Source: Actinoallomurus soli
GTDB taxonomy: Bacteria; Actinomycetota; Actinomycetes; Streptosporangiales; Streptosporangiaceae
Assembly: GCF_024055715.1 (NCBI RefSeq)
Contig: NZ_JAMXMV010000018.1
Location: 1-64,000 of the forward strand
Direction: 5' to 3'
Length of the DNA: 64,000 nt
In this document: positions 1 through 64,000 of the stretch, piece after piece
Position numbering within the stretch: position 1 is the stretch's first letter
Layout: the number at the start of each line of letters is the position of its first letter
Translations under genes and position numbers: made by a program
Notes under the pieces: generated by a model
The model's input: the letters and a program-made list of their open reading frames with translations, nothing else
What the model was told of the DNA's origin: nothing
Databases searched by the model: none

Positions 1-72
1 CCGGTAGTTAAGCCCTTCAGCGCCGATGGTACTGCACTGGAGACGGTGTGGGAGAGTAGGACGCCGCCGGAC
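1..72 (+). rRNA. 5S ribosomal RNA, 3' part
   Basis: The first 72 bases match the second half of an actinobacterial 5S rRNA: the segment AAGCCCTTCAGCGCCGATGG, the GGGAGAGTAGGACGCCGCC block and the closing strand that pairs with the missing 5' end. The 5' part lies outside the window, so this is the last gene of an rRNA operon read left to right. The 3' boundary is placed by family resemblance and may be off by one or two bases. Confidence 0.93.
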
Positions 73-86
73 ACTTACATAGATCA

Positions 87-121
87 GGAAAGCCCGCCAG
101 GCTGACGCCGGCGGGCTTTCC
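87..121 (+). terminator. Intrinsic terminator of the rRNA operon
   Basis: A perfect 12-bp stem, GGAAAGCCCGCC (87-98) with GGCGGGCTTTCC (110-121), closes an 11-base loop 15 bases after the 5S rRNA. The run of T inside the descending arm supplies the usual weak tract. Position and perfection make termination of rRNA transcription the natural reading. Confidence 0.85.
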
Positions 122-402
122 TGCGTTTACCGGCCGATTTCAGGCGTCAAAACGACAATTTCTCGTGGTCGACGCTTCGGTCAGCGCCGAGCGATCATCG
201 GCGGTGAAACCGCAGGTGATCTCCCGGTCGGCATTTTCAGGACCTTTCGCGTCCGCGCGTTCGGCGGCCTGCTGCATTCACCCGTTCGGGCCGGTCCGGA
301 ACTGCGAACAACGGGTTCGATACGGTCGGTGCCTGCTAGGTTTGAGCTGCGCCGTTCAGCAGGCGGCGCGTCAGCGGTCATTCGGCCGCCCGGGGAACTG
401 AG

Positions 403-588
403 GTGCGTGTGTCCAACGAGGGCCAGGGCGAGCGCGTCATCGCGGTTCGCGACAGCAAGGATCCTGACGGTCCCAAGCTGTTCTTCAGCGTGAGCGCATG
501 GCGGGACTTCCTCAATCGCATCAAGGCCGGCGAATACGACCTGCCGGAGGACATGCGCGAGGGCCTCGACGAGCGTTTCGCCCGCTGA
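403..588 (+). CDS. Small DUF397-like protein
   Basis: A 61-residue protein whose core, IAVRDSKDPDGPKLFFS followed by W..FL..I..GEYD, matches the C-terminal half of DUF397 proteins. These are abundant in actinomycetes and usually sit next to an XRE-type regulator. Here no regulator adjoins it, and the N-terminal half typical of the family (the W.KSS motif) is absent, so this is a short version or a remnant that may still be expressed. The GTG at 403 gives the longest frame; a second in-frame GTG at 409 is equally possible. No function is known for the isolated form. Confidence 0.7.
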   Translation: MRVSNEGQGERVIAVRDSKDPDGPKLFFSVSAWRDFLNRIKAGEYDLPEDMREGLDERFAR

Positions 589-733
589 CGGGCACACGGC
601 ATCGCTCGGCGGCCGGCCATCGCGCTCCTGACCGCGTACGAGGTCGCGCGCATCGACCCGGCGGCCGGTGCGGTCTCGACCGGCCGTGATCAAAGGACGA
701 CCGCGGCGCCCGCCGCGCGGGCGCCGAACCCTG

Positions 734-922
734 TCAGCTCCCGATCCGCTTGCGGGCCTGCCCGCGCAGCCGCCGCCGCTGGGACGGGTCGAGCATCAGG
801 TAACCGGCGATCGGCGCGGCGATGAGGCCGAGCACGATCAGCAGAGTCACCCACCAGGGCAGCAGCCACCAGGCGATCAGCGCCACGGCCACGCCGCCCA
901 CGACATATCCGGTGCGTCCCAT
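734..922 (-). CDS. Small two-helix membrane protein
   Basis: A 62-residue protein with two hydrophobic segments (about residues 7-23 and 24-43: GGVAVALIAWWLLPWW, then TLLIVLGLIAAPIAGYL) and a basic tail DPSQRRRLRGQARKRIG. It looks like a small integral membrane protein with a cytoplasmic cationic end. No family is recognised with certainty. About 65 bases upstream of its start lies an AAGATATATCGCG element (1001 to 989, minus strand) that recurs in front of the DUF4097/PadR operon at the other end of the window, so the two may share a regulator. Confidence 0.65.
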   Translation of the reverse strand: MGRTGYVVGGVAVALIAWWLLPWWVTLLIVLGLIAAPIAGYLMLDPSQRRRLRGQARKRIGS

Positions 923-988
923 GACAGTCTCCGTTCCGAGGGACTTCGCCTAAGGAACGAGTACCACCGCGATCGGTGTTCCGGGAAG

Positions 989-1001
989 CGCGATATATCT
1001 T
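989..1001 (-). promoter_or_regulatory. Candidate operator AAGATATATCGCG
   Basis: This AT-rich 13-mer stands out in a GC-rich intergenic region upstream of the small membrane protein gene ending at 734. It differs at one base from AAGATGTATCGCG at 63811-63823, which overlaps the -35 region of the DUF4097/PadR operon. A shared PadR-type operator is an inference from this similarity. Confidence 0.4.
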
Positions 1002-1193
1002 GTCCCGGTGGGCGGCCCACGTGCTCCGAGGGCGCGCCCCGGCGTACGCGGCCGCGCGTGATCGACCACCGGTCATCGAGAGCAGCCGACCTTCATCGTT
1101 CCGATGGCGACGCCGACGCGACCGACCCGCCCCCGTGACCCCGGAACGCCGTGAGAAGCCCTCTCGCGGCTTCGTACGCCCGAGGACGCGGCT

Positions 1194-1997
1194 CTAGACC
1201 CGGAGGGTGAGCGGCCCGCCGCCCAGCTGCTCGAGGAGCTGGGCGTGGAGCAGGCCGTTGCTGCAGACGACGCTGCCGCCGTCGGGGCTGGGCACGCCGG
1301 ACAGGTCGGTGAAGATCCCGCCCGCCTCCTCGACGATGATCTGCAGGGCCGCGACGTCCCACAGGGAGACCTCGGGCTCGGCCGAGGCGTCGACCGTGCC
1401 CTCGGCGACCATGACGTGCGACCAGAAGTCGCCGTACGCCCGAGTGCGCCACACCTTGCGGCCCAGGTCGAGGAACTTGTCGAGACGGCCCTGCTCCTCC
1501 CAGCCCGTCAGGCTCGAGTAGGAGAAGGAGGCGTCCGCGAGCTCCGTGACGCCCGAGACCCGGCAGCGCGTGGCCTTGGCGAGGCTGCGGCCGGTCCAGG
1601 CGCCGCCGCCCCGCGCGGCCCACCAGCGGCGGTTCAGCGCCGGGGCGGACACGAGCCCCACGACGACCTCATCGCCCTCCATGAGGGCGATGAGCGTGGC
1701 CCAGACGGGAACGCCGCGAACGTAGTTCTTCGTCGCGTCGATCGGGTCGATGACCCAGCAGCGGGGACCGTAGCCGGTACGGCCGTACTCCTCGCCGTGG
1801 ATGGCGTCGCGCGGCCGGGCCCGCTTGAGCGTGTTGCGCAACGACTCCTCGACGAGCCGGTCGGCGTCGCTCACCGGGGTGAGGTCGGGTTTCGTCTCGA
1901 CGCGCAGGTCGAGGGCCCGGAACCGGCGCGTGGACACATCGTCGGCCGCGTCCGCCATGACGTGTGCCAGCCGCAGGTCATCCGAATAGTCCGCCAC
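1194..1997 (-). CDS. hisN: Histidinol-phosphatase HisN (inositol monophosphatase family)
   Basis: A 267-residue Mg-dependent phosphatase of the inositol monophosphatase fold, most like the actinobacterial histidinol-phosphatase that dephosphorylates L-histidinol phosphate in histidine synthesis. The metal site is visible as GEEYG (Glu69-Glu70) and the WVIDPIDATKNY motif (Asp84, Asp87), with the late Asp in SLWDVAA. The family motif normally reads DPIDGTKNF; the Gly-to-Ala change is conservative. The GTG start at 1997 gives ADYSDDLRLAH, the usual N-terminus of the family; GTG at 2036 is an in-frame alternative that would overlap the divergent gene less cleanly. Other phosphatase substrates cannot be excluded. 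Confidence 0.88.
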   Translation of the reverse strand: MADYSDDLRLAHVMADAADDVSTRRFRALDLRVETKPDLTPVSDADRLVEESLRNTLKRARPRDAIHGEEYGRTGYGPRCWVIDPIDATKNYVRGVPVWATLIALMEGDEVVVGLVSAPALNRRWWAARGGGAWTGRSLAKATRCRVSGVTELADASFSYSSLTGWEEQGRLDKFLDLGRKVWRTRAYGDFWSHVMVAEGTVDASAEPEVSLWDVAALQIIVEEAGGIFTDLSGVPSPDGGSVVCSNGLLHAQLLEQLGGGPLTLRV

Positions 1998-2079
1998 GAA
2001 GGGCAACCGTATCGCGACAGAGCCCGTGGCAGACACACTGGACGGCGTGAACACCTCAATATCTTCCGAATCCCGGCCG

Positions 2080-2763
2080 ATGCCCGAACCACCGACGCCG
2101 GCGCTGCTTTTCGATCTCGACGGCACGTTGATCGACAGTGTGTACCAGCATGTGATCGCCTGGCGTAACGCGCTGACCGTCGTGGGAATCGACCTGTCGG
2201 TGTGGCGGATCCACCGGCGCATCGGCATGAGCGGTGGTCTGTTCGTGTCGGCGCTGCTGCGCGAGACGGGGGTGTCGCTGACTCCGGCGGAGATCGAGGA
2301 GCTGCAGAGCCTGCATGCGCGGGCCTACCTCGAACAGGTCGATTCCGTACGGGCGCTGCCCGGCGCGGCCGACCTCCTCGGCTTCCTCACCGAGCGGGGC
2401 GTGCCGTGGGCCATCGCCACGAGCGGCCGGATGAAGACGGCGCATTCGGCGCTGGCGATGCTGGGGCTGCCGGAGGACACCCCGATGATCACCCGGGACA
2501 TGGTGCGGTTCGCCAAGCCGGATCCGGACCTGTTCCTCGCCGCGGCGGCCCTGGTCGGGGTCGAACCGCGGCATGCGATGGTCGTCGGCGACAGCGTGTG
2601 GGACCTCCTCGCCGCCCGCCGCGCCGGAGCGCTCGGAATCGGCCTGCAGTCCGGTGGCTACGGCCGCGAGGAGCTCGAGCGGACGGGCGCCTTCCGCGTG
2701 TACACCGACCCCGCCGACATGCTGACGCGGATCGACGAGCTCGGCCTACGTCAGACGACCTGA
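2080..2763 (+). CDS. HAD-superfamily hydrolase, phosphoglucomutase-like
   Basis: A 227-residue haloacid dehalogenase-fold phosphatase. Motif I is FDLDGTLID (nucleophile Asp12, acid Asp14), motif II the TSGR segment, motif III a Lys before PDPDLFL, and motif IV GDSVWDLLAA. The helical cap between motifs I and II is of the beta-phosphoglucomutase/phosphoglycolate phosphatase type. The ATG at 2080 gives a start just before the first strand; an upstream GTG at 2026 would add an uncharged tail. It diverges from hisN with about 80 bases between starts. The substrate cannot be read from sequence. Confidence 0.87.
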   Translation: MPEPPTPALLFDLDGTLIDSVYQHVIAWRNALTVVGIDLSVWRIHRRIGMSGGLFVSALLRETGVSLTPAEIEELQSLHARAYLEQVDSVRALPGAADLLGFLTERGVPWAIATSGRMKTAHSALAMLGLPEDTPMITRDMVRFAKPDPDLFLAAAALVGVEPRHAMVVGDSVWDLLAARRAGALGIGLQSGGYGREELERTGAFRVYTDPADMLTRIDELGLRQTT

Positions 2764-2845
2764 CGGATGGGGGCCGGCCGAGGCTTGTCCGCCGGCGGGG
2801 ACGCCAGGGGAGCGCCGGGCCCGGACACGCGCGGGCCGGGCCCGG

Positions 2846-3690
2846 TCATCCGATCGGCGCCTCGGTGCTCCAGGAGGCCAGGAGGCGCAGGTTCGCCTCC
2901 GACGGGGAGCCCGCCTCCACGGTGTAGGTGACGAGGATCCGATCCGGGTCATCGGGCAGCCGGAACGACTCGTAGTCCAGGGTCAGCTCGCCGACCAGCG
3001 GGTGGTGCAGGACCTTACGACCGTTGCTCTTGTCCTTGACGTCGTGGTCCGCCCGCCATCGGCGGAAGTCCTCGCTCTTGACGGACAGCTCCCCGATGAG
3101 CGCCGCGAGCTCCGGGTCGTCTGGGTGCTCCCCGGCCTTCAGCCGCAGGTAGGCGACGGTCTCGCGCGCCTTGGCCGTCCAGTCGTCGAAGACCGCCTTG
3201 ACGTCCTCGTTGAAGAAGATCAACCGGGCTCAGTTCCGCTGCGGCGGCGCGAGCGCGCCGAAGTCGGCGAACAGCGCCGCCGCGAGACGGCTCCAGGCGA
3301 GGATGTCGCCGCGCCGCCCGATGACGTACGCCGGGACGTCCGGGGCCATCTCCAGCAGCCGCAGCAGCCCGGGCCGTACACGCTCCGCCCGGGGCGGCCG
3401 GCGCCGGGACCGCGTGGGCTTGGCCAGGTTGCGGAGGTGCGCCCGCTGGGTCTCGTCCAGCCGGAGGGCGCGAGCCACGGCCTCCAGGATCTCCTCGGAG
3501 ACGTTGACCGCCCGGCCCTGTTCGAGGCGCACGTAGTAGTCAACGCTCACCCCGGCTGCTGCGCCAGCTCCTCCCGGCGCAGCCCTGGAACGCGCCGGCG
3601 GCCGCCGTACGGGCGCAGGCCCACGTCCTCGGGCTGCAGCCGCGCCCGCCGGGTCCGCAGGAACTCCGTCAGCTCGGCCTTCTTGTCCAT
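2846..3690 (-). pseudogene. Broken MmyB-type XRE regulator
   Basis: Read from ATG 3690 the frame encodes MDKKAELTEFLRTRRARLQP and then RVPGLRREELAQQPG, the start of an XRE helix-turn-helix domain, and stops at TGA 3549-3547. One base earlier in frame the expected continuation GVSVDYYVRLEQGRAVNVSE appears and runs through the MmyB-like ligand-binding domain to PPQRN. There an in-frame TGA (3232-3230) interrupts RN-x-ARLIFFNED, after which the same frame continues to the natural end at 2846. So one single-base deletion and one nonsense change both break the gene. Intact relatives are about 280 residues long and regulate a neighbouring oxidoreductase; none is present here. Confidence 0.85.
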
Positions 3691-3780
3691 GCCGCCCTGT
3701 ATCCGGGAGACCGTGGCGTTTCAGGGTGGCCCTGCCGGGCCCGGGCACGGTGGACCTCGGCCCGGCGTGCCCTGGGCACC

Positions 3781-3887
3781 CCGCTCGCTCGTCGGCTCGC
3801 CGCAGTGCTCACCGCCGCGCTCGCCTCCTCACTCGCTCCGCGACCGGCTCGTCCCTCACCGGCCGCTCCGCTCGCTCGTCGGCTCGC
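3781..3887. repeat. 20-bp direct repeat pair downstream of rsgA
   Basis: The sequence CCGCTCGCTCGTCGGCTCGC occurs identically at 3781-3800 and 3868-3887, 87 bases apart, in the 206-base region between the broken regulator and the end of rsgA. The interval is rich in CTCGC steps and has no open gene. It may mark a deletion-prone or duplicated spacer. Confidence 0.55.
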
Positions 3888-3896
3888 TGGGCGGGG

Positions 3897-4922
3897 TCAG
3901 TCGGTGTCGTCGCCCTCGCGGGCGGCCAGCAGGCGGCGCAGTGAGTCGAGGCGGGCCGCGTCGGCGTGGCCCGCGGCGACCCACGCGTCAAGGGCGCAGT
4001 CGGCCTGCAGGTGCGTGCAGTGCGGCGGGCACGCCGCGGCGCCCTCGACCAGGTCGGGGAAGGCACCCAGGATGTCGTCCGGTGTGACGTGGGCCAGGCC
4101 GAAGCTGCGCACGCCCGGGGTGTCGATGATCCAGCCCTCCGCGGAGGGCAGCTGCAGCGCGACCGCCGAGGACGACGTGTGCCGGCCGCGCCCGGTCACC
4201 GGGTTCACCTCGCTCACGGCGCGCTCGGCGTCGGGGACCAGGGCGTTCACCAAGGTCGACTTCCCGACGCCCGAGTGCCCGACGAGCACGCTCAGCCGCC
4301 CGGCCAGGCGCTCGTCCAGGTGGTCGACCGGCTCGTCCTTGCGCGTCACGACGTACGGGATGCCGAGCGGCGCGTACGTCTCCAGCAGCGGATCCGAGGG
4401 CGCGAGGTCGGCCTTGGTCAGGCACAGCAGCGGCTCCAGGCCCGCGTCGTACGCGGCGACCAGGCACCGGTCGATCATCCCCGGGCGGGGCGGCGGGTCG
4501 GCGAGCGCGGTGACGATCACGAGCTGGTCGGCGTTGGCGACGATCACGCGCTCGATCGGGTCCGTGTCGTCGGCGGTCCGGCGGAGCGTCGACGTGCGGG
4601 GCTCGATGCGGACCACCCGCGCGAGAGTGTCCGCCCGGCCGGACACGTCGCCGACCAAGCGCACGCGGTCGCCGACGACGACGCTCTTGCGGCCCAGCTC
4701 GCGGGCGCGCATCGCGATGACCGTACGGGGGCGGTCGCCCTTGCGGCCGGTGCCGTCGCCGTCACCGTCGATGAGACAGGTGTAGCGGCCGCGGTCCACC
4801 GCGGTCACGAACCCGCCGACGGAGTCCTCATGGGCCGGCCGCCGTCGGGTACGCGGCCGGGAGCCGCGTCCCGGCCGCACCCGAACGTCGTCCTCGTCGA
4901 GCCTCCCCCAGTCGCGCGCCAT
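3897..4922 (-). CDS. rsgA: Ribosome small-subunit-dependent GTPase RsgA
   Basis: A 341-residue circularly permuted GTPase that assists late 30S subunit maturation. The N-terminal OB-fold (about residues 35-110) binds 16S rRNA. The permuted G domain shows G4 LTKAD, then G1 GHSGVGKST and G3 DTPG. The C-terminal zinc knuckle is CPPHCTHLQADC. The first 30 residues are Arg-rich, as in other actinobacterial forms. It follows aroA with only three bases between stop and start, so the two form an operon; the same pair is adjacent in mycobacteria. Confidence 0.95.
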   Translation of the reverse strand: MARDWGRLDEDDVRVRPGRGSRPRTRRRPAHEDSVGGFVTAVDRGRYTCLIDGDGDGTGRKGDRPRTVIAMRARELGRKSVVVGDRVRLVGDVSGRADTLARVVRIEPRTSTLRRTADDTDPIERVIVANADQLVIVTALADPPPRPGMIDRCLVAAYDAGLEPLLCLTKADLAPSDPLLETYAPLGIPYVVTRKDEPVDHLDERLAGRLSVLVGHSGVGKSTLVNALVPDAERAVSEVNPVTGRGRHTSSSAVALQLPSAEGWIIDTPGVRSFGLAHVTPDDILGAFPDLVEGAAACPPHCTHLQADCALDAWVAAGHADAARLDSLRRLLAAREGDDTD

Positions 4923-4925
4923 CGG

Positions 4926-6182
4926 TTACCGGAGCATCTCCGTCCAGAGCTCGCCGAACTCGGGGAGCGTCTTGCCGACGGTCGGGAGGTTCTCCACCTC
5001 CACGTCGGGCACGGCCAGGCCGAGGACCGCCCCGGCCATCACCATCCGGTGGTCGTCGTACGTGTGGAAGACGCCGCCGCGCAGCGGCTTCGGCCGGATC
5101 TCCAGGCCGTCGGGCAGCTCGCGGACGTCGCCGCCCAGACCGTTGATCTCCGTGGTGAGCGCGGCGAGGCGGTCGGTCTCGTGGCCGCGCATGTGGGCGA
5201 TGCCGCGCAGCCGCGTGGGGCCGTCGGCCAGGGCGGCGAGGGCCGCGATCACGCAGGTGAGCTCGCTGACATCGCCGAGGTCGACGTCGATGCCGTGGAT
5301 CCGGCCGCTGCCGCGCACGGTCAGGTCGCCCGCTTCGTACGTCGCCGAGCCGCCCATGTCGGCCAGCAGCTGACGCAGTGCGTCACCGGGCTGGGTGGTC
5401 TCGGCCGGCCAGCCGCGGACCGTCACCCGGCCGCCGGTCACCAGGGCGGCGGCGAGGAACGGTGCGGCGTTCGACAGGTCCGGCTCGATGTCGGCCTCCC
5501 CGCCGCGCAGGCCGCCCGGGTGGACCCGCCAGACGTCCGGGGCGCTCTCGACGGAGACACCGACGTCGGTCAGCATCCGCATGGTCATCGCCAGGTGCGC
5601 GGCCGACGGCACCGGCGGCCCTTCGTGGCGGACCTCGATCCCCTTGGCGTAGCGCGGGGCGGCCAGCAGCAGGCCGGAGACGAACTGCGACGAGCCCGAC
5701 GCGTCGATCGTGACCGAACCGCCGGGCACCGCGCCGGTGCCGCGTACGGCGAAGGGGAGCGCGTCCCCCTCCACCTCCACGCCGAGCGCGCGCAGGGCGG
5801 CCAGGATGGGGCCCATCGGCCGCTTGCGGGCGTGCGGATCGCCGTCGAAGGACACCGTGCCGCTCGCCAGCGCCGCGACCGGAGGAACGAACCGCATCAC
5901 CGTGCCGGCGAGCCCGACGTCGAGGGTCGCCGGGCCGCGCAACTCGCCCGGGGTGACGCGCCAGGCGCCCTCCTCCGCCTCGTCGACGGCCATGCCCAGC
6001 GATCGCAGGGCGCCCGCCATGAGGAGCGTGTCGCGGCTGCGCAGGGGCCGCCGGATCAGCGAGGGCTCGTCGGCCAGCGCCGCGAGGACCAGCGCGCGGT
6101 TGGTCATCGACTTGGACCCCGGCAGCGCGACGACGGCGTCGACCGGCCCGTCGGCGGCAGGTGCGGACCACAGAGGATGCAT
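4926..6182 (-). CDS. aroA: 3-phosphoshikimate 1-carboxyvinyltransferase (EPSP synthase)
   Basis: A 418-residue enzyme that transfers enolpyruvate from PEP to shikimate 3-phosphate in aromatic amino acid synthesis. The N-terminal signature [17 protein letters not shown] holds the phosphate-binding Lys and Ser, and the second domain ends with the [14 protein letters not shown] motif. Length is normal for class I actinobacterial enzymes. It is the first gene of a two-gene operon with rsgA. The ATG at 6182 directly precedes HPLWSAP, the usual start. Confidence 0.96.
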
Positions 6183-6435
6183 GACTGAAGGGTACCGGTC
6201 GCGGCCGTGGCGAACGGCGCGTAAAGCACCGGTTCCAAGACCGCCGCGAGAGGGGAATGCGCCGGTAGATCTCGCGGCGGCGGCCCTGACCGGTCGCTAC
6301 GTTGACGGCAGCCGACCGACACGCGGACCGGCGGCCGGGCCGACACCGGGGACGGCGGACGAATCGGCACGCGGACCGGCGGCCGGATCGAGGCCGGGGA
6401 CGGCGGCCGGAACGAGATGACAGCAGGGGAGGATC

Positions 6436-7161
6436 GTGGACGCATCGCCACGGTCACGCCGGGCGCGGCGTGCGCCGGCCGGCACGGACACGCCCGTGGC
6501 CGGACGGCGATCGGCGCCGCTCCCCCCGGGACCGTACGAACTGCGCCTCGCCGACCTGCGGACCCGCTGGCCGGGCGGGGAGGTCATCGGCTTCGGCGAC
6601 GCGGATCTACTGCTGCCTCAGGGACGCCGGGTCGCGCTGCTGGGCCGCAGCCGTGTGGGCGCCTCGGCGCTGGCGGCCGTACTGCTGGGGTTCCTGGACT
6701 ACCAGGGCGTCGCCACTCTGAACGACGTGCAGCTTCGCGATCTCGCCGACGAGGACGTCCGGGGGGTCATCGGGCTGTGCGCGCACGACGCCCACCTCTT
6801 CGACACGACGATCGCCGAGAACGTCCGGGTCGCCCGGCCGGACGCCACGGACGAGGACGTCGCCCGCGCGCTGCGCGAGGCGGGGGTCGACCTGTCGCCC
6901 GACACCCGTGTGGACGATCAGAGCGTGGTGGTCGGCGCCGGACGCCGGCGCATCGCCCTGGCCCGCGCCCTCCTGGCCGACCTGCCGATCCTCATCCTCG
7001 ACGAGCCGGACACCGGCTCCGAGGATCCCGGCGCGGACGCCGCGCTGGCCGGGCTGATCGCCGCGGCCGAGGGCCGTACGCTGCTGCTGATCATGCATCG
7101 TACGGTCCTGCCGGGGGCCGCGCCGATCCTCCGCCACGTCGACGAGGTCCTGGAGATCTGA
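6436..7161 (+). CDS. Stand-alone ABC ATPase-like protein with degenerate Walker A
   Basis: A 241-residue protein resembling the nucleotide-binding domain of CydC/lipid-exporter type ABC proteins, without a membrane domain. The Walker B region LPILILDEPDTG (about residue 185-195) and a Q-loop/D-box region HLFDTTIAENVRVARPDAT are good. Walker A, however, reads GRSRVGAS (70-77): the invariant Lys is Ala76 and the central Gly is Arg73. The signature LSGGQ is replaced by VGAGRR. It is therefore unlikely to hydrolyse ATP normally. GTG at 6436 is preceded by AGGGGAGG. No partner permease is adjacent. It might be a remnant of a fused exporter or a structural or regulatory subunit. Confidence 0.8.
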   Translation: MDASPRSRRARRAPAGTDTPVAGRRSAPLPPGPYELRLADLRTRWPGGEVIGFGDADLLLPQGRRVALLGRSRVGASALAAVLLGFLDYQGVATLNDVQLRDLADEDVRGVIGLCAHDAHLFDTTIAENVRVARPDATDEDVARALREAGVDLSPDTRVDDQSVVVGAGRRRIALARALLADLPILILDEPDTGSEDPGADAALAGLIAAAEGRTLLLIMHRTVLPGAAPILRHVDEVLEI

Positions 7162-7209
7162 CCGTTCGCGAGCGCGACGTCGCGGCGGGCGGCCCCGGCG
7201 CGACCGATG

Positions 7210-7779
7210 TCAGTGTCCGACCTTCGCGGCCTTCTTACGGGTGCTCGACACGCGCTTGGCGGCCTTGCGCCGTGCGCGCTCGGCCTTGCGGCTCGCCTCC
7301 GACCGGGCGAGCGCCGCCTGCAGCTTCGCCTCGTGCGCGCCCGCGCGGGCCGCCTTCACCGGGCGGTACTTGCTCGGCGCCGTCGCGGCGACGAGCAGCG
7401 CCCCGAACAGCCCGGCGGTCTTGAAGAACTGGGACCGCTCCGCGGCGCGGCGCTCCGGGTCGTCCTCGGCCCAGAACCGGTGCTCGGCCAGGAGACTCGG
7501 GACGAGCTGGCCGGCGAGCACGAGCGTCGACAGCCGCTGGAACCGGCCCAGGGCCAGCAGCGCGCCGGTGCCGAGGGACAGCGCCCCCTGCAGCCGTACG
7601 AGCGACTCGGGATCCTTGGTGGGGAGCCAGGACACACGGTCGGCGAGGGGTTTGATCACGGGGGCGATCTTCTCGGCACGGGTGCCGGGATCGCGCAGCG
7701 TCTCGATGCCCGTCACGACGAACGGCGCCGCCATGAGGGGACGAGCGAGAGTCCTGATGGGTTGCATGACTCCCGTCAT
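7210..7779 (-). CDS. DoxX-family membrane protein
   Basis: A membrane protein of about 190 residues. The body (RPLMAAPFVVTGIETLRDPG, then LQGALSLGTGALLALGRF and STLVLAGQLVPSLLAEHRFW) matches the DoxX family of four-helix membrane proteins linked in mycobacteria to a membrane oxidoreductase complex with SodA and SseA. The C-terminal 45 residues are a basic coiled extension (AKLQAALARSEASRKAERAR). I chose ATG 7779; in-frame starts also exist at 7800 and 7767 (MQPIRTLARP), and the ribosome site does not decide. Confidence 0.85.
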   Translation of the reverse strand: MTGVMQPIRTLARPLMAAPFVVTGIETLRDPGTRAEKIAPVIKPLADRVSWLPTKDPESLVRLQGALSLGTGALLALGRFQRLSTLVLAGQLVPSLLAEHRFWAEDDPERRAAERSQFFKTAGLFGALLVAATAPSKYRPVKAARAGAHEAKLQAALARSEASRKAERARRKAAKRVSSTRKKAAKVGH

Positions 7780-7874
7780 GCCCACCGTACGCGCGAACAA
7801 GCCCCCCTCTTTGGCAAGCTTGGCGGGTCCGGCGCGCGATGCGCCGTACGGACGGGAAGGGGATGCGCGGAGCC

Positions 7875-8597
7875 ATGTGCGGGCGGTATTCCACGACGCG
7901 TGGGCGCGACGAGATCATCGACGCCTTCGACGTCGAGCGCGACACGACCGACGCGCTCGAACCCGACTACAACGTAGCGCCGACCAAGCCGGTGCCGATG
8001 ATCATGACGCGGGACGTCCGCGAGCTCCACGTGGCGCGCTGGGGGCTGGTGCCGTTCTGGGCCAAGGATCCGGCGATCGGCTCCCGGATGATCAACGCGC
8101 GGGTCGAGACGGTGCACGAGAAGCCCGCCTTCCGGCGCGCCTTCGCCCGGCGGCGCTGTCTGCTGCCCGCCGACGGCTACTACGAGTGGTACACGCGTGA
8201 GGAGGGCGGCAAGCAGCCGTTCTTCATCCGGCCCTCCGACGGAGGCATGCTCGCGATGGCCGGCCTGTACGAGATCTGGCGTCCCTCCGAAGAAGCGCCG
8301 GAGGAGGAGTGGCTGTTGACCTGCACGGTCATCACCACGGAGGCGAGCGACGACGTGGGCCGCATCCACGAGCGGATGCCGATGCTGGTCGAGCCCGAGC
8401 GGTTCGGCGCGTGGCTCGATCCGGAGCTGACCGCCCCGGAAGAGGTCCGTTCCCTGCTGGTGCCCGCCGCCGCGGGCCGGCTGGAGGCCTATCCCGTTTC
8501 CACGGCAGTGAACAAAGTCCGAAATAACGGGCCTGAACTGGTCAAACCGCTGTCCGATATGGGTATCTCTTCCGGCGAGAGCCCCACGCTGTTCTGA
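7875..8597 (+). CDS. SOS response-associated peptidase (SRAP/HMCES, YedK family)
   Basis: A 240-residue protein that forms a thiazolidine crosslink to abasic sites in single-stranded DNA and later releases itself. The catalytic Cys must be residue 2, and ATG at 7875 gives exactly Met-Cys-Gly-Arg-Tyr, so the upstream ATG/GTG starts are rejected. Other family marks are YNVAPTK, the MINARVETVHEKPAFRRAF block and the late His/Glu region RIHERMPMLVEPE. In mycobacteria the homologue also lies close to aroA. Confidence 0.95.
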   Translation: MCGRYSTTRGRDEIIDAFDVERDTTDALEPDYNVAPTKPVPMIMTRDVRELHVARWGLVPFWAKDPAIGSRMINARVETVHEKPAFRRAFARRRCLLPADGYYEWYTREEGGKQPFFIRPSDGGMLAMAGLYEIWRPSEEAPEEEWLLTCTVITTEASDDVGRIHERMPMLVEPERFGAWLDPELTAPEEVRSLLVPAAAGRLEAYPVSTAVNKVRNNGPELVKPLSDMGISSGESPTLF

Positions 8598-8618
8598 CCG
8601 CCTCGCCGGGAGGTACGC

Positions 8619-8951
8619 ATGGTCGTGGACACGGCGCAGAGGCGCCTGGAGGACATGCTCGCCGATCTTGATCAGGCGATCGCCGTCCTGCGGAGCGAAC
8701 ATCCGGAGGCCGACCAGCACACCGCCGACGCCGGCGCGAGCCTGTCGGCCACCGACCGGGCGGAGGCCGCGCTGGACGCCATGCGCCGCGAGCGCGCCGA
8801 GGTGCTGGCCGCTCTCGCCCGGGCCCGTGCGGGCACCTACGGCAAGTGCGTCGACTGCGGCCAGCCGGTCCCGGAGGGCCGGCTGGAGGCACGGCCCGCC
8901 GCCGCCCGCTGCGTGACGTGCCAGGCCAAGCACGACCGCTTCCGGCGCTGA
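8619..8951 (+). CDS. DksA/TraR-type zinc-finger protein
   Basis: A 110-residue protein with a helical coiled-coil N-terminus (about residues 1-70) and a C4 zinc finger formed by Cys77, Cys80, Cys98 and Cys101 (YGKCVDCGQP and RCVTCQAK). The form and length fit actinobacterial DksA/TraR proteins that bind RNA polymerase near the secondary channel. The coiled-coil tip acidic residues of true DksA are not clearly conserved, so a ppGpp-linked role is only possible. It follows the SRAP gene by 21 bases and may be cotranscribed. Confidence 0.88.
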   Translation: MVVDTAQRRLEDMLADLDQAIAVLRSEHPEADQHTADAGASLSATDRAEAALDAMRRERAEVLAALARARAGTYGKCVDCGQPVPEGRLEARPAAARCVTCQAKHDRFRR

Positions 8952-8977
8952 CCGGCCCCGGGAGCTCCCGGGGCCGG
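8952..8977. terminator. 26-bp perfect palindrome after the zinc-finger gene
   Basis: Bases 8952-8977 form a perfect inverted repeat, CCGGCCCCGGGAG followed directly by CTCCCGGGGCCGG, starting at the stop codon of the zinc-finger gene. Two related GGGAGCTC-containing segments follow near 9025 and 9060. As RNA this gives a very stable hairpin, so a terminator for the SRAP/zinc-finger unit and the convergent methyltransferase is the simplest reading. Confidence 0.55.
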
Positions 8978-9092
8978 CGCTGACCGGCCTCGAGAGTCGC
9001 CGGTCTTCCCCGCGGAAGGATCCCGGGAGCTCTCGATCTCGCGGCGGCCGCAGGGTCTCGGGAGCTCCCGGTATTCCGGCGCTGGAACGGCC

Positions 9093-9839
9093 TCAGGGGC
9101 TCTTGATCGCGCTCGCGACCAGGTGGATGCCGACCGGCTCGTCGCCGAGCGGCGCCGTCAGCTCCGCGCGGACCAGGCGCGGGAGCGCCTGAGGACTCGT
9201 GGTCAGGACGTGCTCGACCGTCGAGGGCGACAGGGTCGTCCGCGGCCTGATCCACTCCAGCTCCAGCCCGCTGTCGGTGAGCAGCTCCCGGAGCTGCTCG
9301 GCGCCGAAGCAGCGGGTGATCGAGCCGTCCGGCCAGGGCACGAGGACGACCTCGGAGCGGGGCACGTCCGACAGGTGCGCCCAGAAGTTCTGCTCGGCGA
9401 GGATGGCCATGCCGAGCACGAGCGAGTCGACGCACATCAGCACCCGGCCGCCCGGCCGGAGCACCCGCGCGATCTCCGCCACGACGTTCTCGGTGACGAG
9501 GTGCCGGGACAGCACCCGCCCTTCGGCGACCACGGCGTCGAAGGAGCCGTCGGCGAGGAATCCGAGCGAGGCGGGATCGGCCACCACCGGTTGTACCCGC
9601 CGCGAGCGCGGCCCGCTGCGCGGTGTCTCCCGGACCTCGACGACCGTGTGGCCCGCCGCGGCCGCCTGCGGCGCGCACCGTGCCTGCGGACCCGACAGGT
9701 CCAGGACACGGGACGGCCGGCGCGGGAGCCAGCGGGAGAGTTGGGCGGCGGCGACGGCCCAGTAGAAGGTCCAGTAGCTCGCGAGCGACTCGGACTCGGA
9801 CTCGCCGACAGCGGGATGCTTCGCCGGAATCGACAGCAC
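9093..9839 (-). CDS. Class I SAM-dependent methyltransferase-like protein
   Basis: A 248-residue protein with a Rossmann methyltransferase layout: RVLDLSGPQARCAPQAAAAG in place of the glycine-rich loop, VVADPASLGFL, SFDAVVAEGRVL, then EIARVLRPGGRVLMCVDSLV. The first motif lacks the usual GxGxG, so cofactor binding may be altered. The GTG at 9839 has GAGGAG five bases upstream and is preferred over the ATG seven codons earlier. Its target is unknown. It diverges from sigR. Confidence 0.78.
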   Translation of the reverse strand: MLSIPAKHPAVGESESESLASYWTFYWAVAAAQLSRWLPRRPSRVLDLSGPQARCAPQAAAAGHTVVEVRETPRSGPRSRRVQPVVADPASLGFLADGSFDAVVAEGRVLSRHLVTENVVAEIARVLRPGGRVLMCVDSLVLGMAILAEQNFWAHLSDVPRSEVVLVPWPDGSITRCFGAEQLRELLTDSGLELEWIRPRTTLSPSTVEHVLTTSPQALPRLVRAELTAPLGDEPVGIHLVASAIKSP

Positions 9840-9932
9840 GGCGGCTCCTCGGGGATGCATTTATCCCAATCCTTCCCTGTCGGCGGCATGGCTTCACCCG
9901 TTGTCACTGGTGACCGAGCATTCCTCTTTCCC

Positions 9933-9959
9933 GGGAATCTCGCGGCCATGCGAGGTGTT
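9933..9959 (+). promoter_or_regulatory. SigR-type promoter (autoregulated)
   Basis: GGGAAT at 9933-9938 and GTT at 9957-9959 are separated by exactly 18 bases, the consensus recognised by SigR/SigH-type ECF sigma factors. It lies about 47 bases before the SigR start, as expected for thiol-stress autoregulation known in Streptomyces. Confidence 0.82.
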
Positions 9960-10005
9960 GCACTGCGTCATAACGGTCAGTGACATGGATTAGTTCGAGG
10001 TGACG

Positions 10006-10725
10006 ATGAGCCTTCTGCTCGCGGACCGTCGGCAGGCCTCGCCGGCGGACCCGCTATCGTCTGGTGCGTACGGTTTCGATGCCGACGCCGGCCGGACGGA
10101 GGAGGTGGGTCAGGTTTCCGAGGCAGTGGAGACTCTGGAGGAGCGGACGAGGCGCTTCGAGCGCGACGTCCTGCCGTTCCTCGACCAGCTCTACTCGGCC
10201 GCGCTGCGGATGACGCGGAACCCGGCCGACGCCGAGGACCTGGTTCAGGAGACGTTCGCGAAGGCCTTCGGTTCCTTCCACCAGTTCCAGGAGGGCACGA
10301 ACCTCAAGGCCTGGCTCTACCGGATCCTCACCAACACGTTCATCAACTCCTACCGCAAGAAGCAGCGGGAGCCGAAGCAGTCCGCCGCCGAGGAGATCGA
10401 GGACTGGCAGCTCGCGCGCGCCGAGTCCCACACCTCGAGCGGGCTGAAGTCGGCGGAGTCCGAGGCGCTGGAGCACCTGCCCGACTCCGACGTCAAGACG
10501 GCCCTGCAGGCGCTGCCCGAGGACTTCCGCATGGCGGTCTACTTCGCCGACGTCGAGGGCTTCTCGTACAAGGAGATCGCCGACATCATGGGCACTCCTA
10601 TCGGTACGGTGATGTCCCGGTTGCATCGGGGCAGACGTCAGCTGCGGACGATGCTCGAGGACTACGCGCGTGAGCACGGCCTCGCCCGCGCGAACGGCGG
10701 CCAGCGTAGGGAGGACCAGTCATGA
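10006..10725 (+). CDS. sigR: ECF RNA polymerase sigma factor SigR
   Basis: A 239-residue ECF sigma factor. Region 2 reads [20 protein letters not shown] with the -10 binding helix [20 protein letters not shown], and region 4 is [20 protein letters not shown]. Its closest known relatives control the thiol-oxidative stress response (thioredoxins, mycothiol genes). GTG 10000 and ATG 10006 begin the long form; GTG 10105 after GGAGGAG would yield a short form, matching the two-isoform arrangement of Streptomyces SigR. The next gene, rsrA, overlaps its stop by four bases. Confidence 0.96.
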
Positions 10726-10988
10726 GCTGCGGCAAGCCGCACGAGACCCCCTGCTCTGAGGTGCTGGGCCGGATCTACGACTATCTCGACGGTGAGCTGG
10801 ACCAGGGCGGATGCTCCGACATCAAGCAGCACCTCGACGAGTGCGGGCCCTGCCTGAAGGAGTACGGCCTGGAAGAGGCCGTCAAGAAGCTCGTGCACCG
10901 CTCGTGCGGGTGCGACCCGGTGCCGCAGGACCTGAGGGCGAAGGTCATGGGGCGCATCGAGCAGGTCCGCTCCTCACTGACCGAGTAA
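10722..10988 (+). CDS. rsrA: Zinc-binding anti-sigma factor RsrA
   Basis: An 88-residue redox-sensing anti-sigma factor that holds SigR inactive until oxidation ejects its zinc. The ligands fall at the same positions as in the Streptomyces coelicolor protein: Cys11, His37, Cys41, Cys44 (HLDECGPC). A second Cys pair, Cys62 and Cys64 (RSCGCDP), lies close to where the S. coelicolor protein also has a C-terminal pair. ATG overlaps the sigR stop (ATGA), giving translational coupling and equal output. Confidence 0.97.
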
Positions 10989-11201
10989 GGCGGATCAGGA
11001 CCGTAGGTGACGATTGGTTCACGCTTCGCTCACGTTTCAGCGGGCGTCTGCGTGACCTGCCGCAGTCGGGTTAGGCTTACCCCCGATCATTCGGGCATCG
11101 TCGAGTCGTAGCCGGGCTGCCGCACCGCCAGGTGCCCAGGCTCGACAGGGGAGGCAGAAACACATGCGAGTAGGCGTGTCCTGGGCTTAGCCCATTACCT
11201 C

Positions 11202-12554
11202 GTGGGGGCGGCATTGCGTGGACTACCCCTGGCCGCATGGGCTTACGTCTGTACGGTCGTCGCGCTCGGCACCTCATGCATCGCACTCTCGTCCTTCGAC
11301 GGCATCGACTGGACGACACTCGCGGTGCTGGCGGTGCTCTCCGTTATCTGCGAGTCGGTGCCGGCGCTGCTCAGCAGCGCCAGCGCCCGCGTCTCGCTGA
11401 GCTACTCGGCCGGCCTGGCCTCGGTCGTGCTCCTCGGCCCCGTCGGCGCCGCCCTGGTGGGCGCGTCCGCCGTCGTCACCGGCCGGCGTGACGTCGCCCT
11501 CGTCAAGAGGGTCTTCAACGGCGCGCAGTTCGCGCTCTCCGGCTACCTCGCGGGCGTCGTCTACCGCGCCGCGGGAGGCACGGTCGGCCGGCCGAGCGAC
11601 GGCTCGTTCCCCGCGATCATCCCGCCGTACGTCGCGGCGCTGGTGACCTACGTCGCGGTCAACCTCGGCCTGATCGCCATCATCCTGGTGCTGATCAAGC
11701 AGGCGCCCATGTGGGGGTTCCGCTGGGGGCCCGTCGGGCAACTGACGATCGGGCAGCTGGCCTACGGCATGTTCGGCCTGCTGATCGCCGCGCCCTGGAG
11801 GGTCGTCGGTCCGTTCTCCGCGGTGCTGGTGCTGCTGCCGATGTTCATCGCCCGGTGGGCCCTTGAACAGACCCAGGCGCAGCAGGAGGCCCAGGCCGCC
11901 ACCATCGCGGCGCTGTGCCAGGCGGTGGAGACCAAGGACTACTACACGCGCGGCCACAGCGAGCGGGTCTCCCGCGGCGCGGCGATGATCGCCCGGGAGA
12001 TCGGGATGCGGCCCGACCGGGTCGGCGCGGTCCGGTACGCCGGCATGCTCCACGACGTCGGCAAGCTCGGCGTGCCGACGAAGGTGCTGCAGAAGTCCGG
12101 CGCCCTGACCGAGGAGGAGTTCGCCGCGATCCAGCTGCACCCGATGCGCGGCCTGGAGATCGTCCGTGACATCGGGTTCCTCGACGAGGCCCTGGCGGGG
12201 ATCATGCACCACCACGAGCGGATGGACGGCACCGGGTATCCCATGGGCCTGGCCGGGTCGGAGATCCCCGAGTTCGCCCGGGTGATCTCGGTGGCGGACG
12301 CGTTCGACTCGATGACCTCCACCCGGTCCTACCGCCCCGCCATGTCGAACGAGGCCGGCATGGCCGAGCTGCGGCGCTGCGCGGGCACCCACTTCGATCC
12401 GGCGCTGGTCGACGCGTTCGTCACCGCGGTGGAGCGCGACGGCTGGACCCGGCCCGACCCGGTCGCCCCGCCCGAGGGCGAGGAGACGGCTCAGCAGGAC
12501 CACGACGACCCGAGCGTGCCGCTGCGCGTCGCCGGTGAAGGCGTCCGCTCGTGA
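11202..12554 (+). CDS. Membrane-anchored HD-GYP phosphodiesterase
   Basis: A 450-residue protein with six or more hydrophobic segments in the first 220 residues and an intact HD-GYP domain. The metal site is seen as HSERVSRGAA, LHDVGKLGVP (His284, Asp285) and HHERMDGTGYP (337-347), followed by SVADAFDSMTS. Such domains hydrolyse cyclic di-GMP or related dinucleotides at the membrane. GTG 11202 is the likely start, as it begins the first helix. The 213-base leader from 10989 has no gene. The next gene is a degenerate paralogue, so the two may act as a pair. Confidence 0.88.
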   Translation: MGAALRGLPLAAWAYVCTVVALGTSCIALSSFDGIDWTTLAVLAVLSVICESVPALLSSASARVSLSYSAGLASVVLLGPVGAALVGASAVVTGRRDVALVKRVFNGAQFALSGYLAGVVYRAAGGTVGRPSDGSFPAIIPPYVAALVTYVAVNLGLIAIILVLIKQAPMWGFRWGPVGQLTIGQLAYGMFGLLIAAPWRVVGPFSAVLVLLPMFIARWALEQTQAQQEAQAATIAALCQAVETKDYYTRGHSERVSRGAAMIAREIGMRPDRVGAVRYAGMLHDVGKLGVPTKVLQKSGALTEEEFAAIQLHPMRGLEIVRDIGFLDEALAGIMHHHERMDGTGYPMGLAGSEIPEFARVISVADAFDSMTSTRSYRPAMSNEAGMAELRRCAGTHFDPALVDAFVTAVERDGWTRPDPVAPPEGEETAQQDHDDPSVPLRVAGEGVRS

Positions 12555-12612
12555 CCGCAGGCCGAGAGGCCCCTATCGCCGGCCGGGAGGCCCCAATGAG
12601 GACGAGGCGCCC

Positions 12613-13881
12613 ATGACCGCGCCGGCGCCCGTACGCCGGCGCACCATCGGCCAGGCGCTCGACTCCGCGCAGCTCCTCCTGAGCGCGGTCGCCGGGCTGC
12701 TCGTCATCGGCTCGGTCACCCAGGTCGCCGCGGTCGGCGTCGTCGACTCCCGTACCGCCGTGCTGTTCGGCGCGCTGATCGCGGTGGGCGAGCTGCTGCG
12801 CATGAACGTTCCCGGCAACCGGGAGGTCGCGCCGATCGCCAGCGCGGGCGCCCTCGGGTACGCGCTCCTGCTGAAGGTCGGCGCCGAGTCCGCCGCCCAC
12901 TCGGCGTTCCAGGTCGTGACCGTCACCGCCTGCGGCACCCTCGCCGGCGCGCTGCCGCACATCGCGGTGGGCCGGATGCCCAAGCTCGACGCGCTGTCCC
13001 GGCGGATCCTCACCCCCTCGGTGGTGGCCTTCATCTTCCGGCCGATCATGGACTCGTCACTGCGCGAGCACTGGCCGGCGCTGATCACCGTGATGGTGCT
13101 GACGGTGATCCTGTCCTGCGTCATCGACATCAGCGTCGCGGCGGTGATCCGGACGGAGGCCGTACGCGCGCGGTTCGGCATCGCGCTCGGCGACGAGATC
13201 CAGGCCATGGGGCCGCTGTGCGCGGCCTCCGGCGCGACGGGCATGCTCCTCGCCGTCAGCACGTTCGTCATGGGCCCGGCCGCGCTGCTCGTCTTCACCG
13301 CGCCGATCCTCGTCACCCAGGTCGCCTTCCGGCGGTTCGCCGGCATCCGGGCGACCTACCTGCAGACCGTCCGCGCCCTGTCCCAGGTCACCGAGGTCGG
13401 CGGGTACGTCGAGGCGGGGCACTCCCGGCGCGTCAGCCGGCTCGCCGTCGCGATGGGCCGGGAGCTCGGGATGACCGAGGAGGAGCTCCTCGAACTGGAG
13501 TACGCCGCGCTGATGCACGACATCGGGCAGCTCTCGCTGCGCGACCCGATCCCCGGCGGCGCGACCGTCCTCGCCTCCCCCCAGGAACAGCGCCGCATCG
13601 CCGAGCTCGGCGCCGGCGTGATCACCAAGACGGGTGTCCTCGACGAGGTCGCCGAGATCGTACGCCGACAGTCCGACCCGTACCGCGTCAGCGACGGATC
13701 GGCGCCACCCCTCGCGAGCCGTGTCATCAAGGTGGCGAACGCCTACGATGATCTCGTCGGCGACTCGGCCGACCGCGATCGGGCGGCGGCCGTGCTGGAG
13801 CGGCTGCGCCTCGACTCGGCGGCGGAGTACGACCCCACGGTGATCGAGGCCCTCGGCCACGCTGTCGACCGCATGCGGTGA
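12613..13881 (+). CDS. Membrane HD-domain protein, degenerate HD-GYP paralogue
   Basis: A 422-residue paralogue of the preceding gene with several membrane segments and an HD domain. The HSRRVSRLAVAMGRELGM segment and LMHDIGQLSL (His302, Asp303) remain. The HHExxDGxGYP element is replaced by a segment around RRQSDPYRVSDG, and the later SVADAFD becomes KVANAYDD. A complete HD-GYP active site is therefore absent. ATG 12613 follows GAGGACGAGG; the earlier in-frame start at 12535 overlaps the previous gene. It might be a regulatory partner of the intact enzyme. Confidence 0.83.
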   Translation: MTAPAPVRRRTIGQALDSAQLLLSAVAGLLVIGSVTQVAAVGVVDSRTAVLFGALIAVGELLRMNVPGNREVAPIASAGALGYALLLKVGAESAAHSAFQVVTVTACGTLAGALPHIAVGRMPKLDALSRRILTPSVVAFIFRPIMDSSLREHWPALITVMVLTVILSCVIDISVAAVIRTEAVRARFGIALGDEIQAMGPLCAASGATGMLLAVSTFVMGPAALLVFTAPILVTQVAFRRFAGIRATYLQTVRALSQVTEVGGYVEAGHSRRVSRLAVAMGRELGMTEEELLELEYAALMHDIGQLSLRDPIPGGATVLASPQEQRRIAELGAGVITKTGVLDEVAEIVRRQSDPYRVSDGSAPPLASRVIKVANAYDDLVGDSADRDRAAAVLERLRLDSAAEYDPTVIEALGHAVDRMR

Positions 13882-13976
13882 CAAGTCGACCCCACGGGTT
13901 TTTGTCGCCGCGCGCGACGGTACATCGGGCATCGCATGGTTATTCTCGCTGGGCCGAGTGCGAATGAGGAGGATCG

Positions 13977-15308
13977 GTGTTCGAGTCCGTATTGGTGGCC
14001 AACCGCGGAGAGATCGCCCGACGGGTGATCCGTACGGTGCGCGCCCTGGGGATCAAGGCCGTCGCGGTCCACTCGGAGGCCGACGCCGACCTCCCGTACG
14101 TCGACGAGGCGGACGAGGCGATCCTCATCGGCCCCGCCCAGCCCGCGCAGAGCTACCTCGACATCGACGCGGTGATGGAGGCGGCCAAGCGCACCAACGC
14201 GCAGGCGATCCACCCCGGGTACGGCTTCCTCGCCGAGAACGCCGCGTTCGCCGAGCGGGTGATCGCCGAAGGGCTGGTCTGGATCGGCCCGCCGCCCGAG
14301 GCGATCGCCGCGATGGGCGACAAGATCAACGCGCGCAACCTCATGGAGAAGGCCGGCGTTCCGGTCGCGTCCGGCACCCGTGAGCCCGTCCCCGACGCCG
14401 ACGCGGCGGTCGCCGCGGGCATCGGCTACCCCGTCATGGTCAAGGCGGCCGGCGGGGGCGGCGGCATCGGGATGAGCGTCGCCCGCGACGAGGCGGAGCT
14501 GCGCAAGGCATACGAGACGGCGCGTACCCGCGCCGAGCGGTTCTTCGGCAACCCGGACATCCTGCTGGAGCGGTACATCGAGCACGCCCGGCACGTCGAG
14601 GTGCAGATCCTCGGCCTGGCCGACGGCACGGTCGTGGCGCTGGGGGAGCGCGATTGCTCCGTGCAGCGCCGGCACCAGAAGATCGTCGAGGAGACCCCGT
14701 CGCCCGGCGTCGGCCCGGAGCTGCGCGCCCGCATGCTCGCCGCCGCCGTACGCGCCGGTGAGGCCGTCGGCTACCGGGGCGCGGGCACGGTCGAGTGCCT
14801 GGTCGACCCCGTCGCGCAGGACTTCGTGTTCCTGGAGATGAACACCCGCCTCCAGGTCGAGCACCCGATCACCGAGCTCGTCACCGGCCTGGACCTGGTC
14901 GAACAGCAGCTGCTGATCGCCGCCGGGGAGCCGATCTCCTTCACGTCCGTCCAGCCGCAGGGGCACGCGATCGAGTTCCGCGTGTACGCGGAGGACCCGA
15001 AGCGCTTCCTGCCCAGCCCGGGCCCGATCACCGTCTGGGAGGAGCCGGCCGGCGAGGTCGTCCGCGTCGACTCGGGCTACCGCGCGGGCAACACGGTCAC
15101 TCCGTTCTACGACCCGCTGCTGGCCAAGCTGTGCGTGTACGGCCCGGACCGGGCCCAGGCCCTCGCCGCCGCCCGCAAGGCGGTCGCGGAGTTCCGGATC
15201 GAGGGTCTCAAGACCAACCTGCCGTTCTTCACCGAGCTGCTGGACGACCCGGGCTTCACCGCCGGCGAGTACGACACCGGTCTCGTGGACCGGATGCGAG
15301 CCCGGTGA
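13977..15308 (+). CDS. Biotin carboxylase subunit (AccC-like)
   Basis: A 443-residue stand-alone biotin carboxylase of the acetyl/propionyl-CoA carboxylase type. It carboxylates the biotin of a carrier protein using ATP and bicarbonate. The N-terminal domain starts VLVANRGEIARRVIRTVRAL; the ATP-grasp domain has MVKAAGGGGGIGMS and ALGERDCSVQRRHQKIVEE; the metal and arginine sites are FLEMNTRLQVEHPITELVTG. The GTG at 13977 follows GAGGATCG. A single-domain biotin carrier gene follows 97 bases later and is the obvious partner. No carboxyltransferase gene is in the window. Confidence 0.93.
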   Translation: MFESVLVANRGEIARRVIRTVRALGIKAVAVHSEADADLPYVDEADEAILIGPAQPAQSYLDIDAVMEAAKRTNAQAIHPGYGFLAENAAFAERVIAEGLVWIGPPPEAIAAMGDKINARNLMEKAGVPVASGTREPVPDADAAVAAGIGYPVMVKAAGGGGGIGMSVARDEAELRKAYETARTRAERFFGNPDILLERYIEHARHVEVQILGLADGTVVALGERDCSVQRRHQKIVEETPSPGVGPELRARMLAAAVRAGEAVGYRGAGTVECLVDPVAQDFVFLEMNTRLQVEHPITELVTGLDLVEQQLLIAAGEPISFTSVQPQGHAIEFRVYAEDPKRFLPSPGPITVWEEPAGEVVRVDSGYRAGNTVTPFYDPLLAKLCVYGPDRAQALAAARKAVAEFRIEGLKTNLPFFTELLDDPGFTAGEYDTGLVDRMRAR

Positions 15309-15405
15309 CGGGCCGTACGGCACACTGCGAAGACGCGAACGAGAGCCTTCGTCCGATGGGTAACGTGCGTCCGGCGTACGCCGGCGTTTGAGGAGAGGAG
15401 CCGCA

Positions 15406-15618
15406 GTGGCCGAGGTCCGCGCGGAAATGGTGGCGAACGTCTGGAAGGTGCTCGTCAGCGAGGGTGACCAGGTCGAGGAGGGCGACACCCTCGTCATCCT
15501 GGAGTCGATGAAGATGGAGATCCCGGTGCTCACCGAGGACTCCGGCACCATCTCCAGCCTGAAGGTCGCCGAGGGCGACGTCATCCAGGAAGGCGACCTG
15601 ATCGCCGTCATCGACTGA
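15406..15618 (+). CDS. Single-domain biotin carrier protein
   Basis: A 70-residue biotinyl domain with the lysine in ESMKMEIPV (Lys36), flanked by the usual barrel strands VWKVLVSEGDQVEEGDTLV and LKVAEGDVIQEGDLIAVID. The GTG start at 15406 follows GAGGAGAGGAG by five bases and gives AEVRAEMVANVWK, the N-terminus typical of the 71-residue mycobacterial homologue encoded beside whiB1 and sigH. It is the carrier for the carboxylase subunit just upstream. Confidence 0.93.
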   Translation: MAEVRAEMVANVWKVLVSEGDQVEEGDTLVILESMKMEIPVLTEDSGTISSLKVAEGDVIQEGDLIAVID

Positions 15619-15673
15619 CCCCGCGGCGGTGAGCTCGCCGTCACCGAGACCTCCGCACGCCTGGACGGCGCGC

Positions 15674-16389
15674 TCAGCGGTCGGCGTCCCCGCCGGTGCG
15701 CCTGCGCGCCACCGGGATGCGTTCAGCGCGCGGCAACCGAGGTGCCGGTGGCCGCGGGCCTGGTCGCCGGGAGACGACAGCCGTCACGGTGCTGTTCCGC
15801 TCGATCCACGCGGCCGCGTGTGGGCAGATGGCCGATGCCACGAAGATCAGGTCCGCGTGGTCGGCCGCCAGGTCGCGGCGGTGGATCGGCTCATGATGAG
15901 CCAGGCGATTCCGCAGCAGATGGAGCCGGGCGACCCGGTCGGCGACCTCCCGGCGCCTCTGCGGCCGTAGCTCGGGAAAGGCGTGCCGGAGCGCCGGTGT
16001 CCAGAGACTCTGCTCGTACCGGGCGCTCAGTAGGTAGCGCCAGAATCCGAAGCCGAGCTCGGACACCATCCGTCCTGGGGTGATCGGACGTCGGAGGCGC
16101 TTGATCCGTCGTCGTGCGTCAGCGATGTCCGCCTGTCGATGCATCTCGAAGACGCCGAGAGGATCGTCGTACCAGGCTCTCGGTAGCCCTTGTTTCCTGT
16201 GCCAGGAGGTGAGTTCCCTATGAAGAGCGTTGCGGAGGACGACCTCGAAGCCCTGGAGAGAGGCGAACAGCGCCGCGCTGGCCTCGGTATTCCACTCGTA
16301 GGGGGCGAGGCTGCCGGTGTGGTGGCCTCCGGTCACTGCGTCGTATGACGAAGGCGTTCTTCCGTGAGCCGGTTACGCAGAGTTTTCAT
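15674..16389 (-). pseudogene. Abi-like HEPN-domain protein, frameshifted near the N-terminus
   Basis: The frame from GTG 16336 encodes APYEWNTEASAALFASLQG, FEVVLRNALHRELTSW and RNRLAHHEPIHRRDLAADHA, marks of Abi-like proteins with a HEPN RNase fold (R-x4-6-H in RNRLAHH). The expected first 20 residues are in another frame: ATG 16389 reads MKTLRNRLTEERLR, and continuity with YDAVTGGHHTGSLAPYEW is restored by adding one base near 16346-16350. Intact relatives have this N-terminal helix. Either the gene is broken or translation restarts at GTG 16336 and yields a 220-residue protein. The family is linked to abortive phage defence and stress RNA cleavage. Confidence 0.75.
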
Positions 16390-16558
16390 CCATGTGGGAC
16401 TGGTGACATCGACCACTGTCGGCTATCCTTCAGCGGAACACCCCGGATGGCCTCTGCATCGCAAGCCACCGGGGTTACTGTTTTCGTGACCTCCTTATTG
16501 CTGGCAGTGACGTTCCGGTCGCGCAGCCGTTCGAGTCGAGAGGGACGGCGAGGCCGGG

Positions 16559-17110
16559 TCAGAGGGCCAGGGCGTAGGTGAGGAGCTCGGCGCCCGGGGT
16601 GGGGCTCCAGTCGCGGTCCGGGGTGCGGACGAAGCCGAGCCTGCGGTAGATCCGGTGGGCGGCGTGCATGACCGGCTCGGTCGACAGGCGCAGCGTCGTG
16701 CAGCCGTCCTCGCGGGCCCGGCGGATGCAGTATCTGACCAGGGCCTCGCCGAGGCCCAGCCCGCGCGCCATCGGGTTGACCGCGAGCATGCGGAACTCCG
16801 CCTCCTTCGGTCCGGCCAGCTGGGCCCAGGCGCTGTCGTGCCGGCAGTAGGTCACGGTGCCGATCGGCTCGCCGCCCCGTGCCGCGACGACCAACTCGGC
16901 ATCGCGGGCGCGGGAGGCGGCGTCGCGCAGGTAGGGGACGTAGCTTCCGTTCGGGCTGATGTATCCGGCGGCGACGTAGACCGTCGCGGTGAGCTCGCCG
17001 ACCGCACGCAGCTCCTCGGGGCGGGCGACGCGGATCTCGATGCCGGCCGGCGTCCCGGGTGCGGGCGGTTCCCCCGGTGAACCCAGCACCGGAGGCTTCT
17101 CCTGGCTCAC
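16559..17110 (-). CDS. GNAT-family N-acetyltransferase
   Basis: A 183-residue GNAT acetyltransferase. The acetyl-CoA binding motif A is FRMLAVNPMARGLGLGEALVRYCI (the R/Q-x-x-G-x-G/A loop is ARGLGLG) and motif B ends HAAHRIYRRLGFVRTPDRDW. The Pro-rich N-terminal 20 residues are probably disordered. The acceptor substrate is unknown. The stretch between it and the Abi-like gene (16390-16558) holds no gene that I can support. Confidence 0.88.
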   Translation of the reverse strand: MSQEKPPVLGSPGEPPAPGTPAGIEIRVARPEELRAVGELTATVYVAAGYISPNGSYVPYLRDAASRARDAELVVAARGGEPIGTVTYCRHDSAWAQLAGPKEAEFRMLAVNPMARGLGLGEALVRYCIRRAREDGCTTLRLSTEPVMHAAHRIYRRLGFVRTPDRDWSPTPGAELLTYALAL

Positions 17111-17189
17111 GAAGGAAGCTTAGAACAACACAAAACCGACCATGTACCCCGTAGCCTGCGGCAGCTTCGTGAGCGGCCGCCGCAGGCGC

Positions 17190-18809
17190 TCAGCCGGTGG
17201 TCACTTCGGGGAGGTCGCGGACGCGCGCGTCGTCGGCGTCCGCGAGGAAGTCGGCCGGGCTGGTCTCGTCCACGCCGTCCGCGACCTTCAGCGCCCGCAG
17301 CAGGACGGTGAGCACCACCACGACCAGCATGTTGAGGACGAACGCGGTCAGCGCGATGTACCCCGTGTGGTGGATGAGGGGGATGTCGGCGATCGGCTGG
17401 CCGAAGTGCTTCTGGGTGGGCGAGGACTGCCGGTACGCCGTGACGGTCCCGTACACCATGGCCACGGCCCAGCCCGCCAGCAGCGCCCAGCGGTGGAACC
17501 ACCGGGTGAACAGCCCGATCGCCAGCGACGGGAAGGTCTGCACGATCCAGATGCCGCCCAGCAGCTGCAGGTTGATCGCCAGTGACTTGTCGAAGGCCAG
17601 GACGAAGATGAGCGCGCCGACCTTCACGAGCAGGGACACGAACTGCGAGACCCGCGTCTCCTCGGCCGGGGACGCCTCCGGCCGGAAGAAGGCCTTGTAG
17701 ACGTTGCGGGTGAACAGGTTCGAGGCGGCGATCGACATGATCGCCGCCGGGACGAGCGCGCCGACGCCGATCGCGGCGAAGGCGACCCCGGTGAACCAGC
17801 TGGGGAAGACGTGGTCGAACAGGGTCGGCACGGCCAGCTGCGGATTCTTCGCGGCCTTCACGGCGGCCGCCACGTCGGGCTTGGCCAGCGCCATGTAGCC
17901 GAGAAGGGCGAGGAGCCCGAGCAGCAGGGAGTACGCCGGGAGCAGCGCGGCGTTCCGCCTGATGACGTTGCGGCGGCCGGCGGCGAGCGCCCCCGTCACC
18001 GTGTGCGGGTAGATGAACAGCGCCAGCGAGGAGCCGAGGGCGAGCGTGCCGTACGCCCAGTGGTTCAGGTCGCTGGTGACGATCGATCCACCGGGTTTGT
18101 GGGTCGCCGGGTTGACCTTGGTGAGGGACGCCTGGGCGCTGTCGAAGATGTGGCCCCAGCCGCCGAGCTTCGTCGGGATGTACAGGATCGCCACGATGAT
18201 CACGAGGTAGATCAGCGCGTCCTTGACGAAGGCGATCAGCGCCGGGGCCCGCAGGCCGGACGTGTAGGTGTAGGCGGCCAGGAGCGCGAACGCGATGAAC
18301 AGCGGCAGGTCCCGTGCCAGGCCGGAGCCCTTGACCCCCATGACGGTGAGAACGGCCTGGATGCCGACGAGCTGGAGCGCGATGTAGGGCATCATCGCCA
18401 GGATTCCGGTGACGGCCACGGCCAGGCCCAGGCTCTTGGAGCCGAAACGCCCGCGGACGAAGTCGGCCGGTGTGACGTACCCGTGGACGTGGGACACCGA
18501 CCACAGGCGGGGACCGATCAGGAAGACGATGGGGTAGGCGATCGCGGCGTACGGCAGGGACCAGAAGCCCATCGCGCCGCTGGCGAACACCGCGGCGGGC
18601 ACCGCGATGAACGTGTAGGCCGTGTAGAGGTCGCCGCCGAGCAGGAACCAGGTGACGAACGTTCCGAAGCTGCGCCCGCCGAGGCCCCACTCGTCCAGGT
18701 GCAAAAGCGTCTGGCCGCGTCGCCACCGGGCGGCGGCGAACCCGACGACGGTCACCAGGAGGAGGAAGAAGACGAAGACCGCGAGCTCGACGCCGTTGAC
18801 GTGGTCCAT
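17190..18809 (-). CDS. Sodium:solute symporter, monocarboxylate type
   Basis: A 539-residue SSS-family symporter with about 13 transmembrane segments. Segments such as WGLGGRSFGTFVTWFLLGGD, the YTFIAVPAAVFASGAMGFWS helix and AAIGVGALVPAAIMSIAAS match the MctC/MctP group that imports short-chain monocarboxylates such as acetate, pyruvate or propionate with sodium or protons. A small DUF3311 membrane protein precedes it by four bases, the usual partner. The acidic C-terminal tail follows the last helix. Exact substrate is not determined. Confidence 0.9.
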   Translation of the reverse strand: MDHVNGVELAVFVFFLLLVTVVGFAAARWRRGQTLLHLDEWGLGGRSFGTFVTWFLLGGDLYTAYTFIAVPAAVFASGAMGFWSLPYAAIAYPIVFLIGPRLWSVSHVHGYVTPADFVRGRFGSKSLGLAVAVTGILAMMPYIALQLVGIQAVLTVMGVKGSGLARDLPLFIAFALLAAYTYTSGLRAPALIAFVKDALIYLVIIVAILYIPTKLGGWGHIFDSAQASLTKVNPATHKPGGSIVTSDLNHWAYGTLALGSSLALFIYPHTVTGALAAGRRNVIRRNAALLPAYSLLLGLLALLGYMALAKPDVAAAVKAAKNPQLAVPTLFDHVFPSWFTGVAFAAIGVGALVPAAIMSIAASNLFTRNVYKAFFRPEASPAEETRVSQFVSLLVKVGALIFVLAFDKSLAINLQLLGGIWIVQTFPSLAIGLFTRWFHRWALLAGWAVAMVYGTVTAYRQSSPTQKHFGQPIADIPLIHHTGYIALTAFVLNMLVVVVLTVLLRALKVADGVDETSPADFLADADDARVRDLPEVTTG

Positions 18810-18813
18810 GGAC

Positions 18814-19074
18814 TCACTCGCCCTTCTCGTCGGCCCGGTCGGGGGAGGATCCGCCGGTCCTGCGGCGGGTGAGCGCGTACGCGAGGCCGATGAAGGCCGC
18901 CGTGAGGATCACCCAGACCAGTTGCCACCAGTAGAAGAAGGGGAAGCCGGCGAGGCGGGGCTTGATCTTGGCGTAGCTCGGGACGGCGAGGTAGATGACG
19001 AAGGGCGCGATCAGGAGGACGGCGATCACGACCCGCACGAGAGGACGGGTCGGTGGTGCGGCTTTGTTCGGCAT
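18814..19074 (-). CDS. DUF3311 small membrane protein, symporter partner
   Basis: An 86-residue protein with two transmembrane helices (VRVVIAVLLIAPFVIYLAVP and YWWQLVWVILTAAFIGLAYAL) of the DUF3311 family, which almost always lies directly before SSS-type monocarboxylate symporters. ATG 19074 has AAGGGG about seven bases upstream and gives MPNKAAPP; the frame is open further but codes for unlikely residues. It probably assists assembly or activity of the symporter. Confidence 0.85.
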   Translation of the reverse strand: MPNKAAPPTRPLVRVVIAVLLIAPFVIYLAVPSYAKIKPRLAGFPFFYWWQLVWVILTAAFIGLAYALTRRRTGGSSPDRADEKGE

Positions 19075-19184
19075 GTCGGGGCCCCTTCGGAACAAAGGTT
19101 CGCTTCCGCCACTCTGAACGCATGTGATCACGATCCGATCTCGGCCTGCGGCGTCCGGATAACGAACCGGTAACGTCCCGGCGC

Positions 19185-19856
19185 TCAGTCCGTCGGCTTC
19201 GCCACTGACGGAGGGCCGTTCCCGGGCGAGAGCGGCCGTCTCCGTGGAACGGCCACCGTCGGAGCGCCTGTGGGCGAGGCCCCGACCGCTCCGGAGTACG
19301 GGGAGGTGGCGGTCGGGTCCGCGGTCGGCACCCCCTCCGAGTCGATGGACCCGACCCCGGCCGGGCCGTCACCCCCCGGGCACGAGACGTTCGAAAGCTT
19401 TTCCACGAGGATCGGAATGAGATACGGGGCTCTCACGATCGGCGCGCCGGGCAGCAGGCGTGCTGTGCAGGCGATCTGCAGATATCCGTCCACCGCCTGT
19501 CGCGTCGACCGGCGCCGGGACTCGACGAAGATCGCCTGGGTGCCGATCGGGTGGATCGTGACGTCCGCCGTCAGCTCCGTGCGCAGGCCGCGTTCGCGCT
19601 CCTCCGCGCTCGGACCGGCCAGGAGGGCGTCGAACACACCCTGGGTGTCCCACGGTGGAACGGACCGCTCCACGGCCGTCAGGGCGCCGTCACGGAAGAA
19701 GTACACCTGTGCCTTGGGCAGGGAGGTGGCGGTCGCGGTCGGCGCCTCTCCAGCGCTCACCACGCCGGTCGGGCGCACTCCGCACCCCGCGAGCAGGCAG
19801 ACCGCGAGCAGGCAGACCGCGGCGGTCACGGGGACCGCGCGTACGGGCCGCCTCAT
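19185..19856 (-). CDS. GerMN-domain lipoprotein of a two-component operon
   Basis: A 223-residue exported lipoprotein. The signal peptide ends in the lipobox LLAGC (Cys25). A GerMN-like domain follows (about residues 45-150: QVYFFRDGALTAVERSVPP, then DALLAGPSAEERERGLRTEL) and then a Pro/Thr/Ser-rich tail. Its ATG overlaps the stop of the sensor kinase gene by four bases. The layout response regulator, kinase, GerMN lipoprotein parallels MtrAB-LpqB and the CseA-type lipoproteins that tune a cell-envelope sensor from outside. Confidence 0.85.
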   Translation of the reverse strand: MRRPVRAVPVTAAVCLLAVCLLAGCGVRPTGVVSAGEAPTATATSLPKAQVYFFRDGALTAVERSVPPWDTQGVFDALLAGPSAEERERGLRTELTADVTIHPIGTQAIFVESRRRSTRQAVDGYLQIACTARLLPGAPIVRAPYLIPILVEKLSNVSCPGGDGPAGVGSIDSEGVPTADPTATSPYSGAVGASPTGAPTVAVPRRRPLSPGNGPPSVAKPTD

Positions 19857-21223
19857 GCCGGGATCCGTACCGTGAAGACCGCGCCGCCGCCCGGCGCGTT
19901 GCCCGCCTCGATCCTCCCGCCGTGCAGGGCGGCGTTCGCCTGGGCGATCGACAGGCCGAGCCCGGTGCCCTTGCCCGCCGGGCGCGCGGGGTCCGCCTTG
20001 AAGAACCGGTCGAACACGTGCGGCAGCACGTCGTCCGGGATGCCGGGACCGTTGTCGATCACCCGTACCTCCAGACCCGCCCGCCCGACGACGCGGACGG
20101 GCGGGTCGCCGTGCCGCAGCGCGTTGGCCACCAGGTTGGCGATGATGACGTCGAACCGCCGAGCGTCGAGCCGTACGCGCAGGCCGGGCGGGATCTCGAT
20201 GACGACCTGGTCGGCCCAGCCGCGGGTGGTCACGCACTCGCGGACGAGGGCGGCGAGCGGCACGTCGTCCAGGGTCAGGTCGGCGGTTCCGGCGTCCATC
20301 CTGCTGATCTCCAGGAGGTCCTCGACCAGGGCGCCGAGGCGCCGGGTCTGCTCGGCGACCAGGCGGGCCGCCGTGCCGGTGTCCGCGGGGAGCCGGGCGG
20401 CGTCCTCCTCCAGCAGGTCGGTGACGGCGGTCATGGCGGCGATCGGGGTGCGCAACTCGTGCGAGACGTCGGCGGCGAACCGCCGGGCGGTCGCCTCGAG
20501 GTGGCGCAGCTCACCGACGGTGTACTCCAGGGACGCGGCGCTCTCGTTGAAGATCCGCGCGACGTCGGCCAGTTCGTCCCGGCCGCGCACGTCGACGCGG
20601 GCGGTGAGCTGCCCCTTGCCGAGCGAGCGGGCGGCCCGGGCGAGGCGGCGCAGCGGCCGCAGCACGCTGCGCCCGAGCAGCGCGGCGAGGACCACCGCCA
20701 GGACGACCGTCAGCGCCCCCGCGCGCGTCAGGGCGCTCTGGATGCGGTTCAGGTCGGCGTTCTCCTTGGCGAGGGACGCGAACACGGCGACGGTGAGCGG
20801 CAGCGGCCCCCCGTCGCGGCCCTGCACGCGCGTGGCGGTGACGAGCCAGGGCGTCCCGTGGATGACGACCCGCTGGAAGTACAGCCCCTGGGCGGCGCGG
20901 GAGGTCAGGCCGGCGGGCACGTCGCGCAGGCCGAACTGCCCGGTGGCGACCACCGCGGTCCCGTCGGTCACGACCACGTACCGGTCGGGGCGCACCAGCG
21001 CGGTCGCCACGTCCCGCAGTGTCCGCTCCGGCACCGGGGCGGTCAGGTCGCCGGGCACGGTGTGGGCGAGCGTCTCGCGCGTGTCGATGAGGACGGCGTC
21101 CTGCGCCCGCTGCAGGATGGCCCGGCGGACGAGGACGTACCCGATGCCGGCGACGAGCGCGGTGGAGGTGAGGCAGGCGGCGACGAACGCGATGAACAGG
21201 CGCCCGCGCAGTCCGCTGATCAC
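19853..21223 (-). CDS. Envelope-sensing histidine kinase
   Basis: A 456-residue membrane histidine kinase. TM1 is IAFVAACLTSTALVAGIGYV, an extracytoplasmic sensor loop follows to about residue 160, and TM2 is LTVVLAVVLAALLG leading into a HAMP domain. The phosphoacceptor is His255 in VSHELRTPIAAM. The N box is NLVANALRHGD and the G1 box DNGPGIPDDVLPHVFDRFF. GTG 21223 overlaps the response-regulator stop (GTGA). Resemblance is strongest to the AfsQ2/CseC group. The downstream lipoprotein probably modulates the sensor loop. Confidence 0.92.
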   Translation of the reverse strand: MISGLRGRLFIAFVAACLTSTALVAGIGYVLVRRAILQRAQDAVLIDTRETLAHTVPGDLTAPVPERTLRDVATALVRPDRYVVVTDGTAVVATGQFGLRDVPAGLTSRAAQGLYFQRVVIHGTPWLVTATRVQGRDGGPLPLTVAVFASLAKENADLNRIQSALTRAGALTVVLAVVLAALLGRSVLRPLRRLARAARSLGKGQLTARVDVRGRDELADVARIFNESAASLEYTVGELRHLEATARRFAADVSHELRTPIAAMTAVTDLLEEDAARLPADTGTAARLVAEQTRRLGALVEDLLEISRMDAGTADLTLDDVPLAALVRECVTTRGWADQVVIEIPPGLRVRLDARRFDVIIANLVANALRHGDPPVRVVGRAGLEVRVIDNGPGIPDDVLPHVFDRFFKADPARPAGKGTGLGLSIAQANAALHGGRIEAGNAPGGGAVFTVRIPA

Positions 21224-21894
21224 GGTGCCGTGAACCGGTAGCCGAAACCGCGGACCGTCTGGATCAGCGTGGGCGCGGCCGCGTCCGTCTCGATCTTGGC
21301 TCGCAACCGTTGCACGCAGGCGTCCACGAGGCGCGAGTCGCCGGCGTAGCCGTGGTCCCACACCTCCCGCAGCAGGTGGCCGCGGGTCAGCGCCTGCCCG
21401 GGATGGCGGGTCAGCTCCAGGAGCAGCCGCAGCTCGGTCGGGGTGAGGTGGACGTCCGCCCCGGCCTTCGTGACGCGCAGCGCCGCCCGGTCGATGACCA
21501 GGTCGCCGAAGCTGGACCGGCTCATCGGGGTCTTCTCCGCGCGCCGCAGGACGGCGCGGATCCGCGCGTCCAGCACGGCCGGCTCGACGGGCTTGACCAC
21601 GTAGTCGTCCGCGCCCGCCTCCAGGCCGACGACCACGTCCAGGCTCTCACCGCGCGCGGTCAGCAGGATGATCGGGATCTCGTCGGACTTGCGGAGCCGG
21701 CGGCAGACCTCCACGCCGTCCAGGCCGGGCAGCATGACGTCCAGCACGACGATCTCCGGGCGGCGCGCCCGCGCGTACTCGAGGCCCTCCTCGCCCGTCG
21801 TCCGTGCGGTGACCGAGTGCCCCTGACGGGTGAGGGCGAGCTCCAGACCCGTACGGACCGACGGATCGTCCTCCACCAGCAAGATCGCGACCAT
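21220..21894 (-). CDS. OmpR-family response regulator
   Basis: A 224-residue regulator. The receiver has the acidic pair VEDD (Asp9-Asp10), phosphoacceptor Asp52 in VVLDVMLPGLDG, a Thr in ILLTARGE and Lys in YVVKPVE. The DNA-binding winged helix ends RLRAKIETDAAAPTLIQTVR and GFGYRF. It is the first gene of the three-gene operon with kinase and lipoprotein, and is close in layout to AfsQ1/CseB. It is divergent from the penicillin-binding protein gene at 22015, a plausible target given the envelope theme. Confidence 0.93.
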   Translation of the reverse strand: MVAILLVEDDPSVRTGLELALTRQGHSVTARTTGEEGLEYARARRPEIVVLDVMLPGLDGVEVCRRLRKSDEIPIILLTARGESLDVVVGLEAGADDYVVKPVEPAVLDARIRAVLRRAEKTPMSRSSFGDLVIDRAALRVTKAGADVHLTPTELRLLLELTRHPGQALTRGHLLREVWDHGYAGDSRLVDACVQRLRAKIETDAAAPTLIQTVRGFGYRFTAP

Positions 21895-22014
21895 CGGCCC
21901 ATTATCGAGCGGCGGGCCCGGCGGCGGGCTTCTGTCACCGAATCCAGACATTTTCCGGGAAGCGTGACCGCATCCCGACAGCTTGATGACGCTTCCTGAC
22001 CATGGTTGATCTAC

Positions 22015-24084
22015 ATGGCGGGACGGCGCAGACGCGAGCGGAGACGATGGACGCGGATGGCGGTACGCGGCCTCGGGGGCCTCGTACCCCGCAAGGGCCG
22101 CAGGCTGCGGCTGGTCCGGCGGGCGGGCTATGTGCTCGGCGGCCTCGTCGTGGTCCTCGGAATCTGCCTCTGGGTGGTCTACACGCAGGTCAAGGTGCCG
22201 CCGGTCAGCGCCGCCGCGCGGGCGGAGGCGAGCATCCTGTACTACCGGGACGGCACCCCGATCGCCCAGATCGGACGGCTCAACCGCGTCGCGGTGCCGC
22301 TGCGGGAGATCCCGGCGCACCTGCGCGGCGCGGTCCTCGCCGCCGAGGACCGTAACTTCTACGGCGAACCCGTCGTCTCGCCCACCGGCCTGACCCGCGC
22401 GGTCTGGGCCGCGCTGTCCGGCGGGCCGCGCCAGGGCGGGTCCGGCATCGCCCAGCAGTACGTCAAGGTCGCCTACCTGAGTCCCCGCCAGACGCTGGAC
22501 CGCAAGGTCAAGGAGCTGTTCATCGCGGTGAAGCTGAACCGCGCCCGGTCCAAGGACTGGATCTTCGAGCAGTACCTCAACACCGTCTACTTCGGCCGCG
22601 GGGCGTACGGGGTGCAGGCGGCCGCGCAGGCGTACTTCCGCAAGGACGTCGGCGCGCTCACCCCGGCCGAGAGCGCACTGCTGGCCGGGGTGATCCAGGC
22701 GCCGTCGTACCTCGATCCCGCGCTCGGGCACACCGCGCGGACGCAGGCCCGCTGGCGGTACGTCATCGACGGGATGATGAGCACCGGAGTGCTGCCGAAG
22801 GGGCCACGGCCGGCCTTCCCGAAGGTCGCCCCGGCGCACACCGACCCGCTGTACGGCGGGCAGCGCGGCTACCTGATCGAGCGCATCACCGGCGAACTGC
22901 ACCGGCGGGGCTTCGACGACGACGCGATCTACCGGCGCGGCCTGCGGGTGACCACCACCCTCGACCGCGCGACGCAGGAGGAGGCGCCGCGCGCGGTGGC
23001 CGAGGCGGTCGGCGGGGACAAGGACATCGAGACCGGTCTCGTCTCCGTACGGCCGGGCACCGGTGAGATCCTCGCGGCGTACGGCGGACGGGACTATCTC
23101 AAGCACCAGTACGACAACGCGTTCCTCGCCGACCTGCCCGCGGGTTCCTCCTTCCACCCGTTCGTCCTGGCCACGGCGTTGCAGGACGGCATCGGCCTGC
23201 GCAGCGTCGTGGACGGATCACCCCTGAAGGACGTCCGCAACGACGACGACGACAACACCGGCGCGACGGACCTGCTCAGGGCCACGGCGGCCTCGTACAA
23301 CACGGTGTTCGCCCGGCTGGGGGCGAAGACGGGCGCCTCCGCCGCCGGCCGCGTCGGCCTCCCGAGCCGGCCCGTGCCGCCGCGGGTCCACGCCGTCGAC
23401 CAGGCCGCGGCGTACGCCGCCCTGGCCGACGGCCGGTACGCCGACCCGCACATCATCGCCCGCGTCACGGACTCGTCCGGGAAGACGCTGCTGACCGTAC
23501 GGCCGCACGTCCGGCGGGCGCTGTCCTCGTCCGTGGCGGCGGACGTCACCTTCGCCCTCGCGCTCGGGGCGAAGCCGGGCGGCGCGCGACCCGTGCTCGA
23601 CCGCCCGACGGCCGGCCAGATCGGCACCACGGACGCCAACGCCGCCGCCTGGTACTGCGGCTACACGCCGAGCGTGGCCACCGCCGTCGTCACCTACCGC
23701 GCCAGCAACCGGCCGCTGATCAACCACGGTGACGCGCCCCTGCGCGAGACCACCGGTACGCCGGCCGCCATCTGGAAGGCCGTCACGGCCACCGCCGTCG
23801 CCGACCGGCCCGTCGAGGACTTCCCGCCGCCCGCCTGGGTCGGCAAACCCCAGCGGTTCGCGACGCCCACGCCGAGCCCCACCCCGCCGGCGTCCCCGCC
23901 TGCCACGCCGGCGTTCCCGCCCACCACGCCGACGTACGTGCCACCGGAGAAGCGGGCGTCGCGGATGCCGTCACCGAAGAAGACCGCCTCCGGGACGCCG
24001 ACGATCGACCGCTCGGACCTGGCCAAGGAGAAGGGGGCCCGGGCGAGCCGCTCCCCGAAGGCCGATCCGCAGGCCACACCCTGA
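22015..24084 (+). CDS. Class A penicillin-binding protein with degenerate transpeptidase site
   Basis: A 689-residue membrane protein with one TM helix (about 34-55), a GT51 glycosyltransferase domain (AAEDRNFYGE, GGSGIAQQYVKVAYLSPRQT, EQYLNTVYFGRGAYGVQAAA) and a penicillin-binding domain. The acylation motif normally SxxK reads SSFH (Ser378, His381), and the KTG motif reads QIG in TAGQIGTTD. The SxN motif, SYN in AASYNTVFARLG, is kept. Thus the transferase half looks usable but the transpeptidase half should not acylate normally. The C-terminal 90 residues are Pro/Thr-rich. ATG 22015 is preferred over TTG 22006. It faces the envelope-sensing two-component operon. Confidence 0.88.
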   Translation: MAGRRRRERRRWTRMAVRGLGGLVPRKGRRLRLVRRAGYVLGGLVVVLGICLWVVYTQVKVPPVSAAARAEASILYYRDGTPIAQIGRLNRVAVPLREIPAHLRGAVLAAEDRNFYGEPVVSPTGLTRAVWAALSGGPRQGGSGIAQQYVKVAYLSPRQTLDRKVKELFIAVKLNRARSKDWIFEQYLNTVYFGRGAYGVQAAAQAYFRKDVGALTPAESALLAGVIQAPSYLDPALGHTARTQARWRYVIDGMMSTGVLPKGPRPAFPKVAPAHTDPLYGGQRGYLIERITGELHRRGFDDDAIYRRGLRVTTTLDRATQEEAPRAVAEAVGGDKDIETGLVSVRPGTGEILAAYGGRDYLKHQYDNAFLADLPAGSSFHPFVLATALQDGIGLRSVVDGSPLKDVRNDDDDNTGATDLLRATAASYNTVFARLGAKTGASAAGRVGLPSRPVPPRVHAVDQAAAYAALADGRYADPHIIARVTDSSGKTLLTVRPHVRRALSSSVAADVTFALALGAKPGGARPVLDRPTAGQIGTTDANAAAWYCGYTPSVATAVVTYRASNRPLINHGDAPLRETTGTPAAIWKAVTATAVADRPVEDFPPPAWVGKPQRFATPTPSPTPPASPPATPAFPPTTPTYVPPEKRASRMPSPKKTASGTPTIDRSDLAKEKGARASRSPKADPQATP

Positions 24085-24088
24085 CCGG

Positions 24089-24832
24089 TCAGGCGAGGGC
24101 CGAGCAGTCCGCCTCGTCGGGCAGCAGCGGCCGGAGCATCACCCGGTAGGACCGGCCGTGTTCCGTCCAGTCGCTCCACCGGCCGGCCGGCGCCTTCCGC
24201 GCCTCGGCACCGGTGAGGACGGTGCAGGTCCGCGTGCCCACCCGTGTCCCCGAGCCGAGCGGCACGGCGAACGGCCACCGCGGCGCTCCGGTCGCGGACC
24301 CGGGCAGCGCCAGCGCCGCGACCTTGGCCGGGCGGTACGGGTGCGGCGCGGCGGCGAGGTCGCCGCGCGCCCAGGCCGACGGATTCAGCAGGGCGAGCAA
24401 CGCCGCCGCCCTGCCGTCGCTCACCGGCTCGACGAGCCGGGTCGTACGCGGCCGCCCGTCGACGACGAAGGTGATGACCGCGTACATGGCGTCGGCCATG
24501 TACGGGCTCTCCACGGTCCGCGGCGTCGCGAGCCCGGCGTCCCGAGCCGCCGACACGATGCGCCGCACGGCCCGTGGCGTCAGCCGGTACTCGGTCAGCG
24601 CGCCGGACGCCCCGGCGACGACGCGCCCGTCGCGGTACAGGGAGAAGTCCGGCAGGCTCCCCGGGCCGCCCAGCCCGGCGATGCCCCCGCTGGTGCTCGT
24701 CCGCAGCACCAGCGCGGTGCCGGACGGCACGGACGCCGACGGCGGCGCCGGCGTGGGATCGAGCCCGGCCTCCGAACGTCCGGAACAGCCCGCCGCCACC
24801 AGTGCGGCGGCCACCACGACCATGGCCTTCAT
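24089..24832 (-). CDS. Hypothetical lipoprotein
   Basis: A 247-residue protein with a short signal and lipobox VAAGC (Cys16), then a Pro/Ser linker and an unrecognised domain (LPDFSLYRDGRVVAGASGAL, VRRIVSAARDAGLATPRTVE, YAVITFVVDGRPRTTRLVEP). Similar single-gene lipoproteins are common in actinomycetes and have no assigned role. It converges on the penicillin-binding protein with a four-base gap, so transcription readthrough is possible. Confidence 0.8.
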   Translation of the reverse strand: MKAMVVVAAALVAAGCSGRSEAGLDPTPAPPSASVPSGTALVLRTSTSGGIAGLGGPGSLPDFSLYRDGRVVAGASGALTEYRLTPRAVRRIVSAARDAGLATPRTVESPYMADAMYAVITFVVDGRPRTTRLVEPVSDGRAAALLALLNPSAWARGDLAAAPHPYRPAKVAALALPGSATGAPRWPFAVPLGSGTRVGTRTCTVLTGAEARKAPAGRWSDWTEHGRSYRVMLRPLLPDEADCSALA

Positions 24833-24934
24833 AGAAGATCGCTCCTCAGTGCGTGGCGCGTCCCCGGAACTCAGACGTGCTCCGAGGCCGCGCGGTTCCC
24901 TGGCAGGTCGGGGGGAGCGGGTCGTACGGGGGGA

Positions 24935-25672
24935 TCAGGGGATGAGGTCCCAGCTGCGGGCGCGGGCGGCGCACTCCGCGCGGAAGGCCGCGGCGTCGAA
25001 GACACCGCCGAGATGCGGGGCCAGTCCGTCGCGGGCGGACAGCAGGAACTCCGGCCCGGACAGCGCCCCGGACCGATCGGGCAGCGCCCCGGACAGCGGA
25101 CGGGCGGCGATCGTCTCCAGGTCCCGGACGTTGCACAGGTCGTCGAGGCCGGGCCGGCGCGGCCAGGCCCCGATGACGACCCCGGCGAGTTCGAGCCCGT
25201 GGTTCGCCATGGCCTCCAGCGTCAGCGCCGTGTGGTTCAGCGTGCCCAGGCCCGGCCGCACGGCGACCAGCACGGGCGCCCGCAGGGAGTGCGCGAGGTC
25301 GGCCAGCGTGGCGCCGTCCTCGTCGTAGCGCACCAGCAGCCCGCCGGCCCCTTCGACGATCACCAGGTCACGGTCGAGCGCCTGGATCCGCTCGGCGGCC
25401 GTGCGGAGATCGAGCGGCGGGAGCCCGGCCCTCCGGGCGGCCGCCGCCGGTGAGAGCGCGTCGGTGTAGCGCGCGAACTCGTGCAGGTCGCCGACGCCCG
25501 CGAGCCGCCGCACCTCGTCCAGATCCCCGGCCTGGTCCGGGCGCGCCCCGGTCTGCGCGGGTTTGACCACCGCGACCGACGCGCCACGCGCCCGTGCCAA
25601 CGCCGCGAGGGCCGCCGTGACGACCGTCTTCCCGACCCCGGTATCCGTCCCGCTGACCACGAGCACACTCAT
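24935..25672 (-). CDS. bioD: Dethiobiotin synthetase
   Basis: A 245-residue P-loop enzyme that closes the ureido ring of dethiobiotin from 7,8-diaminopelargonate, CO2 and ATP. The P-loop is GTDTGVGKT at residues 8-16, followed by VVKPAQTG (substrate Lys) and the VIVEGAGGLLV strand with the metal Glu. Length is normal. bioF lies 2.5 kb upstream on the same strand, with an oxidoreductase, a TetR gene and dasR between; bioA and bioB are not in the window. Confidence 0.94.
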   Translation of the reverse strand: MSVLVVSGTDTGVGKTVVTAALAALARARGASVAVVKPAQTGARPDQAGDLDEVRRLAGVGDLHEFARYTDALSPAAAARRAGLPPLDLRTAAERIQALDRDLVIVEGAGGLLVRYDEDGATLADLAHSLRAPVLVAVRPGLGTLNHTALTLEAMANHGLELAGVVIGAWPRRPGLDDLCNVRDLETIAARPLSGALPDRSGALSGPEFLLSARDGLAPHLGGVFDAAAFRAECAARARSWDLIP

Positions 25673-25711
25673 TCGAGTGAGCGTAATGAGAGAAGACGCC
25701 GAACGAGAGCC

Positions 25712-26650
25712 TCAGCGCCGAGGATTTCCGTGCCGATGGCGACTCTGATCCTCGGCATAGACGTTCTCCTCCAGGATGCCCGGGATCAGGCCGGGGCCCG
25801 CGGGGGTCCAGCCGAGCAGGTCGCGGGTGCTCTGGCTCGAGGTGGGAGCGTCGAGGCCGATGAAGGCGGCCAGATAACCGAAATGCTCCGCGGCGTCTTC
25901 GGGCGCGATGGGTGCGGCCGGAACGCCGAGCCGGCGGGCGATGGCCGCGGCGATGTCCCGGAGGGCGATGCCCTCCTCGGCCACGGCGTGCAGACGGGAC
26001 CCCGCGGGCGCGGATTCGAGCGCGCGGCGGTAGAGGCGGCCGACGTCGCGTGTGCCCGCGGCGGGCCATCGGTTGGCACCGTCGCCGGTGTACCCGGACA
26101 CTCCTGTGGCCTGCGCGATGGCGATGAGGCCGGAGGCGAAGCCGTAGCGGCCGCGGCTGTGCACCGTCGGCGGCAGACGGACGACCGAGGTCCGTACTCC
26201 CTGCTCGGCGAGGGCGATCAGCCGGTTCTCCGCGTCGATCCGCGGTCCCCCGGGCCACACGTCGTCCTCGGTGATCCTCGCGCGGGAACCGGCGAGCGCC
26301 AATCCGAGCAGGCCGTTCGTGCCGACGAAGGGCTTCCCCGTGCCCTGCAGGGCGGCCCCCATCGTCTCGATCGCGCGCAGGTCGGCGGTGGCCGCGCCGC
26401 CCAGGTCCCCGGCGCGCATCTCGTCGTGCTTGAACGCGAGGTGGACGACGCCGTCGGAGTCGTGGACCGCGGCGGTCAGACGGTCGAGGTCGTCGAGGTC
26501 GCCCCGGTGGACGTCGGCGCCGAGCGACCGCACGACGGCCGCCGACCGCTCCGAGCGGGCCAGCCCGACGACGCTGTGACCGGCCGACACCAGTTCGGGG
26601 ATGACCGCCGAGGCGATGTGCCCTGAGGCGCCGGTGACGAATACCCGCAT
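25712..26650 (-). CDS. NAD(P)-dependent epimerase/dehydratase-like oxidoreductase
   Basis: A 312-residue extended short-chain dehydrogenase. The cofactor loop is FVTGASGHIASAVIPELVSA, the acidic/basic second strand is VVGLARSERSA and the DVHRGDLDDLDRL strand follows. The Tyr-x3-Lys pair is not obvious, as in many members that reduce or sense nicotinamide adducts. It is divergent from a TetR gene with two operator-like palindromes between them, so it is most likely the regulated target. Confidence 0.87.
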   Translation of the reverse strand: MRVFVTGASGHIASAVIPELVSAGHSVVGLARSERSAAVVRSLGADVHRGDLDDLDRLTAAVHDSDGVVHLAFKHDEMRAGDLGGAATADLRAIETMGAALQGTGKPFVGTNGLLGLALAGSRARITEDDVWPGGPRIDAENRLIALAEQGVRTSVVRLPPTVHSRGRYGFASGLIAIAQATGVSGYTGDGANRWPAAGTRDVGRLYRRALESAPAGSRLHAVAEEGIALRDIAAAIARRLGVPAAPIAPEDAAEHFGYLAAFIGLDAPTSSQSTRDLLGWTPAGPGLIPGILEENVYAEDQSRHRHGNPRR

Positions 26651-26697
26651 TGCCGAACCTCCTTCGAGGCCGCGCCGAGGTACCGAGTCGGCACGGT

Positions 26698-26749
26698 GAC
26701 TGCACTTGGTGCAGTCAGTCTATCCATGTCGACTGCACTTGGTGCAATC
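26698..26749. promoter_or_regulatory. Tandem TetR operators
   Basis: Two 19-bp palindromes, GACTGCACTTGGTGCAGTC (26698-26716) and GACTGCACTTGGTGCAATC (26731-26749), lie 33 bp apart centre to centre, about three helical turns, between the divergent oxidoreductase and TetR genes. The first is a perfect inverted repeat around TTG. This is the arrangement of an autoregulating TetR repressor that also controls its neighbour. Confidence 0.82.
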
Positions 26750-26764
26750 GGTACGCTCGCAGGC

Positions 26765-27367
26765 ATGCCGAGATGGGAACCGGACGCCGTCGGCCGCCTG
26801 CAGGCCGCCGCTCTCGACCTCTTCGCGGAACAGGGCTTCGAGCGCACCACGATCGAGGAGATCAGCAGACGGGCGGGGCTCAGCAAGCGCTCGTTCTTCA
26901 ATCACTTCGGCGACAAGCGCGAGGTCCTCTTCGGCCCGGTCTCCGAGATGCAGCGGGAGACCGTCACCCGCGAGATCGCCGCGTGCCCCGGGACCCTGCC
27001 GCCGCTCGAAGCCGTCGTCCGCGGCCTGCAGGCCGCCGCCGACGCGGTGTTCGAGGCACGCCGCGACGCGGCGGCGCGCCGCCGCGACATCGTCGAGGCC
27101 AATCCCGAACTGCGGGAACGCGAGCTCCGCAAGCAGGCCGCGCTCACCGACGCCATCGCCGCCGCGCTCCGCGCGCGAGGCGTCGACCCCGACACGGCCC
27201 TTCTCTCCGCGCACGCCGGCATGGTGGTGCACCGGACCGCGATGCGGCGATGGACGCGATCGACCGACGGCCGGTCCCTGCGGGATCACCTCTCCGACGC
27301 GCTGAACGCACTGCGCGCGACCGCCGCCCAGACGGCCGGTCAGGGGGACGCCGACGAGGCATCGTGA
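26765..27367 (+). CDS. TetR-family transcriptional regulator
   Basis: A 200-residue TetR-type repressor. The helix-turn-helix lies in ALDLFAEQGFERTTIEEISR and AGLSKRSFFNHFGDKREVLF. The C-terminal helical ligand domain is of the common all-alpha type and contains PNPELRERELR-like spacing. ATG 26765 gives PRWEPDAVGRLQ and leaves both palindromes outside the coding region; earlier in-frame starts would place them inside it. It probably represses the divergent oxidoreductase gene. Confidence 0.92.
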   Translation: MPRWEPDAVGRLQAAALDLFAEQGFERTTIEEISRRAGLSKRSFFNHFGDKREVLFGPVSEMQRETVTREIAACPGTLPPLEAVVRGLQAAADAVFEARRDAAARRRDIVEANPELRERELRKQAALTDAIAAALRARGVDPDTALLSAHAGMVVHRTAMRRWTRSTDGRSLRDHLSDALNALRATAAQTAGQGDADEAS

Positions 27368-27463
27368 CGGGGGAGGCGTCCCGCCCCGATCTCGGAGTCC
27401 GCGCAGGGGCGCGGCAGGCCCCCGATCACTTCACGGACGGGGCTGCCGGGTCGCAGGAATCCG

Positions 27464-28216
27464 TCAGGGAGTCTGGCCCTGGCGGCGGAGGCGGGTGATG
27501 AACTTGTAGCGGTCGCCGCGGTAGAAGGACTGGGCCCACTCGACGGGATGGCCGTCGACGTCGAAGGCGTGCCGGGACAGCAGGAGGAGCGGCAGGCCGA
27601 CGTCGACGCCCAGGAGCTGGGCGTCGTCGGGGGTGGCCAGCACGGTCTCGATCGTCTCCTCCGCCTCGGCGAGGTGCACGTCGTACGCGGTGGCGAGGGT
27701 CTCGTACAGCGAACCGTGGCGCGGCAGCTCCTTGCGGAGGCCGGGGAAGCGGCGGGCGGGCAGCAGGGACGTGTCGATCGACATCGGCTCACCGTCGGCG
27801 AGGCGGAGCCGGTGGATGCGCAGGGCGCGGCCGCCGGGCCGGATGCCGAGCAGGCCGGCGACCCGCTCGTCCGCGGTGACGTAGTCGATGTCGAGGATGC
27901 GGGTCTCCGGCTCGAGGCCGTGGTGGCGCATGTCCTCGGTGTAGCTGACGAGCTGCAGCTCCTGGGCGACCTTCGGCTTGGCGACGAACGTGCCCTTGCC
28001 CTGGATCCGCTGCAGGCGTCCTTCGATCACCAGCTCGGCGAGGGCCTGCCGTACGGTCGTACGGGAGGTGCCGTACTTCTCCGCGAGCGTGCGTTCGGGC
28101 GGGAGAGGGCTTCCCGGCGTCAGCGCCTCGGTCAGCTCGATGAGGCGCTTCTTCAGCCGGTAGTACTTCGGGATCCGTGGCTCGATCCCGAGCTCCGGTG
28201 CCTGCTCAGCCGTCAC
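27464..28216 (-). CDS. dasR: GntR/HutC-family regulator, DasR homologue
   Basis: A 250-residue GntR regulator. The segments [40 protein letters not shown], then [13 protein letters not shown] and [16 protein letters not shown] align closely with Streptomyces DasR, which binds dre sites and responds to glucosamine 6-phosphate to control N-acetylglucosamine use and development. Both the winged helix and the UTRA effector domain are complete. AAGGAG at 28223-28228 sets the start at GTG 28216. It follows bioF by 15 bases on the same strand, an unusual partner. No dre site is seen near it. Confidence 0.88.
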
Positions 28217-28231
28217 GCGCACTCCTTACGT

Positions 28232-29398
28232 TCACCGCCGCGTCGCTCCGGCGTTAGGAGCAGGGTACGGTCTGGTCCGCTTCTTGACATTAGCCAGTAC
28301 TCGCGTGACGGCTGTGAGATCCGCCTCGCCGAGATCGGCGCGGGCGGTGAGCCGCAGGCAGGCGCGCCCCACCGGAACGGAGGGTGGCCGGAAGCAGCCG
28401 ACCCGGACACCGTCGTCCGCGCACAGCTCCGCCGCGCGCACGGCCTCGTTCGGGTCCCCGATGATCACTGGGACCACGGCGGCGGCCGGGGACGTCGTCT
28501 CCAGCCCGAGCTCACGGGCGACTCCGGCCAGGTGGAGGGCACGAGCCCGGGCCCGCTCCGGCAGATCCGGCTCGGCGACCAGCACGTCGAGCGCGGCGAG
28601 GGCCGCGCCCGCGCACGCGGGCGCCAGCCCGGTGTCGAAGACGAACGAACGCGCCGTGTCGATCAGCGTCTCGATCACCTCGGGCGCGCCGAGGACCGCA
28701 CCGCCCTGCGCGCCGAGCGACTTGGACAGGGTGGCGGTGAGGACGACGTCGGGCTCGCCGGCGATCCCGGCGGCGTACGCCGCGCCCCGGCCGCCCGGTC
28801 CGACGACGCCGAGCGCGTGCGCCTCGTCGATCAGGAGAATCGCGCCGTGGCGCCGGACGACCCGGTGCAGCTCACGGAGCGGGGCCAGGTCGCCGTCCAC
28901 CGAGAACACCGCGTCGGTCGCGACGACCGCGTCCGCCGAGCCGGTCAGGGCGGCGTCCACGGCCGCGACGTCCCCGTGCGGCGTGACGGTGACCGCCGCG
29001 CGGGACAGCCGGCACCCGTCGATCAGTGAGGCGTGGTTGCCCTGGTCGGAGACGATCAGCCGGGGCCGCAGCGCGGTGAGGGCCCCCAGGTTGGCCAGGT
29101 AGCCGGAGGAGAACACCAGGGCGGACGGCATGCCGGTGAACTCCGCCAGCCGGTGCTCCAGCTCGGCGTGCAGCTCCGTCGTCCCGGTGACGAGGCGCGA
29201 CCCGGTGGAGCCGGTCCCCCACTTGCGTACGGCCTCGATCGCCCCCTCGGCCAGCCGGGCGTCGCGGGCCAGGCCGAGATAGTCGTTGGAGGCCAGGTCG
29301 AGGAGCGACGGGACGGGCGGACGTGGGCGCAGCGTCCGGTGCAGGCCGGCGGCCGTGCGCTCGCGGGTCGCGGCGGTCAACCGCTGAAGTGGGTCCAC
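28232..29398 (-). CDS. bioF: 8-amino-7-oxononanoate synthase
   Basis: A 388-residue PLP enzyme of the alpha-oxoamine synthase family that condenses pimeloyl-ACP or CoA with alanine in biotin synthesis. Marks are SNDYLGLARD, the GTGSTGSRLVTG loop, DEAHALGVVGPGGRGAA and the PLP lysine in TLSKSLGAQGG. The C-terminal 20 residues are basic and probably extra. GTG at 29398 starts the family-typical N-terminus. It is in an operon with the DasR homologue downstream and diverges from the pdtaS gene. Confidence 0.93.
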   Translation of the reverse strand: MDPLQRLTAATRERTAAGLHRTLRPRPPVPSLLDLASNDYLGLARDARLAEGAIEAVRKWGTGSTGSRLVTGTTELHAELEHRLAEFTGMPSALVFSSGYLANLGALTALRPRLIVSDQGNHASLIDGCRLSRAAVTVTPHGDVAAVDAALTGSADAVVATDAVFSVDGDLAPLRELHRVVRRHGAILLIDEAHALGVVGPGGRGAAYAAGIAGEPDVVLTATLSKSLGAQGGAVLGAPEVIETLIDTARSFVFDTGLAPACAGAALAALDVLVAEPDLPERARARALHLAGVARELGLETTSPAAAVVPVIIGDPNEAVRAAELCADDGVRVGCFRPPSVPVGRACLRLTARADLGEADLTAVTRVLANVKKRTRPYPAPNAGATRR

Positions 29399-29436
29399 CC
29401 GGAAATCATTCCAGCCCCGCCTGCGATTATGCAGAC

Positions 29437-30948
29437 GTGCCCACGTTGACCGACCTCACCAGGCAGCACACCGATCTGGACGCGGCGGACCTGGAATGGA
29501 TCCACGCCCTGGTGTCGGACTGGCAGCTGCTCGCCGACCTGTCGTTCGCGGACCTGGTGCTCTGGGTCCCGCTGACCGGCCGCCGCTCCCGCGGGGGCGG
29601 CGGCCCCGGTGCCGTCGACGGCTGGGTGGCCGTCGCCCAGATCCGGCCCACGACCGGCCCCACCGCCTACACCGACGACCTCGTCGGCATGGTCGTCGAG
29701 CCCGGCGGGCGCGGCCTCATCGACGTCGCCTGGACGGAGGAGCGCATCTGCCGGGAGGGGGACCCGGAGTGGGGGAGCGGCATCCCGGTGCGGGAGGAGG
29801 CGATTCCCGTACGCCGGGACGGCCGGATCCTCGGCATCATCCAGCGGAGCACGAACCTCAGCTCGGCGCGTACGCCCAGCCACCTGGAGCTGACGTACCT
29901 GCAGAGCGCCAGCGACCTGGCGAAGATGATCGACGAGGGGCGGTTCCCGTTCCGTGAGGTGGAGCCGAACCTCGCCCGGTCCCCGCGGGTCGGCGACGGC
30001 CTGATCCGGGTGGACCGGGACGGGCGGGTGCTCTACGCGAGTCCCAACGCGCAGTCGGCGTACCGCAGGCTGGGGCTGGCCACCGACCTGGTCGGGACGC
30101 TGCTGGGGGACACCACCGCCCGGCTCATCAACACCGCGGTGGACGACTCGCTGGCGGTGGTCGCCGGCGGCCGCGCCCCGAGCGAGACCGAGATCGAGTC
30201 GAACGGCGCGATCGTGCAGCTGCGGGCCATTCCGCTGATCGTCGACGGGGAACGTACAGGGGCGCTCGTGCTGCTGCGGGACGTCACCGAGCTGCGCTGG
30301 CGCGACCGGGCGCTGATGAGCAAGGACGCCACGATCCGGGAGATCCACCACCGGGTGAAGAACAACCTGCAGACCGTCGCGGCGCTCCTGCGCCTGCAGG
30401 CCCGGCGGCTGCGGGTTCCGGAGGGACGGGCCGCCCTGGAGGAGGCCGTGCGCCGGGTCGGCTCGATCGCGATCGTCCATGAGACGCTCTCGCACACGCC
30501 GGAGGAGCTGGTCGACTTCGACGACATCGCCGACCGGGTCATGGCCATGGCCGGGGAGGTCTCGGCGCCGGAGACCCGGGTGCGGCCGAAGAGGGTGGGG
30601 AGTTTCGGGGTGCTGCCCGCGGTGATCGCCACCCCGGTCGCCATGGTCCTCGCCGAACTGCTGCAGAACGCCCTCGAACACGGCCTGGCGAACCGCGCCG
30701 GAACCCTCGAGGTGGTGGTGACGCGTGGCGACGAGCGGCTGAAGGTGCTGGTCGCCGACAACGGGAGCGGGCTGCCCGACGACTTCGACGTCGACTCGAC
30801 CGCGAGCCTGGGCCTGCAGATCGTCCGCACGCTGATCGTGGGGGAGCTGGGCGGGGTCATCGACCTGCGGCCGCGTCAGGGCGGGGGCACGGAGGTGGTC
30901 CTGGACATCCCCCTGGACCAGGGGCCGCGTACGGCTCCGCCCCCCTGA
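29437..30948 (+). CDS. pdtaS: Soluble histidine kinase PdtaS
   Basis: A 503-residue cytosolic kinase without TM helices: a GAF-like domain (about 20-175), a PAS domain (about 185-290) and a HisKA_2/HATPase module. The phosphoacceptor region is REIHHRVKNNLQTVAALLRL (His304/305), with the N box LAELLQNALEHG and G box DNGSGLPDDF. It corresponds to mycobacterial PdtaS, which signals to an RNA-binding ANTAR regulator; in mycobacteria it also adjoins whiB1. The GTG at 29437 removes an upstream extension that overlaps bioF. Confidence 0.92.
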   Translation: MPTLTDLTRQHTDLDAADLEWIHALVSDWQLLADLSFADLVLWVPLTGRRSRGGGGPGAVDGWVAVAQIRPTTGPTAYTDDLVGMVVEPGGRGLIDVAWTEERICREGDPEWGSGIPVREEAIPVRRDGRILGIIQRSTNLSSARTPSHLELTYLQSASDLAKMIDEGRFPFREVEPNLARSPRVGDGLIRVDRDGRVLYASPNAQSAYRRLGLATDLVGTLLGDTTARLINTAVDDSLAVVAGGRAPSETEIESNGAIVQLRAIPLIVDGERTGALVLLRDVTELRWRDRALMSKDATIREIHHRVKNNLQTVAALLRLQARRLRVPEGRAALEEAVRRVGSIAIVHETLSHTPEELVDFDDIADRVMAMAGEVSAPETRVRPKRVGSFGVLPAVIATPVAMVLAELLQNALEHGLANRAGTLEVVVTRGDERLKVLVADNGSGLPDDFDVDSTASLGLQIVRTLIVGELGGVIDLRPRQGGGTEVVLDIPLDQGPRTAPPP

Positions 30949-30973
30949 GCCCCGCGGGGCCCGGGAAACACGA

Positions 30974-31000
30974 ACGCCCGTGACCTGGGGTCACGGGCGT
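30974..31000. terminator. Bidirectional terminator between pdtaS and whiB1
   Basis: A perfect 12-bp stem, ACGCCCGTGACC (30974-30985) and GGTCACGGGCGT (30989-31000), closes a three-base loop between two convergent genes. It lacks a U tract, as is common for actinobacterial terminators. Confidence 0.75.
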
Positions 31001-31072
31001 CGATCCGGCGCGATGTCGATGGACCGATCTGCGAGCCACGATGCGGCGGACGTCGTTTCTCAGGGTGGTCTC

Positions 31073-31327
31073 TCAGACGTGGGCGCGAGCGCGGGCGCGG
31101 GCGTTGCGGCGCTTCAGGGCGCGGCGCTCGTCTTCGCTCATCGCGCCCCAGACCCCGGCGTCCTGGCCGGAGGTCAGTGCCCAGTTCAGGCAGGCGTCGG
31201 TCACCGGGCAGCGGCGGCATACCTGCTTGGCCTCTTCGATCTGTACCAGCGCGGGGCCGGTGTTCCCGATCGGGAAGAACAGCTCGGGGTCCTCGTCACG
31301 GCAGGCAGCGCGGTGGCGCCAGTCCAT
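31073..31327 (-). CDS. whiB1: WhiB-family iron-sulfur regulator (WhiB1/WblE)
   Basis: An 84-residue WhiB protein. Its four cluster ligands, Cys9, Cys37, Cys40 and Cys46, are at the same positions as in mycobacterial WhiB1, and the GVWGAM turn precedes a basic tail (RRALKRRNARARAR) for DNA contact. WhiB1/WblE is an essential [4Fe-4S] nitric-oxide-sensitive partner of the main sigma factor. The ATG at 31327 gives MDWRHRAACRDED, the invariant N-terminus. A CRP-like site lies 42-57 bases upstream. Confidence 0.95.
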   Translation of the reverse strand: MDWRHRAACRDEDPELFFPIGNTGPALVQIEEAKQVCRRCPVTDACLNWALTSGQDAGVWGAMSEDERRALKRRNARARARAHV

Positions 31328-31368
31328 GCGGTCCACTCCTTCGTAGCGCGTGAAGTGTCGACTCCACT

Positions 31369-31384
31369 TGTGAACGGTTTCACG
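31369..31384 (-). promoter_or_regulatory. CRP-like binding site upstream of whiB1
   Basis: TGTGAACGGTTTCACG matches the CRP family pattern TGTGA-N6-TCAC with correct spacing, 42-57 bases before the whiB1 start. In Mycobacterium tuberculosis whiB1 is controlled by the cAMP receptor protein at a comparable position; extension to this organism is inference. Confidence 0.65.
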
Positions 31385-31510
31385 ATGTCGCGAACAGTCC
31401 AAGGACCATGGGTAAGGTCCGGGAAGTGTTCATGGCGGTCTCGACCAGGGGTGATACCCGATGCCGCGCGCCACTTAGAGATTCCCAGGGCCTCAGAGAG
31501 GGCGCAAGAG

Positions 31511-31532
31511 CTTTGAGAAACTTTTCTCAAAG
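31511..31532. repeat. AT-rich inverted repeat between whiB1 and the lipid kinase gene
   Basis: CTTTGAGAAA (31511-31520) and TTTCTCAAAG (31523-31532) form a perfect 10-bp inverted repeat with a two-base centre in the region between whiB1 and the lipid kinase. Its AT-rich makeup is unusual for the genome. It could bind a regulator of whiB1 or lie in the kinase 3' end region; the sequence does not decide. The CGTGTGTCACACG palindrome at 31544-31556 is nearby. Confidence 0.5.
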
Positions 31533-31583
31533 TATGGCTGTCGCGTGTGTCACACGGCCGAAACCCGAACGTAACTTCGTGAC

Positions 31584-32510
31584 TCAGATCACGATGCGCA
31601 CCGCTTTGGGAACGGACCGGAAGGTCACCGACTCGCGTTGCCCGAGGTAGTCCCCGTCGACCTGGAACGCTATCGGCCGGTGGGAGCGCAGCGTGAACTC
31701 CGTCAGGTCGTGCAGACCGAGGACCTGACTGCCGCGCGGCTGCCGCTGGAACGGAGGCAGAATCTGCGACAGCACGTTCAACGTCGACAGCACGTCGAGC
31801 CGCCGCAGCCCGAACAGGTCCAGGCCGGTCGCGAACGCCGCCCGCGGGCTCGGGTCGACCGGCCAGGGACCGGCGTACGTCCACGGTGAGGTGTTCGACA
31901 CGATGCCCATGAAGATGTGGCCGAGCGGCGGCTTGCCGGGCACCTCGAGGGTGAGCGCCGGGCGGCGCCGGTCCGTCAGCACGAAGAACTGGCGCAGCGC
32001 CGTGCGGATGTACAGCGTGGAGTACGCACGGGAACCGGCGGCCCGGCGCTGCTCGACGGCGTGGACGACCTCGGCGTCGAGCCCGAGGCCCGCGCAGAAC
32101 GTGAAGTAACGGTCGTCGGCCATGCCCAGGCCGACGGTACGGTGACGCCCGGCTCGCAGCGCCTCCAGCACCTGCCCGGCGGCGTCGAGGGCGTTGTTCG
32201 GCAGCCCGAGGGAGCGGGCGAAGACGTTCGCGCTGCCGGCGGGGACCACGGCGAGCGCCGGCAGGTCCTGCGACGGCCCCGCGGCGAGCAGCCCGTTGAC
32301 TGCCTCGTTCACGGTGCCGTCCCCGCCCAGGGCGATGACCACGTCGTAGCCGTCGCCGACCGCCTGCTCGGCCAGTTCCATCGCGTGCCCGCGCCGCTGG
32401 GTCTCGGCGAGCTCCAGCCGCACCTCGCCGGCGAACGCGCGCATCAGCACGTCCCGGGCTCGCCGTGACGTTGTCGTCGCCTTCGGGTTGGCGATCAAGA
32501 GAGCGCGCAC
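31584..32510 (-). CDS. Diacylglycerol/lipid kinase
   Basis: A 308-residue member of the diacylglycerol kinase catalytic family. The nucleotide site is ALGGDGTVNEAVNGLL, followed by VVPAGSANVFARSLGLPN, and the C-terminal half ends with PIAFQVDGDYLGQRESVTF. These enzymes phosphorylate diacylglycerol or related lipids with ATP at the membrane. The homologue lies beside whiB1 in mycobacteria too. ATG 32510 is supported by the immediate first strand ALLIANPKA. Confidence 0.92.
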   Translation of the reverse strand: MRALLIANPKATTTSRRARDVLMRAFAGEVRLELAETQRRGHAMELAEQAVGDGYDVVIALGGDGTVNEAVNGLLAAGPSQDLPALAVVPAGSANVFARSLGLPNNALDAAGQVLEALRAGRHRTVGLGMADDRYFTFCAGLGLDAEVVHAVEQRRAAGSRAYSTLYIRTALRQFFVLTDRRRPALTLEVPGKPPLGHIFMGIVSNTSPWTYAGPWPVDPSPRAAFATGLDLFGLRRLDVLSTLNVLSQILPPFQRQPRGSQVLGLHDLTEFTLRSHRPIAFQVDGDYLGQRESVTFRSVPKAVRIVI

Positions 32511-32593
32511 GCCAAAAGGGTAGCTTCACCGCAGACCAGTGGATGGTGCGGCCTGGCCATCACGGGGCGACGCGCCCGGCTACTGTTCCGGTT

Positions 32594-32971
32594 GTGTCCA
32601 CACGTCCAGCCACTCTGAGCGCCGCAGCCGTCGTCGAGGCCCTGGAAGGGGTCGCCGTGCTGGCCGTCGGCCTGTACGTCGGCGTCGAGGCCGTCATCGG
32701 CCGCCCCCACGACCTCGCGAGCGCCGTCGCCCTCGCCTTCATGGCCGTCCTCGGCGGCGCCGGCATCATCGCGGTCGGCTGGGGGCTGTGGCAGGTACGC
32801 CGCTGGGGACGCGCGCCCGCGCTCCTCACCCAGATCTTCACCTTGATCATCGCCGTGTCGATGTTCCAGAGCCATCGGCAGGTCCTGGGGATCGTCCTCG
32901 TCGTGGTCGCCGTCGTCGGCGCCGCCGCCCTGCTCAGCCCCCCGACGACCCGCGCCCTCATCGACGAGTGA
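32594..32971 (+). CDS. Small four-helix membrane protein
   Basis: A 125-residue protein with four hydrophobic segments (VVEALEGVAVLAVGLYVGVE, ASAVALAFMAVLGGAGIIAV, PALLTQIFTLIIAVSMF, VLGIVLVVVAVVGAAALL). It resembles conserved actinobacterial integral membrane proteins of unknown function. GTG 32594 is chosen because the first helix starts 13 residues later; the frame upstream overlaps the divergent lipid kinase gene. Confidence 0.82.
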   Translation: MSTRPATLSAAAVVEALEGVAVLAVGLYVGVEAVIGRPHDLASAVALAFMAVLGGAGIIAVGWGLWQVRRWGRAPALLTQIFTLIIAVSMFQSHRQVLGIVLVVVAVVGAAALLSPPTTRALIDE

Positions 32972-33046
32972 CGGCAGAGCGACAGGCCCGCCGGAGACGA
33001 CACACGCCGCAGGGAACGACGCGCCGCCGGAACGGCGGAAACGACG

Positions 33047-33076
33047 CGCCCGCCGGAACGGGTGTTCCGGCGGGCG
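33047..33076. terminator. Bidirectional terminator, 13-bp stem
   Basis: CGCCCGCCGGAAC (33047-33059) and GTTCCGGCGGGCG (33064-33076) form a perfect stem around a four-base loop, between the convergent membrane-protein gene and the sigma factor gene. Confidence 0.78.
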
Positions 33077-33098
33077 TGTTCGGTCGGTCTGTGCGGGC

Positions 33099-33896
33099 TC
33101 AGTCGTCGGCGGTCAGGCCGTCCCGGAGCTGGGCCAGCGTGCGGGCCAGCAGCCGGGAGACGTGCATCTGCGAGATGCCGAGCTCGGCGGCGATCTGCGA
33201 CTGCGTCATGTTGCCGAAGAACCGCAGCAGCAGGATGCGCTTCTCCCGGGCCGGGAGCTTCTCCAGCAGCGGCTTGAGCGACTCGCGGTACTCGACGCCC
33301 TCGAGGGCGTCGTCGACGATGCCGAGGGAGTCGGCGACCGCCGGGGCGTCCTCGTCGCCGGAGTCGGGTGCGTCGAGGGAGACGGTGGAGTAGGCGTTCG
33401 CCGACTCCAGGCCCTCCAGCACCTCCTCCTCGCTCATCTGCAGGTGCGCGGCGAGCTCGCTGACGGTCGGCGCCCGGCCCTCGCGCTGGGCGAGGTCGCT
33501 GATCGCCTTGGTCAGCGACAGCTTCAGCTCCTGGAGCCGGCGCGGCACGCGGACCGCCCAGCCCTTGTCGCGGAAGTGGCGCTTGATCTCACCGACGATC
33601 GTCGGCGTGGCGTACGTGGAGAACTCCACGCCACGCTCGAGGTCGAACCGGTCGATCGACTTGATCAGCCCGATCGTCGCGACCTGGACGAGGTCGTCGA
33701 GCCACTCGCCGCGGTTGCGGAACCGGCGGGCGAGGTACTCGACGAGCGGCAGGTGTAGCTCCACCAGCTCGTCCCGGATGCGCTGGCGCTCCGGGTCGCC
33801 TTCGGGCAGGGTGGCGAGCCGCTCGAACAGCAGACGCGCTCGAGCGCGGTCGGGCACTCCGTGCTCGTTGCCGGCCACCGTGGTCTTCTCGGTCAC
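33099..33896 (-). CDS. SigF/SigB-type alternative sigma factor
   Basis: A 265-residue group 3 sigma factor with regions 2 (YLARRFRNRGEWLDDLVQVA, FSTYATPTIVGEIKRHFRDK), 3 (RVPRRLQELKLSLTKAISDL) and 4 (RFFGNMTQSQIAAELGISQM then HVSRLLARTLAQLR). It belongs to the stress and differentiation SigF group (many Streptomyces paralogues). An RsbW-like anti-sigma kinase gene lies 67 bases upstream on the same strand, as in the usF X-sigF pair of mycobacteria. Which paralogue this is cannot be assigned. Confidence 0.93.
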   Translation of the reverse strand: MTEKTTVAGNEHGVPDRARARLLFERLATLPEGDPERQRIRDELVELHLPLVEYLARRFRNRGEWLDDLVQVATIGLIKSIDRFDLERGVEFSTYATPTIVGEIKRHFRDKGWAVRVPRRLQELKLSLTKAISDLAQREGRAPTVSELAAHLQMSEEEVLEGLESANAYSTVSLDAPDSGDEDAPAVADSLGIVDDALEGVEYRESLKPLLEKLPAREKRILLLRFFGNMTQSQIAAELGISQMHVSRLLARTLAQLRDGLTADD

Positions 33897-33963
33897 GCGT
33901 CCACCTCGCTCAGCGGCCCGAAGCCGCGTGGGCGGTGATCGAGTGCCGTGGGGATCGCGGCGT

Positions 33964-34383
33964 TCATGACGTCTTCCCGCGCCGCTTGTTCATGACGATG
34001 GTCACGCGGTCGTCGACACCGACCTTGGCGTCGACGTCGCCCGCGAGCGAGCTCAGGACGGTCCAGGCGAACGTGTCACGGCTGGGCTCCAGGCCGTCCA
34101 CGGTCAGAACCGAGACCGAGATGCTCATGGCGTCGTCGGTCAGCTCGAACTCGCAGGTCAGATCCGTGCCCGGCACCGCCTGGGCCAGGAGCATCGCGCA
34201 CGCCTCGTCGATCGCGATCCGCAAGTCCTCGATCTCGTCGAGGTTGAAGTCGAGGCGTGCCGCCAGCCCGGCCGTGGCCGTGCGCAGCACGGAAAGGTAG
34301 GCACTGTCGGCCGGCAGCCGTACGGTCACGACGTCGCGCACGTCGGACACACTCGCCGCCATGGCCGCGGTTTCCTCGGTCAC
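33964..34383 (-). CDS. Anti-sigma factor, RsbW-type serine kinase
   Basis: A 139-residue HATPase_c protein. The N box LRIAIDEACAMLLAQA and the segment VGVDDRVTIVMNKR belong to the RsbW/SpoIIAB/UsfX family, which bind and inactivate SigF-type sigma factors and phosphorylate anti-sigma antagonists. The G1 Asp-Gly region is short, as in many actinobacterial members. It is the first gene of a pair with the sigma factor, its presumed target. No antagonist gene is adjacent. Confidence 0.9.
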   Translation of the reverse strand: MTEETAAMAASVSDVRDVVTVRLPADSAYLSVLRTATAGLAARLDFNLDEIEDLRIAIDEACAMLLAQAVPGTDLTCEFELTDDAMSISVSVLTVDGLEPSRDTFAWTVLSSLAGDVDAKVGVDDRVTIVMNKRRGKTS

Positions 34384-34581
34384 GTCACTCCCTCGTTGGG
34401 GCTACCCGCTGATGTCGAAACTACCGCCTCAACGCACCCGCGCGCGCATCCGGCGCGCTCGGAGGTCGAAGTGATGATCGTAGAGGCCGGGGGCCGTCTC
34501 CTCGCAGACGGGGGCCGTCCATCCGGCCCCTGCTCCCGTGGGCCCGCCGCTGGTCCGATCCCGGCCGAGAGAAGGCCCGGA

Positions 34582-34983
34582 TCAGGCGTTCTTGGTCTCC
34601 CAGAAGATCTTGGCGATCTCGTCGATCTTGGCGAGGAGCTCGTCCGCCTTGGCCACGTCGAGGGTGCCCTTGGTGCCGGCGGCGCCCGCGAGCTTGGTGG
34701 CCTCGTTGAACAGCTGGTGCAGCTGCGGGTACTTCTCGAAGTGCGGCGGCTTGAAGTAGTCCGTCCACAGCACCCACAGGTGGTGCTTGACCAGCTGGGA
34801 GCGCTCCTCCTTGATGATCAGAGCCCGAGCGCGGAACACCGGGTCGTCGTTGGCCTGGTACTTCTCGATGATCGCCTTGATCGACTCGGCCTCGATCCGG
34901 GCCTGCGCCGGGTCGTACACACCACAGGGCAGGTCGCAGTGGGCCGACGCCGTGGTCTTAGGGCGCAGAAGTCGTGCAAGCAC
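34582..34983 (-). CDS. sodN: Nickel-type superoxide dismutase
   Basis: A 133-residue pre-protein. The nickel hook HCDLPCGVYDPAQARIEAES is preceded by 14 residues from GTG 34983, the length of leader removed in Streptomyces to expose His1. His1, Cys2 and Cys6 therefore coordinate nickel after cleavage. The longer frame from ATG 35013 would give an atypical 24-residue leader. The rest of the four-helix subunit (KHHLWVLWTDYFKPPHFEKY) is typical. The divergent neighbour is the matching protease gene. Confidence 0.96.
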   Translation of the reverse strand: MLARLLRPKTTASAHCDLPCGVYDPAQARIEAESIKAIIEKYQANDDPVFRARALIIKEERSQLVKHHLWVLWTDYFKPPHFEKYPQLHQLFNEATKLAGAAGTKGTLDVAKADELLAKIDEIAKIFWETKNA

Positions 34984-35070
34984 CTGCGTGTCCCTTCCGT
35001 TGTTTCGGATCATGCTCCGCTAGCAGACACTACTCCTGGTACCCTTCCCGCGCGCAGAGAGGTGACCCAC

Positions 35071-35418
35071 GTGCAGACGGTCGAGGTCACGGGTGAGTCG
35101 ATGCTGCCGGTCCTGCGGCCCGGCGACTGGCTCCTCGTACGCCGCGGCACCCGCCTCGCCCCCGGCCACATCGTCGTCGCCCGCCATCCCCGCGAGGCCC
35201 GGCTGATCGTCAAGCGGGTGGCCTGGCGCGACCGCGACGGGTGGTGGCTGGAGAGCGACAACCAGCGGGCCCCCGGACGGCAGGACAGCTGGGACTTCGG
35301 CGCCGTGCCGGACGATCTGATCGTCGGGCGCGTCATCGCGCGCTACTGGCCACGCCCCTCCGTACGGCTCCGCGCGCCCCGGCGAGGCCGGAGCGCGCGG
35401 ACACGGGACGACGCGTAG
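35071..35418 (+). CDS. sodX: Nickel SOD maturation protease SodX
   Basis: A 115-residue S26-type signal-peptidase-like protease. The nucleophile is the Ser of GESMLPVLRPGD and the base is the Lys in LIVKRVAWRD. It has no TM anchor, fitting cytosolic removal of the SodN leader. GTG 35071 has GAGAGG eight bases upstream; GTG 35062 is the alternative. It is divergent from sodN and converges on the amino-acid ABC ATPase with a four-base gap. Confidence 0.93.
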   Translation: MQTVEVTGESMLPVLRPGDWLLVRRGTRLAPGHIVVARHPREARLIVKRVAWRDRDGWWLESDNQRAPGRQDSWDFGAVPDDLIVGRVIARYWPRPSVRLRAPRRGRSARTRDDA

Positions 35419-35422
35419 AACC

Positions 35423-36205
35423 TCAGAGCACCTTGGACAGGAAGTTCTGGGTGCGCTCGTGCTGCGGCTCGGTGAGCACCTCGCGGGGGTCGCCCTCCTC
35501 CACGACGACGCCGCCGTCCATGAAGACCAGCGAATCGCCGACCTCACGGGCGAAGCCCATCTCGTGGGTCACCACGACCATGGTCATGCCGTCCTCCGCG
35601 AGCCGCCGCATGACGTCGAGGACGTCACCGACCAGCTCGGGGTCGAGCGCGCTGGTCGGCTCGTCGAACAGCATCAGCTTCGGCTCCATCGCCAGCGCCC
35701 GGGCGATGGCCACACGCTGCTGCTGGCCGCCGGACAGCTGCGACGGGTAGCTGTCCACCTTCTCGGACAGCCCCACCTGATCGAGGAGCCCGAGCGCCCG
35801 CTCCCGTACGACCTGGCGGGGCTCGCCCTTGACCCGGACCGGCGCCTCCATGATGTTCTGCAGGGCCGTCATGTGCGGGAACAGGTTGAACCGCTGGAAC
35901 ACCATGCCGATGTCCCGGCGCTGCGCGGCGACCTCCTTCTCGTGCATCTCGTGCAGCTTGTCGCCGCGCTGCCGGTAGCCGACGAGGTGCCCGTCCACCC
36001 AGAGCCGCCCCGCGTCGATCTTCTCGAGGTGGTTGATGCAGCGCAGGAACGTCGACTTGCCGGAACCGGACGGGCCGATGACGCACATCACCTGACCGCT
36101 GCGGACCTCCAGGTCGATGCCGCGCAGGATGTGCAGGCGGCCGAAGTACTTGTGGACGCCCTCGGCCTTGACCATCACGTCGTTCGCCGGTGCGTTCTCC
36201 GTCAT
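35423..36205 (-). CDS. Polar amino acid ABC transporter ATP-binding protein
   Basis: A 260-residue GlnQ/HisP-type ATPase. Walker A is GPSGSGKST, the Q loop follows at [13 protein letters not shown], the signature is LSGGQQQR and Walker [15 protein letters not shown]. It powers uptake by the permease gene, whose stop overlaps its ATG by four bases. The specificity is probably a polar amino acid such as glutamate, glutamine or arginine; the sequence does not settle which. Confidence 0.94.
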
Positions 36206-37164
36206 GCGGACCCCTCCTGTACGGCCGGGGGCTTGGCGTGGAAGGTCGTCAGGTTCCGCCGCAGCCGTTGCAGCGGGGTCGGCGGCAGTTCCCGTGCGGA
36301 GCCGCGGCCGAAGTGACGTTCCAGGTAGTACTGCCCGACCGAGAGGATCGAGGTGACGATGATGTACCAGACGCTGACCACGATCAGCAGCGGGATCGTC
36401 TTGTAGTTGGCGTTGAAGATGTCCTCGCCGGCCTTCAGCAGTTCGGTGAACGCCACGGTGGAGGCGAGCGAGGTCGTCTTCAGCATCGAGATGGTCTCGT
36501 TGCCGGTCGGCGGGATGATCACGCGCATCGCCTGGGGGAGCACGATGCGCCGCATGATCTGCAGCCGCCGCATGCCCAGCGCCTGTGACGCCTCGGTCTG
36601 GCCCTCGTCCACCGACAGGATGCCCGCCCGGACGATCTCCGACATGTACGCGGCCTCGTTCAGGCCGAGGCCCAGGATCGCCGCGATGAAGGTGGTGACC
36701 AGGCTGTTGACGTCCCAGGTGATGAAGGTCGGCCCGAACGGGATGCCGAGCGAGATGTCGCCCATCAGGGACTTGATGTTGAACCAGAAGATCAGCTGGA
36801 CCAGGACGGGCGTACCGCGGAAGAACCAGATGTACAGCCAGGCCGCCGACGACATCAGCGGGTTCGCCGACAGCCGCATCAACGCCAGGATGATGCCGCC
36901 CACGATGCCGATGGCCATCGCGATGACCGTCAGCTCCAGCGTGGCGACGAGGCCCTTGAGGATGCCGCCGTCGAAGAAGAACTTCTGGAAGGTCGTCCAG
37001 TCGAGGTTCTTGTTGGTGAACAGCATGTGGACGAACATCGCGGCCAGCACGAGGATGACCGCGCCGCTCACCCACCTGCCGGGGTGCCGGACCGGCACGG
37101 CCTTGATGCTCTCAGGCCGTGCCGATCCGGTGCTGTCGATCTCGGTCACGTTCGCCTCAGCCAC
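36202..37164 (-). CDS. Polar amino acid ABC transporter permease
   Basis: A 320-residue HisM/GlnP-type permease with a long N-terminal cytoplasmic segment and about five to six TM helices. The EAA loop is [20 protein letters not shown], then the [18 protein letters not shown] segment characteristic of the family. A single permease gene implies a homodimer. Its start overlaps the stop of the first binding-protein gene region by a few bases. Confidence 0.93.
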
Positions 37165-38053
37165 TCGCCCCGTTGACCTTCGGGTCGGTCAGGGCACCCG
37201 CGGAGATGCCCCACTTCTCGGTCAGCTGCTTGTAGGTGCCGTCCGTGATCAGGTCCTTGACGGCCTTCAGGATCCCGTCCCGCAGGTCGTTCTCGTTCTT
37301 CGGGACCGCGATGCCGTACGGGGCCGTGTCGTAGGCGTTGCCGGCGATGACGAACTTGCCGCCGGACTCCTTGGCGGCGTAGGCGGCGACCGGCGAGTCG
37401 GCCAGCACGGCGTCGGCGCGGCCGGCGCCGAGGGCCAGGTTGGCGGCGTTCTGGTCGTCCAGCGAGATCTTCGTCGGAGCCGGCTTGCCGCCCTGCTTGC
37501 ACTTGTCGAGGCGCGCGCCGGCGTCGGGCTTGGCCGCGGACTTCGGCGTGAGCTCGTCCTCCTGCGTCGTGCCCTTCTCGACGGCGATCTTCTTGCCGCA
37601 CAGCGACAGGTCGTCCGGGCTGAGCTTCTCGGGGTTGCCGGCCTTGACCATCAGGCCGGTGCCCGCCGTGAAGTACGTGACGAAGTCGAAGCTGGCCTCA
37701 CGCTGCTTGTTGTCGGTGAAGGACGACATGCCGACGTCGTACTTCTTGCTCTGCAGCGCGGGGAGGATGTTGTCGAACTTGACGTCCTGGAACTCCGCGG
37801 TGACGCCGAGCTTCTTGGCGATCGCGGTGCCGAGGTCGACGTCGAACCCGACGATCTGGCCGTTCTGCTTGAACTCGTTCGGGGCGTAGGACGCATCGGT
37901 GGCGATGACGATCTTGCCGTTCTTCTTGATCGTATCGAGTGCGCTCTTGCTGCCCCGGGAGGTCGTCTTGGCGTTACAGGCGGACAGGGCGACGGCGGCC
38001 GCCAGGACCGAGATGCCCGCCCCGATGGCGTGACGGCGAAGACCGCTGTGCAC
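37157..38053 (-). CDS. Amino acid ABC transporter substrate-binding lipoprotein
   Basis: A 298-residue family 3 solute-binding protein. The signal ends in a lipobox-like LSAC, then KIVIATDASYAPNEFKQNGQ, IVGFDVDLGTAIAKKLGV and the PYGIAVPKNENDLRDGILKA segment line the ligand cleft. GTG 38053 follows GGAGGA. Two extra Cys residues (SLCGKKIA, DKCKQG) may form a disulfide, also present in the next paralogue. Together with permease and ATPase it makes a complete importer. Confidence 0.94.
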   Translation of the reverse strand: MHSGLRRHAIGAGISVLAAAVALSACNAKTTSRGSKSALDTIKKNGKIVIATDASYAPNEFKQNGQIVGFDVDLGTAIAKKLGVTAEFQDVKFDNILPALQSKKYDVGMSSFTDNKQREASFDFVTYFTAGTGLMVKAGNPEKLSPDDLSLCGKKIAVEKGTTQEDELTPKSAAKPDAGARLDKCKQGGKPAPTKISLDDQNAANLALGAGRADAVLADSPVAAYAAKESGGKFVIAGNAYDTAPYGIAVPKNENDLRDGILKAVKDLITDGTYKQLTEKWGISAGALTDPKVNGASG

Positions 38054-38195
38054 GGCGTCCTCCTCCAGGCTTACGGGGCGGTCACGCCCCGGTCGATTGC
38101 ACGGTGGTTGTGCGACATCTTGGCGCAACCCCGTCCGAAGTGCGATTACTGCCTTGAAACAATCCCACAACGGCCGGACGATCTTCGGGCAGGTC

Positions 38196-39083
38196 TCAGC
38201 TCGCCGCCGCGTTGACCTTGGGCCCGCGCACGGCCCCCGCGGAGATGCCCCACCTGTCGGTGAGCTGGCGGTAGACGCCGCCGTCGATCAGGTCCTTGAC
38301 CGCTTTGAACACCGCGTCCCGCAGGTCGTCGTGGTGCTTGGGGATCGCGATCCCGTACAGCGCGTCGCCGTACGGCTGCCCCGACGTTTCGAAGCGGCCG
38401 GCGGACTGCTTCGCGCCGTAGATCACGGACGGCGTGTCGGCGAGCACGCCGTCGGCGCGCCCCTTGGCGAGGGCGGCGTTGGCGGCGGACTGGTCGTCGA
38501 ACGAGAGCCGGATGGGCGCGGGCCTCCGGGCGTTCTTGCACGCGCCCAGGCGCGAGCCGGCGTCCGGCTCGGCCGCGCTGGCGGGCGTGAGCTCCTCCTC
38601 CTGCGTCGTTCCCCTCTCCACGGCGATCCGCCGACCGCACAGGGACAGGCCGTCGGGCCGCAGCCGTTTCGGATTGCCCTTTCGGACCAGCAGCATCGTG
38701 CCCGCGGACAGGTACGTCACGAAATCGAGCCGGCTCTCCCTTTCCCGCGTGTCAGTGAACGAGGAGAGGCTGAGGTCGTACTTGCCCTCGGTCAGCGCGG
38801 GCAAGATCGACTCGAATTCCATGTCCTGAAACTGCGGTTGAACGCCCAGTTTCCGGGCGATCGCGGTGCCCAGGTCGATGTCGAAGCCCACGATCCGTCC
38901 GTCCTGCTTGAACTCGTTCGGCGGATACAGGGCATCGGTCGCGATGACGATCTTTCCGGCCTTCCGTACGCGGCCCAGGGCGCCTGCGGGATCGGCGTCC
39001 CGGCAGGCCGAGAGGGCGGAGGCCGTCGTGAGGGCGGTGAGGGCCGCCGCGATCAGGCGGCGGGCGAAGGGACGGGGACGCAG
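38196..39083 (-). CDS. Second, paralogous substrate-binding lipoprotein (probable CTG start)
   Basis: A protein of about 295 residues colinear with the previous gene product (KIVIATDALYPPNEFKQDGR, IVGFDIDLGTAIARKLGV, YGIAIPKHHDDLRDAVFKA), with the same Cys pair. The signal RPRPFARRLIAAALTALTTA ends in ALSAC. No ATG, GTG or TTG fits this N-terminus: the codon that starts it is CTG at 39083, with GGAGGA directly upstream, so I propose CTG initiation; farther GTG/ATG codons would add a Pro-rich tail. It is a tandem duplication that may widen substrate range. Confidence 0.85.
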   Translation of the reverse strand: MRPRPFARRLIAAALTALTTASALSACRDADPAGALGRVRKAGKIVIATDALYPPNEFKQDGRIVGFDIDLGTAIARKLGVQPQFQDMEFESILPALTEGKYDLSLSSFTDTRERESRLDFVTYLSAGTMLLVRKGNPKRLRPDGLSLCGRRIAVERGTTQEEELTPASAAEPDAGSRLGACKNARRPAPIRLSFDDQSAANAALAKGRADGVLADTPSVIYGAKQSAGRFETSGQPYGDALYGIAIPKHHDDLRDAVFKAVKDLIDGGVYRQLTDRWGISAGAVRGPKVNAAAS

Positions 39084-39358
39084 TGCTCCTCCTCGGGGCG
39101 GAGGCGGGGGGACGTACGGGGGAGTCGGACGACATCTTGGCCTACTCCCACCCGGATCGTGATCAAGATTGACACGAATGGATAACGGGCGATGTCTTGT
39201 CTCACACATTGCGCCCCGCTGACTGCCGAGCGCCGTAGGGTGTGGGACCATTGGTCGACGGGTGACCCCCGTACACATCGAGAGACGGCCGCGCTGTCCA
39301 TTGACCCGGAGGCAAATGCGGTCGTCTGCCCGTATTTCCACTAGTAGCAGGGGTCGCT

Positions 39359-40543
39359 GTGGCCGTTGAGCCTGTCGAACCGCACAATTACGACGATGAT
39401 CCGGCCTTCGCGTTGCACCGCGGAGGCAAGCTCGAGGTCCGTTCCACCGTCCAGGTCCGGGACAACGACGACCTCGCCCTGGCGTACACCCCCGGTGTGG
39501 CGCGCGTGTGCTCCGCGATCGCGGAGAGGCCCGAGCTCTCCTACGACTACACCTGGACCTCCAAGGTCGTGGCCGTCATCACCGACGGCACCGCCGTGCT
39601 CGGCCTCGGCGACATCGGCCCGGCCGCGGCCATGCCGGTGATGGAGGGCAAGGCGCTGCTGTTCAAGGAGTTCGCCGGAGTCGACTCCGTGCCCATCTGC
39701 CTCGACTGCACCGACACGGACGAGCTGGTCGAGACGATCATCCGTCTCGCGCCCAGCTTCGGGGGCATCAACCTGGAGGACATCAGCGCGCCGCGCTGCT
39801 TCGAGATCGAGGACCGGCTGCGCGAGGCCCTCGACATCCCCGTGTTCCACGACGACCAGCACGGCACCGCGATCGTGGCGCTGGCCGCGCTGCGCAACGC
39901 GTCGCGCCTCATCGGCAGACCCCTGTCGAAGATGCGCGCGGTCGTGGCCGGGGCCGGTGCCTCCGGAGTGGCCGTGTCCCGCATCCTGCTGAACGCCGGG
40001 ATCGGGGACCTCGCCCTCTCCGACAGCAAGGGCCTGATCCACGAGGGCCGCGAGGGACTGAACCCGATCAAGCGGGCGCTCGCCCGTGAGACCAACCGCG
40101 CCGGGCTCAAGGGCTCCACCGAGGACGCCCTGCACGGCGCCGACGTCTTCATCGGCCTGTCGGGCGCCACCATCCCGGAGGACTGCCTCGACGTGATGGC
40201 CGAGGACGCCGTCGTGTTCGCGCTGTCCAACCCGGAGCCGGAGATCCACCCGGAGATCGCCCGGCGGCACGCCCGCGTGGTCGCGACGGGGCGGAGCGAC
40301 TTCCCCAACCAGATCAACAACGTGCTGGCGTTCCCCGGGGTGTTCCGCGGGGCCCTCGACGTCCGCGCGCACACGATCACGGAGGGGATGAAGCTCGCGG
40401 CGGCCGGCGCGCTGGCCGACGTGGTCGGCGACGACCTGTCCGAGGACTACGTCATCCCGAGTCCCTTCGACGAGCGCGTCGCGCCCGCCGTCACCCAGGC
40501 GGTCGCCGACCAGGCCCGCAAGGACGGCGTCGCCCGACTCTGA
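39359..40543 (+). CDS. NAD(P)-dependent malic enzyme
   Basis: A 394-residue malic enzyme of the short bacterial type that converts malate to pyruvate and CO2. Marks are the catalytic Tyr in YTPGVARVCSAI, TSKVVAVITDGTAVLGLGDI, FHDDQHGTAIVALAAL for metal binding and the cofactor loop VVAGAGASGVAVSRI. GTG 39359 lies seven bases after AGCAGGGG. It lacks the phosphotransacetylase-like C-terminal domain of MaeB, so it is the stand-alone form. Confidence 0.94.
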   Translation: MAVEPVEPHNYDDDPAFALHRGGKLEVRSTVQVRDNDDLALAYTPGVARVCSAIAERPELSYDYTWTSKVVAVITDGTAVLGLGDIGPAAAMPVMEGKALLFKEFAGVDSVPICLDCTDTDELVETIIRLAPSFGGINLEDISAPRCFEIEDRLREALDIPVFHDDQHGTAIVALAALRNASRLIGRPLSKMRAVVAGAGASGVAVSRILLNAGIGDLALSDSKGLIHEGREGLNPIKRALARETNRAGLKGSTEDALHGADVFIGLSGATIPEDCLDVMAEDAVVFALSNPEPEIHPEIARRHARVVATGRSDFPNQINNVLAFPGVFRGALDVRAHTITEGMKLAAAGALADVVGDDLSEDYVIPSPFDERVAPAVTQAVADQARKDGVARL

Positions 40544-40555
40544 CCCACCCGCACC

Positions 40556-40591
40556 GCGGCCCGCGCACCTCACCCAAGGCGCGCGGGCCGC
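40556..40591 (+). terminator. Terminator of the malic enzyme gene
   Basis: GCGGCCCGCGC (40556-40566) and GCGCGGGCCGC (40581-40591) form an 11-bp stem with a 14-base loop 13 bases after the stop codon, followed by TGCACGTTT. Confidence 0.75.
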
Positions 40592-40651
40592 TGCACGTTT
40601 CAGCCAACCGTGACTTCGTACAGTGATTAATAAGAAACCGATTGTGATCAT

Positions 40652-40667
40652 TGACATCTTTATGTCA
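40652..40667. promoter_or_regulatory. Operator-like palindrome TGACAT-CTTT-ATGTCA
   Basis: A perfect 6-4-6 inverted repeat lies 19 bases before the VapB start and overlaps a TTGACA-like -35 element at 40651-40656. Ribbon-helix-helix antitoxins bind such repeats, so this is the likely site of VapBC autorepression. Confidence 0.68.
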
Positions 40668-40686
40668 CGCTGCCGACACTGAAGGC

Positions 40687-40971
40687 ATGCGGAGGACGAC
40701 GGTGCGGATCGACGATCAGCTACTCGCGGACGCCAAAGCGTTCGCGGCCCAGCAGCATCGCAGCCTGAATTCGGTCATCGAGGATGCGCTGCGTCAACTG
40801 TTGCGGCGTGCGGACGCTTCCTCTCGAGAGCCCGCCGCGTTCCCCACGTACGGCGGCACCGGACCGGCCAGACCCGATATCGACCTGAACGATCCTCGCG
40901 TACTCAAGAGTCTCATGTACGAAGAGGAAGACGAGGACTACAGGACGCGAGCCCGTGATGTGGCTGGTTGA
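40687..40971 (+). CDS. vapB: VapB-type ribbon-helix-helix antitoxin
   Basis: A 94-residue protein with an N-terminal ribbon-helix-helix (RRTTVRIDDQLLADAKAFAA, HRSLNSVIEDALRQLLRR) and an acidic tail (EEEDEDYRTRARD) that would wrap the toxin. ATG 40687 follows the palindrome. The toxin gene begins inside its 3' end, giving coupled synthesis. Codon use is less GC3-biased than the flanking core genes, suggesting acquisition. Confidence 0.88.
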   Translation: MRRTTVRIDDQLLADAKAFAAQQHRSLNSVIEDALRQLLRRADASSREPAAFPTYGGTGPARPDIDLNDPRVLKSLMYEEEDEDYRTRARDVAG

Positions 40972-41386
40972 TGTCAACGTCCTGGTGTACGCCCATCGCC
41001 CGGATATGGCCGATCACGAGCGGTATCGGGGCTGGCTGTTCGAGATGATGGACGGCCCAGAACCCTTCGCGGTGTCAGACCTCGTACTGAGTGGGTTCGT
41101 TCGGGTGGTGACGAATCGCCGCATCTACAAAGACCCAACTCCACTCACTATGGCGTTGGCCGCCGTGTCCACTCTTCGCAACCGGTCGAACTGTGTCCCT
41201 CTCGTACCGGGTCCGCGTAACTGGGCCATCTTCACTGAACTCTGTGAGAAGACCGGCGCCAACGGCAACGACGTGGCGGATGCCTATCACGCCGCCCTCG
41301 CCATCGAGCATGGGTGCGAGTTCATCACCACGGACAAAGGCTTCAGCCGGTTTCCGGGGTTGCGGTGGCGGTGTCCCCTCGACTGA
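40958..41386 (+). CDS. vapC: VapC-type PIN-domain toxin
   Basis: A 142-residue PIN-domain ribonuclease. Acidic site residues are seen in MWLVDVNVLVYAHRPD, NDVADAYHAALAIEHG and FITTDKGFSRFPGLRW; the DLVLSGFVRVVTN segment places it with the VapC group whose members typically read DLVLxGFxRIVTNPRIF. It should cleave tRNA or rRNA when released from VapB. ATG 40958 overlaps the antitoxin; GTG 40955 is one codon earlier. Confidence 0.88.
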   Translation: MWLVDVNVLVYAHRPDMADHERYRGWLFEMMDGPEPFAVSDLVLSGFVRVVTNRRIYKDPTPLTMALAAVSTLRNRSNCVPLVPGPRNWAIFTELCEKTGANGNDVADAYHAALAIEHGCEFITTDKGFSRFPGLRWRCPLD

Positions 41387-41418
41387 TCGTCTGGGGAGGG
41401 GCGGGTTAGGCTGCGGGC

Positions 41419-42387
41419 ATGTTCGCCGTCACTGCCGCACGCATCGATGCCGACGATCCGCTGAACGCGCTGGAGCTGGGGGATCGTCCCGAGCCGACGG
41501 TGCCCGAGGGGTGGACGACCGTCACCGTCAAGGCGGCCGCGCTCAACCATCACGACGTCTGGACCCTCCGCGGTGTCGGGATCCGGGAGGACCGGCTGCC
41601 GATCGTCCTGGGCTGTGACGCGGCAGGGATCGACGAGGACGGCAACGAGGTGATCGTTCATTCCGTCATCGGCGATCCGGAGCGGGGCGGCGGCGATGAG
41701 ACGCTCGATCCGAAGCGCTCCCTGCTGTCGGAGTCCTATGACGGCACGTTCGCGGAGAAGGTCGCGGTGCCGCGCCGCAACCTGGTGTCCAAGCCCGCCT
41801 CGATCTCGTTCGAGGAGGCGGCCTGCCTGCCGACCGCGTGGCTGACCGCGTACCGGATGCTCTTCGACAAGGCCGGGCTGCAGCCCGGATCGACCATCCT
41901 GGTCCAGGGCGCGGGCGGCGGGGTCGCCACCGCGCTGATCGCGCTCGGAGCGGCGGCCGGTTACCGCGTCTGGGCCACCAGCCGTACCGAGGAGAAGCGC
42001 GAGCGGGCCCTCGGACTGGGCGCCGACCAGGTCTTCGAGTCCGGGGCGCGGCTGCCCGAGCGGGTCGACGCGGTGATGGAGACCGTGGGCCAGGCCACCT
42101 GGTCGCACTCCCTGAAGTCCCTGCGCCCCGGCGGGCGGATCGTCGTGTCCGGCGCGACCAGCGGCCAGGCGCCGCCGGCCGAGCTGAGCCGCGTGTTCTT
42201 CCTGCAGCTGTCGGTGGTGGGCTCCACGATGGGCACCCGGGACCAGCTCGTACGGCTGGCGCGCTTCCTCGACAAGACCGGCGTGCGCCCGCGGATCGAC
42301 CGCGCCATCCCGCTGAGCCAGGCACGCGACGGTTTCGCCGCGATGATCGAGGGCGACGTCTTCGGGAAGATCGTCTTCACCGTGTGA
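41419..42387 (+). CDS. Zinc-free quinone oxidoreductase/alcohol dehydrogenase family
   Basis: A 322-residue medium-chain dehydrogenase. The N-terminal catalytic fold has AALNHHDVWTLRGVG and LPIVLGCDAAGID; the structural zinc Cys cluster is absent. The cofactor domain has STILVQGAGGGVATALIALG and RVWATSRTEEKRE, implying NADPH use. It is of the quinone oxidoreductase type. It converges on the first radical SAM gene of the RiPP cluster with 22 bases between stops and probably marks the cluster border. Confidence 0.88.
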   Translation: MFAVTAARIDADDPLNALELGDRPEPTVPEGWTTVTVKAAALNHHDVWTLRGVGIREDRLPIVLGCDAAGIDEDGNEVIVHSVIGDPERGGGDETLDPKRSLLSESYDGTFAEKVAVPRRNLVSKPASISFEEAACLPTAWLTAYRMLFDKAGLQPGSTILVQGAGGGVATALIALGAAAGYRVWATSRTEEKRERALGLGADQVFESGARLPERVDAVMETVGQATWSHSLKSLRPGGRIVVSGATSGQAPPAELSRVFFLQLSVVGSTMGTRDQLVRLARFLDKTGVRPRIDRAIPLSQARDGFAAMIEGDVFGKIVFTV

Positions 42388-42409
42388 TTGGTCTTAGGAC
42401 CACTTCCGG

Positions 42410-44320
42410 CTACCAGCCGGGGTTCCCCGGCAGCGCCAGCGAGAGGTACTTGTCGTCTTCGGAGACCATCACGCCCAACCGGCAGCAGTCGTCCAGGAAG
42501 GCGGCGACCTCGCCCAGCGACAGGTCGAATCCGCCGTCGAGCAGCGACTGGTGGACGCGCTTACCCGCGCGCGCGGTGTCGCCGCACGCCTCGTACGCCT
42601 CGGCCTGCCAGCCGTGCAGCACGGCCTTCCGCGGCCTGCCCGAACGGGTGTCGAGGATCTTCAGCCTGCCGGGCAGACGCTCGTAGAACAGCACCGGCCG
42701 GTCGCCGCTCGCCCACCTGCGCTTCCACTCCAGAGCCGCGGACGTCAGGAGCTCGTGACTGTCCGCGGAGGCGACGTCCGAGGCTTCGAAGTCGAAGAAG
42801 TAGGCGATCCGCGAGTGGTCCAGCTCGGGCGGGTAGACGTAGGCGTAGCTCGCCTGCGGGCGGACGCCGGAGATCGCGAAGGACCGGTCCGTGAAGTACG
42901 GGCTGAAGCGTTCCAGCCAGATGCCGAGCTGGCCCGTGGGCGGTTGCAGGTGATAGAGCAGCGGGACCAACTCGGCCTGTTCGGCGTAGTCCTGGTCGGT
43001 CTCGCCGGGGAAGCCGCGCAGGATGTGCCATTCGGTGGAGATGCCGTGGTAGCGCGCCCATTTCAGCAGCCGGATGTTGATGAGCTTGCTGGAGCCCTTG
43101 CGCATCAGCCCGAGAACGTGGGTGCTCAGGCTCTCGATACCGGGCTGGATCCGCCGGACGCCGGCCCGTCGCATGACCGCCAGCTGCTCCCGCGTGAGGT
43201 TCGCCTTGACCTCGAAGAACAGGTTGAGGTCCCAGCGCCGCTCCGCCAGCTCGGCGCAGAACGAGGACAGGTACGCCATGTCGAGGATGTTGTCGACCGC
43301 GTCGACGCGGTGCGTCGGATGGGCCCGGAGGAGCTGTTCCAGGTCGGCGAATGCCCGCTCGCCGGCCTTGGAGCGGTAGTTCATGCCGAGGGCGTTCAGG
43401 CCGCAGAACGTGCAGTGGTGCTTCTGCCCCCACCAGCAGCCCCGGGAGAACTCCACCAGGAGCCGCACCTCGTCCTCGCCCAGAACGCGTGACCGGTCGT
43501 GCCGCTCCAGGGCGCGGAAATAGTCGTCATAGTCGGGCGCCGGAAGGGCGTTCAGGTCGTACGTGCGCGCCGACTCGCCCACGTCATCGTGATCCGTTCC
43601 CCGGCGACGCACGCCCGGGATCGGACGGGACACGCCGGCGGCGAGGTCGTGCAGCAGCGTGGGCAGGGCGATGTCCCCCTCCCCGGACACCACGTAGTCC
43701 AGCCACGGCAGTTTCTCGGCGTAGGCGATGCCCATCCCGCCGTCGAAGTTCGCGCCACCGTAGATCAACGGCAAGTCCGGGAAGCGTTCCTTCAGCCGGC
43801 GTCCCAGCGCGAGGGAGGCGGTGTTCTGCAGGAAGGTCGAGGAGAACCCGACGGCGTCGTAGGAGGACCAGTCCGCCAGGTCGAGACAGTCGTCGATCCA
43901 GGCGGGGAGGACCTCCCGGCGATAAGTGACCAACTGGTCGGGGCCGTTCTCCAGGATCGTCGACCAGGTCTCCGGCACCTCCGGGTACTCGGCGAAGTAG
44001 TCGGCCTCCGGCCGGATGTCCCCGAAGGCGGCGTAGGAGAACAGCCACTCTCCCAACTGGTGGAACCGGTCGTCGTTCATCCGCGCGATCCGGTCGTAGA
44101 TCCGGTGGCCCAGCAGGTCGCTCAGCTCGAGGTTGAGATAGAGCACGTCGCAGTGGTGGCCGGCCCTCTTGACGATCGCCTGCAGCAGACCGCACTGGAT
44201 GGAGGGCGAGTCGACCCAGCACCACGGCATGTTGACCAGGGCCACCCGCAGGGGCCGTGACGGGGGCCCGACCAGCTCCCGGGACGGATCCTTGGGCGCC
44301 AGCGGCAGCATTCTGGTCAT
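42410..44320 (-). CDS. RiPP maturation B12-binding radical SAM enzyme 1
   Basis: A protein of about 636 residues. An N-terminal cobalamin-binding Rossmann region (LRVALVNMPWCWVDSPSIQC, then DLPLIYGGANFDGGMG and YVVSGEGDIALP) precedes the radical SAM barrel. The cluster motif is Cys295-x7-Cys303-x2-Cys306 (CWWGQKHHCTFCGLNALG), an expanded form typical of the 'RiPP maturation radical SAM protein 1' group, which C-methylate peptides. The C-terminal part (about 560-636) looks like a winged helix. Start is uncertain: GTG 44401 would overlap the upstream stop, TTG 44365 has the best ribosome site (GGAGGGAGAGG), ATG 44320 gives the tightest N-terminus. It is cotranscribed with the second enzyme, divergent from the precursors. 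Confidence 0.9.
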   Translation of the reverse strand: MTRMLPLAPKDPSRELVGPPSRPLRVALVNMPWCWVDSPSIQCGLLQAIVKRAGHHCDVLYLNLELSDLLGHRIYDRIARMNDDRFHQLGEWLFSYAAFGDIRPEADYFAEYPEVPETWSTILENGPDQLVTYRREVLPAWIDDCLDLADWSSYDAVGFSSTFLQNTASLALGRRLKERFPDLPLIYGGANFDGGMGIAYAEKLPWLDYVVSGEGDIALPTLLHDLAAGVSRPIPGVRRRGTDHDDVGESARTYDLNALPAPDYDDYFRALERHDRSRVLGEDEVRLLVEFSRGCWWGQKHHCTFCGLNALGMNYRSKAGERAFADLEQLLRAHPTHRVDAVDNILDMAYLSSFCAELAERRWDLNLFFEVKANLTREQLAVMRRAGVRRIQPGIESLSTHVLGLMRKGSSKLINIRLLKWARYHGISTEWHILRGFPGETDQDYAEQAELVPLLYHLQPPTGQLGIWLERFSPYFTDRSFAISGVRPQASYAYVYPPELDHSRIAYFFDFEASDVASADSHELLTSAALEWKRRWASGDRPVLFYERLPGRLKILDTRSGRPRKAVLHGWQAEAYEACGDTARAGKRVHQSLLDGGFDLSLGEVAAFLDDCCRLGVMVSEDDKYLSLALPGNPGW

Positions 44321-44400
44321 CGCCCCGGTTCCCGCCGGTTCACCGGCGTCGGCCCTTGGGTGCAATTTTCCCTCTCCCTCCGCGGAGAACGCCGTGACCA

Positions 44401-46608
44401 CTAGAAGTCGCCGTGGAGCTGGGCGGTGAGCTTGATGAGCGCCCGCAGCCGGTCACGGTTCAGCACCTGTCCGGCGACCGGGATGGTGAACGCCCTGCCG
44501 GAGGGCAGCACCGCCACCGAGCTGTCGCCTCGGCGCGCGCTGCCTCGTCCGCCGAGCCAGGGGGCGATCGACGTACTGCTCGCGCCCCCGTTGCGCTTGA
44601 GGAGGAAGAACTGGTCCCGTACGTCCTCGAAGCCGGCGAACTCCTCGATGTTGGCGAACGGGATGGTCGGATCGCTGATCGGCACCAGATCGACGCCGGG
44701 GTCGTCGAGCGGCGGGTCCGGCCAGAGCCGTCGTCCGAACGCCGCGAAGTACAGCAGCGTGTGCGCCGTGTCGATCCCGCCGACGTACGGCCGGTCGTCC
44801 GAGGTGCGCCGGACGAGACTCATGCGCTCGTCGTCGACTCGTCGGTCGATCTCCCCGGGCCACCGGTTCGCCCCCTGGGTCGTGTCCCGCCAGGGCAGGT
44901 AACGCGCGATGTCCTCACTCGGGGGGAGGGGGAGGATCTCGACGGCGAACGCGCCGGGATTCTTGGCGACCATGGAGCCCGGCGTCAGGGAGAACGTCCC
45001 GATCCCGGCGAGCGACCACAGGTCGTCGTGTTCGAGCAGGAAGTCGTACGTGCGAGCCGCCTCGTCGTCGCGCTCGCCGGGGAACCCGGTGAACCCCATC
45101 ATCTGGGCGCCGATGTCGTACCTGGCCAGGTCGCGGAGGATGTCCGGCACGTCCGTGAGCCGCACGCCCTTGTCGATCAGGTCGAGCACGCGCTGCGACC
45201 CCGACTCGTAACCGAAGGAGATGGCGACGCAGCCGGCGTCCTTGAGCCTCTTGGCCATGTCCCGTTTGGGGAACGTGCGTTCCAGGCGGAGTTCGGCGCT
45301 CCAGCGGACCGGGTCGCGCAGGTCCTTCATGGCGTCGCAGAGCAGACGGAGGTAGCGCGGGGACATGGCGTCGACGGCGAAGTACACGGTACGGCCGACC
45401 CCGGTGATCTCCTCCAAGTCCTTGATCACCGCCTCGACGGGACGCTCCCTCGACGGCGAGGTCGGGCGATCGGAGTTCAGGCCGTAGTCGCAGAAGGTGC
45501 ACTTGTTCCAGTAGCAGCCTCGCGTGGGGCTGTACAGGATCACCGGCTCCGGCGACCAGTAGGCGTTCCAGTCCCAGACGTCGTAGGCGGGCGTCGGCAG
45601 GTCCGCGACGTTCTCGTAGTTGATCGACGGGGACGGCGCGGTGTCCTCGCGGGTCAGCACGCCCGGGATCCCGGCGAGGTCACGCCCGTCCCGCACGGCG
45701 GCGAGGATGTCGCAGAACGGCGTCTCTCCCTCGCCGGGGACGATGAGGTCGGCGTCGGTGAAGATCCGCCAGTAGTCGCCGGGGACACGGGCGAAACGGA
45801 CGTGGTCGCAGACCTCGGTTCCGCCGAACACGATGACGGTCTCCGGGCGGGCCGCGCGGATCTCCCGCGCGAGGCGCAGCGCCATCGGAAGCTGTCCGGT
45901 GTAGGCGACCGAGAGGCCGACCACCCGCCATTGGCGTTCCCCGATCACGTCGAGGAACGGCCCGCGGACGTAGGGATCGAACGGACCGGTCAGGCGGTCG
46001 ATCAGCGCGGGATCGCAGAGGTCCGCGTAGCAGGAGAGGTTCACCACCGGGCCGGGCCGGATCTGGAAGTCGGCGATGCTCTCGGGGACCCCGTCGAGGC
46101 AGAGCAACTCCTGCCAGCGGTTCATCGCCAGGACGGCCTGCCGGTAGGTCGGATGGTGGTAGAAGGACCGGCCGTCCCGGAAGATGTCGATGGCCCTGCC
46201 GACGAACTCCGGGCTGAGCCCCTCCGCGCCGAGCGCGGCGCGGTAGTCCAGCTCATCCGCCCTGGTGAGGTCGGTGGACGCCTCGATGCGCCTCCGCGTG
46301 GCGGCCGCCCGCTCCAGCAGCCGGCCGACGTTCTCCGGGCGCGCCAGATGGTTGAGCGCGTCGATGTTGGCGTCGACGCACCGGCCGCCGGAGAATCCCG
46401 CGCGCCGTGCCGCCGCCACGAGATAAGGAATCGAATGATAAGGCTGGGTCGGATCGGTCAGCGGCGGGTTGATCATCAAGTACGGCAGGTCGCTTTCCCG
46501 GCGCCGCCGGCCGCGGATCGCAGGCATTTCGGTCAGGAATGTGGCCACCCGTTCCTCCGCGGTCGCGCTGGAGTCCGTCCATCGGATTAATGATCGCGAG
46601 TTTGGCAT
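44401..46608 (-). CDS. RiPP cluster B12-binding radical SAM enzyme 2
   Basis: A 735-residue protein. A B12-binding domain (VVGLSVAYTGQLPMALRLAR, VIVFGGTEVCDHVRFARVPG, DADLIVPGEGETPF) is followed by a radical SAM barrel whose cluster motif is Cys365-x4-Cys370-x2-Cys373 (RGCYWNKCTFCDYG), one residue longer than the classic spacing. A long N-terminal region (1-190) starting PYLMINPPLTDPTQPYHSIP and a C-terminal 150-residue extension are accessory. It starts about 170 bases from the first precursor on the opposite strand. Substrate is inferred to be one of the NNNCLC precursors; peptide C-methylation or another B12 radical reaction is possible. Confidence 0.9.
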   Translation of the reverse strand: MPNSRSLIRWTDSSATAEERVATFLTEMPAIRGRRRRESDLPYLMINPPLTDPTQPYHSIPYLVAAARRAGFSGGRCVDANIDALNHLARPENVGRLLERAAATRRRIEASTDLTRADELDYRAALGAEGLSPEFVGRAIDIFRDGRSFYHHPTYRQAVLAMNRWQELLCLDGVPESIADFQIRPGPVVNLSCYADLCDPALIDRLTGPFDPYVRGPFLDVIGERQWRVVGLSVAYTGQLPMALRLAREIRAARPETVIVFGGTEVCDHVRFARVPGDYWRIFTDADLIVPGEGETPFCDILAAVRDGRDLAGIPGVLTREDTAPSPSINYENVADLPTPAYDVWDWNAYWSPEPVILYSPTRGCYWNKCTFCDYGLNSDRPTSPSRERPVEAVIKDLEEITGVGRTVYFAVDAMSPRYLRLLCDAMKDLRDPVRWSAELRLERTFPKRDMAKRLKDAGCVAISFGYESGSQRVLDLIDKGVRLTDVPDILRDLARYDIGAQMMGFTGFPGERDDEAARTYDFLLEHDDLWSLAGIGTFSLTPGSMVAKNPGAFAVEILPLPPSEDIARYLPWRDTTQGANRWPGEIDRRVDDERMSLVRRTSDDRPYVGGIDTAHTLLYFAAFGRRLWPDPPLDDPGVDLVPISDPTIPFANIEEFAGFEDVRDQFFLLKRNGGASSTSIAPWLGGRGSARRGDSSVAVLPSGRAFTIPVAGQVLNRDRLRALIKLTAQLHGDF

Positions 46609-46645
46609 GGCCGTCAGGTAATGGGAAGTCGTGGTCGTCGTGGTG

Positions 46646-46699
46646 TTCTTAAGACCGCTGGTGAGTGATTTTAGAACGCGCCGCGTCGTGTCTTAAGAA
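46646..46699. promoter_or_regulatory. Spaced inverted repeats TTCTTAAGAC/GTCTTAAGAA
   Basis: TTCTTAAGAC (46646-46655) and its exact reverse complement GTCTTAAGAA (46690-46699) sit 44 bases apart in the divergent promoter region of the RiPP cluster. Each half contains the palindrome CTTAAG, rare in this GC-rich sequence. The roughly four-turn spacing fits a dimeric regulator binding both halves and controlling both directions. Confidence 0.6.
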
Positions 46700-46776
46700 T
46701 CCGGTCGTCACGAGGGTGGACGGCGGCCTGGGCGCGACATATGTTCGCGGCAGTCCTCGACCACCAGGAGGTTTAC

Positions 46777-46965
46777 GTGTCCAAGGACCCACTCGCCCCG
46801 CTCAACGCGGCCGGTCTGCAGCGGCTCCCGGAGCCGATGAAGGCCGTGTTCGAGAACCTCAGCCCGGAAGAGCTGAGGGTCGCCAGCGCAATCCAGGAAC
46901 GACTCAACGCCGTGACGCCGGACTTCGAAGGCCAGAGCGCCGACAACAACAACTGCCTCTGCTGA
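46777..46965 (+). CDS. RiPP precursor peptide 1, core ending NNNCLC
   Basis: A 62-residue peptide. AGGAGG at 46766-46771 fixes the GTG start at 46777. The leader SKDPLAPLNAAGLQRLPEPM and LSPEELRVASAIQERLNAVT is helical and conserved with precursor 2; after PDFEGQ comes the short core SADNNNCLC, ending in a C-terminal Cys with a second Cys two residues before. Only about eight residues differ from precursor 2. Leader binding would be by the RRE of the maturation proteins. The C-terminal Cys is the expected substrate of the flavoprotein encoded at 48682. Confidence 0.9.
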   Translation: MSKDPLAPLNAAGLQRLPEPMKAVFENLSPEELRVASAIQERLNAVTPDFEGQSADNNNCLC

Positions 46966-46977
46966 CGGCAATTCCGG

Positions 46978-46995
46978 CCCACCATTCAGGGTGGG
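46978..46995 (+). terminator. Hairpin between the two precursor genes
   Basis: CCCACC (46978-46983) and GGTGGG (46990-46995) close a six-base loop 13 bases after the first precursor. It is short and likely a partial terminator or mRNA stabiliser that lets precursor transcripts outnumber those of the enzymes. Confidence 0.5.
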
Positions 46996-47039
46996 TCCGC
47001 CGCTGACGCGGTGAATCCTTCAATCACCAGGAGGTCTCC

Positions 47040-47234
47040 ATGTCCAAAGACTCGCTCGGCCCGCTCAACGCGGCCGGCCTGCAGCGGCTTCCGGAGCCGA
47101 TGAGGGCCGTGTTCGAAGACCTCAGCCCGGAGGAGCTGAGGGTGGCCAGCGCCATTCAGGAACGGCTCAACGCCGTGGCGCCGGACGTCGAAGGCCAGAT
47201 CAGCGACCCGAACAACAACAACTGTCTCTGCTAG
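47040..47234 (+). CDS. RiPP precursor peptide 2, core ending NNNNCLC
   Basis: A 64-residue peptide preceded by the same CACCAGGAGGT context as precursor 1, with ATG 47040 five bases after AGGAGG. Leader SKDSLGPLNAAGLQRLPEPM is nearly identical to its twin, and the tail reads GQISDPNNNNCLC. Differences between twins cluster just before the Asn run, suggesting that the Asn-Asn-Asn-Cys-Leu-Cys end is the functional product region. Tandem near-copies are common when a product is needed in quantity or as a two-component set. Confidence 0.9.
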   Translation: MSKDSLGPLNAAGLQRLPEPMRAVFEDLSPEELRVASAIQERLNAVAPDVEGQISDPNNNNCLC

Positions 47235-47263
47235 CGGATCTCCCGAACCGCGCTGGCGGAATT

Positions 47264-47291
47264 CCCGGCCCGCCATCTCCGGCGGGTCGGG
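47264..47291 (+). terminator. Attenuator-like hairpin before the SPASM gene
   Basis: CCCGGCCCGCC (47264-47274) pairs with GGCGGGTCGGG (47281-47291), one G-U pair, around a six-base loop, between precursor 2 and the enzyme genes. Stronger than the hairpin after precursor 1, it likely limits readthrough into the enzymes. Confidence 0.6.
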
Positions 47292-47317
47292 AGAACAAAC
47301 GCTGTGAGGTGAAGGAC

Positions 47318-48685
47318 ATGGGGGAGAAGGTCAGCCGATATGTGGTCGTCAGCGACCACGTCTACGGTGACGACGAAGGACTCCGGGTTTCGCTGCTCTA
47401 CGCGACACGGACCGCGAAGGCGCTGTTCGTCGTGCCGCGGATCGCCGACGCCGTACGGGCGGGCGACATCGGCGCGATCCCGCCGGCCACGCTCGCCCAG
47501 CTGAGACAGGCGCAGGCCGTGGTGCCGGACGGGGAGGACGAACTCGAGGCGATCCTGGAGCGCAACCGGACGGCCGCCCTCGACACCTCGGCGGCGAGCT
47601 TCATCCTGCTGCCCACGTCGTACTGCAACATGGGCTGCACGTACTGCGGGCAGGAGCACGTGCGGGGACGGCTGACCGCCGACCACCGCGACCGGATCCG
47701 CGCCCGGGTGCTGCGCGCCCTGCGGCTGCCGGCGACCCGGCAGTTGAACGTGGACTGGTTCGGCGCCGAACCGATGATGGGATACGCCGTCATCCGCGAC
47801 CTCGCTCCCGATTTCGTGCGCGCCGCCGCCGAGAAGGGCGTCGACTACACGTCCGCCATGGTGACCAACGGCTCCCTGCTGACCTCCAGGAACCTGGACG
47901 TCCTCATCCGGGAGTGCGGGATATCGAAATTCTTCCTCACGATCGACGGCCCGCCCGAGGTGCACGACGTGCACCGGCCGATGAAGAGCGGCCGCGGATC
48001 GTTCTGGAAGATCATCCGGACCGTCCGCGCGGCGCTCGACAATGACGACTACAGGCACGTGACGTTCGACTTCCGCACCAACGTCGACGTGCACAACCAG
48101 GACACCGTTCCCCGGTACATCGAGCTGATGGCCGAGCTGGGGTTCACCCGCCCGAACGTGAATTTCACCCTCGCCCGCGTGCGCCCCTGGGGGAACGACG
48201 TCTCGGCCATCGAACTGGCCGGAAGAGACTACGCCGAACGCGAGCTCTCCTGGCTGGCGGCCATGCAGGAACACGGCCTGCCGTTCTCGCGCCTGCCCAC
48301 CCTCGCCAAGAGGATCACCTGCCCGGCGGTGAAGCGCACGGCGGAACTGATCGGCGGCAACGGGAACATCTTCTCCTGCACGGACCACCCGCTCGTGCCC
48401 GAGGCGGAACGGACCAGCACGCTCGCGCACATCGCCCAGGCCGACCTGCCGGACATCCGCCCCAAGGGCGAGTTCGACGACTGGCACGACGAGGTCGCGG
48501 AGGGCAGGTCCTGGTGCAAGGACTGCGTCTTCCTTCCCACCTGCGGAGGCTCCTGCCCCAAGGCCTGGCACGAGGGCAATCCGCCGTGCCCGAGCTACCG
48601 GCACAACGTTCAGGGACGGCTCGACCTCATGGCCGGGCGGCTCGGCCTGCGGCCGGTCCCGGCGGATGGCCTGATGCCGCTGTGA
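47318..48685 (+). CDS. Radical SAM/SPASM peptide maturase
   Basis: A 455-residue radical SAM enzyme. The SAM cluster motif is Cys103-x3-Cys107-x2-Cys110 (SYCNMGCTYCGQE). The C-terminal SPASM region holds further cluster cysteines (WCKDCVFLPTCGGSCP and a Cys in NPPCPSYRHN) for one or two auxiliary clusters. This class makes thioether or carbon-carbon links in peptides. The N-terminal 95 residues could contain leader-recognition elements but no clear RRE is seen. The flavoprotein start overlaps its stop (GTGA). Its likely substrate is the Cys-Leu-Cys precursor pair. Confidence 0.93.
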   Translation: MGEKVSRYVVVSDHVYGDDEGLRVSLLYATRTAKALFVVPRIADAVRAGDIGAIPPATLAQLRQAQAVVPDGEDELEAILERNRTAALDTSAASFILLPTSYCNMGCTYCGQEHVRGRLTADHRDRIRARVLRALRLPATRQLNVDWFGAEPMMGYAVIRDLAPDFVRAAAEKGVDYTSAMVTNGSLLTSRNLDVLIRECGISKFFLTIDGPPEVHDVHRPMKSGRGSFWKIIRTVRAALDNDDYRHVTFDFRTNVDVHNQDTVPRYIELMAELGFTRPNVNFTLARVRPWGNDVSAIELAGRDYAERELSWLAAMQEHGLPFSRLPTLAKRITCPAVKRTAELIGGNGNIFSCTDHPLVPEAERTSTLAHIAQADLPDIRPKGEFDDWHDEVAEGRSWCKDCVFLPTCGGSCPKAWHEGNPPCPSYRHNVQGRLDLMAGRLGLRPVPADGLMPL

Positions 48686-49263
48686 AGAGCCACTTCAACC
48701 TGCTCGTGGGCGCCAGCGGCGCGGCCAACGTGATCAACCTGCCCGGTTACCTGATCGCGCTGCGGCGGCTGCCACGGGTCCGGGTGCACGTGGTCATGAC
48801 GGCCACCGCGGCACGGCTGCTGCCGATCGAGACCGTACGCCTGGTGAGCGACGCGGCGTACGGCGAAGGGGACGGCAATCTCGATCCCGGCCACGCGCGG
48901 CTGGCGGCCTGGGCGGACCGGTTCATCGTGCTGCCGGCGACCGCGCACACGCTGGCACAGGTGGCGCACGGGTTCGCCGGGAACCTGCTGACCGCGACCC
49001 TGCTGGCGCACCAGGGCTCGGCGATCTTCTTCCCCAGCATGAACGCGGCGATGTGGCAGAAACCGAGCGTGCGGCGGAACGTCGCCCAGCTACGGGCGGA
49101 CGGGTACCACGTCGCCGACCCGGTGATGGCGCCGGCCTGGGAGATCGCCGGCGAGTCCGTCCGTACCGGGCCGGGGCTGCCGTCACCGGCGCAGGTCGCC
49201 GGGATCATCGAAGAGATCATCTCGCCACACCTGACCGCCGTGCCAGACGAGGAGGCGCGGTGA
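48682..49263 (+). CDS. EpiD-type cysteine decarboxylase flavoprotein (HFCD family)
   Basis: A 193-residue FMN flavoprotein. It shows the phosphate loop LLVGASGAANV, the active-site His71 in HARLAAWAD, the PASANT-like PATAHT (85-90) and the PxMNxxMW motif PSMNAAMW (118-125). Members oxidatively decarboxylate a C-terminal Cys of peptides to an aminoenethiol, as EpiD and TvaF do, or act on phosphopantothenoylcysteine. The precursors here end exactly in Cys, so peptide decarboxylation is strongly suggested. GTG 48682 and the next gene GTG 49260 both overlap their neighbour's stop. Confidence 0.9.
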   Translation: MKSHFNLLVGASGAANVINLPGYLIALRRLPRVRVHVVMTATAARLLPIETVRLVSDAAYGEGDGNLDPGHARLAAWADRFIVLPATAHTLAQVAHGFAGNLLTATLLAHQGSAIFFPSMNAAMWQKPSVRRNVAQLRADGYHVADPVMAPAWEIAGESVRTGPGLPSPAQVAGIIEEIISPHLTAVPDEEAR

Positions 49264-50546
49264 GCCGGACACCGATCGCCGCGATCAAGTCGCCGCTGAC
49301 CACGGGCCCCATGGCCGTACGGGGGTTCCCCCGGCTGATCGTCGGGCAGTTCACCTCCAGCATCGGGGACCTGTGCACGGCGATCGCGCTGCCGTGGCTG
49401 ATCCTGTCCGTCTCCGGCGGGCCCGTCCTGCTCGGCTCCGTGCTGGCCTGCTACGGGGTCAGCCGGGCCGTGGCGATACCTCTCGGCGGCGTCCTCACCG
49501 ACCGGTACGGCGCGCGCCCGATCATGCTGTCGACGGACCTGGTCCGGTGCGCGCTGACCGCGGTGGTCGGCGTGCTGGCCTACGCCGTCACCCCGTCGTT
49601 CGCGTGGCTGGCCCCCATCGCGCTCGTGCTCGGCGCCTGCGGCGGGCTCTTCGTGCCGGCCTCCTTCGCGCTGTTGCCGTCGTTCCTGCCGGACGCGGAC
49701 CTGACCGCCGGGAACTCGATGTCCTCGGCCGCCACCCGGCTCGGCAGCCTGCTCGGGCCGGCCCTCGGCGGCATCCTGATCTCCGCGTTCGGTCCCGGCC
49801 CGGCGCTGTTCGTGGACGCCGCGACCTACGTGGTCTCCGCGGCCACGCTGTACGCGCTCGCGGTGCCGAAGGCGGGCGCCGAGCAGGACCGGGACGCGGA
49901 GAAGACGGTGACGCTCCGCGCGGTCCTGTTCCGCGGCCGGTTCCTGCAGATCGTGCTCGTCACGGCGGCCATCGGGAACCTCGTGTACACGGGGGTCTCG
50001 GAAGTGGCGCTGCCCGCGCTCGCGCACCGTCACTTCGGCGCCGGAGGGTACGGCACGATGCTCGCCGGGCTCAGCGCCGGCCTGATCGCCGGGTCGCTCC
50101 TGGCCCGCCTGGAATGGCAGGGGCTGCGGCAGGCGTACCTCCTGGCGATCCTGGGGCTCGTCATGGGCCTGTCCGTCGCGCTGGTGCCGTTCACCGGCGG
50201 GCTGGCCGGAGCGACCGTGTGCATCACCGCCTTCTCCGTCGCCAACGGCTGGTCCGGGATCGTCCTCATGACGATGTTGCAGCTCTGGGCCCCGCGGCAC
50301 CTGCTGGCCCGCGTGATGAGCGTCATGCTGCTGGCGATGTCCGGCACGTTCCCGATCTCGGCCGCGCTGTCCGGCTGGGCGGTGGATCGGCTCGGGGTCA
50401 GCGTGCTGTTCCCGGTCGCGGGCTGCGCCATCGCCGTCGGGATCCTGTGGGCCGTCGCCCAACCCACGTTCCGGAACGTCGATCCGGGCGACCGGTACAC
50501 CGAAGAGCTGGAGCCGGTGGCCGGCTCCGCCGGGCCGGTCGGTTAG
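49260..50546 (+). CDS. MFS exporter of the RiPP cluster
   Basis: A 428-residue major facilitator with 12 predicted helices. Motif A is GVLTDRYGARPIM in loop 2-3; segments LGPALGGILISAFGPGPALF and VSVLFPVAGCAIAVGILWAV are typical of the DHA3-like group of macrolide and peptide exporters. It begins inside the flavoprotein stop (GTGA), so it is translated with the maturation enzymes. It probably exports the product or gives self-protection. Confidence 0.9.
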   Translation: MSRTPIAAIKSPLTTGPMAVRGFPRLIVGQFTSSIGDLCTAIALPWLILSVSGGPVLLGSVLACYGVSRAVAIPLGGVLTDRYGARPIMLSTDLVRCALTAVVGVLAYAVTPSFAWLAPIALVLGACGGLFVPASFALLPSFLPDADLTAGNSMSSAATRLGSLLGPALGGILISAFGPGPALFVDAATYVVSAATLYALAVPKAGAEQDRDAEKTVTLRAVLFRGRFLQIVLVTAAIGNLVYTGVSEVALPALAHRHFGAGGYGTMLAGLSAGLIAGSLLARLEWQGLRQAYLLAILGLVMGLSVALVPFTGGLAGATVCITAFSVANGWSGIVLMTMLQLWAPRHLLARVMSVMLLAMSGTFPISAALSGWAVDRLGVSVLFPVAGCAIAVGILWAVAQPTFRNVDPGDRYTEELEPVAGSAGPVG

Positions 50547-50571
50547 AGCGATCAGAGAGCGGGAGAGGCGA

Positions 50572-50754
50572 ATGGCATTCGACGCGCTGTCGGCCTTACG
50601 GGAGAGCGGCCACTGGGTGGACCTGCTCTCGGCGGACCAGAGACGGGTCCTGGCCGAGCTCACCGAGGACGAGGTGAGGTTGCTCAACCGGATCAAACAC
50701 CGGCTCGACGAAGCGGCCCCGGACGTCCAGGGCCAGGAACTCAAGTTGCTGTGA
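50572..50754 (+). CDS. Third leader-like peptide without a Cys core
   Basis: A 60-residue peptide from ATG 50572, with GGGAGAGG three bases upstream. RRVLAELTEDEVRLLNRIKH and RLDEAAPDVQGQ align with the leader end of precursors 1 and 2 (VFENLSPEELRV and RLNAVTPDFEGQ), but it ends ELKLL with no Cys, Ser, Thr core. The N-terminal part FDALSALRESGHWVDLLSAD resembles, from memory, the 'aroma-sacti' leader group of actinomycetes. It may be a second precursor whose product is the tail, or a leader decoy that activates or regulates the YcaO/RRE proteins. Confidence 0.8.
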   Translation: MAFDALSALRESGHWVDLLSADQRRVLAELTEDEVRLLNRIKHRLDEAAPDVQGQELKLL

Positions 50755-50769
50755 CGAAAGCGAGCCTCG

Positions 50770-53700
50770 GTGTCCGACCACACGGCGTGCCGCGCCTGCG
50801 GCGCCAGATTGTCCGAAGGCCATCGGTTCTGCCCGTTCTGTGGCGCCGTGGTGGAGGTGACGGAACCGGGCCCGGACGTCCGCAAGAGCGTCGCCGTGCT
50901 GTTCATCGACCTCGTGGACTCCACGGTCCTGGGTGAGCGGTTCGACCCCGAGCTGTTGCACGGCGTCCTCCGGCGCTACTACGGCGTGTGCGGCGACGCC
51001 GTCACCGCGTACGGCGGCGTGATCGAGAAGTTCATCGGCGACGCGGTGATGGCCGTGTTCGGCCTGCCGGTCAGCCATGAGGACGACGCGCTCCGCGCGG
51101 CGCAGGCCGCGATGTCGATCGTCGAGGCGGTTCCCCGCCTCGCCGCGGAGTTGCAACTCCCCGGCCTCGGGCTGAAGGTCCACTGTGGAGTCGCCTCCGG
51201 AGAGGTGGCGGTGATCAGCGGCCCGGGCGTCGACCTGCGGATCGTCGGCGACACCGTCAACACCGCCGCACGGCTGCAGAGCGCTGCGCCCCCGGGCGAG
51301 GTCCTGATCAACGCGGAGGCCGCGCACCTCGTACGCGGCCGCATCGGCCTGGAGGAGCTGGGGCCGCTGTCCCTGAAGGGCAAGGCCGAACCGGCACGGG
51401 TCTGGCGGGCCACGGCCGCGGCCCCCGAACAGGCCCTCGTCCGGGCCCCGCTGATCGGGCGTTCGGCGGAGCTGGCGAGCCTGACGGCCTGCTACCGGCA
51501 GGTCGTGGCCGACCGGGAGTGCCGCCACGTCCTGGTGGTCGGCGAGCCCGGCATGGGCAAGACCCGGCTCGTCCAGGAGTTCCTCGCCCGGATCCCGCCC
51601 GATGAGGCCGTCGTGCTGACCGGCTCCTGCCAGCCGTACGGCCGGGACATCACGTTCCATCCGCTGCAGTCGATGCTGCGCGACTCGCTGCCCGGCGGCC
51701 TGCCGTCCGTCGAACGGCTGCTGGGCGAGGACGAACGGGCCCGGCGGACGCTGTCGGCCGTCGCCGGCGAGGATCCGGGACGGCTCCCGGCCGGTGTCGA
51801 GGAGATCCGCTGGGCCGTCGTCCGGCTGTTCACCGCGCTCGCGGAGCGCCGGCCGCTGATCCTGGTCTGGGAGGAACTGCAGTGGGCCGAGCCCATGCTC
51901 GCCGCCCTCATCGAGAACCTCACCGGCGACCTGGCCGGCCTGCCCATCCTGGTCGTCCGCGTGGCACGGGACGAGCCACCGTCGAGCACCGGGCGGACGA
52001 TCCGGCTGGGGCCCCTCGATCCGGCCGACACGTCGACGCTGGTGGGCGCGCTGTCGTCCGGTCTCGCCGAGGTGACCGCCCAGCAGGAGCGGCCGGTGAT
52101 GGCCGGAATCGCCGAGCGCAGCGGAGGGAACCCGCTGTTCGCCACGATGCTGATCGGCGCCCTCGCGGACGGCGACCCGGCGATGGCCGCGTACGGCGAC
52201 CCGGGCACGCTCGCGGACGGCGACCCGGCCGCCCCGGAGCTTCCGCCCACGATCTCGGCGCTGCTGCGCGCGCGGATCGACGCCCTTCCCGCCGCCGAGA
52301 AACGCACGCTGCAGTGGGCCGCCGCCTGCGGCCGCGACTTCGACCTCGACCAGCTCCGCGCGCTCGGCGGTGAGGACGGGGCTCCCGACGGCGACGTGGC
52401 CCGCCCGCTCGCCGGTCTGACGCGGCGCGGCCTCGTCCACCGGCTCCCGTCGGGCCGGCTGCAGTGCGCGCAGGTGCTGATCCGCGACACGTGCTACGGA
52501 ATGACGGCGAAGACGCTGCGGGCACGGTGGCACGCGCTGCTGTCGGACCGGGCGGGGCCGCCCGGCGAGGCCATGTACCACGCGGAGCGGAGCGCGCTGC
52601 TCTACCGCGACGTCGGCCCGGACGACCCGCGGCTGGCCGCGCTCTCCGACCGCGCGGTACGGCTGCTCGTCGCGGAGGGGACGACGGCGCTGCACCGGCG
52701 CGACACCGGGGCCTCCCGGTCGCTGTTCGAACGGGCGCTGCGCCTGCTGACCGAGCACGGTCGCCGGTACGCGGACGTGACCATCCGCTTGAGCGAGGCG
52801 CTGCTGGCACGCGGAGACGGCGAGGGAGCGCTGCGGGTCCTGGACGAGGGCGCCCGGCGCGTCGACGCGGCGCATCGGATCACGGTGGGCCTGCAGCGCG
52901 ACATCGTCGGCTTCCGCCTGGGGCGTACCGGCTTCGACGCCGCACGGGCGAGCCTGGACCGCTACGAGGCCGACCTGCGCGACCGGCCGGACGACCACCT
53001 GAACCGGTGCCTGCTCCACCAGTTCCGCGGCTTCGTCGAGCTCAGCGCGGACCGGGTGGGCAGGGCGGAGGCGGCGTTCCGCGACGCCCTCGACCGGGCG
53101 CGGCGGCTGGACGAGCCCTGGATCGCGGACCGGCTGTCGAGCGCTCTGTGCGAGCTGGTCCAGTGGTCCCCGACCACGGTCGCCGAGGGACTGACGCTGT
53201 GCGACGAGCTGTGCCGGCGGTTCGCCGCCGACCGGCTCCTCCTCATCCCCGTCCTGACCACGCGCGCCCGCCTGCTGGCCCTCGCCGGGGACGTCGCCGG
53301 TGCGCGCGCGACGCTGGCGTCCGCGCGGGAGGACGCCTCGGCGATGCACGCGGCCCTGCCGGAGATCGCGATCAGCCAGTCGGAGGCGGTGCTGCTGTCG
53401 CTGGTCGGCGAGCACACCGCCGCCGGCGGCCGGTTCGCCGAGGCGGCCGGGATGCTGCGCGGTCAGGGCCATCTCCAGCCCGCGCTGACGCTCCAGGTGT
53501 ACGCGGCGCGGGAGATGCTGCGCGCCGGCCGCGAGGAGGCGGCCGCCCGCGCCATCGCCGAGCTGGAGGAGAACGAGCTGGTCGCCCGGGCGCGGATCTG
53601 GCTGCGGCTGCTGCGCGCCCGCCTGGCCTGCGCGGCCGGCCGCGCCGGTGAAGGGTTCCATCGGGCCCGCTGGGCGCTCGACGCGCTGGAGACCGACGAT

Positions 53701-53880
53701 CCGTGCCTGCGCGGCGACGCGTGGTTCGAGTACGCGGTCATCTCGCGTGCGGCGGGCCGGACGGAGGAGGCGGCGTGGGCCGTCGCCGAGGCCGAGACCT
53801 GCTACACCGCGAAGGGCGCGAACCTCCCCGCCGGCGCGGCACGCCGGTGGGCCGCGGCGACGATGGGCGGTGAGGCATGA
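50770..53880 (+). CDS. Nucleotide cyclase/AAA ATPase/TPR signalling protein
   Basis: A 1036-residue protein: an N-terminal zinc ribbon (Cys7, Cys10, Cys21, Cys24), a class III nucleotidyl cyclase domain (metal Asp47 in FIDLVDST, Asp91 in EKFIGDAVMAVFG, then VGDTVNTAARLQ), a P-loop ATPase (GEPGMGKTRLV near residue 258, Walker B-like LILVWEELQWAEP) and a long C-terminal TPR-like helical repeat. The cyclase site has both metal Asp and the Asn-Arg pair, so it may be active. Such proteins are often pathway-linked regulators. Its stop overlaps the protease ATG. It adjoins the third peptide by 15 bases. Confidence 0.9.
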   Translation: MSDHTACRACGARLSEGHRFCPFCGAVVEVTEPGPDVRKSVAVLFIDLVDSTVLGERFDPELLHGVLRRYYGVCGDAVTAYGGVIEKFIGDAVMAVFGLPVSHEDDALRAAQAAMSIVEAVPRLAAELQLPGLGLKVHCGVASGEVAVISGPGVDLRIVGDTVNTAARLQSAAPPGEVLINAEAAHLVRGRIGLEELGPLSLKGKAEPARVWRATAAAPEQALVRAPLIGRSAELASLTACYRQVVADRECRHVLVVGEPGMGKTRLVQEFLARIPPDEAVVLTGSCQPYGRDITFHPLQSMLRDSLPGGLPSVERLLGEDERARRTLSAVAGEDPGRLPAGVEEIRWAVVRLFTALAERRPLILVWEELQWAEPMLAALIENLTGDLAGLPILVVRVARDEPPSSTGRTIRLGPLDPADTSTLVGALSSGLAEVTAQQERPVMAGIAERSGGNPLFATMLIGALADGDPAMAAYGDPGTLADGDPAAPELPPTISALLRARIDALPAAEKRTLQWAAACGRDFDLDQLRALGGEDGAPDGDVARPLAGLTRRGLVHRLPSGRLQCAQVLIRDTCYGMTAKTLRARWHALLSDRAGPPGEAMYHAERSALLYRDVGPDDPRLAALSDRAVRLLVAEGTTALHRRDTGASRSLFERALRLLTEHGRRYADVTIRLSEALLARGDGEGALRVLDEGARRVDAAHRITVGLQRDIVGFRLGRTGFDAARASLDRYEADLRDRPDDHLNRCLLHQFRGFVELSADRVGRAEAAFRDALDRARRLDEPWIADRLSSALCELVQWSPTTVAEGLTLCDELCRRFAADRLLLIPVLTTRARLLALAGDVAGARATLASAREDASAMHAALPEIAISQSEAVLLSLVGEHTAAGGRFAEAAGMLRGQGHLQPALTLQVYAAREMLRAGREEAAARAIAELEENELVARARIWLRLLRARLACAAGRAGEGFHRARWALDALETDDPCLRGDAWFEYAVISRAAGRTEEAAWAVAEAETCYTAKGANLPAGAARRWAAATMGGEA

Positions 53881-54788
53881 CGCATCCCTGGCATCGGCCG
53901 GCCACCGAGCACTTCCCGGGCGTCCCCGCCTGGGGGGTGCCGACCTCACAGGTGCCGCTCCAGACCCTGCCCGTCGTCCACCTGGAGAACGTCACCCCCG
54001 AATGGGCGTGGGGCGGCGCCGACGGCGGCGGTGTGCGGGTCTGCATCGTCGACAGCGGGGTCGACGGCACCCACCCGCAGGTGGCGCCGGTGGACGAGGC
54101 GATGACCGTGGTCTTCGGCGAGGACGGCGATCCGAGCATCGTGCCGACCGAGCCCGTGGACACCGCCGGTCACGGCACCGCGTGCGCGGGCATCGTACGG
54201 TCGATGGCGCCCGGCGTGTCCCTGTCGTCGATGCGGGTGCTGACCGACTCGATCGCCGGGACCGGCCGGGCGCTGCTGGCGGGCCTGGAGTGGGCGATCG
54301 ACGCCGGGTTCGACGTCATCAACCTGAGCCTGGCGACGCGGAAACCGGAGTTCGTCCCGGCGCTCCACGACCTGGCCGACCGGGCGTACTTCCGGCGCTC
54401 GGTGCTGGTGGTCTCGGCGCACAACATGCCGGTCCGCAGCTTCCCGTGGCCGTTCGCCTCGGTCGTGTCGGTGGCCAGCCACGACCAGGGCGATCCCTTC
54501 CTGCACTACTACAACCCCTCTCCGCCCGTGGAGTTCTACGCCAACGGGGTCGGCGTGCCGGTGGCGTGGCCGGGCGGCGGGCGGACCCGAAGCTCCGGCA
54601 ACAGCTTCGCCGCCCCCCACATCACCGGGCTGTGCGCGCTGATCCTGAGCAAGCACCGCTGGCTCACGCCGTTCCAGCTCAGGTCGGTGCTCTACCAGAC
54701 CGCCAAGAACGTCATCGGAGTCGACCATGCCGCTGCAGAACTACTCGCTCCCGGACACCCGCACGGACCAGACCGCGTCGCTCACTGA
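53877..54788 (+). CDS. Cytosolic subtilisin-like S8 peptidase
   Basis: A 303-residue S8 serine protease. The catalytic triad is Asp59 (VDSGVDG), His99 (GHGTACAG) and Ser243 (SGNSFAAPH), with the oxyanion Asn183. There is no signal peptide or propeptide, so it acts in the cytosol, likely removing the leader of the modified peptide. ATG 53877 overlaps the preceding stop. Its 3' end overlaps the next gene by 62 bases in another frame. Confidence 0.93.
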   Translation: MTHPWHRPATEHFPGVPAWGVPTSQVPLQTLPVVHLENVTPEWAWGGADGGGVRVCIVDSGVDGTHPQVAPVDEAMTVVFGEDGDPSIVPTEPVDTAGHGTACAGIVRSMAPGVSLSSMRVLTDSIAGTGRALLAGLEWAIDAGFDVINLSLATRKPEFVPALHDLADRAYFRRSVLVVSAHNMPVRSFPWPFASVVSVASHDQGDPFLHYYNPSPPVEFYANGVGVPVAWPGGGRTRSSGNSFAAPHITGLCALILSKHRWLTPFQLRSVLYQTAKNVIGVDHAAAELLAPGHPHGPDRVAH

Positions 54789-55401
54789 ACGGCAGCTCCT
54801 GTACTCGGTGGTGGAGATCGCCCGCAACGTCTTCGGCGCGGCGGCGTCGTCGATCTTCCTGATCGACGACGACACCGGAGAGCTCGTCTTCGAGGCGGTC
54901 GCGGGGGAGGGCGACGCCCACCTGCCGGGGACCCGCTTCCCCGCCGGCACCGGCATCGCGGGGTGGGTGGCGACGAGCGGCCAGCCGATGTACGTCGACG
55001 ACCTGTCCGGCAGCACGCGGTTCGCCAGGGACGCGGCGGCCTCGACCGGGTACGTGCCGGACAAGCTCATGGCCGCCCCCCTGATCCGCGGCGAGGACTG
55101 CATCGGAGTGCTGGAGGTCCTCGACGCCTCGCAGACCTCCCGCAGTGAACTGACCGACCTGGACCTGCTCGGGCTCCTCGCGATCCAGGCCGCCATCAGC
55201 CTGGAGATCTTCATCCGCGCGCACCGGCGCCCGACCGTCCCCCGCCAGGCCGGTCCCCACCCGGCCGGCGACGACCCGTACCTGCTGGTGGCCCGGATCG
55301 GAGACGGGCTGAGCACGGCGGGCCCGGCCGCGGTGACGCTGGCGACCACCCTGCTGAAGGCCGCCGCCGACGTCGTCGCCGGTGGGCGGCCGCCCGCGTG
55401 A
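54727..55401 (+). CDS. GAF-domain protein of the RiPP operon
   Basis: A 224-residue protein with a GAF domain (about 15-165: AASSIFLIDDDTGELVFEAV, LPGTRFPAGTGIAGWVATSG, MAAPLIRGEDCIGVLEVLDA) and a C-terminal tail rich in Pro and Ala. GAF domains bind cyclic nucleotides or other small ligands. A class III cyclase is encoded two genes upstream, so a cyclic nucleotide signal is an attractive but untested link. ATG 54727 has GGAG seven bases upstream and lies inside the protease gene. Confidence 0.87.
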   Translation: MPLQNYSLPDTRTDQTASLTERQLLYSVVEIARNVFGAAASSIFLIDDDTGELVFEAVAGEGDAHLPGTRFPAGTGIAGWVATSGQPMYVDDLSGSTRFARDAAASTGYVPDKLMAAPLIRGEDCIGVLEVLDASQTSRSELTDLDLLGLLAIQAAISLEIFIRAHRRPTVPRQAGPHPAGDDPYLLVARIGDGLSTAGPAAVTLATTLLKAAADVVAGGRPPA

Positions 55402-56369
55402 TCCCCGGCGAGGAGAGGGTGGTCTTCTTCACGCGGGCGGCCGACGCGGAGGTGTCGGAACTGGAACGGCTCCTCGCCCTGCTCGGCGTCCCCTCCCTGC
55501 GGATCGACGCCGACGTCCTCGGCCCGATCCAGGTCGAGCCGACCACCCCGGCGACCATCCGGATCGGCGGCCGGGCCGTCCGCCCCACGGCGAGCTGGAC
55601 GCGCAGGTTCTGGGCCTCCGCCATGCCGCCCGCGCGCACCCCGGTCGACGTGCTGCACCGGGACAGCTGGCTCGCCCTCGCCGCCCAGCTCGCCAGGTCG
55701 GCCCCGGCCGCGCTGCCGGGCCCGCGCATGGGGCTCCTGGAGCAGCTTACGGAGGCCGCCGCGAGCGGCGTGGGCGTCCCGGCGACCGTCGTCGGCACGG
55801 ACCTGGCCGAAGCCGCCGACCTGCTGCCCGGTGACCGGCTGATCGTCAAGGTGCTGGACACGCACTTCGTCGAATCGGCGCCGGGCACGCTGCACGGCTT
55901 CCTCCCGTGCGTCCTGCCGCGCGCGGAGGTCGCCGGGCTCGCCACGACCTCACGGGTCCCGCTCGTCGTCCAGGGGTACGTGCCGCACACGGCCGAGTAC
56001 CGCGTCTACGCCATGTGCGGTGAGCTGATCACCTTCGAGGTGCGCAAGCCCGCGCCGGACGCGATCTGGCGGGATCCGGACGCGGTCGCCGTCCGCGCCG
56101 TCGACGCCCCCGCGGACGTGGCCGCGGCCGTCGCCGGCCTCGCCGAACGCTGGTCTCTCGGCTATGGCGCGTTCGACGTGCTCGCCACTGAGGACGGCAC
56201 CGTGTTCCTGGAGGTGAACGCCGACGGCGACTGGCGATGGTACGAGGCCAAGGCCGGTGTCCGGACGGTCAGCCGGGCGCTCGCGCTGATGCTCCGCGAC
56301 CTGCACATCGCCTGCGGCGGAACGGTCACGCGGTCCGGGTTCGACCTGCTGACGGTGATGGCCGGTTGA
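55398..56369 (+). CDS. ATP-grasp peptide ligase
   Basis: A 323-residue ATP-grasp protein resembling RiPP ligases such as the MvdD/graspetide group. Segments DRLIVKVLDTHFVESA, LVVQGYVPHTAEYRVYAMCG and GYGAFDVLATEDGTVFLEVN (metal-binding Glu and Asn) are ATP-grasp marks. It could form omega-ester or amide bonds on acidic or Asp-type residues or add an amino acid. It starts at GTG 55398 overlapping the GAF gene stop. The third peptide carries Asp and Glu but the NNNCLC precursors have few acidic core residues. Confidence 0.85.
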   Translation: MIPGEERVVFFTRAADAEVSELERLLALLGVPSLRIDADVLGPIQVEPTTPATIRIGGRAVRPTASWTRRFWASAMPPARTPVDVLHRDSWLALAAQLARSAPAALPGPRMGLLEQLTEAAASGVGVPATVVGTDLAEAADLLPGDRLIVKVLDTHFVESAPGTLHGFLPCVLPRAEVAGLATTSRVPLVVQGYVPHTAEYRVYAMCGELITFEVRKPAPDAIWRDPDAVAVRAVDAPADVAAAVAGLAERWSLGYGAFDVLATEDGTVFLEVNADGDWRWYEAKAGVRTVSRALALMLRDLHIACGGTVTRSGFDLLTVMAG

Positions 56370-56380
56370 CCGCATTCGAC

Positions 56381-56407
56381 GGGTTCAACGGGTTCAACGG
56401 GTTCGAT
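56381..56407. repeat. Three 9-bp tandem repeats upstream of the YcaO gene
   Basis: GGGTTCAAC occurs at 56381-56389 and 56390-56398, and GGGTTCGAT at 56399-56407, between the ATP-grasp stop and the YcaO ribosome site. If translated from TTG 56366 it would encode a Phe-Asn-Gly repeat; from GTG 56420 it is untranslated. Confidence 0.7.
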
Positions 56408-56419
56408 GGGGAGGCGCGT

Positions 56420-57730
56420 GTGGGACAGCGGTCCGCACTTCTGGACCTGGCCGGGCCGTACGGCGCGGTCGGCCGGCCGCGGCGGGTCAACACCTACGGC
56501 TGGATGCCGAACGAGTGCGTGTTGTACACGGCGTCCACGGGCAACCCCTCGGCCGTGACCGGGCCGTTCCGGGCCGACGCGCGCGTCGGCCACGGCACCG
56601 GCAGGGCGTACGGCGACGCGGATCGGGCGCGGCTGCTCGCGGTGGCCGAGGCGCTGGAGCGGTACTCGGGCCTCGTCGCCCCCGAACGCGGCGTGGTCGT
56701 GGCCTCGGCCGCCGAACTGGGCGACGACGCGCTGGACCTGGACCTGATCGCGCGGTGTTCGCCCCGGGAACTGCGCAGGCCCGGCTGCCCGGTCCACGCC
56801 CCCGACGGGACCCGGCCGATCCGCTGGACCGAGGCCGTGAACCTGCGCACGGGCCGGCCGGTGCTCGTCCCGGCCGTGCTGGTGTTCCTCACGTTCCCCG
56901 AGTCGGCGGCCGAGAACTTCTGGATCCCCATCTCCACCGGCTGCGCCGTCCACCGCACCGTCGAGGCGGCCGTGGTCAACGCGCTGTGCGAGTTGATCGA
57001 ACGCGACGCCCTCGCGCTGACCTGGCTGCTGCGGCGGCCTCTCCCACGGCTGGCGGAGGACCGCCTGCCGGACTCGGCGCGGTCCATCCTCGCCTGGTGC
57101 GCCGACCACGGCATCGAGTCCTTCCTGTACGACGCCACCACCGATGTCGGGGTGCCGGTCGTGTACTGCCTGCAGATCGCCGAGCACACGTCCCGCACCG
57201 GTCAGCTCGTGGGCGCGGCCTGCGGGTTCGGCGGCGCCTCGCTGACCGAGCACGCCCTGCTGGAGGCCATGGGGCTACGACTGGGGATCGAGAGCCGGCC
57301 GGCGCCACCTCGCCGGTACGCCGACCATCGGGTGGTGGACGACGGGGCGGCCGTGATGGCCGCGCGGGCCCGCCGGGAGGCCTTCGGGTTCCTGCGCGGC
57401 GGCCTCCCGGCGTCCCACCCGGCCGGTGACCTCTCGGCGTCTCGTCCGGTCGGCGGCGATCCGGGCTCGGACCGGGCGCGCCTGGAGTTCCTGCTGCGGC
57501 GGCTGGCGGAGCTGGGCATGACGGTGCTGATGGTGGACCTGACGACGCGCGAACTGCGGGACAGCGGCCACGTCGCCGTCCGGGTGATCGTGCCCGAGCT
57601 GCAGCCGATGTCGGCCCGCCCGCTGGTGCAGTACCGCGCCCACCCCCGGCTCCGCACCGCCGCCGAGCGGATGGGGCTGCCGCCCCTGCCCGAACGGCGC
57701 CTCAATCCCTATCCGCAACCGATGGCGTGA
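56420..57730 (+). CDS. YcaO-domain cyclodehydratase
   Basis: A 436-residue YcaO protein. ATP/Mg-binding Glu and Arg lie in VAEALERYSG (about residue 77) and ELIERDALALTW (about 190). The C-terminus ends in PYPQPMA, the PxPxP motif that completes the cyclodehydratase active site. YcaO enzymes phosphorylate backbone amides so that Cys, Ser or Thr cyclise to azolines, or activate amides for thioamide or amidine. GTG 56420 has GGGGAGG five bases upstream; TTG 56366 is a possible earlier start. The partner E1-like parts are the next two genes. Confidence 0.93.
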   Translation: MGQRSALLDLAGPYGAVGRPRRVNTYGWMPNECVLYTASTGNPSAVTGPFRADARVGHGTGRAYGDADRARLLAVAEALERYSGLVAPERGVVVASAAELGDDALDLDLIARCSPRELRRPGCPVHAPDGTRPIRWTEAVNLRTGRPVLVPAVLVFLTFPESAAENFWIPISTGCAVHRTVEAAVVNALCELIERDALALTWLLRRPLPRLAEDRLPDSARSILAWCADHGIESFLYDATTDVGVPVVYCLQIAEHTSRTGQLVGAACGFGGASLTEHALLEAMGLRLGIESRPAPPRRYADHRVVDDGAAVMAARARREAFGFLRGGLPASHPAGDLSASRPVGGDPGSDRARLEFLLRRLAELGMTVLMVDLTTRELRDSGHVAVRVIVPELQPMSARPLVQYRAHPRLRTAAERMGLPPLPERRLNPYPQPMA

Positions 57731-58275
57731 GGCCCATGGACGACGACACCGCGACGGACGTACGGATCGCGGCCGACGGCGACTTCGGCGCCGTGTTCGC
57801 CGAGCACCTGCGCGGCCTCCTCGCCTCGGTCGGGGGACCGGTGCGCACGGGGACGCCGCGGATCGACGTCCGGGCCTCCTGGCGGGACGTGCCGGCGGAG
57901 TTCGCGGCGTTCGGGGCCGCGGCGCGTCCCGCGCCCTGGCTGCCGGTCGCGGTGGCCCACCCGTACATCCGCGTCGGCCCGCTGTTCGTGTCAGGCCGGG
58001 CTCCCTGCCACACCTGCTTCCGCACCCGGGCACGGCAGCACGAGGACCCCGTGGAGGAGGAGATCAGGCAGCGGCTCGCCGCCGATCCGGGACTCGGAGT
58101 GCGCGGATTCCTGCCGTACCAGTCCATGATCGCCGCCGGGCTGGCGCTGGCGTTGCTGCAGGGTGAGGAGAGGGGAACGGTCGCCGTGATCGACTGCCGT
58201 ACCGATGAGGTGGCCACCTGGCGCGTGACACCCGCGGAACAGTGCCCCGGCTGCGACGACGGGACGGACCGATGA
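57727..58275 (+). CDS. Zinc-binding E1-like fragment (TOMM C-protein type)
   Basis: A 182-residue protein. The segment HPYIRVGPLFVSGRAPCHTC, with Cys94 and Cys97, and the C-terminal CPGC (Cys173, Cys176) match the zinc site of E1-like/Ocin-ThiF-type cyclodehydratase partners, whose usual form reads VGPLVVPGRxPCLRC. The Rossmann ATP-binding part is missing, so this appears to be half of a split protein, the other half being the next gene. GTG 57727 overlaps the YcaO stop; ATG 57736 is an alternative. Together they should present the leader peptide to the YcaO. Confidence 0.82.
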   Translation: MRPMDDDTATDVRIAADGDFGAVFAEHLRGLLASVGGPVRTGTPRIDVRASWRDVPAEFAAFGAAARPAPWLPVAVAHPYIRVGPLFVSGRAPCHTCFRTRARQHEDPVEEEIRQRLAADPGLGVRGFLPYQSMIAAGLALALLQGEERGTVAVIDCRTDEVATWRVTPAEQCPGCDDGTDR

Positions 58276-60089
58276 GCCGCTACCCGCGCCGCAGGGAGGG
58301 GCTGGCGTTCGTCCCGACCGACGACGGCTACATCGTGGACGGCGGGCCACGGCGGGAGCACCTGACCGGGCGGTTGGCGCGCGAGGCGCTGCCCGTGCTG
58401 TTCGGCCTGATGGACGGGACCAGGACCGTCGAGCAGATCGGGGACGCGCTCGGCGTGCCCGTCGACCCGATCGTGGACCTGCTCGTGGAGCGCGACCTCG
58501 TGCGGTACGAGGCGGCGCCGGACCCCCACCCGTCGTGGATCTTCCTGCGGCGGTCCCTGCCCGCCTCCCGGGCGGACGGCGTGTGGCGACGGCTGCGGGC
58601 CGCACGCGTCACCGTCATCGGCGACGACCCGGTGGCCGGGCTGCTCGCCGCGTTGCTCCGCCAGTCCGGCGTCGGGACCGTCGACCGCTCCGGCGGTCCT
58701 GCGGATCTGACCGTCGCGGTGGTGAGCGGTCCCGAGGTGCCCGCCGCCCCGCCGACCGGGGCCTTCCTGCCGGTACGGACGGACTCGGCCGCTCTCCCGA
58801 TCGGCGGGATCGACCGCGATCCGGCCCGGGCGGCCGTCACCGCCGGGATCGCCGCCGGAATCGTCCTGCGCCGTCTCTCCGGGTACCGGCCGGCCGGGCT
58901 CTGGGAGGAGACGGAGACCGCCGAGGGAATGACGGCTGCCGGGGGCAGGGCGGCCGCCGAGGGCAGGGTGGTCGGCGCGGACCTGGAGTCCGCCGCTGGG
59001 ATGGGAGCCACCGCGCGGTCGGGATCCGCCGCGGGGACAGGAGCGGCTGCGGGCAGGGGAGCCGTCGTGGGGACGGGAGCCGTCGTGGGGACGGGAGCCG
59101 TGGCGCGGTTGGGAGCCCTGGCGGAGGTGGGAGCCATGGCGGAGGTGGGAGCCATGGCGGGGATGGAGGCGGCCGGGGAAATGGTGCCTGCCGTGCGTCC
59201 GGCGCCCCCCGCCAAGTGGTACCTGACCGAGCGCCGTGTCCCCCTGCGGCGCAGCCCGCATCCGCTCGTTCGAACGATGTCCTGGATACTGGCCGGCCGG
59301 CGGCTCGCGCCCGCGGCCGCGCCGCGCGCCGCCGTCCGGACGTACCTGGTGGGCGACCTCACCGGCGGCGGCCACCGGGCCTACGCCGTCGACCTGGCCG
59401 CGGGCGCCTTGGTCGAGCTGCCCGGAACGGTGAAGCCGGGCGGTGACGTCGTCACCGTGGTGCTGACCGGCGACCGGACGTGGCCGCAGGGCACGGCCGG
59501 CGAGCGGCTGCTCCACGGCGACACGGGTCTGCTGATCGCGCAGCTCGCCGATGACGCCCGGTCCGCCGGCTGGAGCGTCCGGACGCGCGACGCCGACGGC
59601 CGCGCGGACGCGCTCGATCTCGATCCGGACCGGGAGCGCGTGACCGCCGTTCTCGACCTCGCCCCGGTCCGCCGGGTCGCACGCCCGTCCCGGCGCCGGC
59701 GGCGTCCGCCGGGCCATCGCTTCGGCGATCCGGCCCGCGACATGAGCCGCCTGACGAGGCTCGCCGGCCTCGGCCTCGGCCGGGCGGACGAGATCTGCCC
59801 CGATGGGCGGGTGCGGTACGCCTGCCGTCCGCGCGGTGCGCTCGGGTGGGTCGGCGAATATCTGGACGATCGAGGCCTCGCGGCCGCGGCGGTGCTGCTG
59901 TTCACCGGCGAAGCGGACGCCCGCCTCGTGACCAAGGCCGCGGTGGCGGCGGGGACGGTCCGCCTCCTGGCGGCGAGCGCGGGAATCGGGGCCGGGCTCA
60001 TCGCCGGCCTCGCCGACCATGACCCGCACGTGCTCTACGGCTGCGTGCTCGCAGACCCGGGGCGGCTCCCCGCGGCCGTCGTTCGATGA
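58272..60089 (+). CDS. RRE-containing YcaO partner protein with degenerate domains
   Basis: A 605-residue protein. Residues 1-85 form a winged helix of the RRE/PqqD type (FVPTDDGYIVDGGPRREHLT, LMDGTRTVEQIGDALGVPVD) that binds leader peptides. Next comes a worn Rossmann segment ARVTVIGDDPVAGLLAALLR without GxGxxG, then a Gly/Ala-rich low-complexity stretch (about 215-300), then a C-terminal region (about 315-560) that weakly resembles SagB-like nitroreductase dehydrogenases but lacks clear FMN residues. ATG 58272 overlaps the previous stop. It is probably the leader-binding scaffold of the YcaO complex. Confidence 0.83.
   Translation: MSRYPRRREGLAFVPTDDGYIVDGGPRREHLTGRLAREALPVLFGLMDGTRTVEQIGDALGVPVDPIVDLLVERDLVRYEAAPDPHPSWIFLRRSLPASRADGVWRRLRAARVTVIGDDPVAGLLAALLRQSGVGTVDRSGGPADLTVAVVSGPEVPAAPPTGAFLPVRTDSAALPIGGIDRDPARAAVTAGIAAGIVLRRLSGYRPAGLWEETETAEGMTAAGGRAAAEGRVVGADLESAAGMGATARSGSAAGTGAAAGRGAVVGTGAVVGTGAVARLGALAEVGAMAEVGAMAGMEAAGEMVPAVRPAPPAKWYLTERRVPLRRSPHPLVRTMSWILAGRRLAPAAAPRAAVRTYLVGDLTGGGHRAYAVDLAAGALVELPGTVKPGGDVVTVVLTGDRTWPQGTAGERLLHGDTGLLIAQLADDARSAGWSVRTRDADGRADALDLDPDRERVTAVLDLAPVRRVARPSRRRRRPPGHRFGDPARDMSRLTRLAGLGLGRADEICPDGRVRYACRPRGALGWVGEYLDDRGLAAAAVLLFTGEADARLVTKAAVAAGTVRLLAASAGIGAGLIAGLADHDPHVLYGCVLADPGRLPAAVVR
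58940..59165 (+). repeat. In-frame 18-bp tandem repeats in the RRE-protein gene
   Basis: Units GGAGCCGTCGTGGGGACG (59058-59075, 59076-59093) and GCGGAGGTGGGAGCCATG (59121-59138, 59139-59156) are exact tandem pairs within a wider Gly/Ala/Val-coding array. Each unit is six codons, so frame is kept. It is a flexible, expandable linker between domains. Confidence 0.75.
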
Positions 60090-60156
60090 GGCGACGCCGG
60101 CCACGGTGATGGGCGCGGGTGCCGTACTCCGCGGGCGCCCGGCCTGACGTGCCCGC

Positions 60157-61044
60157 TCAGCGTCCGGCCGACGGCGCGGCGGGAAGGCGGACGTCACCTC
60201 CGCCGTCACGGTAGAGGGAGTTCGGCATGGCCATCGCCTGCTGCAGGAACGCGGAGATGATGCGTGCTCCCGCGCGGTCCTGCGTGAGGTTCTTGGCGCG
60301 CGCCCACGCCCGGAGCAGCTCCAGGTCCGCGATGCTCAGGGTGACGATGATCTGTTTCACCGAGCCGGGCCGGTGCCCGTCGCCCGCGGGTCTCTCGTCT
60401 TCGGCGGAGCTCGTGGTCTCGGCCGCGCGCGTCTTGAAGTAGTCCGCCTGCTGCGCGTTCGACATCTCGGCCACCGCGGCGGCGATCCGGCGCAGTTGCG
60501 CGTCGTCGACCTTCTTGGCTCCGTAATGGTCCTCGATCCTGAGCGCCGCGCGAAGGTCGATGTCACCGCTTCTGACGAGCTCCTTCAGGGCCGGCCTCAG
60601 GCGGTCGAACTTGACGTAGCGCCGCACCCTGCCGTACGGAAGTCCGAACCGTTCCGCGACCGCCTTGATGGATCCGTACTTGTGGTAGAGCCTGGTGCAG
60701 GCGTCGATCAGGTCCAGGGTGTTGAGATCGCGGCGTATGAGGTTCTCGCTGATGGAGAGGGCGCTGGCGACATCCTTGTCCGGCCTCTCCTCGATGATCG
60801 CCGCCGCGATCTCCGTGGCACCGAGCCTCCGCATCGCCAGCCAGCGTCTCTGGCCGGCCAGGATCTCGTAGTATCCCGCTCTGTCCTCCAGCGGAGCGAT
60901 GATGATGGGCTCCAACTGGCCGTGTACGCGAATGCTGTCCACGAGTTCACCGATGTCCTGTTCGACATCGCGTGTTCGAGCCTGCTGTGCGCCGATGACA
61001 AGTCTGTCCAGATTAATATTTTCAACCCTGTTGAAAAGCACCAT
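60157..61044 (-). CDS. Orphan ParB-like DNA-binding protein
   Basis: A 295-residue ParB/Srx-fold protein. The N-terminal domain has LVDSIRVHGQLEPIIIAPLE and the GERR-like AGQRRWLAMRRLG, then ALSISENLIRRDLNTLDLID and a helix-turn-helix region (GSIKAVAERFGLPYGRVRRY). The C-terminal 80 residues (QIIVTLSIADLELLRAWARA) could dimerise. No ParA gene or parS-like repeat is adjacent. Such orphan ParB-like proteins act as specific DNA-binding regulators or CTP-dependent clamps. Whether it belongs to the RiPP cluster is open; it converges on it. Confidence 0.85.
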   Translation of the reverse strand: MVLFNRVENINLDRLVIGAQQARTRDVEQDIGELVDSIRVHGQLEPIIIAPLEDRAGYYEILAGQRRWLAMRRLGATEIAAAIIEERPDKDVASALSISENLIRRDLNTLDLIDACTRLYHKYGSIKAVAERFGLPYGRVRRYVKFDRLRPALKELVRSGDIDLRAALRIEDHYGAKKVDDAQLRRIAAAVAEMSNAQQADYFKTRAAETTSSAEDERPAGDGHRPGSVKQIIVTLSIADLELLRAWARAKNLTQDRAGARIISAFLQQAMAMPNSLYRDGGGDVRLPAAPSAGR

Positions 61045-61102
61045 ATCGGCCTCTCCGTCTGCGCATCGCCCACCTATGCGCCTCCCCAGTGAACCAATGG
61101 TC

Positions 61103-61129
61103 GATCCGGACGCCAGGGGCGTCCGGATC
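61103..61129. repeat. 12-bp inverted repeat upstream of the ParB-like gene
   Basis: GATCCGGACGCC (61103-61114) and GGCGTCCGGATC (61118-61129) form a perfect hairpin with a three-base loop, 58 bases before the ParB-like start and in the 273-base gap to the response regulator. It may be an operator, a parS-like element or the terminator of the response regulator gene. Confidence 0.55.
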
Positions 61130-61317
61130 AGAATCGACGACTCGCTATCAGCCTGGCCCGGCCGTCGACTCGAGTGACATGCCGCTAACAGGGACGACCA
61201 TGTCCGAAATTATGAGTGCCGGGAGTCGGCGGCGGTAGGTCATATAAACACCTCAGCGACATCCTCGCGGTGCTCCACAAGGCTGTGGTGCCCGCGCCAC
61301 GGCCCTGTGGACCCGAC

Positions 61318-61953
61318 TCACCAGACGGCCATGCGCGGCGGCATCTCGCGCTCCATCGCCGCGCGGGCGAGTTCGGCCTTGTTGCCGACGCCGAGCTTGG
61401 CCCGGATTCGCTCGACGTAGGTGTCCACGGTCGACTTGCGGACGCCGAGCTGGGTGGCGATCTGGCTGTGGGTGAGACCGCGCGCGAGCATGCGCAGGGT
61501 CTGGTCTTCGCGGGGGGACAGGTGCGGTCGGCCGACGTCCGACGCGGCCATCAGCGTGTGGGCCACGTCGGCGATCTCGTCGCAGAGCAGGAAGCCACCG
61601 CCCGCGACGACGCGCAGACCGGCGATGAGCAACGAGGTGTCGCAGCGTTTGGTGAGGTAACCGCTCGCGCCGGCGCGTACCGCCGCCACCACGTCCGGCG
61701 GCCTCGCCGACGTGGACATGATGAGGACCCGGGTCGCGGCGAGCTTGGCCACCGCGTCGATCGCCGGAACCTCACCGTCGAGGTAGAGGTCGAAAAGCAC
61801 GACGTCGACCCGGAGCCCTTCGACGAGCAGCCGTTGCAGGTCCTCCACGTCGGCCACTGACGCCACGACGGCCATGTCGGCCACCGTTTCTAACGCGTGT
61901 TCGACGCCACAGCGCGCGATCGGGTGAGCATCAATGACCGCGACATGAATCAA
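61318..61953 (-). CDS. NarL/LuxR-type response regulator, orphan
   Basis: A 211-residue regulator. The receiver keeps the phosphoacceptor Asp (VVLFDLYLDGE, about residue 54), Thr/Ser (LIMSTSARPPD) and Lys (GYLTKRCD), but the first acidic pair is replaced by VIDAHPIAR, an altered Mg site. The C-terminal HTH is LSPREDQTLRMLARGLTHSQ, then KSTVDTYVERIRAKLG. No kinase gene adjoins it. The AT-rich region upstream (62000-62090) is probably its promoter. Confidence 0.9.
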   Translation of the reverse strand: MIHVAVIDAHPIARCGVEHALETVADMAVVASVADVEDLQRLLVEGLRVDVVLFDLYLDGEVPAIDAVAKLAATRVLIMSTSARPPDVVAAVRAGASGYLTKRCDTSLLIAGLRVVAGGGFLLCDEIADVAHTLMAASDVGRPHLSPREDQTLRMLARGLTHSQIATQLGVRKSTVDTYVERIRAKLGVGNKAELARAAMEREMPPRMAVW

Positions 61954-62165
61954 AGTGGCCCCCGGCGGAGGTCGGCCGATGATCTGTGCCCCACAAATGT
62001 GGTGTTATTTGGTGCATCAACACAGTATCTGGAAAAATAACGCTAATCCAGAAGTATTCGGACAATTACCAGCCAGGGTGACGTTCCGTTCCAAATCAGT
62101 GACCGATCGGCATGGGCCACTGCGGTGACGCCGCGGCGATGACGGGTTCGGCGCGGCCGTTCCCG
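61954..62165. other. AT-rich intergenic region upstream of the response regulator
   Basis: Between the start of the response regulator and the stop of the PadR gene, bases about 61990-62075 are strikingly AT-rich (TGGTGTTATTTGGTGCATCA, GGAAAAATAACGCTAATCC) in a genome of high GC. No gene is visible. It most likely contains the promoter of the response regulator on the minus strand and may be a horizontally acquired or silenced segment. Confidence 0.6.
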
Positions 62166-62909
62166 CTAGCGCCCGTCGACCTCCGGAACGCCCTGGTCCT
62201 TGGCGAGGATCTCCGTGCGCAGCCGCGTCGACGTCTCGGCGAGGAGGGCGCGGGCCGCGGCCACCTGCTCCTCGTCGACGCCGTCCCGGGTCGCGGCGCG
62301 GACCTCGTCGACGAATCTGCGCAGCGCCCGGTCGAGCTTGACGCGGGTCGCGTCCTCGCTGCTGCCGGTGGCGGTGGCCCAGGCGTCGTCCCAGGTGTGC
62401 CGCCACTCCTCCTGCAGGGTGCGCTTGTGCTCCTTCCAGTGCGCCTTCTGCCGCTGCCACTCATCCTTCTGCCGTCGGGTCGTCTCCTTCAGGTTCTGCG
62501 CCGCTCCCGCCGGGCCCTGCCGGCGCATCTCGCGGGCGGCCTGGGTGAGCTCCTCGCGCAGCGACCGTACGGTGTCGCGGACGTCCTCCTGGACCTCGCG
62601 GGCGATGTCGCGTACGGACTCGGTGAGCTCCTCCTCCAACTCCGCGAGCTCGTCCATCCGGCGTTCGAGCTCGTCGCGGCCCGCGTCGGTCAGGCGGTAG
62701 ACCTTCTTGCCCTGCACGACCTCGTGGGTGACCAGGCCCTCCTCCTCCAGCCGGGCCAGGCGCGGGTAGATCGTGCCGGGGGAGGGGGAGTAGACGCCCA
62801 GGAAACGGTCCTGGAGCAGCCGGATGACCTCATAGCCGTGCCGAGGGCTCTCCTCGAGCAGCTTCAGCAGGTACAACCGCAACCGGCCATGCCCGAAAAC
62901 TGGACTCAT
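62166..62909 (-). CDS. PadR-family transcriptional regulator
   Basis: A 247-residue PadR regulator. The winged helix is LRLYLLKLLEESPRHGYEVI and SPGTIYPRLARLEEEGLVTH; a long charged coiled-coil C-terminal region (about 85-200: ELEEELTESVRDIAREVQED and WQRQKAHWKEHKRTL) is larger than usual. It follows the DUF4097 gene by 30 bases and probably autoregulates the operon through the repeats at 63787 and 63813. Confidence 0.93.
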   Translation of the reverse strand: MSPVFGHGRLRLYLLKLLEESPRHGYEVIRLLQDRFLGVYSPSPGTIYPRLARLEEEGLVTHEVVQGKKVYRLTDAGRDELERRMDELAELEEELTESVRDIAREVQEDVRDTVRSLREELTQAAREMRRQGPAGAAQNLKETTRRQKDEWQRQKAHWKEHKRTLQEEWRHTWDDAWATATGSSEDATRVKLDRALRRFVDEVRAATRDGVDEEQVAAARALLAETSTRLRTEILAKDQGVPEVDGR

Positions 62910-62939
62910 CGCTCGCTCACCCTCATAGTCGATCGCCGA

Positions 62940-63746
62940 TCACGTCAGTTCCTCCGGTGCCGGTCGGCTGAGCAAGGTGACGGCGCCGGAGACCGAGTTC
63001 ACCGTGAGGGACGCGTCGCCGTCGCCGAGCGTACCGCTGACGTACCGGCCCACCGGACGCTCCTGCCGGGTGAGCGCGGGGAAGGCGGCGTCCACCCTGC
63101 CGGTCATGGAGTTCAGCGTCACCTTGGCGGAGGTCGACTCGGGCAGCCGAATGGTGACCTCGCCGGAGACGGTGCTCACCTGGGTGTGGCCGCCGGCACG
63201 CAGGTCGACGTCGGTGGTGACCTTCCCGGCGACCGAGTGGGCGGTCAGCCGGTCGAGGCTGCCGCCGGCGAGGGCCAGGTTCCCGGAGACGGACTTGAAG
63301 GTCACCGAGCCCGCGAGTCCCTGCGCCTCGATGTCGCCGGCGGCGGTGTTCGCGTCGATGGCCCCGGTGACACCGTCGAGGGTGACATCGCCCGAGGCGG
63401 CCTTGACGGACACCCGGCCGGCCAGGCCGGTGACGATCGCGTTCGCGGTGACGACGTTCAGGGTGACCGGGCAGTCGGGCGGAACGGTGATCGTCACGTT
63501 GACTCGCCCGCGGGTGTTCTGCAGCCACTTGAGGACGCCGTCCCAGCCGCCGCTCTTGTGGTTGACGGTCAGCATCCCGGCCTCGTGGATCACCTCGAGG
63601 GGCTGCCCGGAGATCTCGGAGACCTGGAGCGTGGGCCGTTCGTCGCTCGGGAGGATCGAGATGGTCCCGGCCACGATGTTGGCCTTGAGCGCCACCACGC
63701 CGTCGAAGTCGAGTTTTGTCGGCTCATCCACCGTCCAGCGCGCCAC
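62940..63746 (-). CDS. DUF4097-type beta-strand repeat protein
   Basis: A 268-residue protein made of repeated short beta strands of the DUF4097/adhesin-like solenoid type (NVVTANAIVTGLAGRVSVKA, SGDVTLDGVTGAIDANTAAG, GSVTFKSVSGNLALAGGSL). It has no signal peptide, so it is cytosolic or membrane-peripheral. Paired DUF4097-PadR operons are frequent in actinomycetes; the function is not established. ATG 63746 follows AAGGGG by nine bases. Confidence 0.88.
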   Translation of the reverse strand: MARWTVDEPTKLDFDGVVALKANIVAGTISILPSDERPTLQVSEISGQPLEVIHEAGMLTVNHKSGGWDGVLKWLQNTRGRVNVTITVPPDCPVTLNVVTANAIVTGLAGRVSVKAASGDVTLDGVTGAIDANTAAGDIEAQGLAGSVTFKSVSGNLALAGGSLDRLTAHSVAGKVTTDVDLRAGGHTQVSTVSGEVTIRLPESTSAKVTLNSMTGRVDAAFPALTRQERPVGRYVSGTLGDGDASLTVNSVSGAVTLLSRPAPEELT

Positions 63747-63784
63747 GGCACGATCCCCTTCCGTCGGGAGGCTTCGCTGTAAAC

Positions 63785-63824
63785 ACGATATGTCGCGTTA
63801 CGCGAAAGTCAAGATGTATCGCGT
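63785..63824 (-). promoter_or_regulatory. Promoter and paired repeats of the DUF4097-PadR operon
   Basis: On the minus strand a -35 element TTGACT (63812-63807) and a -10 like TATCGT (63790-63785) are 16 bases apart. Two related 12-mers on the plus strand, GATATGTCGCGT (63787-63798) and GATGTATCGCGT (63813-63824), flank and overlap them, as expected of an autorepressing PadR operator. Confidence 0.6.
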
Positions 63825-63880
63825 CACACCCACCGTGAGCTCCGTACGACGTGGCGAGCCGCCGCGTGCCGAGGAAAGGA

Positions 63881-64000
63881 TCAGTCGTCGTCCTCGTCGC
63901 CCAGCCGGGCCAGCCACGTGGCGAGTCGCTCGACCGGGGTCTCGAACTCGGGGTTCAGATCGACGAACTCACGCAGCCGATCGGCCAGCCAGACGAAGGA
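63881..64000 (-). CDS. Small conserved actinobacterial protein, C-terminal end (partial)
   Basis: The last 120 bases code on the minus strand for SFVWLADRLREFVDLNPEFE and TPVERLATWLARLGDEDD, ending at a TGA (63883-63881). This is the C-terminus of a small acidic protein family of actinomycetes (from memory DUF6104-like, about 60 residues). The start lies beyond the window edge. No function is known. Confidence 0.72.
   Translation of the reverse strand, partial: SFVWLADRLREFVDLNPEFETPVERLATWLARLGDEDDD

Follow-up and report, generated by a model that had tools for sequence, protein, structure and literature searches.

A conserved RiPP gene cluster of Actinoallomurus soli with a predicted SPASM- and HFCD-built Asn-Cys ring and a recurrent protease cassette

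The cluster occupying positions 42410-60089 in a 64,000-nt stretch of Actinoallomurus soli DNA (GCF_024055715.1, contig NZ_JAMXMV010000018.1, forward strand; hereafter the window) carries radical SAM, flavoprotein, ATP-grasp and YcaO enzymes next to small leader-bearing peptides and raises the question of whether these genes serve a single RiPP pathway or two fused neighbors, and which chemistry stands at its heart. By means of Pfam and NCBIfam profile searches and the list of open reading frames, every gene named there by the first-pass annotation was found to be present, and its description of the second block as translationally chained was borne out by overlapping stop and start codons (e.g., TTGA at 56366).

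Twenty-three core loci, comprising the window and loci of Streptosporangiales, Streptomyces and Streptacidiphilus, were compared. The SPASM enzyme, the HFCD flavoprotein, the MFS exporter and the B12 radical SAM protein R2 are each encoded in 23/23 of them, and since this core set recurs in 22 loci other than the window, the cluster is not a chance grouping. In most core loci the second block (pC, CYC, S8, GAF and ATP-grasp) adjoins the first, even where it is inverted, and the two are adjacent wherever the contig reaches far enough, with partial exceptions in L046, in which the first block still adjoins S8, GAF and YcaO while pC, CYC and ATP-grasp are missing, and L054, where only CYC and ATP-grasp remnants persist with no S8 or GAF. 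Thus, the single pathway favored at first reading gained support, and blocks consistently lying apart, named then as the observation that would speak against it, were not encountered, adjacency being kept even in inverted Streptomyces-type loci. The notion that two independent clusters, one of radical SAM and one of YcaO/ATP-grasp type, abut here by chance draws on the existence of the CYC-S8-GAF cassette elsewhere without SPASM or HFCD and on relatives of the YcaO trio that, judged by eye, adjoin thiopeptide-like precursors in L038 and L040; set against the adjacency maintained across Streptosporangiales and Streptomycetaceae despite inversion, and against the same leader and like junction in pA, pB and pC, it is extremely unlikely and already largely refuted. 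Considering the observed gene content, synteny, invariant residues and shared motifs, we assign a probability of about 0.6 to one RiPP system in which HFCD and SPASM would form a ring, tailoring enzymes would decorate it, S8 would cleave, MFS would export and pC, CYC and GAF would exert control; in this single-pathway reading each chemical step, the step order and the control logic are what we infer.

The leader initially noticed in all three peptides is real, since each exceeds the 30-bit cut-off of NF045560 (“aroma-sacti”): pA (46777-46965, plus strand; GTG start taken from the sequence; core SADNNNCLC) with 46.0 bits, pB (47040-47234, plus; core ISDPNNNNCLC) with 50.8 and pC (50572-50754, plus), a leader-like small protein with the tail ELKLL, with 81.5. 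This domain is rare in the phylum (6/396 genomes at E <= 0.001, the window’s own included), and the StsA-related NF045559 with its cut-off of 75 bits is not reached by any of the three (pB 15.9, pC 34.1, no match of pA at E 0.05). Precursor cores end with N-x-[LV]-C, and among 24 non-duplicate pA-type ORFs (27 minus three duplicates, from 22 loci with 16 distinct cores) Asn(-4) and Cys(-1) are the only invariant residues, so that the NNN of NNNCLC, stressed at first, is not the conserved part; position -3 is V in 15, C in 6, T in 2 and S in 1. The pattern that collected the 27 ORFs demanded a terminal Cys, and a separate search free of this demand revealed no pA-type ORF lacking it. A ranthipeptide-type Asn-x-x-Cys is present in 24/24, and NxxC terminates the core in the core loci and in L137 wherever the contig holds the precursor, which is cut off in L053. 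L137 possesses an independent SPASM+HFCD pair (46%/40%) and a tiny precursor ending with HVNIAC. Peptides with NxxC, mostly chosen by a search for N..C near the ORF end, also lie within about 5 kb in 10 of 11 distant SPASM loci (about 4-5 kb away in L034 and L138), while L043 has a DxxC peptide.

The enzymes expected to act on these two residues are encoded next to the precursors. The SPASM radical SAM protein (47318-48685, plus; PF04055), a predicted Asn-Cys thioether synthase, has the cysteines of a SPASM radical SAM enzyme, as expected for NxxC-type ranthipeptides (CNMGCTYC plus a cluster of Cys residues near the C-terminus, 400-424), stays under the cut-off of the best 25 of 54 matching NCBIfam models (top TIGR04463, 176 vs 525) and has 5wgg as its best solved relative (46.5 bits). 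The HFCD protein (48682-49263, plus; PF02441), a predicted C-terminal Cys decarboxylase, is closest to MrsD among solved relatives (1p3y/5h75; 148 bits), also matches EpiD (87 bits) and holds the PxMNxxMW signature of EpiD/MrsD-type decarboxylases as PSMNAAMW, in keeping with the EpiD-type flavoprotein claimed at the outset. In the best reading, HFCD would remove CO2 from the C-terminal Cys(-1) and so give an enethiol, and SPASM would join the sulfur of this residue to Asn(-4) by an alpha- or beta-thioether, closing a four-residue aminovinyl-thioether ring without Ser/Thr dehydration. In the classical AviCys route of lanthipeptides, linaridins and thioamitides, the decarboxylated Cys would instead add to position -3, where a Ser, Thr or Cys would have been dehydrated, leaving SPASM some other task. 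An HFCD of the MrsD/EpiD kind and the presence of C, T or S at -3 in 9/24 non-duplicate ORFs are compatible with it, but Val, which is not dehydratable, occupies -3 in 15/24; in the Pfam and NCBIfam lists none of the cluster genes matches a lanthipeptide dehydratase or cyclase family, the Dha/Dhb-supplying dehydratase of Avi(Me)Cys pathways included; and 12 other HFCD loci of the class (three with thioamitide-like precursors), taken as a control, do not possess the CxxxCx[FYWH]C radical SAM motif, sought with this spacing only, in long ORFs of the 13 kb fetched. Because -3 is so often Val, this route was set aside as the main reading, and we consider it very unlikely. Alternatively, the cluster may represent a sactipeptide or ranthipeptide pathway whose product has a C-terminus left free or decarboxylated in a separate step, with SPASM making the Asn-Cys thioether and HFCD acting on another peptide or only trimming the carboxylate afterwards. 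SPASM relatives accompanied by NxxC and no detected HFCD (L034, L065, L136, L138) agree with this, and a C-terminal Cys likewise occurs beside SPASM enzymes for which no HFCD was detected (L065, L136, L138, L067-L069), which means that HFCD and ring formation may be separate steps; however, HFCD is present in 23/23 core loci and in L137, with cores ending in NxxC, and EpiD-type enzymes need a free thiol, so that this version appears unlikely.

A ring built jointly by SPASM and HFCD, as preferred here, has partial counterparts among known systems. According to available passages of PMC8326336, the SPASM-type radical SAM enzyme NxxcB cross-links the NxxC motif of a Streptococcus ranthipeptide as a single Cys-Asn beta-thioether (Cys23-Asn20 in NxxcA); enzyme type and Asn-x-x-Cys motif are alike, whereas here the Cys is C-terminal and HFCD, B12 radical SAM and the S8 cassette are added. 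AviCys systems (EpiD/MrsD, LanX/RosX, TvaEF, KinHI), as far as described in the accessible parts of PMC12291118 and PMC9415263, share the use of HFCD on a C-terminal Cys, with an enethiol and a short ring at the C-terminus as the probable outcome in both cases, although here neither a dehydratase nor a LanC or kinase-fold cyclase was found and the partner residue would be a radical SAM-activated Asn. The sactipeptide StsA/StsB/StsC (Precord 2023, via passages of PMC12710340) has the same leader domain NF045560, and L113 and L114 carry CMCG precursors, StsA-like in appearance, beside the same pC-CYC-S8-GAF cassette; unlike StsA, pA and pB remain under the NF045559 cut-off and have a C-terminal NxxC core, and StsB is not among the best 25 of 54 NCBIfam models matching SPASM. 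The branch 6 ATP-grasp loci, with precursors mostly unidentified, resemble the cluster in that ATP-grasp is accompanied by a SPASM enzyme, by adenylate cyclases and by YcaO, yet HFCD, an NxxC core and the S8/GAF cassette are not mentioned in the available passages of PMC8939145. Titles, abstracts and some passages of the open-licence literature contained no system uniting a SPASM enzyme with HFCD, which agrees with the earlier remark that no described pathway was known to combine this gene set with an NNNCLC precursor.

The part of the first-pass annotation that did not stand is the central place of YcaO in the second block. The YcaO cyclodehydratase (56366-57730, plus; TTG start) and the E1-like TOMM leader-binding partner (57727-58275, plus) do exceed their TOMM cut-offs (TIGR03604, 263.3 vs 219.25 bits; TIGR03882, 53.3 vs 36.9), and the third protein (58272-60089, plus), with no family match in Pfam or NCBIfam, shows by eye an RRE-like N-terminus plus an E1-like part and has homologs adjoining YcaO in other loci. 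However, YcaO occurs in 5/23 core loci and is absent from 18/23, while R1 (42410-44401, minus; TIGR03975, 611.9 bits vs cut-off 282), a B12 radical SAM RiPP C-methyltransferase, occurs in 4/23; both are clade-specific additions, peripheral to a pathway that is otherwise one, and the second block is rather a recurrent pC-CYC-S8-GAF cassette, met also with other peptide maturases and without SPASM/HFCD. Since YcaO/E1/RRE and R1 do not belong to the core, bottromycin and thioviridamide, suggested at first, are not the models. Bottromycin-like pathways have YcaO and B12 radical SAM as core and a follower-type precursor, whereas the conserved leader here is N-terminal. TOMM/thiopeptide YcaO complexes share the trio, as noted for L038 and L040, but here one or no heterocyclisable residue stands beside the terminal Cys and no azoline dehydrogenase is seen. 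R2 (44401-46608, minus), which exceeds the Pfam cut-offs for radical SAM and, narrowly (32.7 vs 32.1), B12-binding and reached the cut-off of no model in the NCBIfam search, is probably a C-methyltransferase that would tailor the core. Further changes would come, in the Streptosporangiales branch, from R1 as C-methylation and from YcaO with its partners as an azoline at Cys/Thr(-3). Action of R1 on NNN was rejected for want of clean tracking: all four R1 loci have NNN, and L062 has it without R1. For YcaO and Cys/Thr(-3), two changes on the tree, read as about one gain and one loss, make covariation suggestive only; L062 combines Thr(-3) with the absence of a neighboring YcaO, and in the L049 genome YcaO genes are found away from the locus (four matches on three contigs). 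A ParB/HTH-type protein (60157-61044, minus; PF02195), a probable cluster regulator, lies near the cluster also in the 5 related Streptosporangiales genomes.

Within the cassette, CYC (50770-53880, plus) joins a zinc ribbon, nucleotide cyclase, AAA ATPase and TPR, as recognized by Pfam, with zinc ribbon and TPR under cut-off, and by the motifs FIDLVDST, EKFIGD, GDTVNTAAR and Walker A. The S8 subtilisin-like protein (53877-54788, plus; PF00082, Asp/His/Ser motifs), a predicted leader protease, falls under the cut-offs of the mycosin and QhpE models and is read as cytosolic because it has no obvious signal peptide. Its relatives occur in 43/200 genomes of the family; close by and on the same strand, GAF (54727-55401, plus; PF01590 in the window) flanks S8 in 23/24 and CYC in 22/24 other S8 loci, L118 being without either and L138 having CYC 3.6 kb from S8, while a looser count (any match with E <= 0.001 anywhere in the stretch) gave both in all 24. 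Both pA (as DFEGQ) and pB carry a [DE]V-x-G-Q-type junction, and peptides of S8 loci often share [DE]V-x-[AG]-[HQ], a probable cleavage signal. This pattern, written after examples were seen and not fitted by the window’s own pA, was found in 42/2772 small ORFs of 24 S8 loci (spread over 22) versus 6/2367 in 18 control loci (over 6); coding-like ORFs outside the leader family number 19 in 11 S8 loci, 8 of them copies in L106, versus 2 in 2 control loci. Small ORFs of L112 and L119 gave no match, and the sole matches in L116 and L118 look non-coding. S8 would cut the precursor at this junction, and the MFS protein (49260-50546, plus; PF07690) would export the product.

The role of pC may be bound up with the ATP-grasp enzyme (55398-56369, plus), which has no Pfam match, has TIGR04187 as its best NCBIfam model and scores under cut-off in TIGR04187/04185/04184. 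Conceivably, ATP-grasp closes the [DE]-x-K of pC, which would then be a graspetide precursor: the tail [DE][LIVF]K[LV][LVIM] is found in 30 loci, 22 with ATP-grasp, and pC, CYC and ATP-grasp are missing together from L046. Nevertheless, in six loci (L106, L107, L109, L110, L113, L114) the tail is present although the stretch fetched contains no ATP-grasp (in L058 and L063 the sequence stops before this can be judged), which weakens pC as a simple graspetide, L105, L108 and L112 have ATP-grasp with no pC found, and all Streptomyces-type loci (16/16) encode pC as a fusion with a LuxR HTH; we find this role rather unlikely. The control arm favored instead would consist of pC as leader-like peptide, CYC as cyclase-ATPase and GAF as possible cyclic-nucleotide sensor, through which expression would be tied to processing. 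The fusion of pC with LuxR hints at a regulator copying a RiPP precursor.

A broader picture can be offered tentatively, at somewhat less than even odds: a new aminovinyl-ring route, in which SPASM and HFCD act on C-terminal Asn(-4)-Cys(-1) with no dehydrated residue, would be combined with a portable cassette of leader-mimic pC, nucleotide cyclase-STAND ATPase, S8 and GAF, governing cleavage and expression and common to unrelated radical SAM peptide systems via a V-x-[AG]-[HQ] cleavage code. Streptomyces would carry this mimic inside a LuxR factor, and processing of the factor’s own RiPP-like tail would report pathway status. The combination of C-terminal NxxC, SPASM and HFCD offers a sequence rule for finding more such systems, and the junction motif with the CYC-S8-GAF cassette a testable system of leader removal and control for uncharacterised actinobacterial peptide clusters.

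Every gene named in the first-pass annotation of the cluster (42410-60089) was found at its place. The two B12 radical SAM enzymes, R1 (42410-44401; TIGR03975, 612 bits) and R2 (44401-46608; radical SAM and B12-binding domains), lie on the minus strand, and the plus strand carries, in this order, the precursors pA and pB, the SPASM radical SAM enzyme, the EpiD/MrsD-type flavoprotein HFCD, the MFS protein, the leader-like small protein pC, the cyclase/AAA protein CYC, the S8 protease, GAF and ATP-grasp proteins, YcaO, an E1-like protein and a larger partner protein, with stop and start codons overlapping in many of these genes. Motifs checked in SPASM, HFCD, CYC, S8 and YcaO are intact, pA, pB and pC each score high enough to pass the NCBIfam threshold for the aroma-sacti domain (NF045560), and the SPASM relative in a genome of the same genus (G091) is 95% identical. 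The ParB/HTH regulator encoded at 60157-61044 on the minus strand is probably a further member, as judged from gene neighborhood: homologs with 72-89% identity lie near the cluster, at either end of it, in five related Streptosporangiales genomes, and a search of the Streptomyces-type stretches, where a LuxR-pC fusion is present, detected none (E <= 1e-5). Upstream of the cluster, at 37157-39341, two adjacent and similar ORFs encode substrate-binding proteins.

Relatives of SPASM were collected by a scan of named genomes (26 relatives) and from two further genome sets. With duplicates set aside (L134, L139 and L140 equal L064, L063 and L058, respectively; L030-L033 match L045, L046, L048 and L049), the core set comprises 23 distinct loci, the window counted, and SPASM, HFCD, MFS and R2 are present in each of them. 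S8 and GAF are found in 19 of 23, as is ATP-grasp, and pC is tallied in 22, a number including a cross-match in L046, which by other searches lacks pC as well as CYC and ATP-grasp. S8 and GAF are absent from L053, L058 and L063, where contigs end, and L054 retains only remnants of CYC and ATP-grasp. The second block, beginning with pC, has the opposite orientation in loci from Streptomyces and Streptacidiphilus, where it still adjoins the first. The first-pass annotation had favored one hybrid pathway with YcaO and radical SAM chemistry over two fused neighbors, to be given up should the two blocks consistently occur apart; they stay adjacent in most core loci, even where inverted, and the proposal of one pathway therefore stands. 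YcaO and R1 prove to be additions within one clade (5/23 and 4/23 core loci), inside which YcaO is missing again in L049.

Searches for pA-type ORFs yielded 27 in 25 loci; three are duplicates, and the remaining 24, from 22 loci, represent 16 different cores. No residue other than Asn(-4) and Cys(-1) is the same in all 24; position -2 is Leu or Val, and position -3 is Val in 15, Cys in 6, Thr in 2 and Ser in 1. The regular expression used demanded a C-terminal Cys, and in a profile search without this demand every pA-type match still ends in Cys. In PMC8326336, the SPASM enzyme NxxcB joins Cys23 of the peptide NxxcA to its Asn20 through a beta-thioether. Among distant SPASM loci (31-48% identity), 10 of 11 have an NxxC peptide within about 5 kb, most of these ORFs having been picked via an N..C search near the ORF end: NGIC (L034, L066), NNIC (L065), NWGC/NDSC (L067), NVSC/NFGC (L068, L069), NGGC/NNSC (L070), NGVC (L136), NIAC (L137) and NFGC (L138), those of L034 and L138 not adjoining SPASM. 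The one locus without NxxC, L043, has DFGC. At 2426-4599 of L137, SPASM (46%) and HFCD (40%) accompany a peptide of 22 residues with HVNIAC as its C-terminus; the two enzymes are thus paired outside this leader family as well. BLAST detected no S8 cassette in the 14 kb fetched for this locus.

The tail [DE]-x-K-[LV]-[LVIM] of pC is common to 30 loci, in six of which the stretch examined has no ATP-grasp; the search pattern matched 32 pC and leaves some out. Another type of pC has an aromatic end (for example GGALF, GGLLF or AGLW) and occurs in L080, L081, L117, L120, L122, L123, L124 and L138. In 16/16 Streptomyces-type loci (L050-L052, L054-L064, L133, L135), pC continues the reading frame of an upstream LuxR/GerE HTH as one fusion protein, with no intervening stop; the spacing between motifs varies from 183 to 318 bases and is always a multiple of three. 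Weak NF045560 relatives also lie beside CYC homologs in the distant actinobacteria L082-L084. Thus, the tail without ATP-grasp, the LuxR fusion and the CYC-adjoining relatives make pC look tied to CYC and regulation, not to ATP-grasp.

Of 200 genomes of the family, 43 have an S8 relative, and the 46 places where one is encoded include five core clusters. The cassette was sampled in 24 loci, namely 21 of the 41 non-core places (L105-L124, L034) and Streptomyces L080, L081 and L138. In 23 of them, S8 has a GAF gene on its own strand no more than 600 bases away, and in 22 a CYC gene on that strand no more than 1500 bases away; both are missing nearby in L118, and in L138 CYC is 3.6 kb away. A pC-like peptide is present in 16/24, ATP-grasp in 6/24, and a gene with the radical SAM motif in many, none being found by this search in L115-L118 and L121. 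The peptides of these loci differ in leaders and cores and have [DE]V-x-[AG]-[HQ] in common, as in IDVVAH (L105), PDVVAH or PDVIAH in eight tandem copies (L106), EVVAHS (L109), EVEAH ahead of CMCG (L113) and DVEGHS (L138). This pattern, set down after the examples had been seen, matches 42 of 2772 small ORFs, in 22/24 S8 loci, versus 6 of 2367, in 6/18 control loci. The leader family itself accounts for 18 of the 42, and 19 of the other 24 are coding-like, in 11 loci (eight being the L106 copies); control loci gave two coding-like ORFs outside the family, in two loci. The motif is a probable S8 cleavage signal, and the S8 protein itself scores below cut-off with the mycosin (100 bits) and QhpE (93 bits) models. 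As separate observations, the eight small ORFs at L106:3521-5180, with tail WCG or similar, adjoin a radical SAM gene and the S8 cassette, and precursors with CMCG, StsA-like by eye, accompany a pC-CYC-S8-GAF cassette in L113 (11917-14133) and L114.

We infer each chemical step of the following order: HFCD, a predicted Cys decarboxylase, would act first, followed by SPASM, tailoring, S8 cleavage and MFS export. Position -3 is Cys or Thr in all five YcaO loci, and Cys is never found there without YcaO; it is plausible that YcaO acts at this position, but the association amounts to roughly one gain and one loss. The best match of the HFCD profile is mersacidin MrsD, with 148 bits, versus 87 bits for EpiD. 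In 12 other HFCD loci of the class (13 kb fetched each), the CxxxCx[FYWH]C radical SAM motif was found in a long ORF in none, and three (L158-L160) have thioamitide-like precursors. Within the literature searched, a radical SAM enzyme as the ring-closing partner of HFCD would be new.
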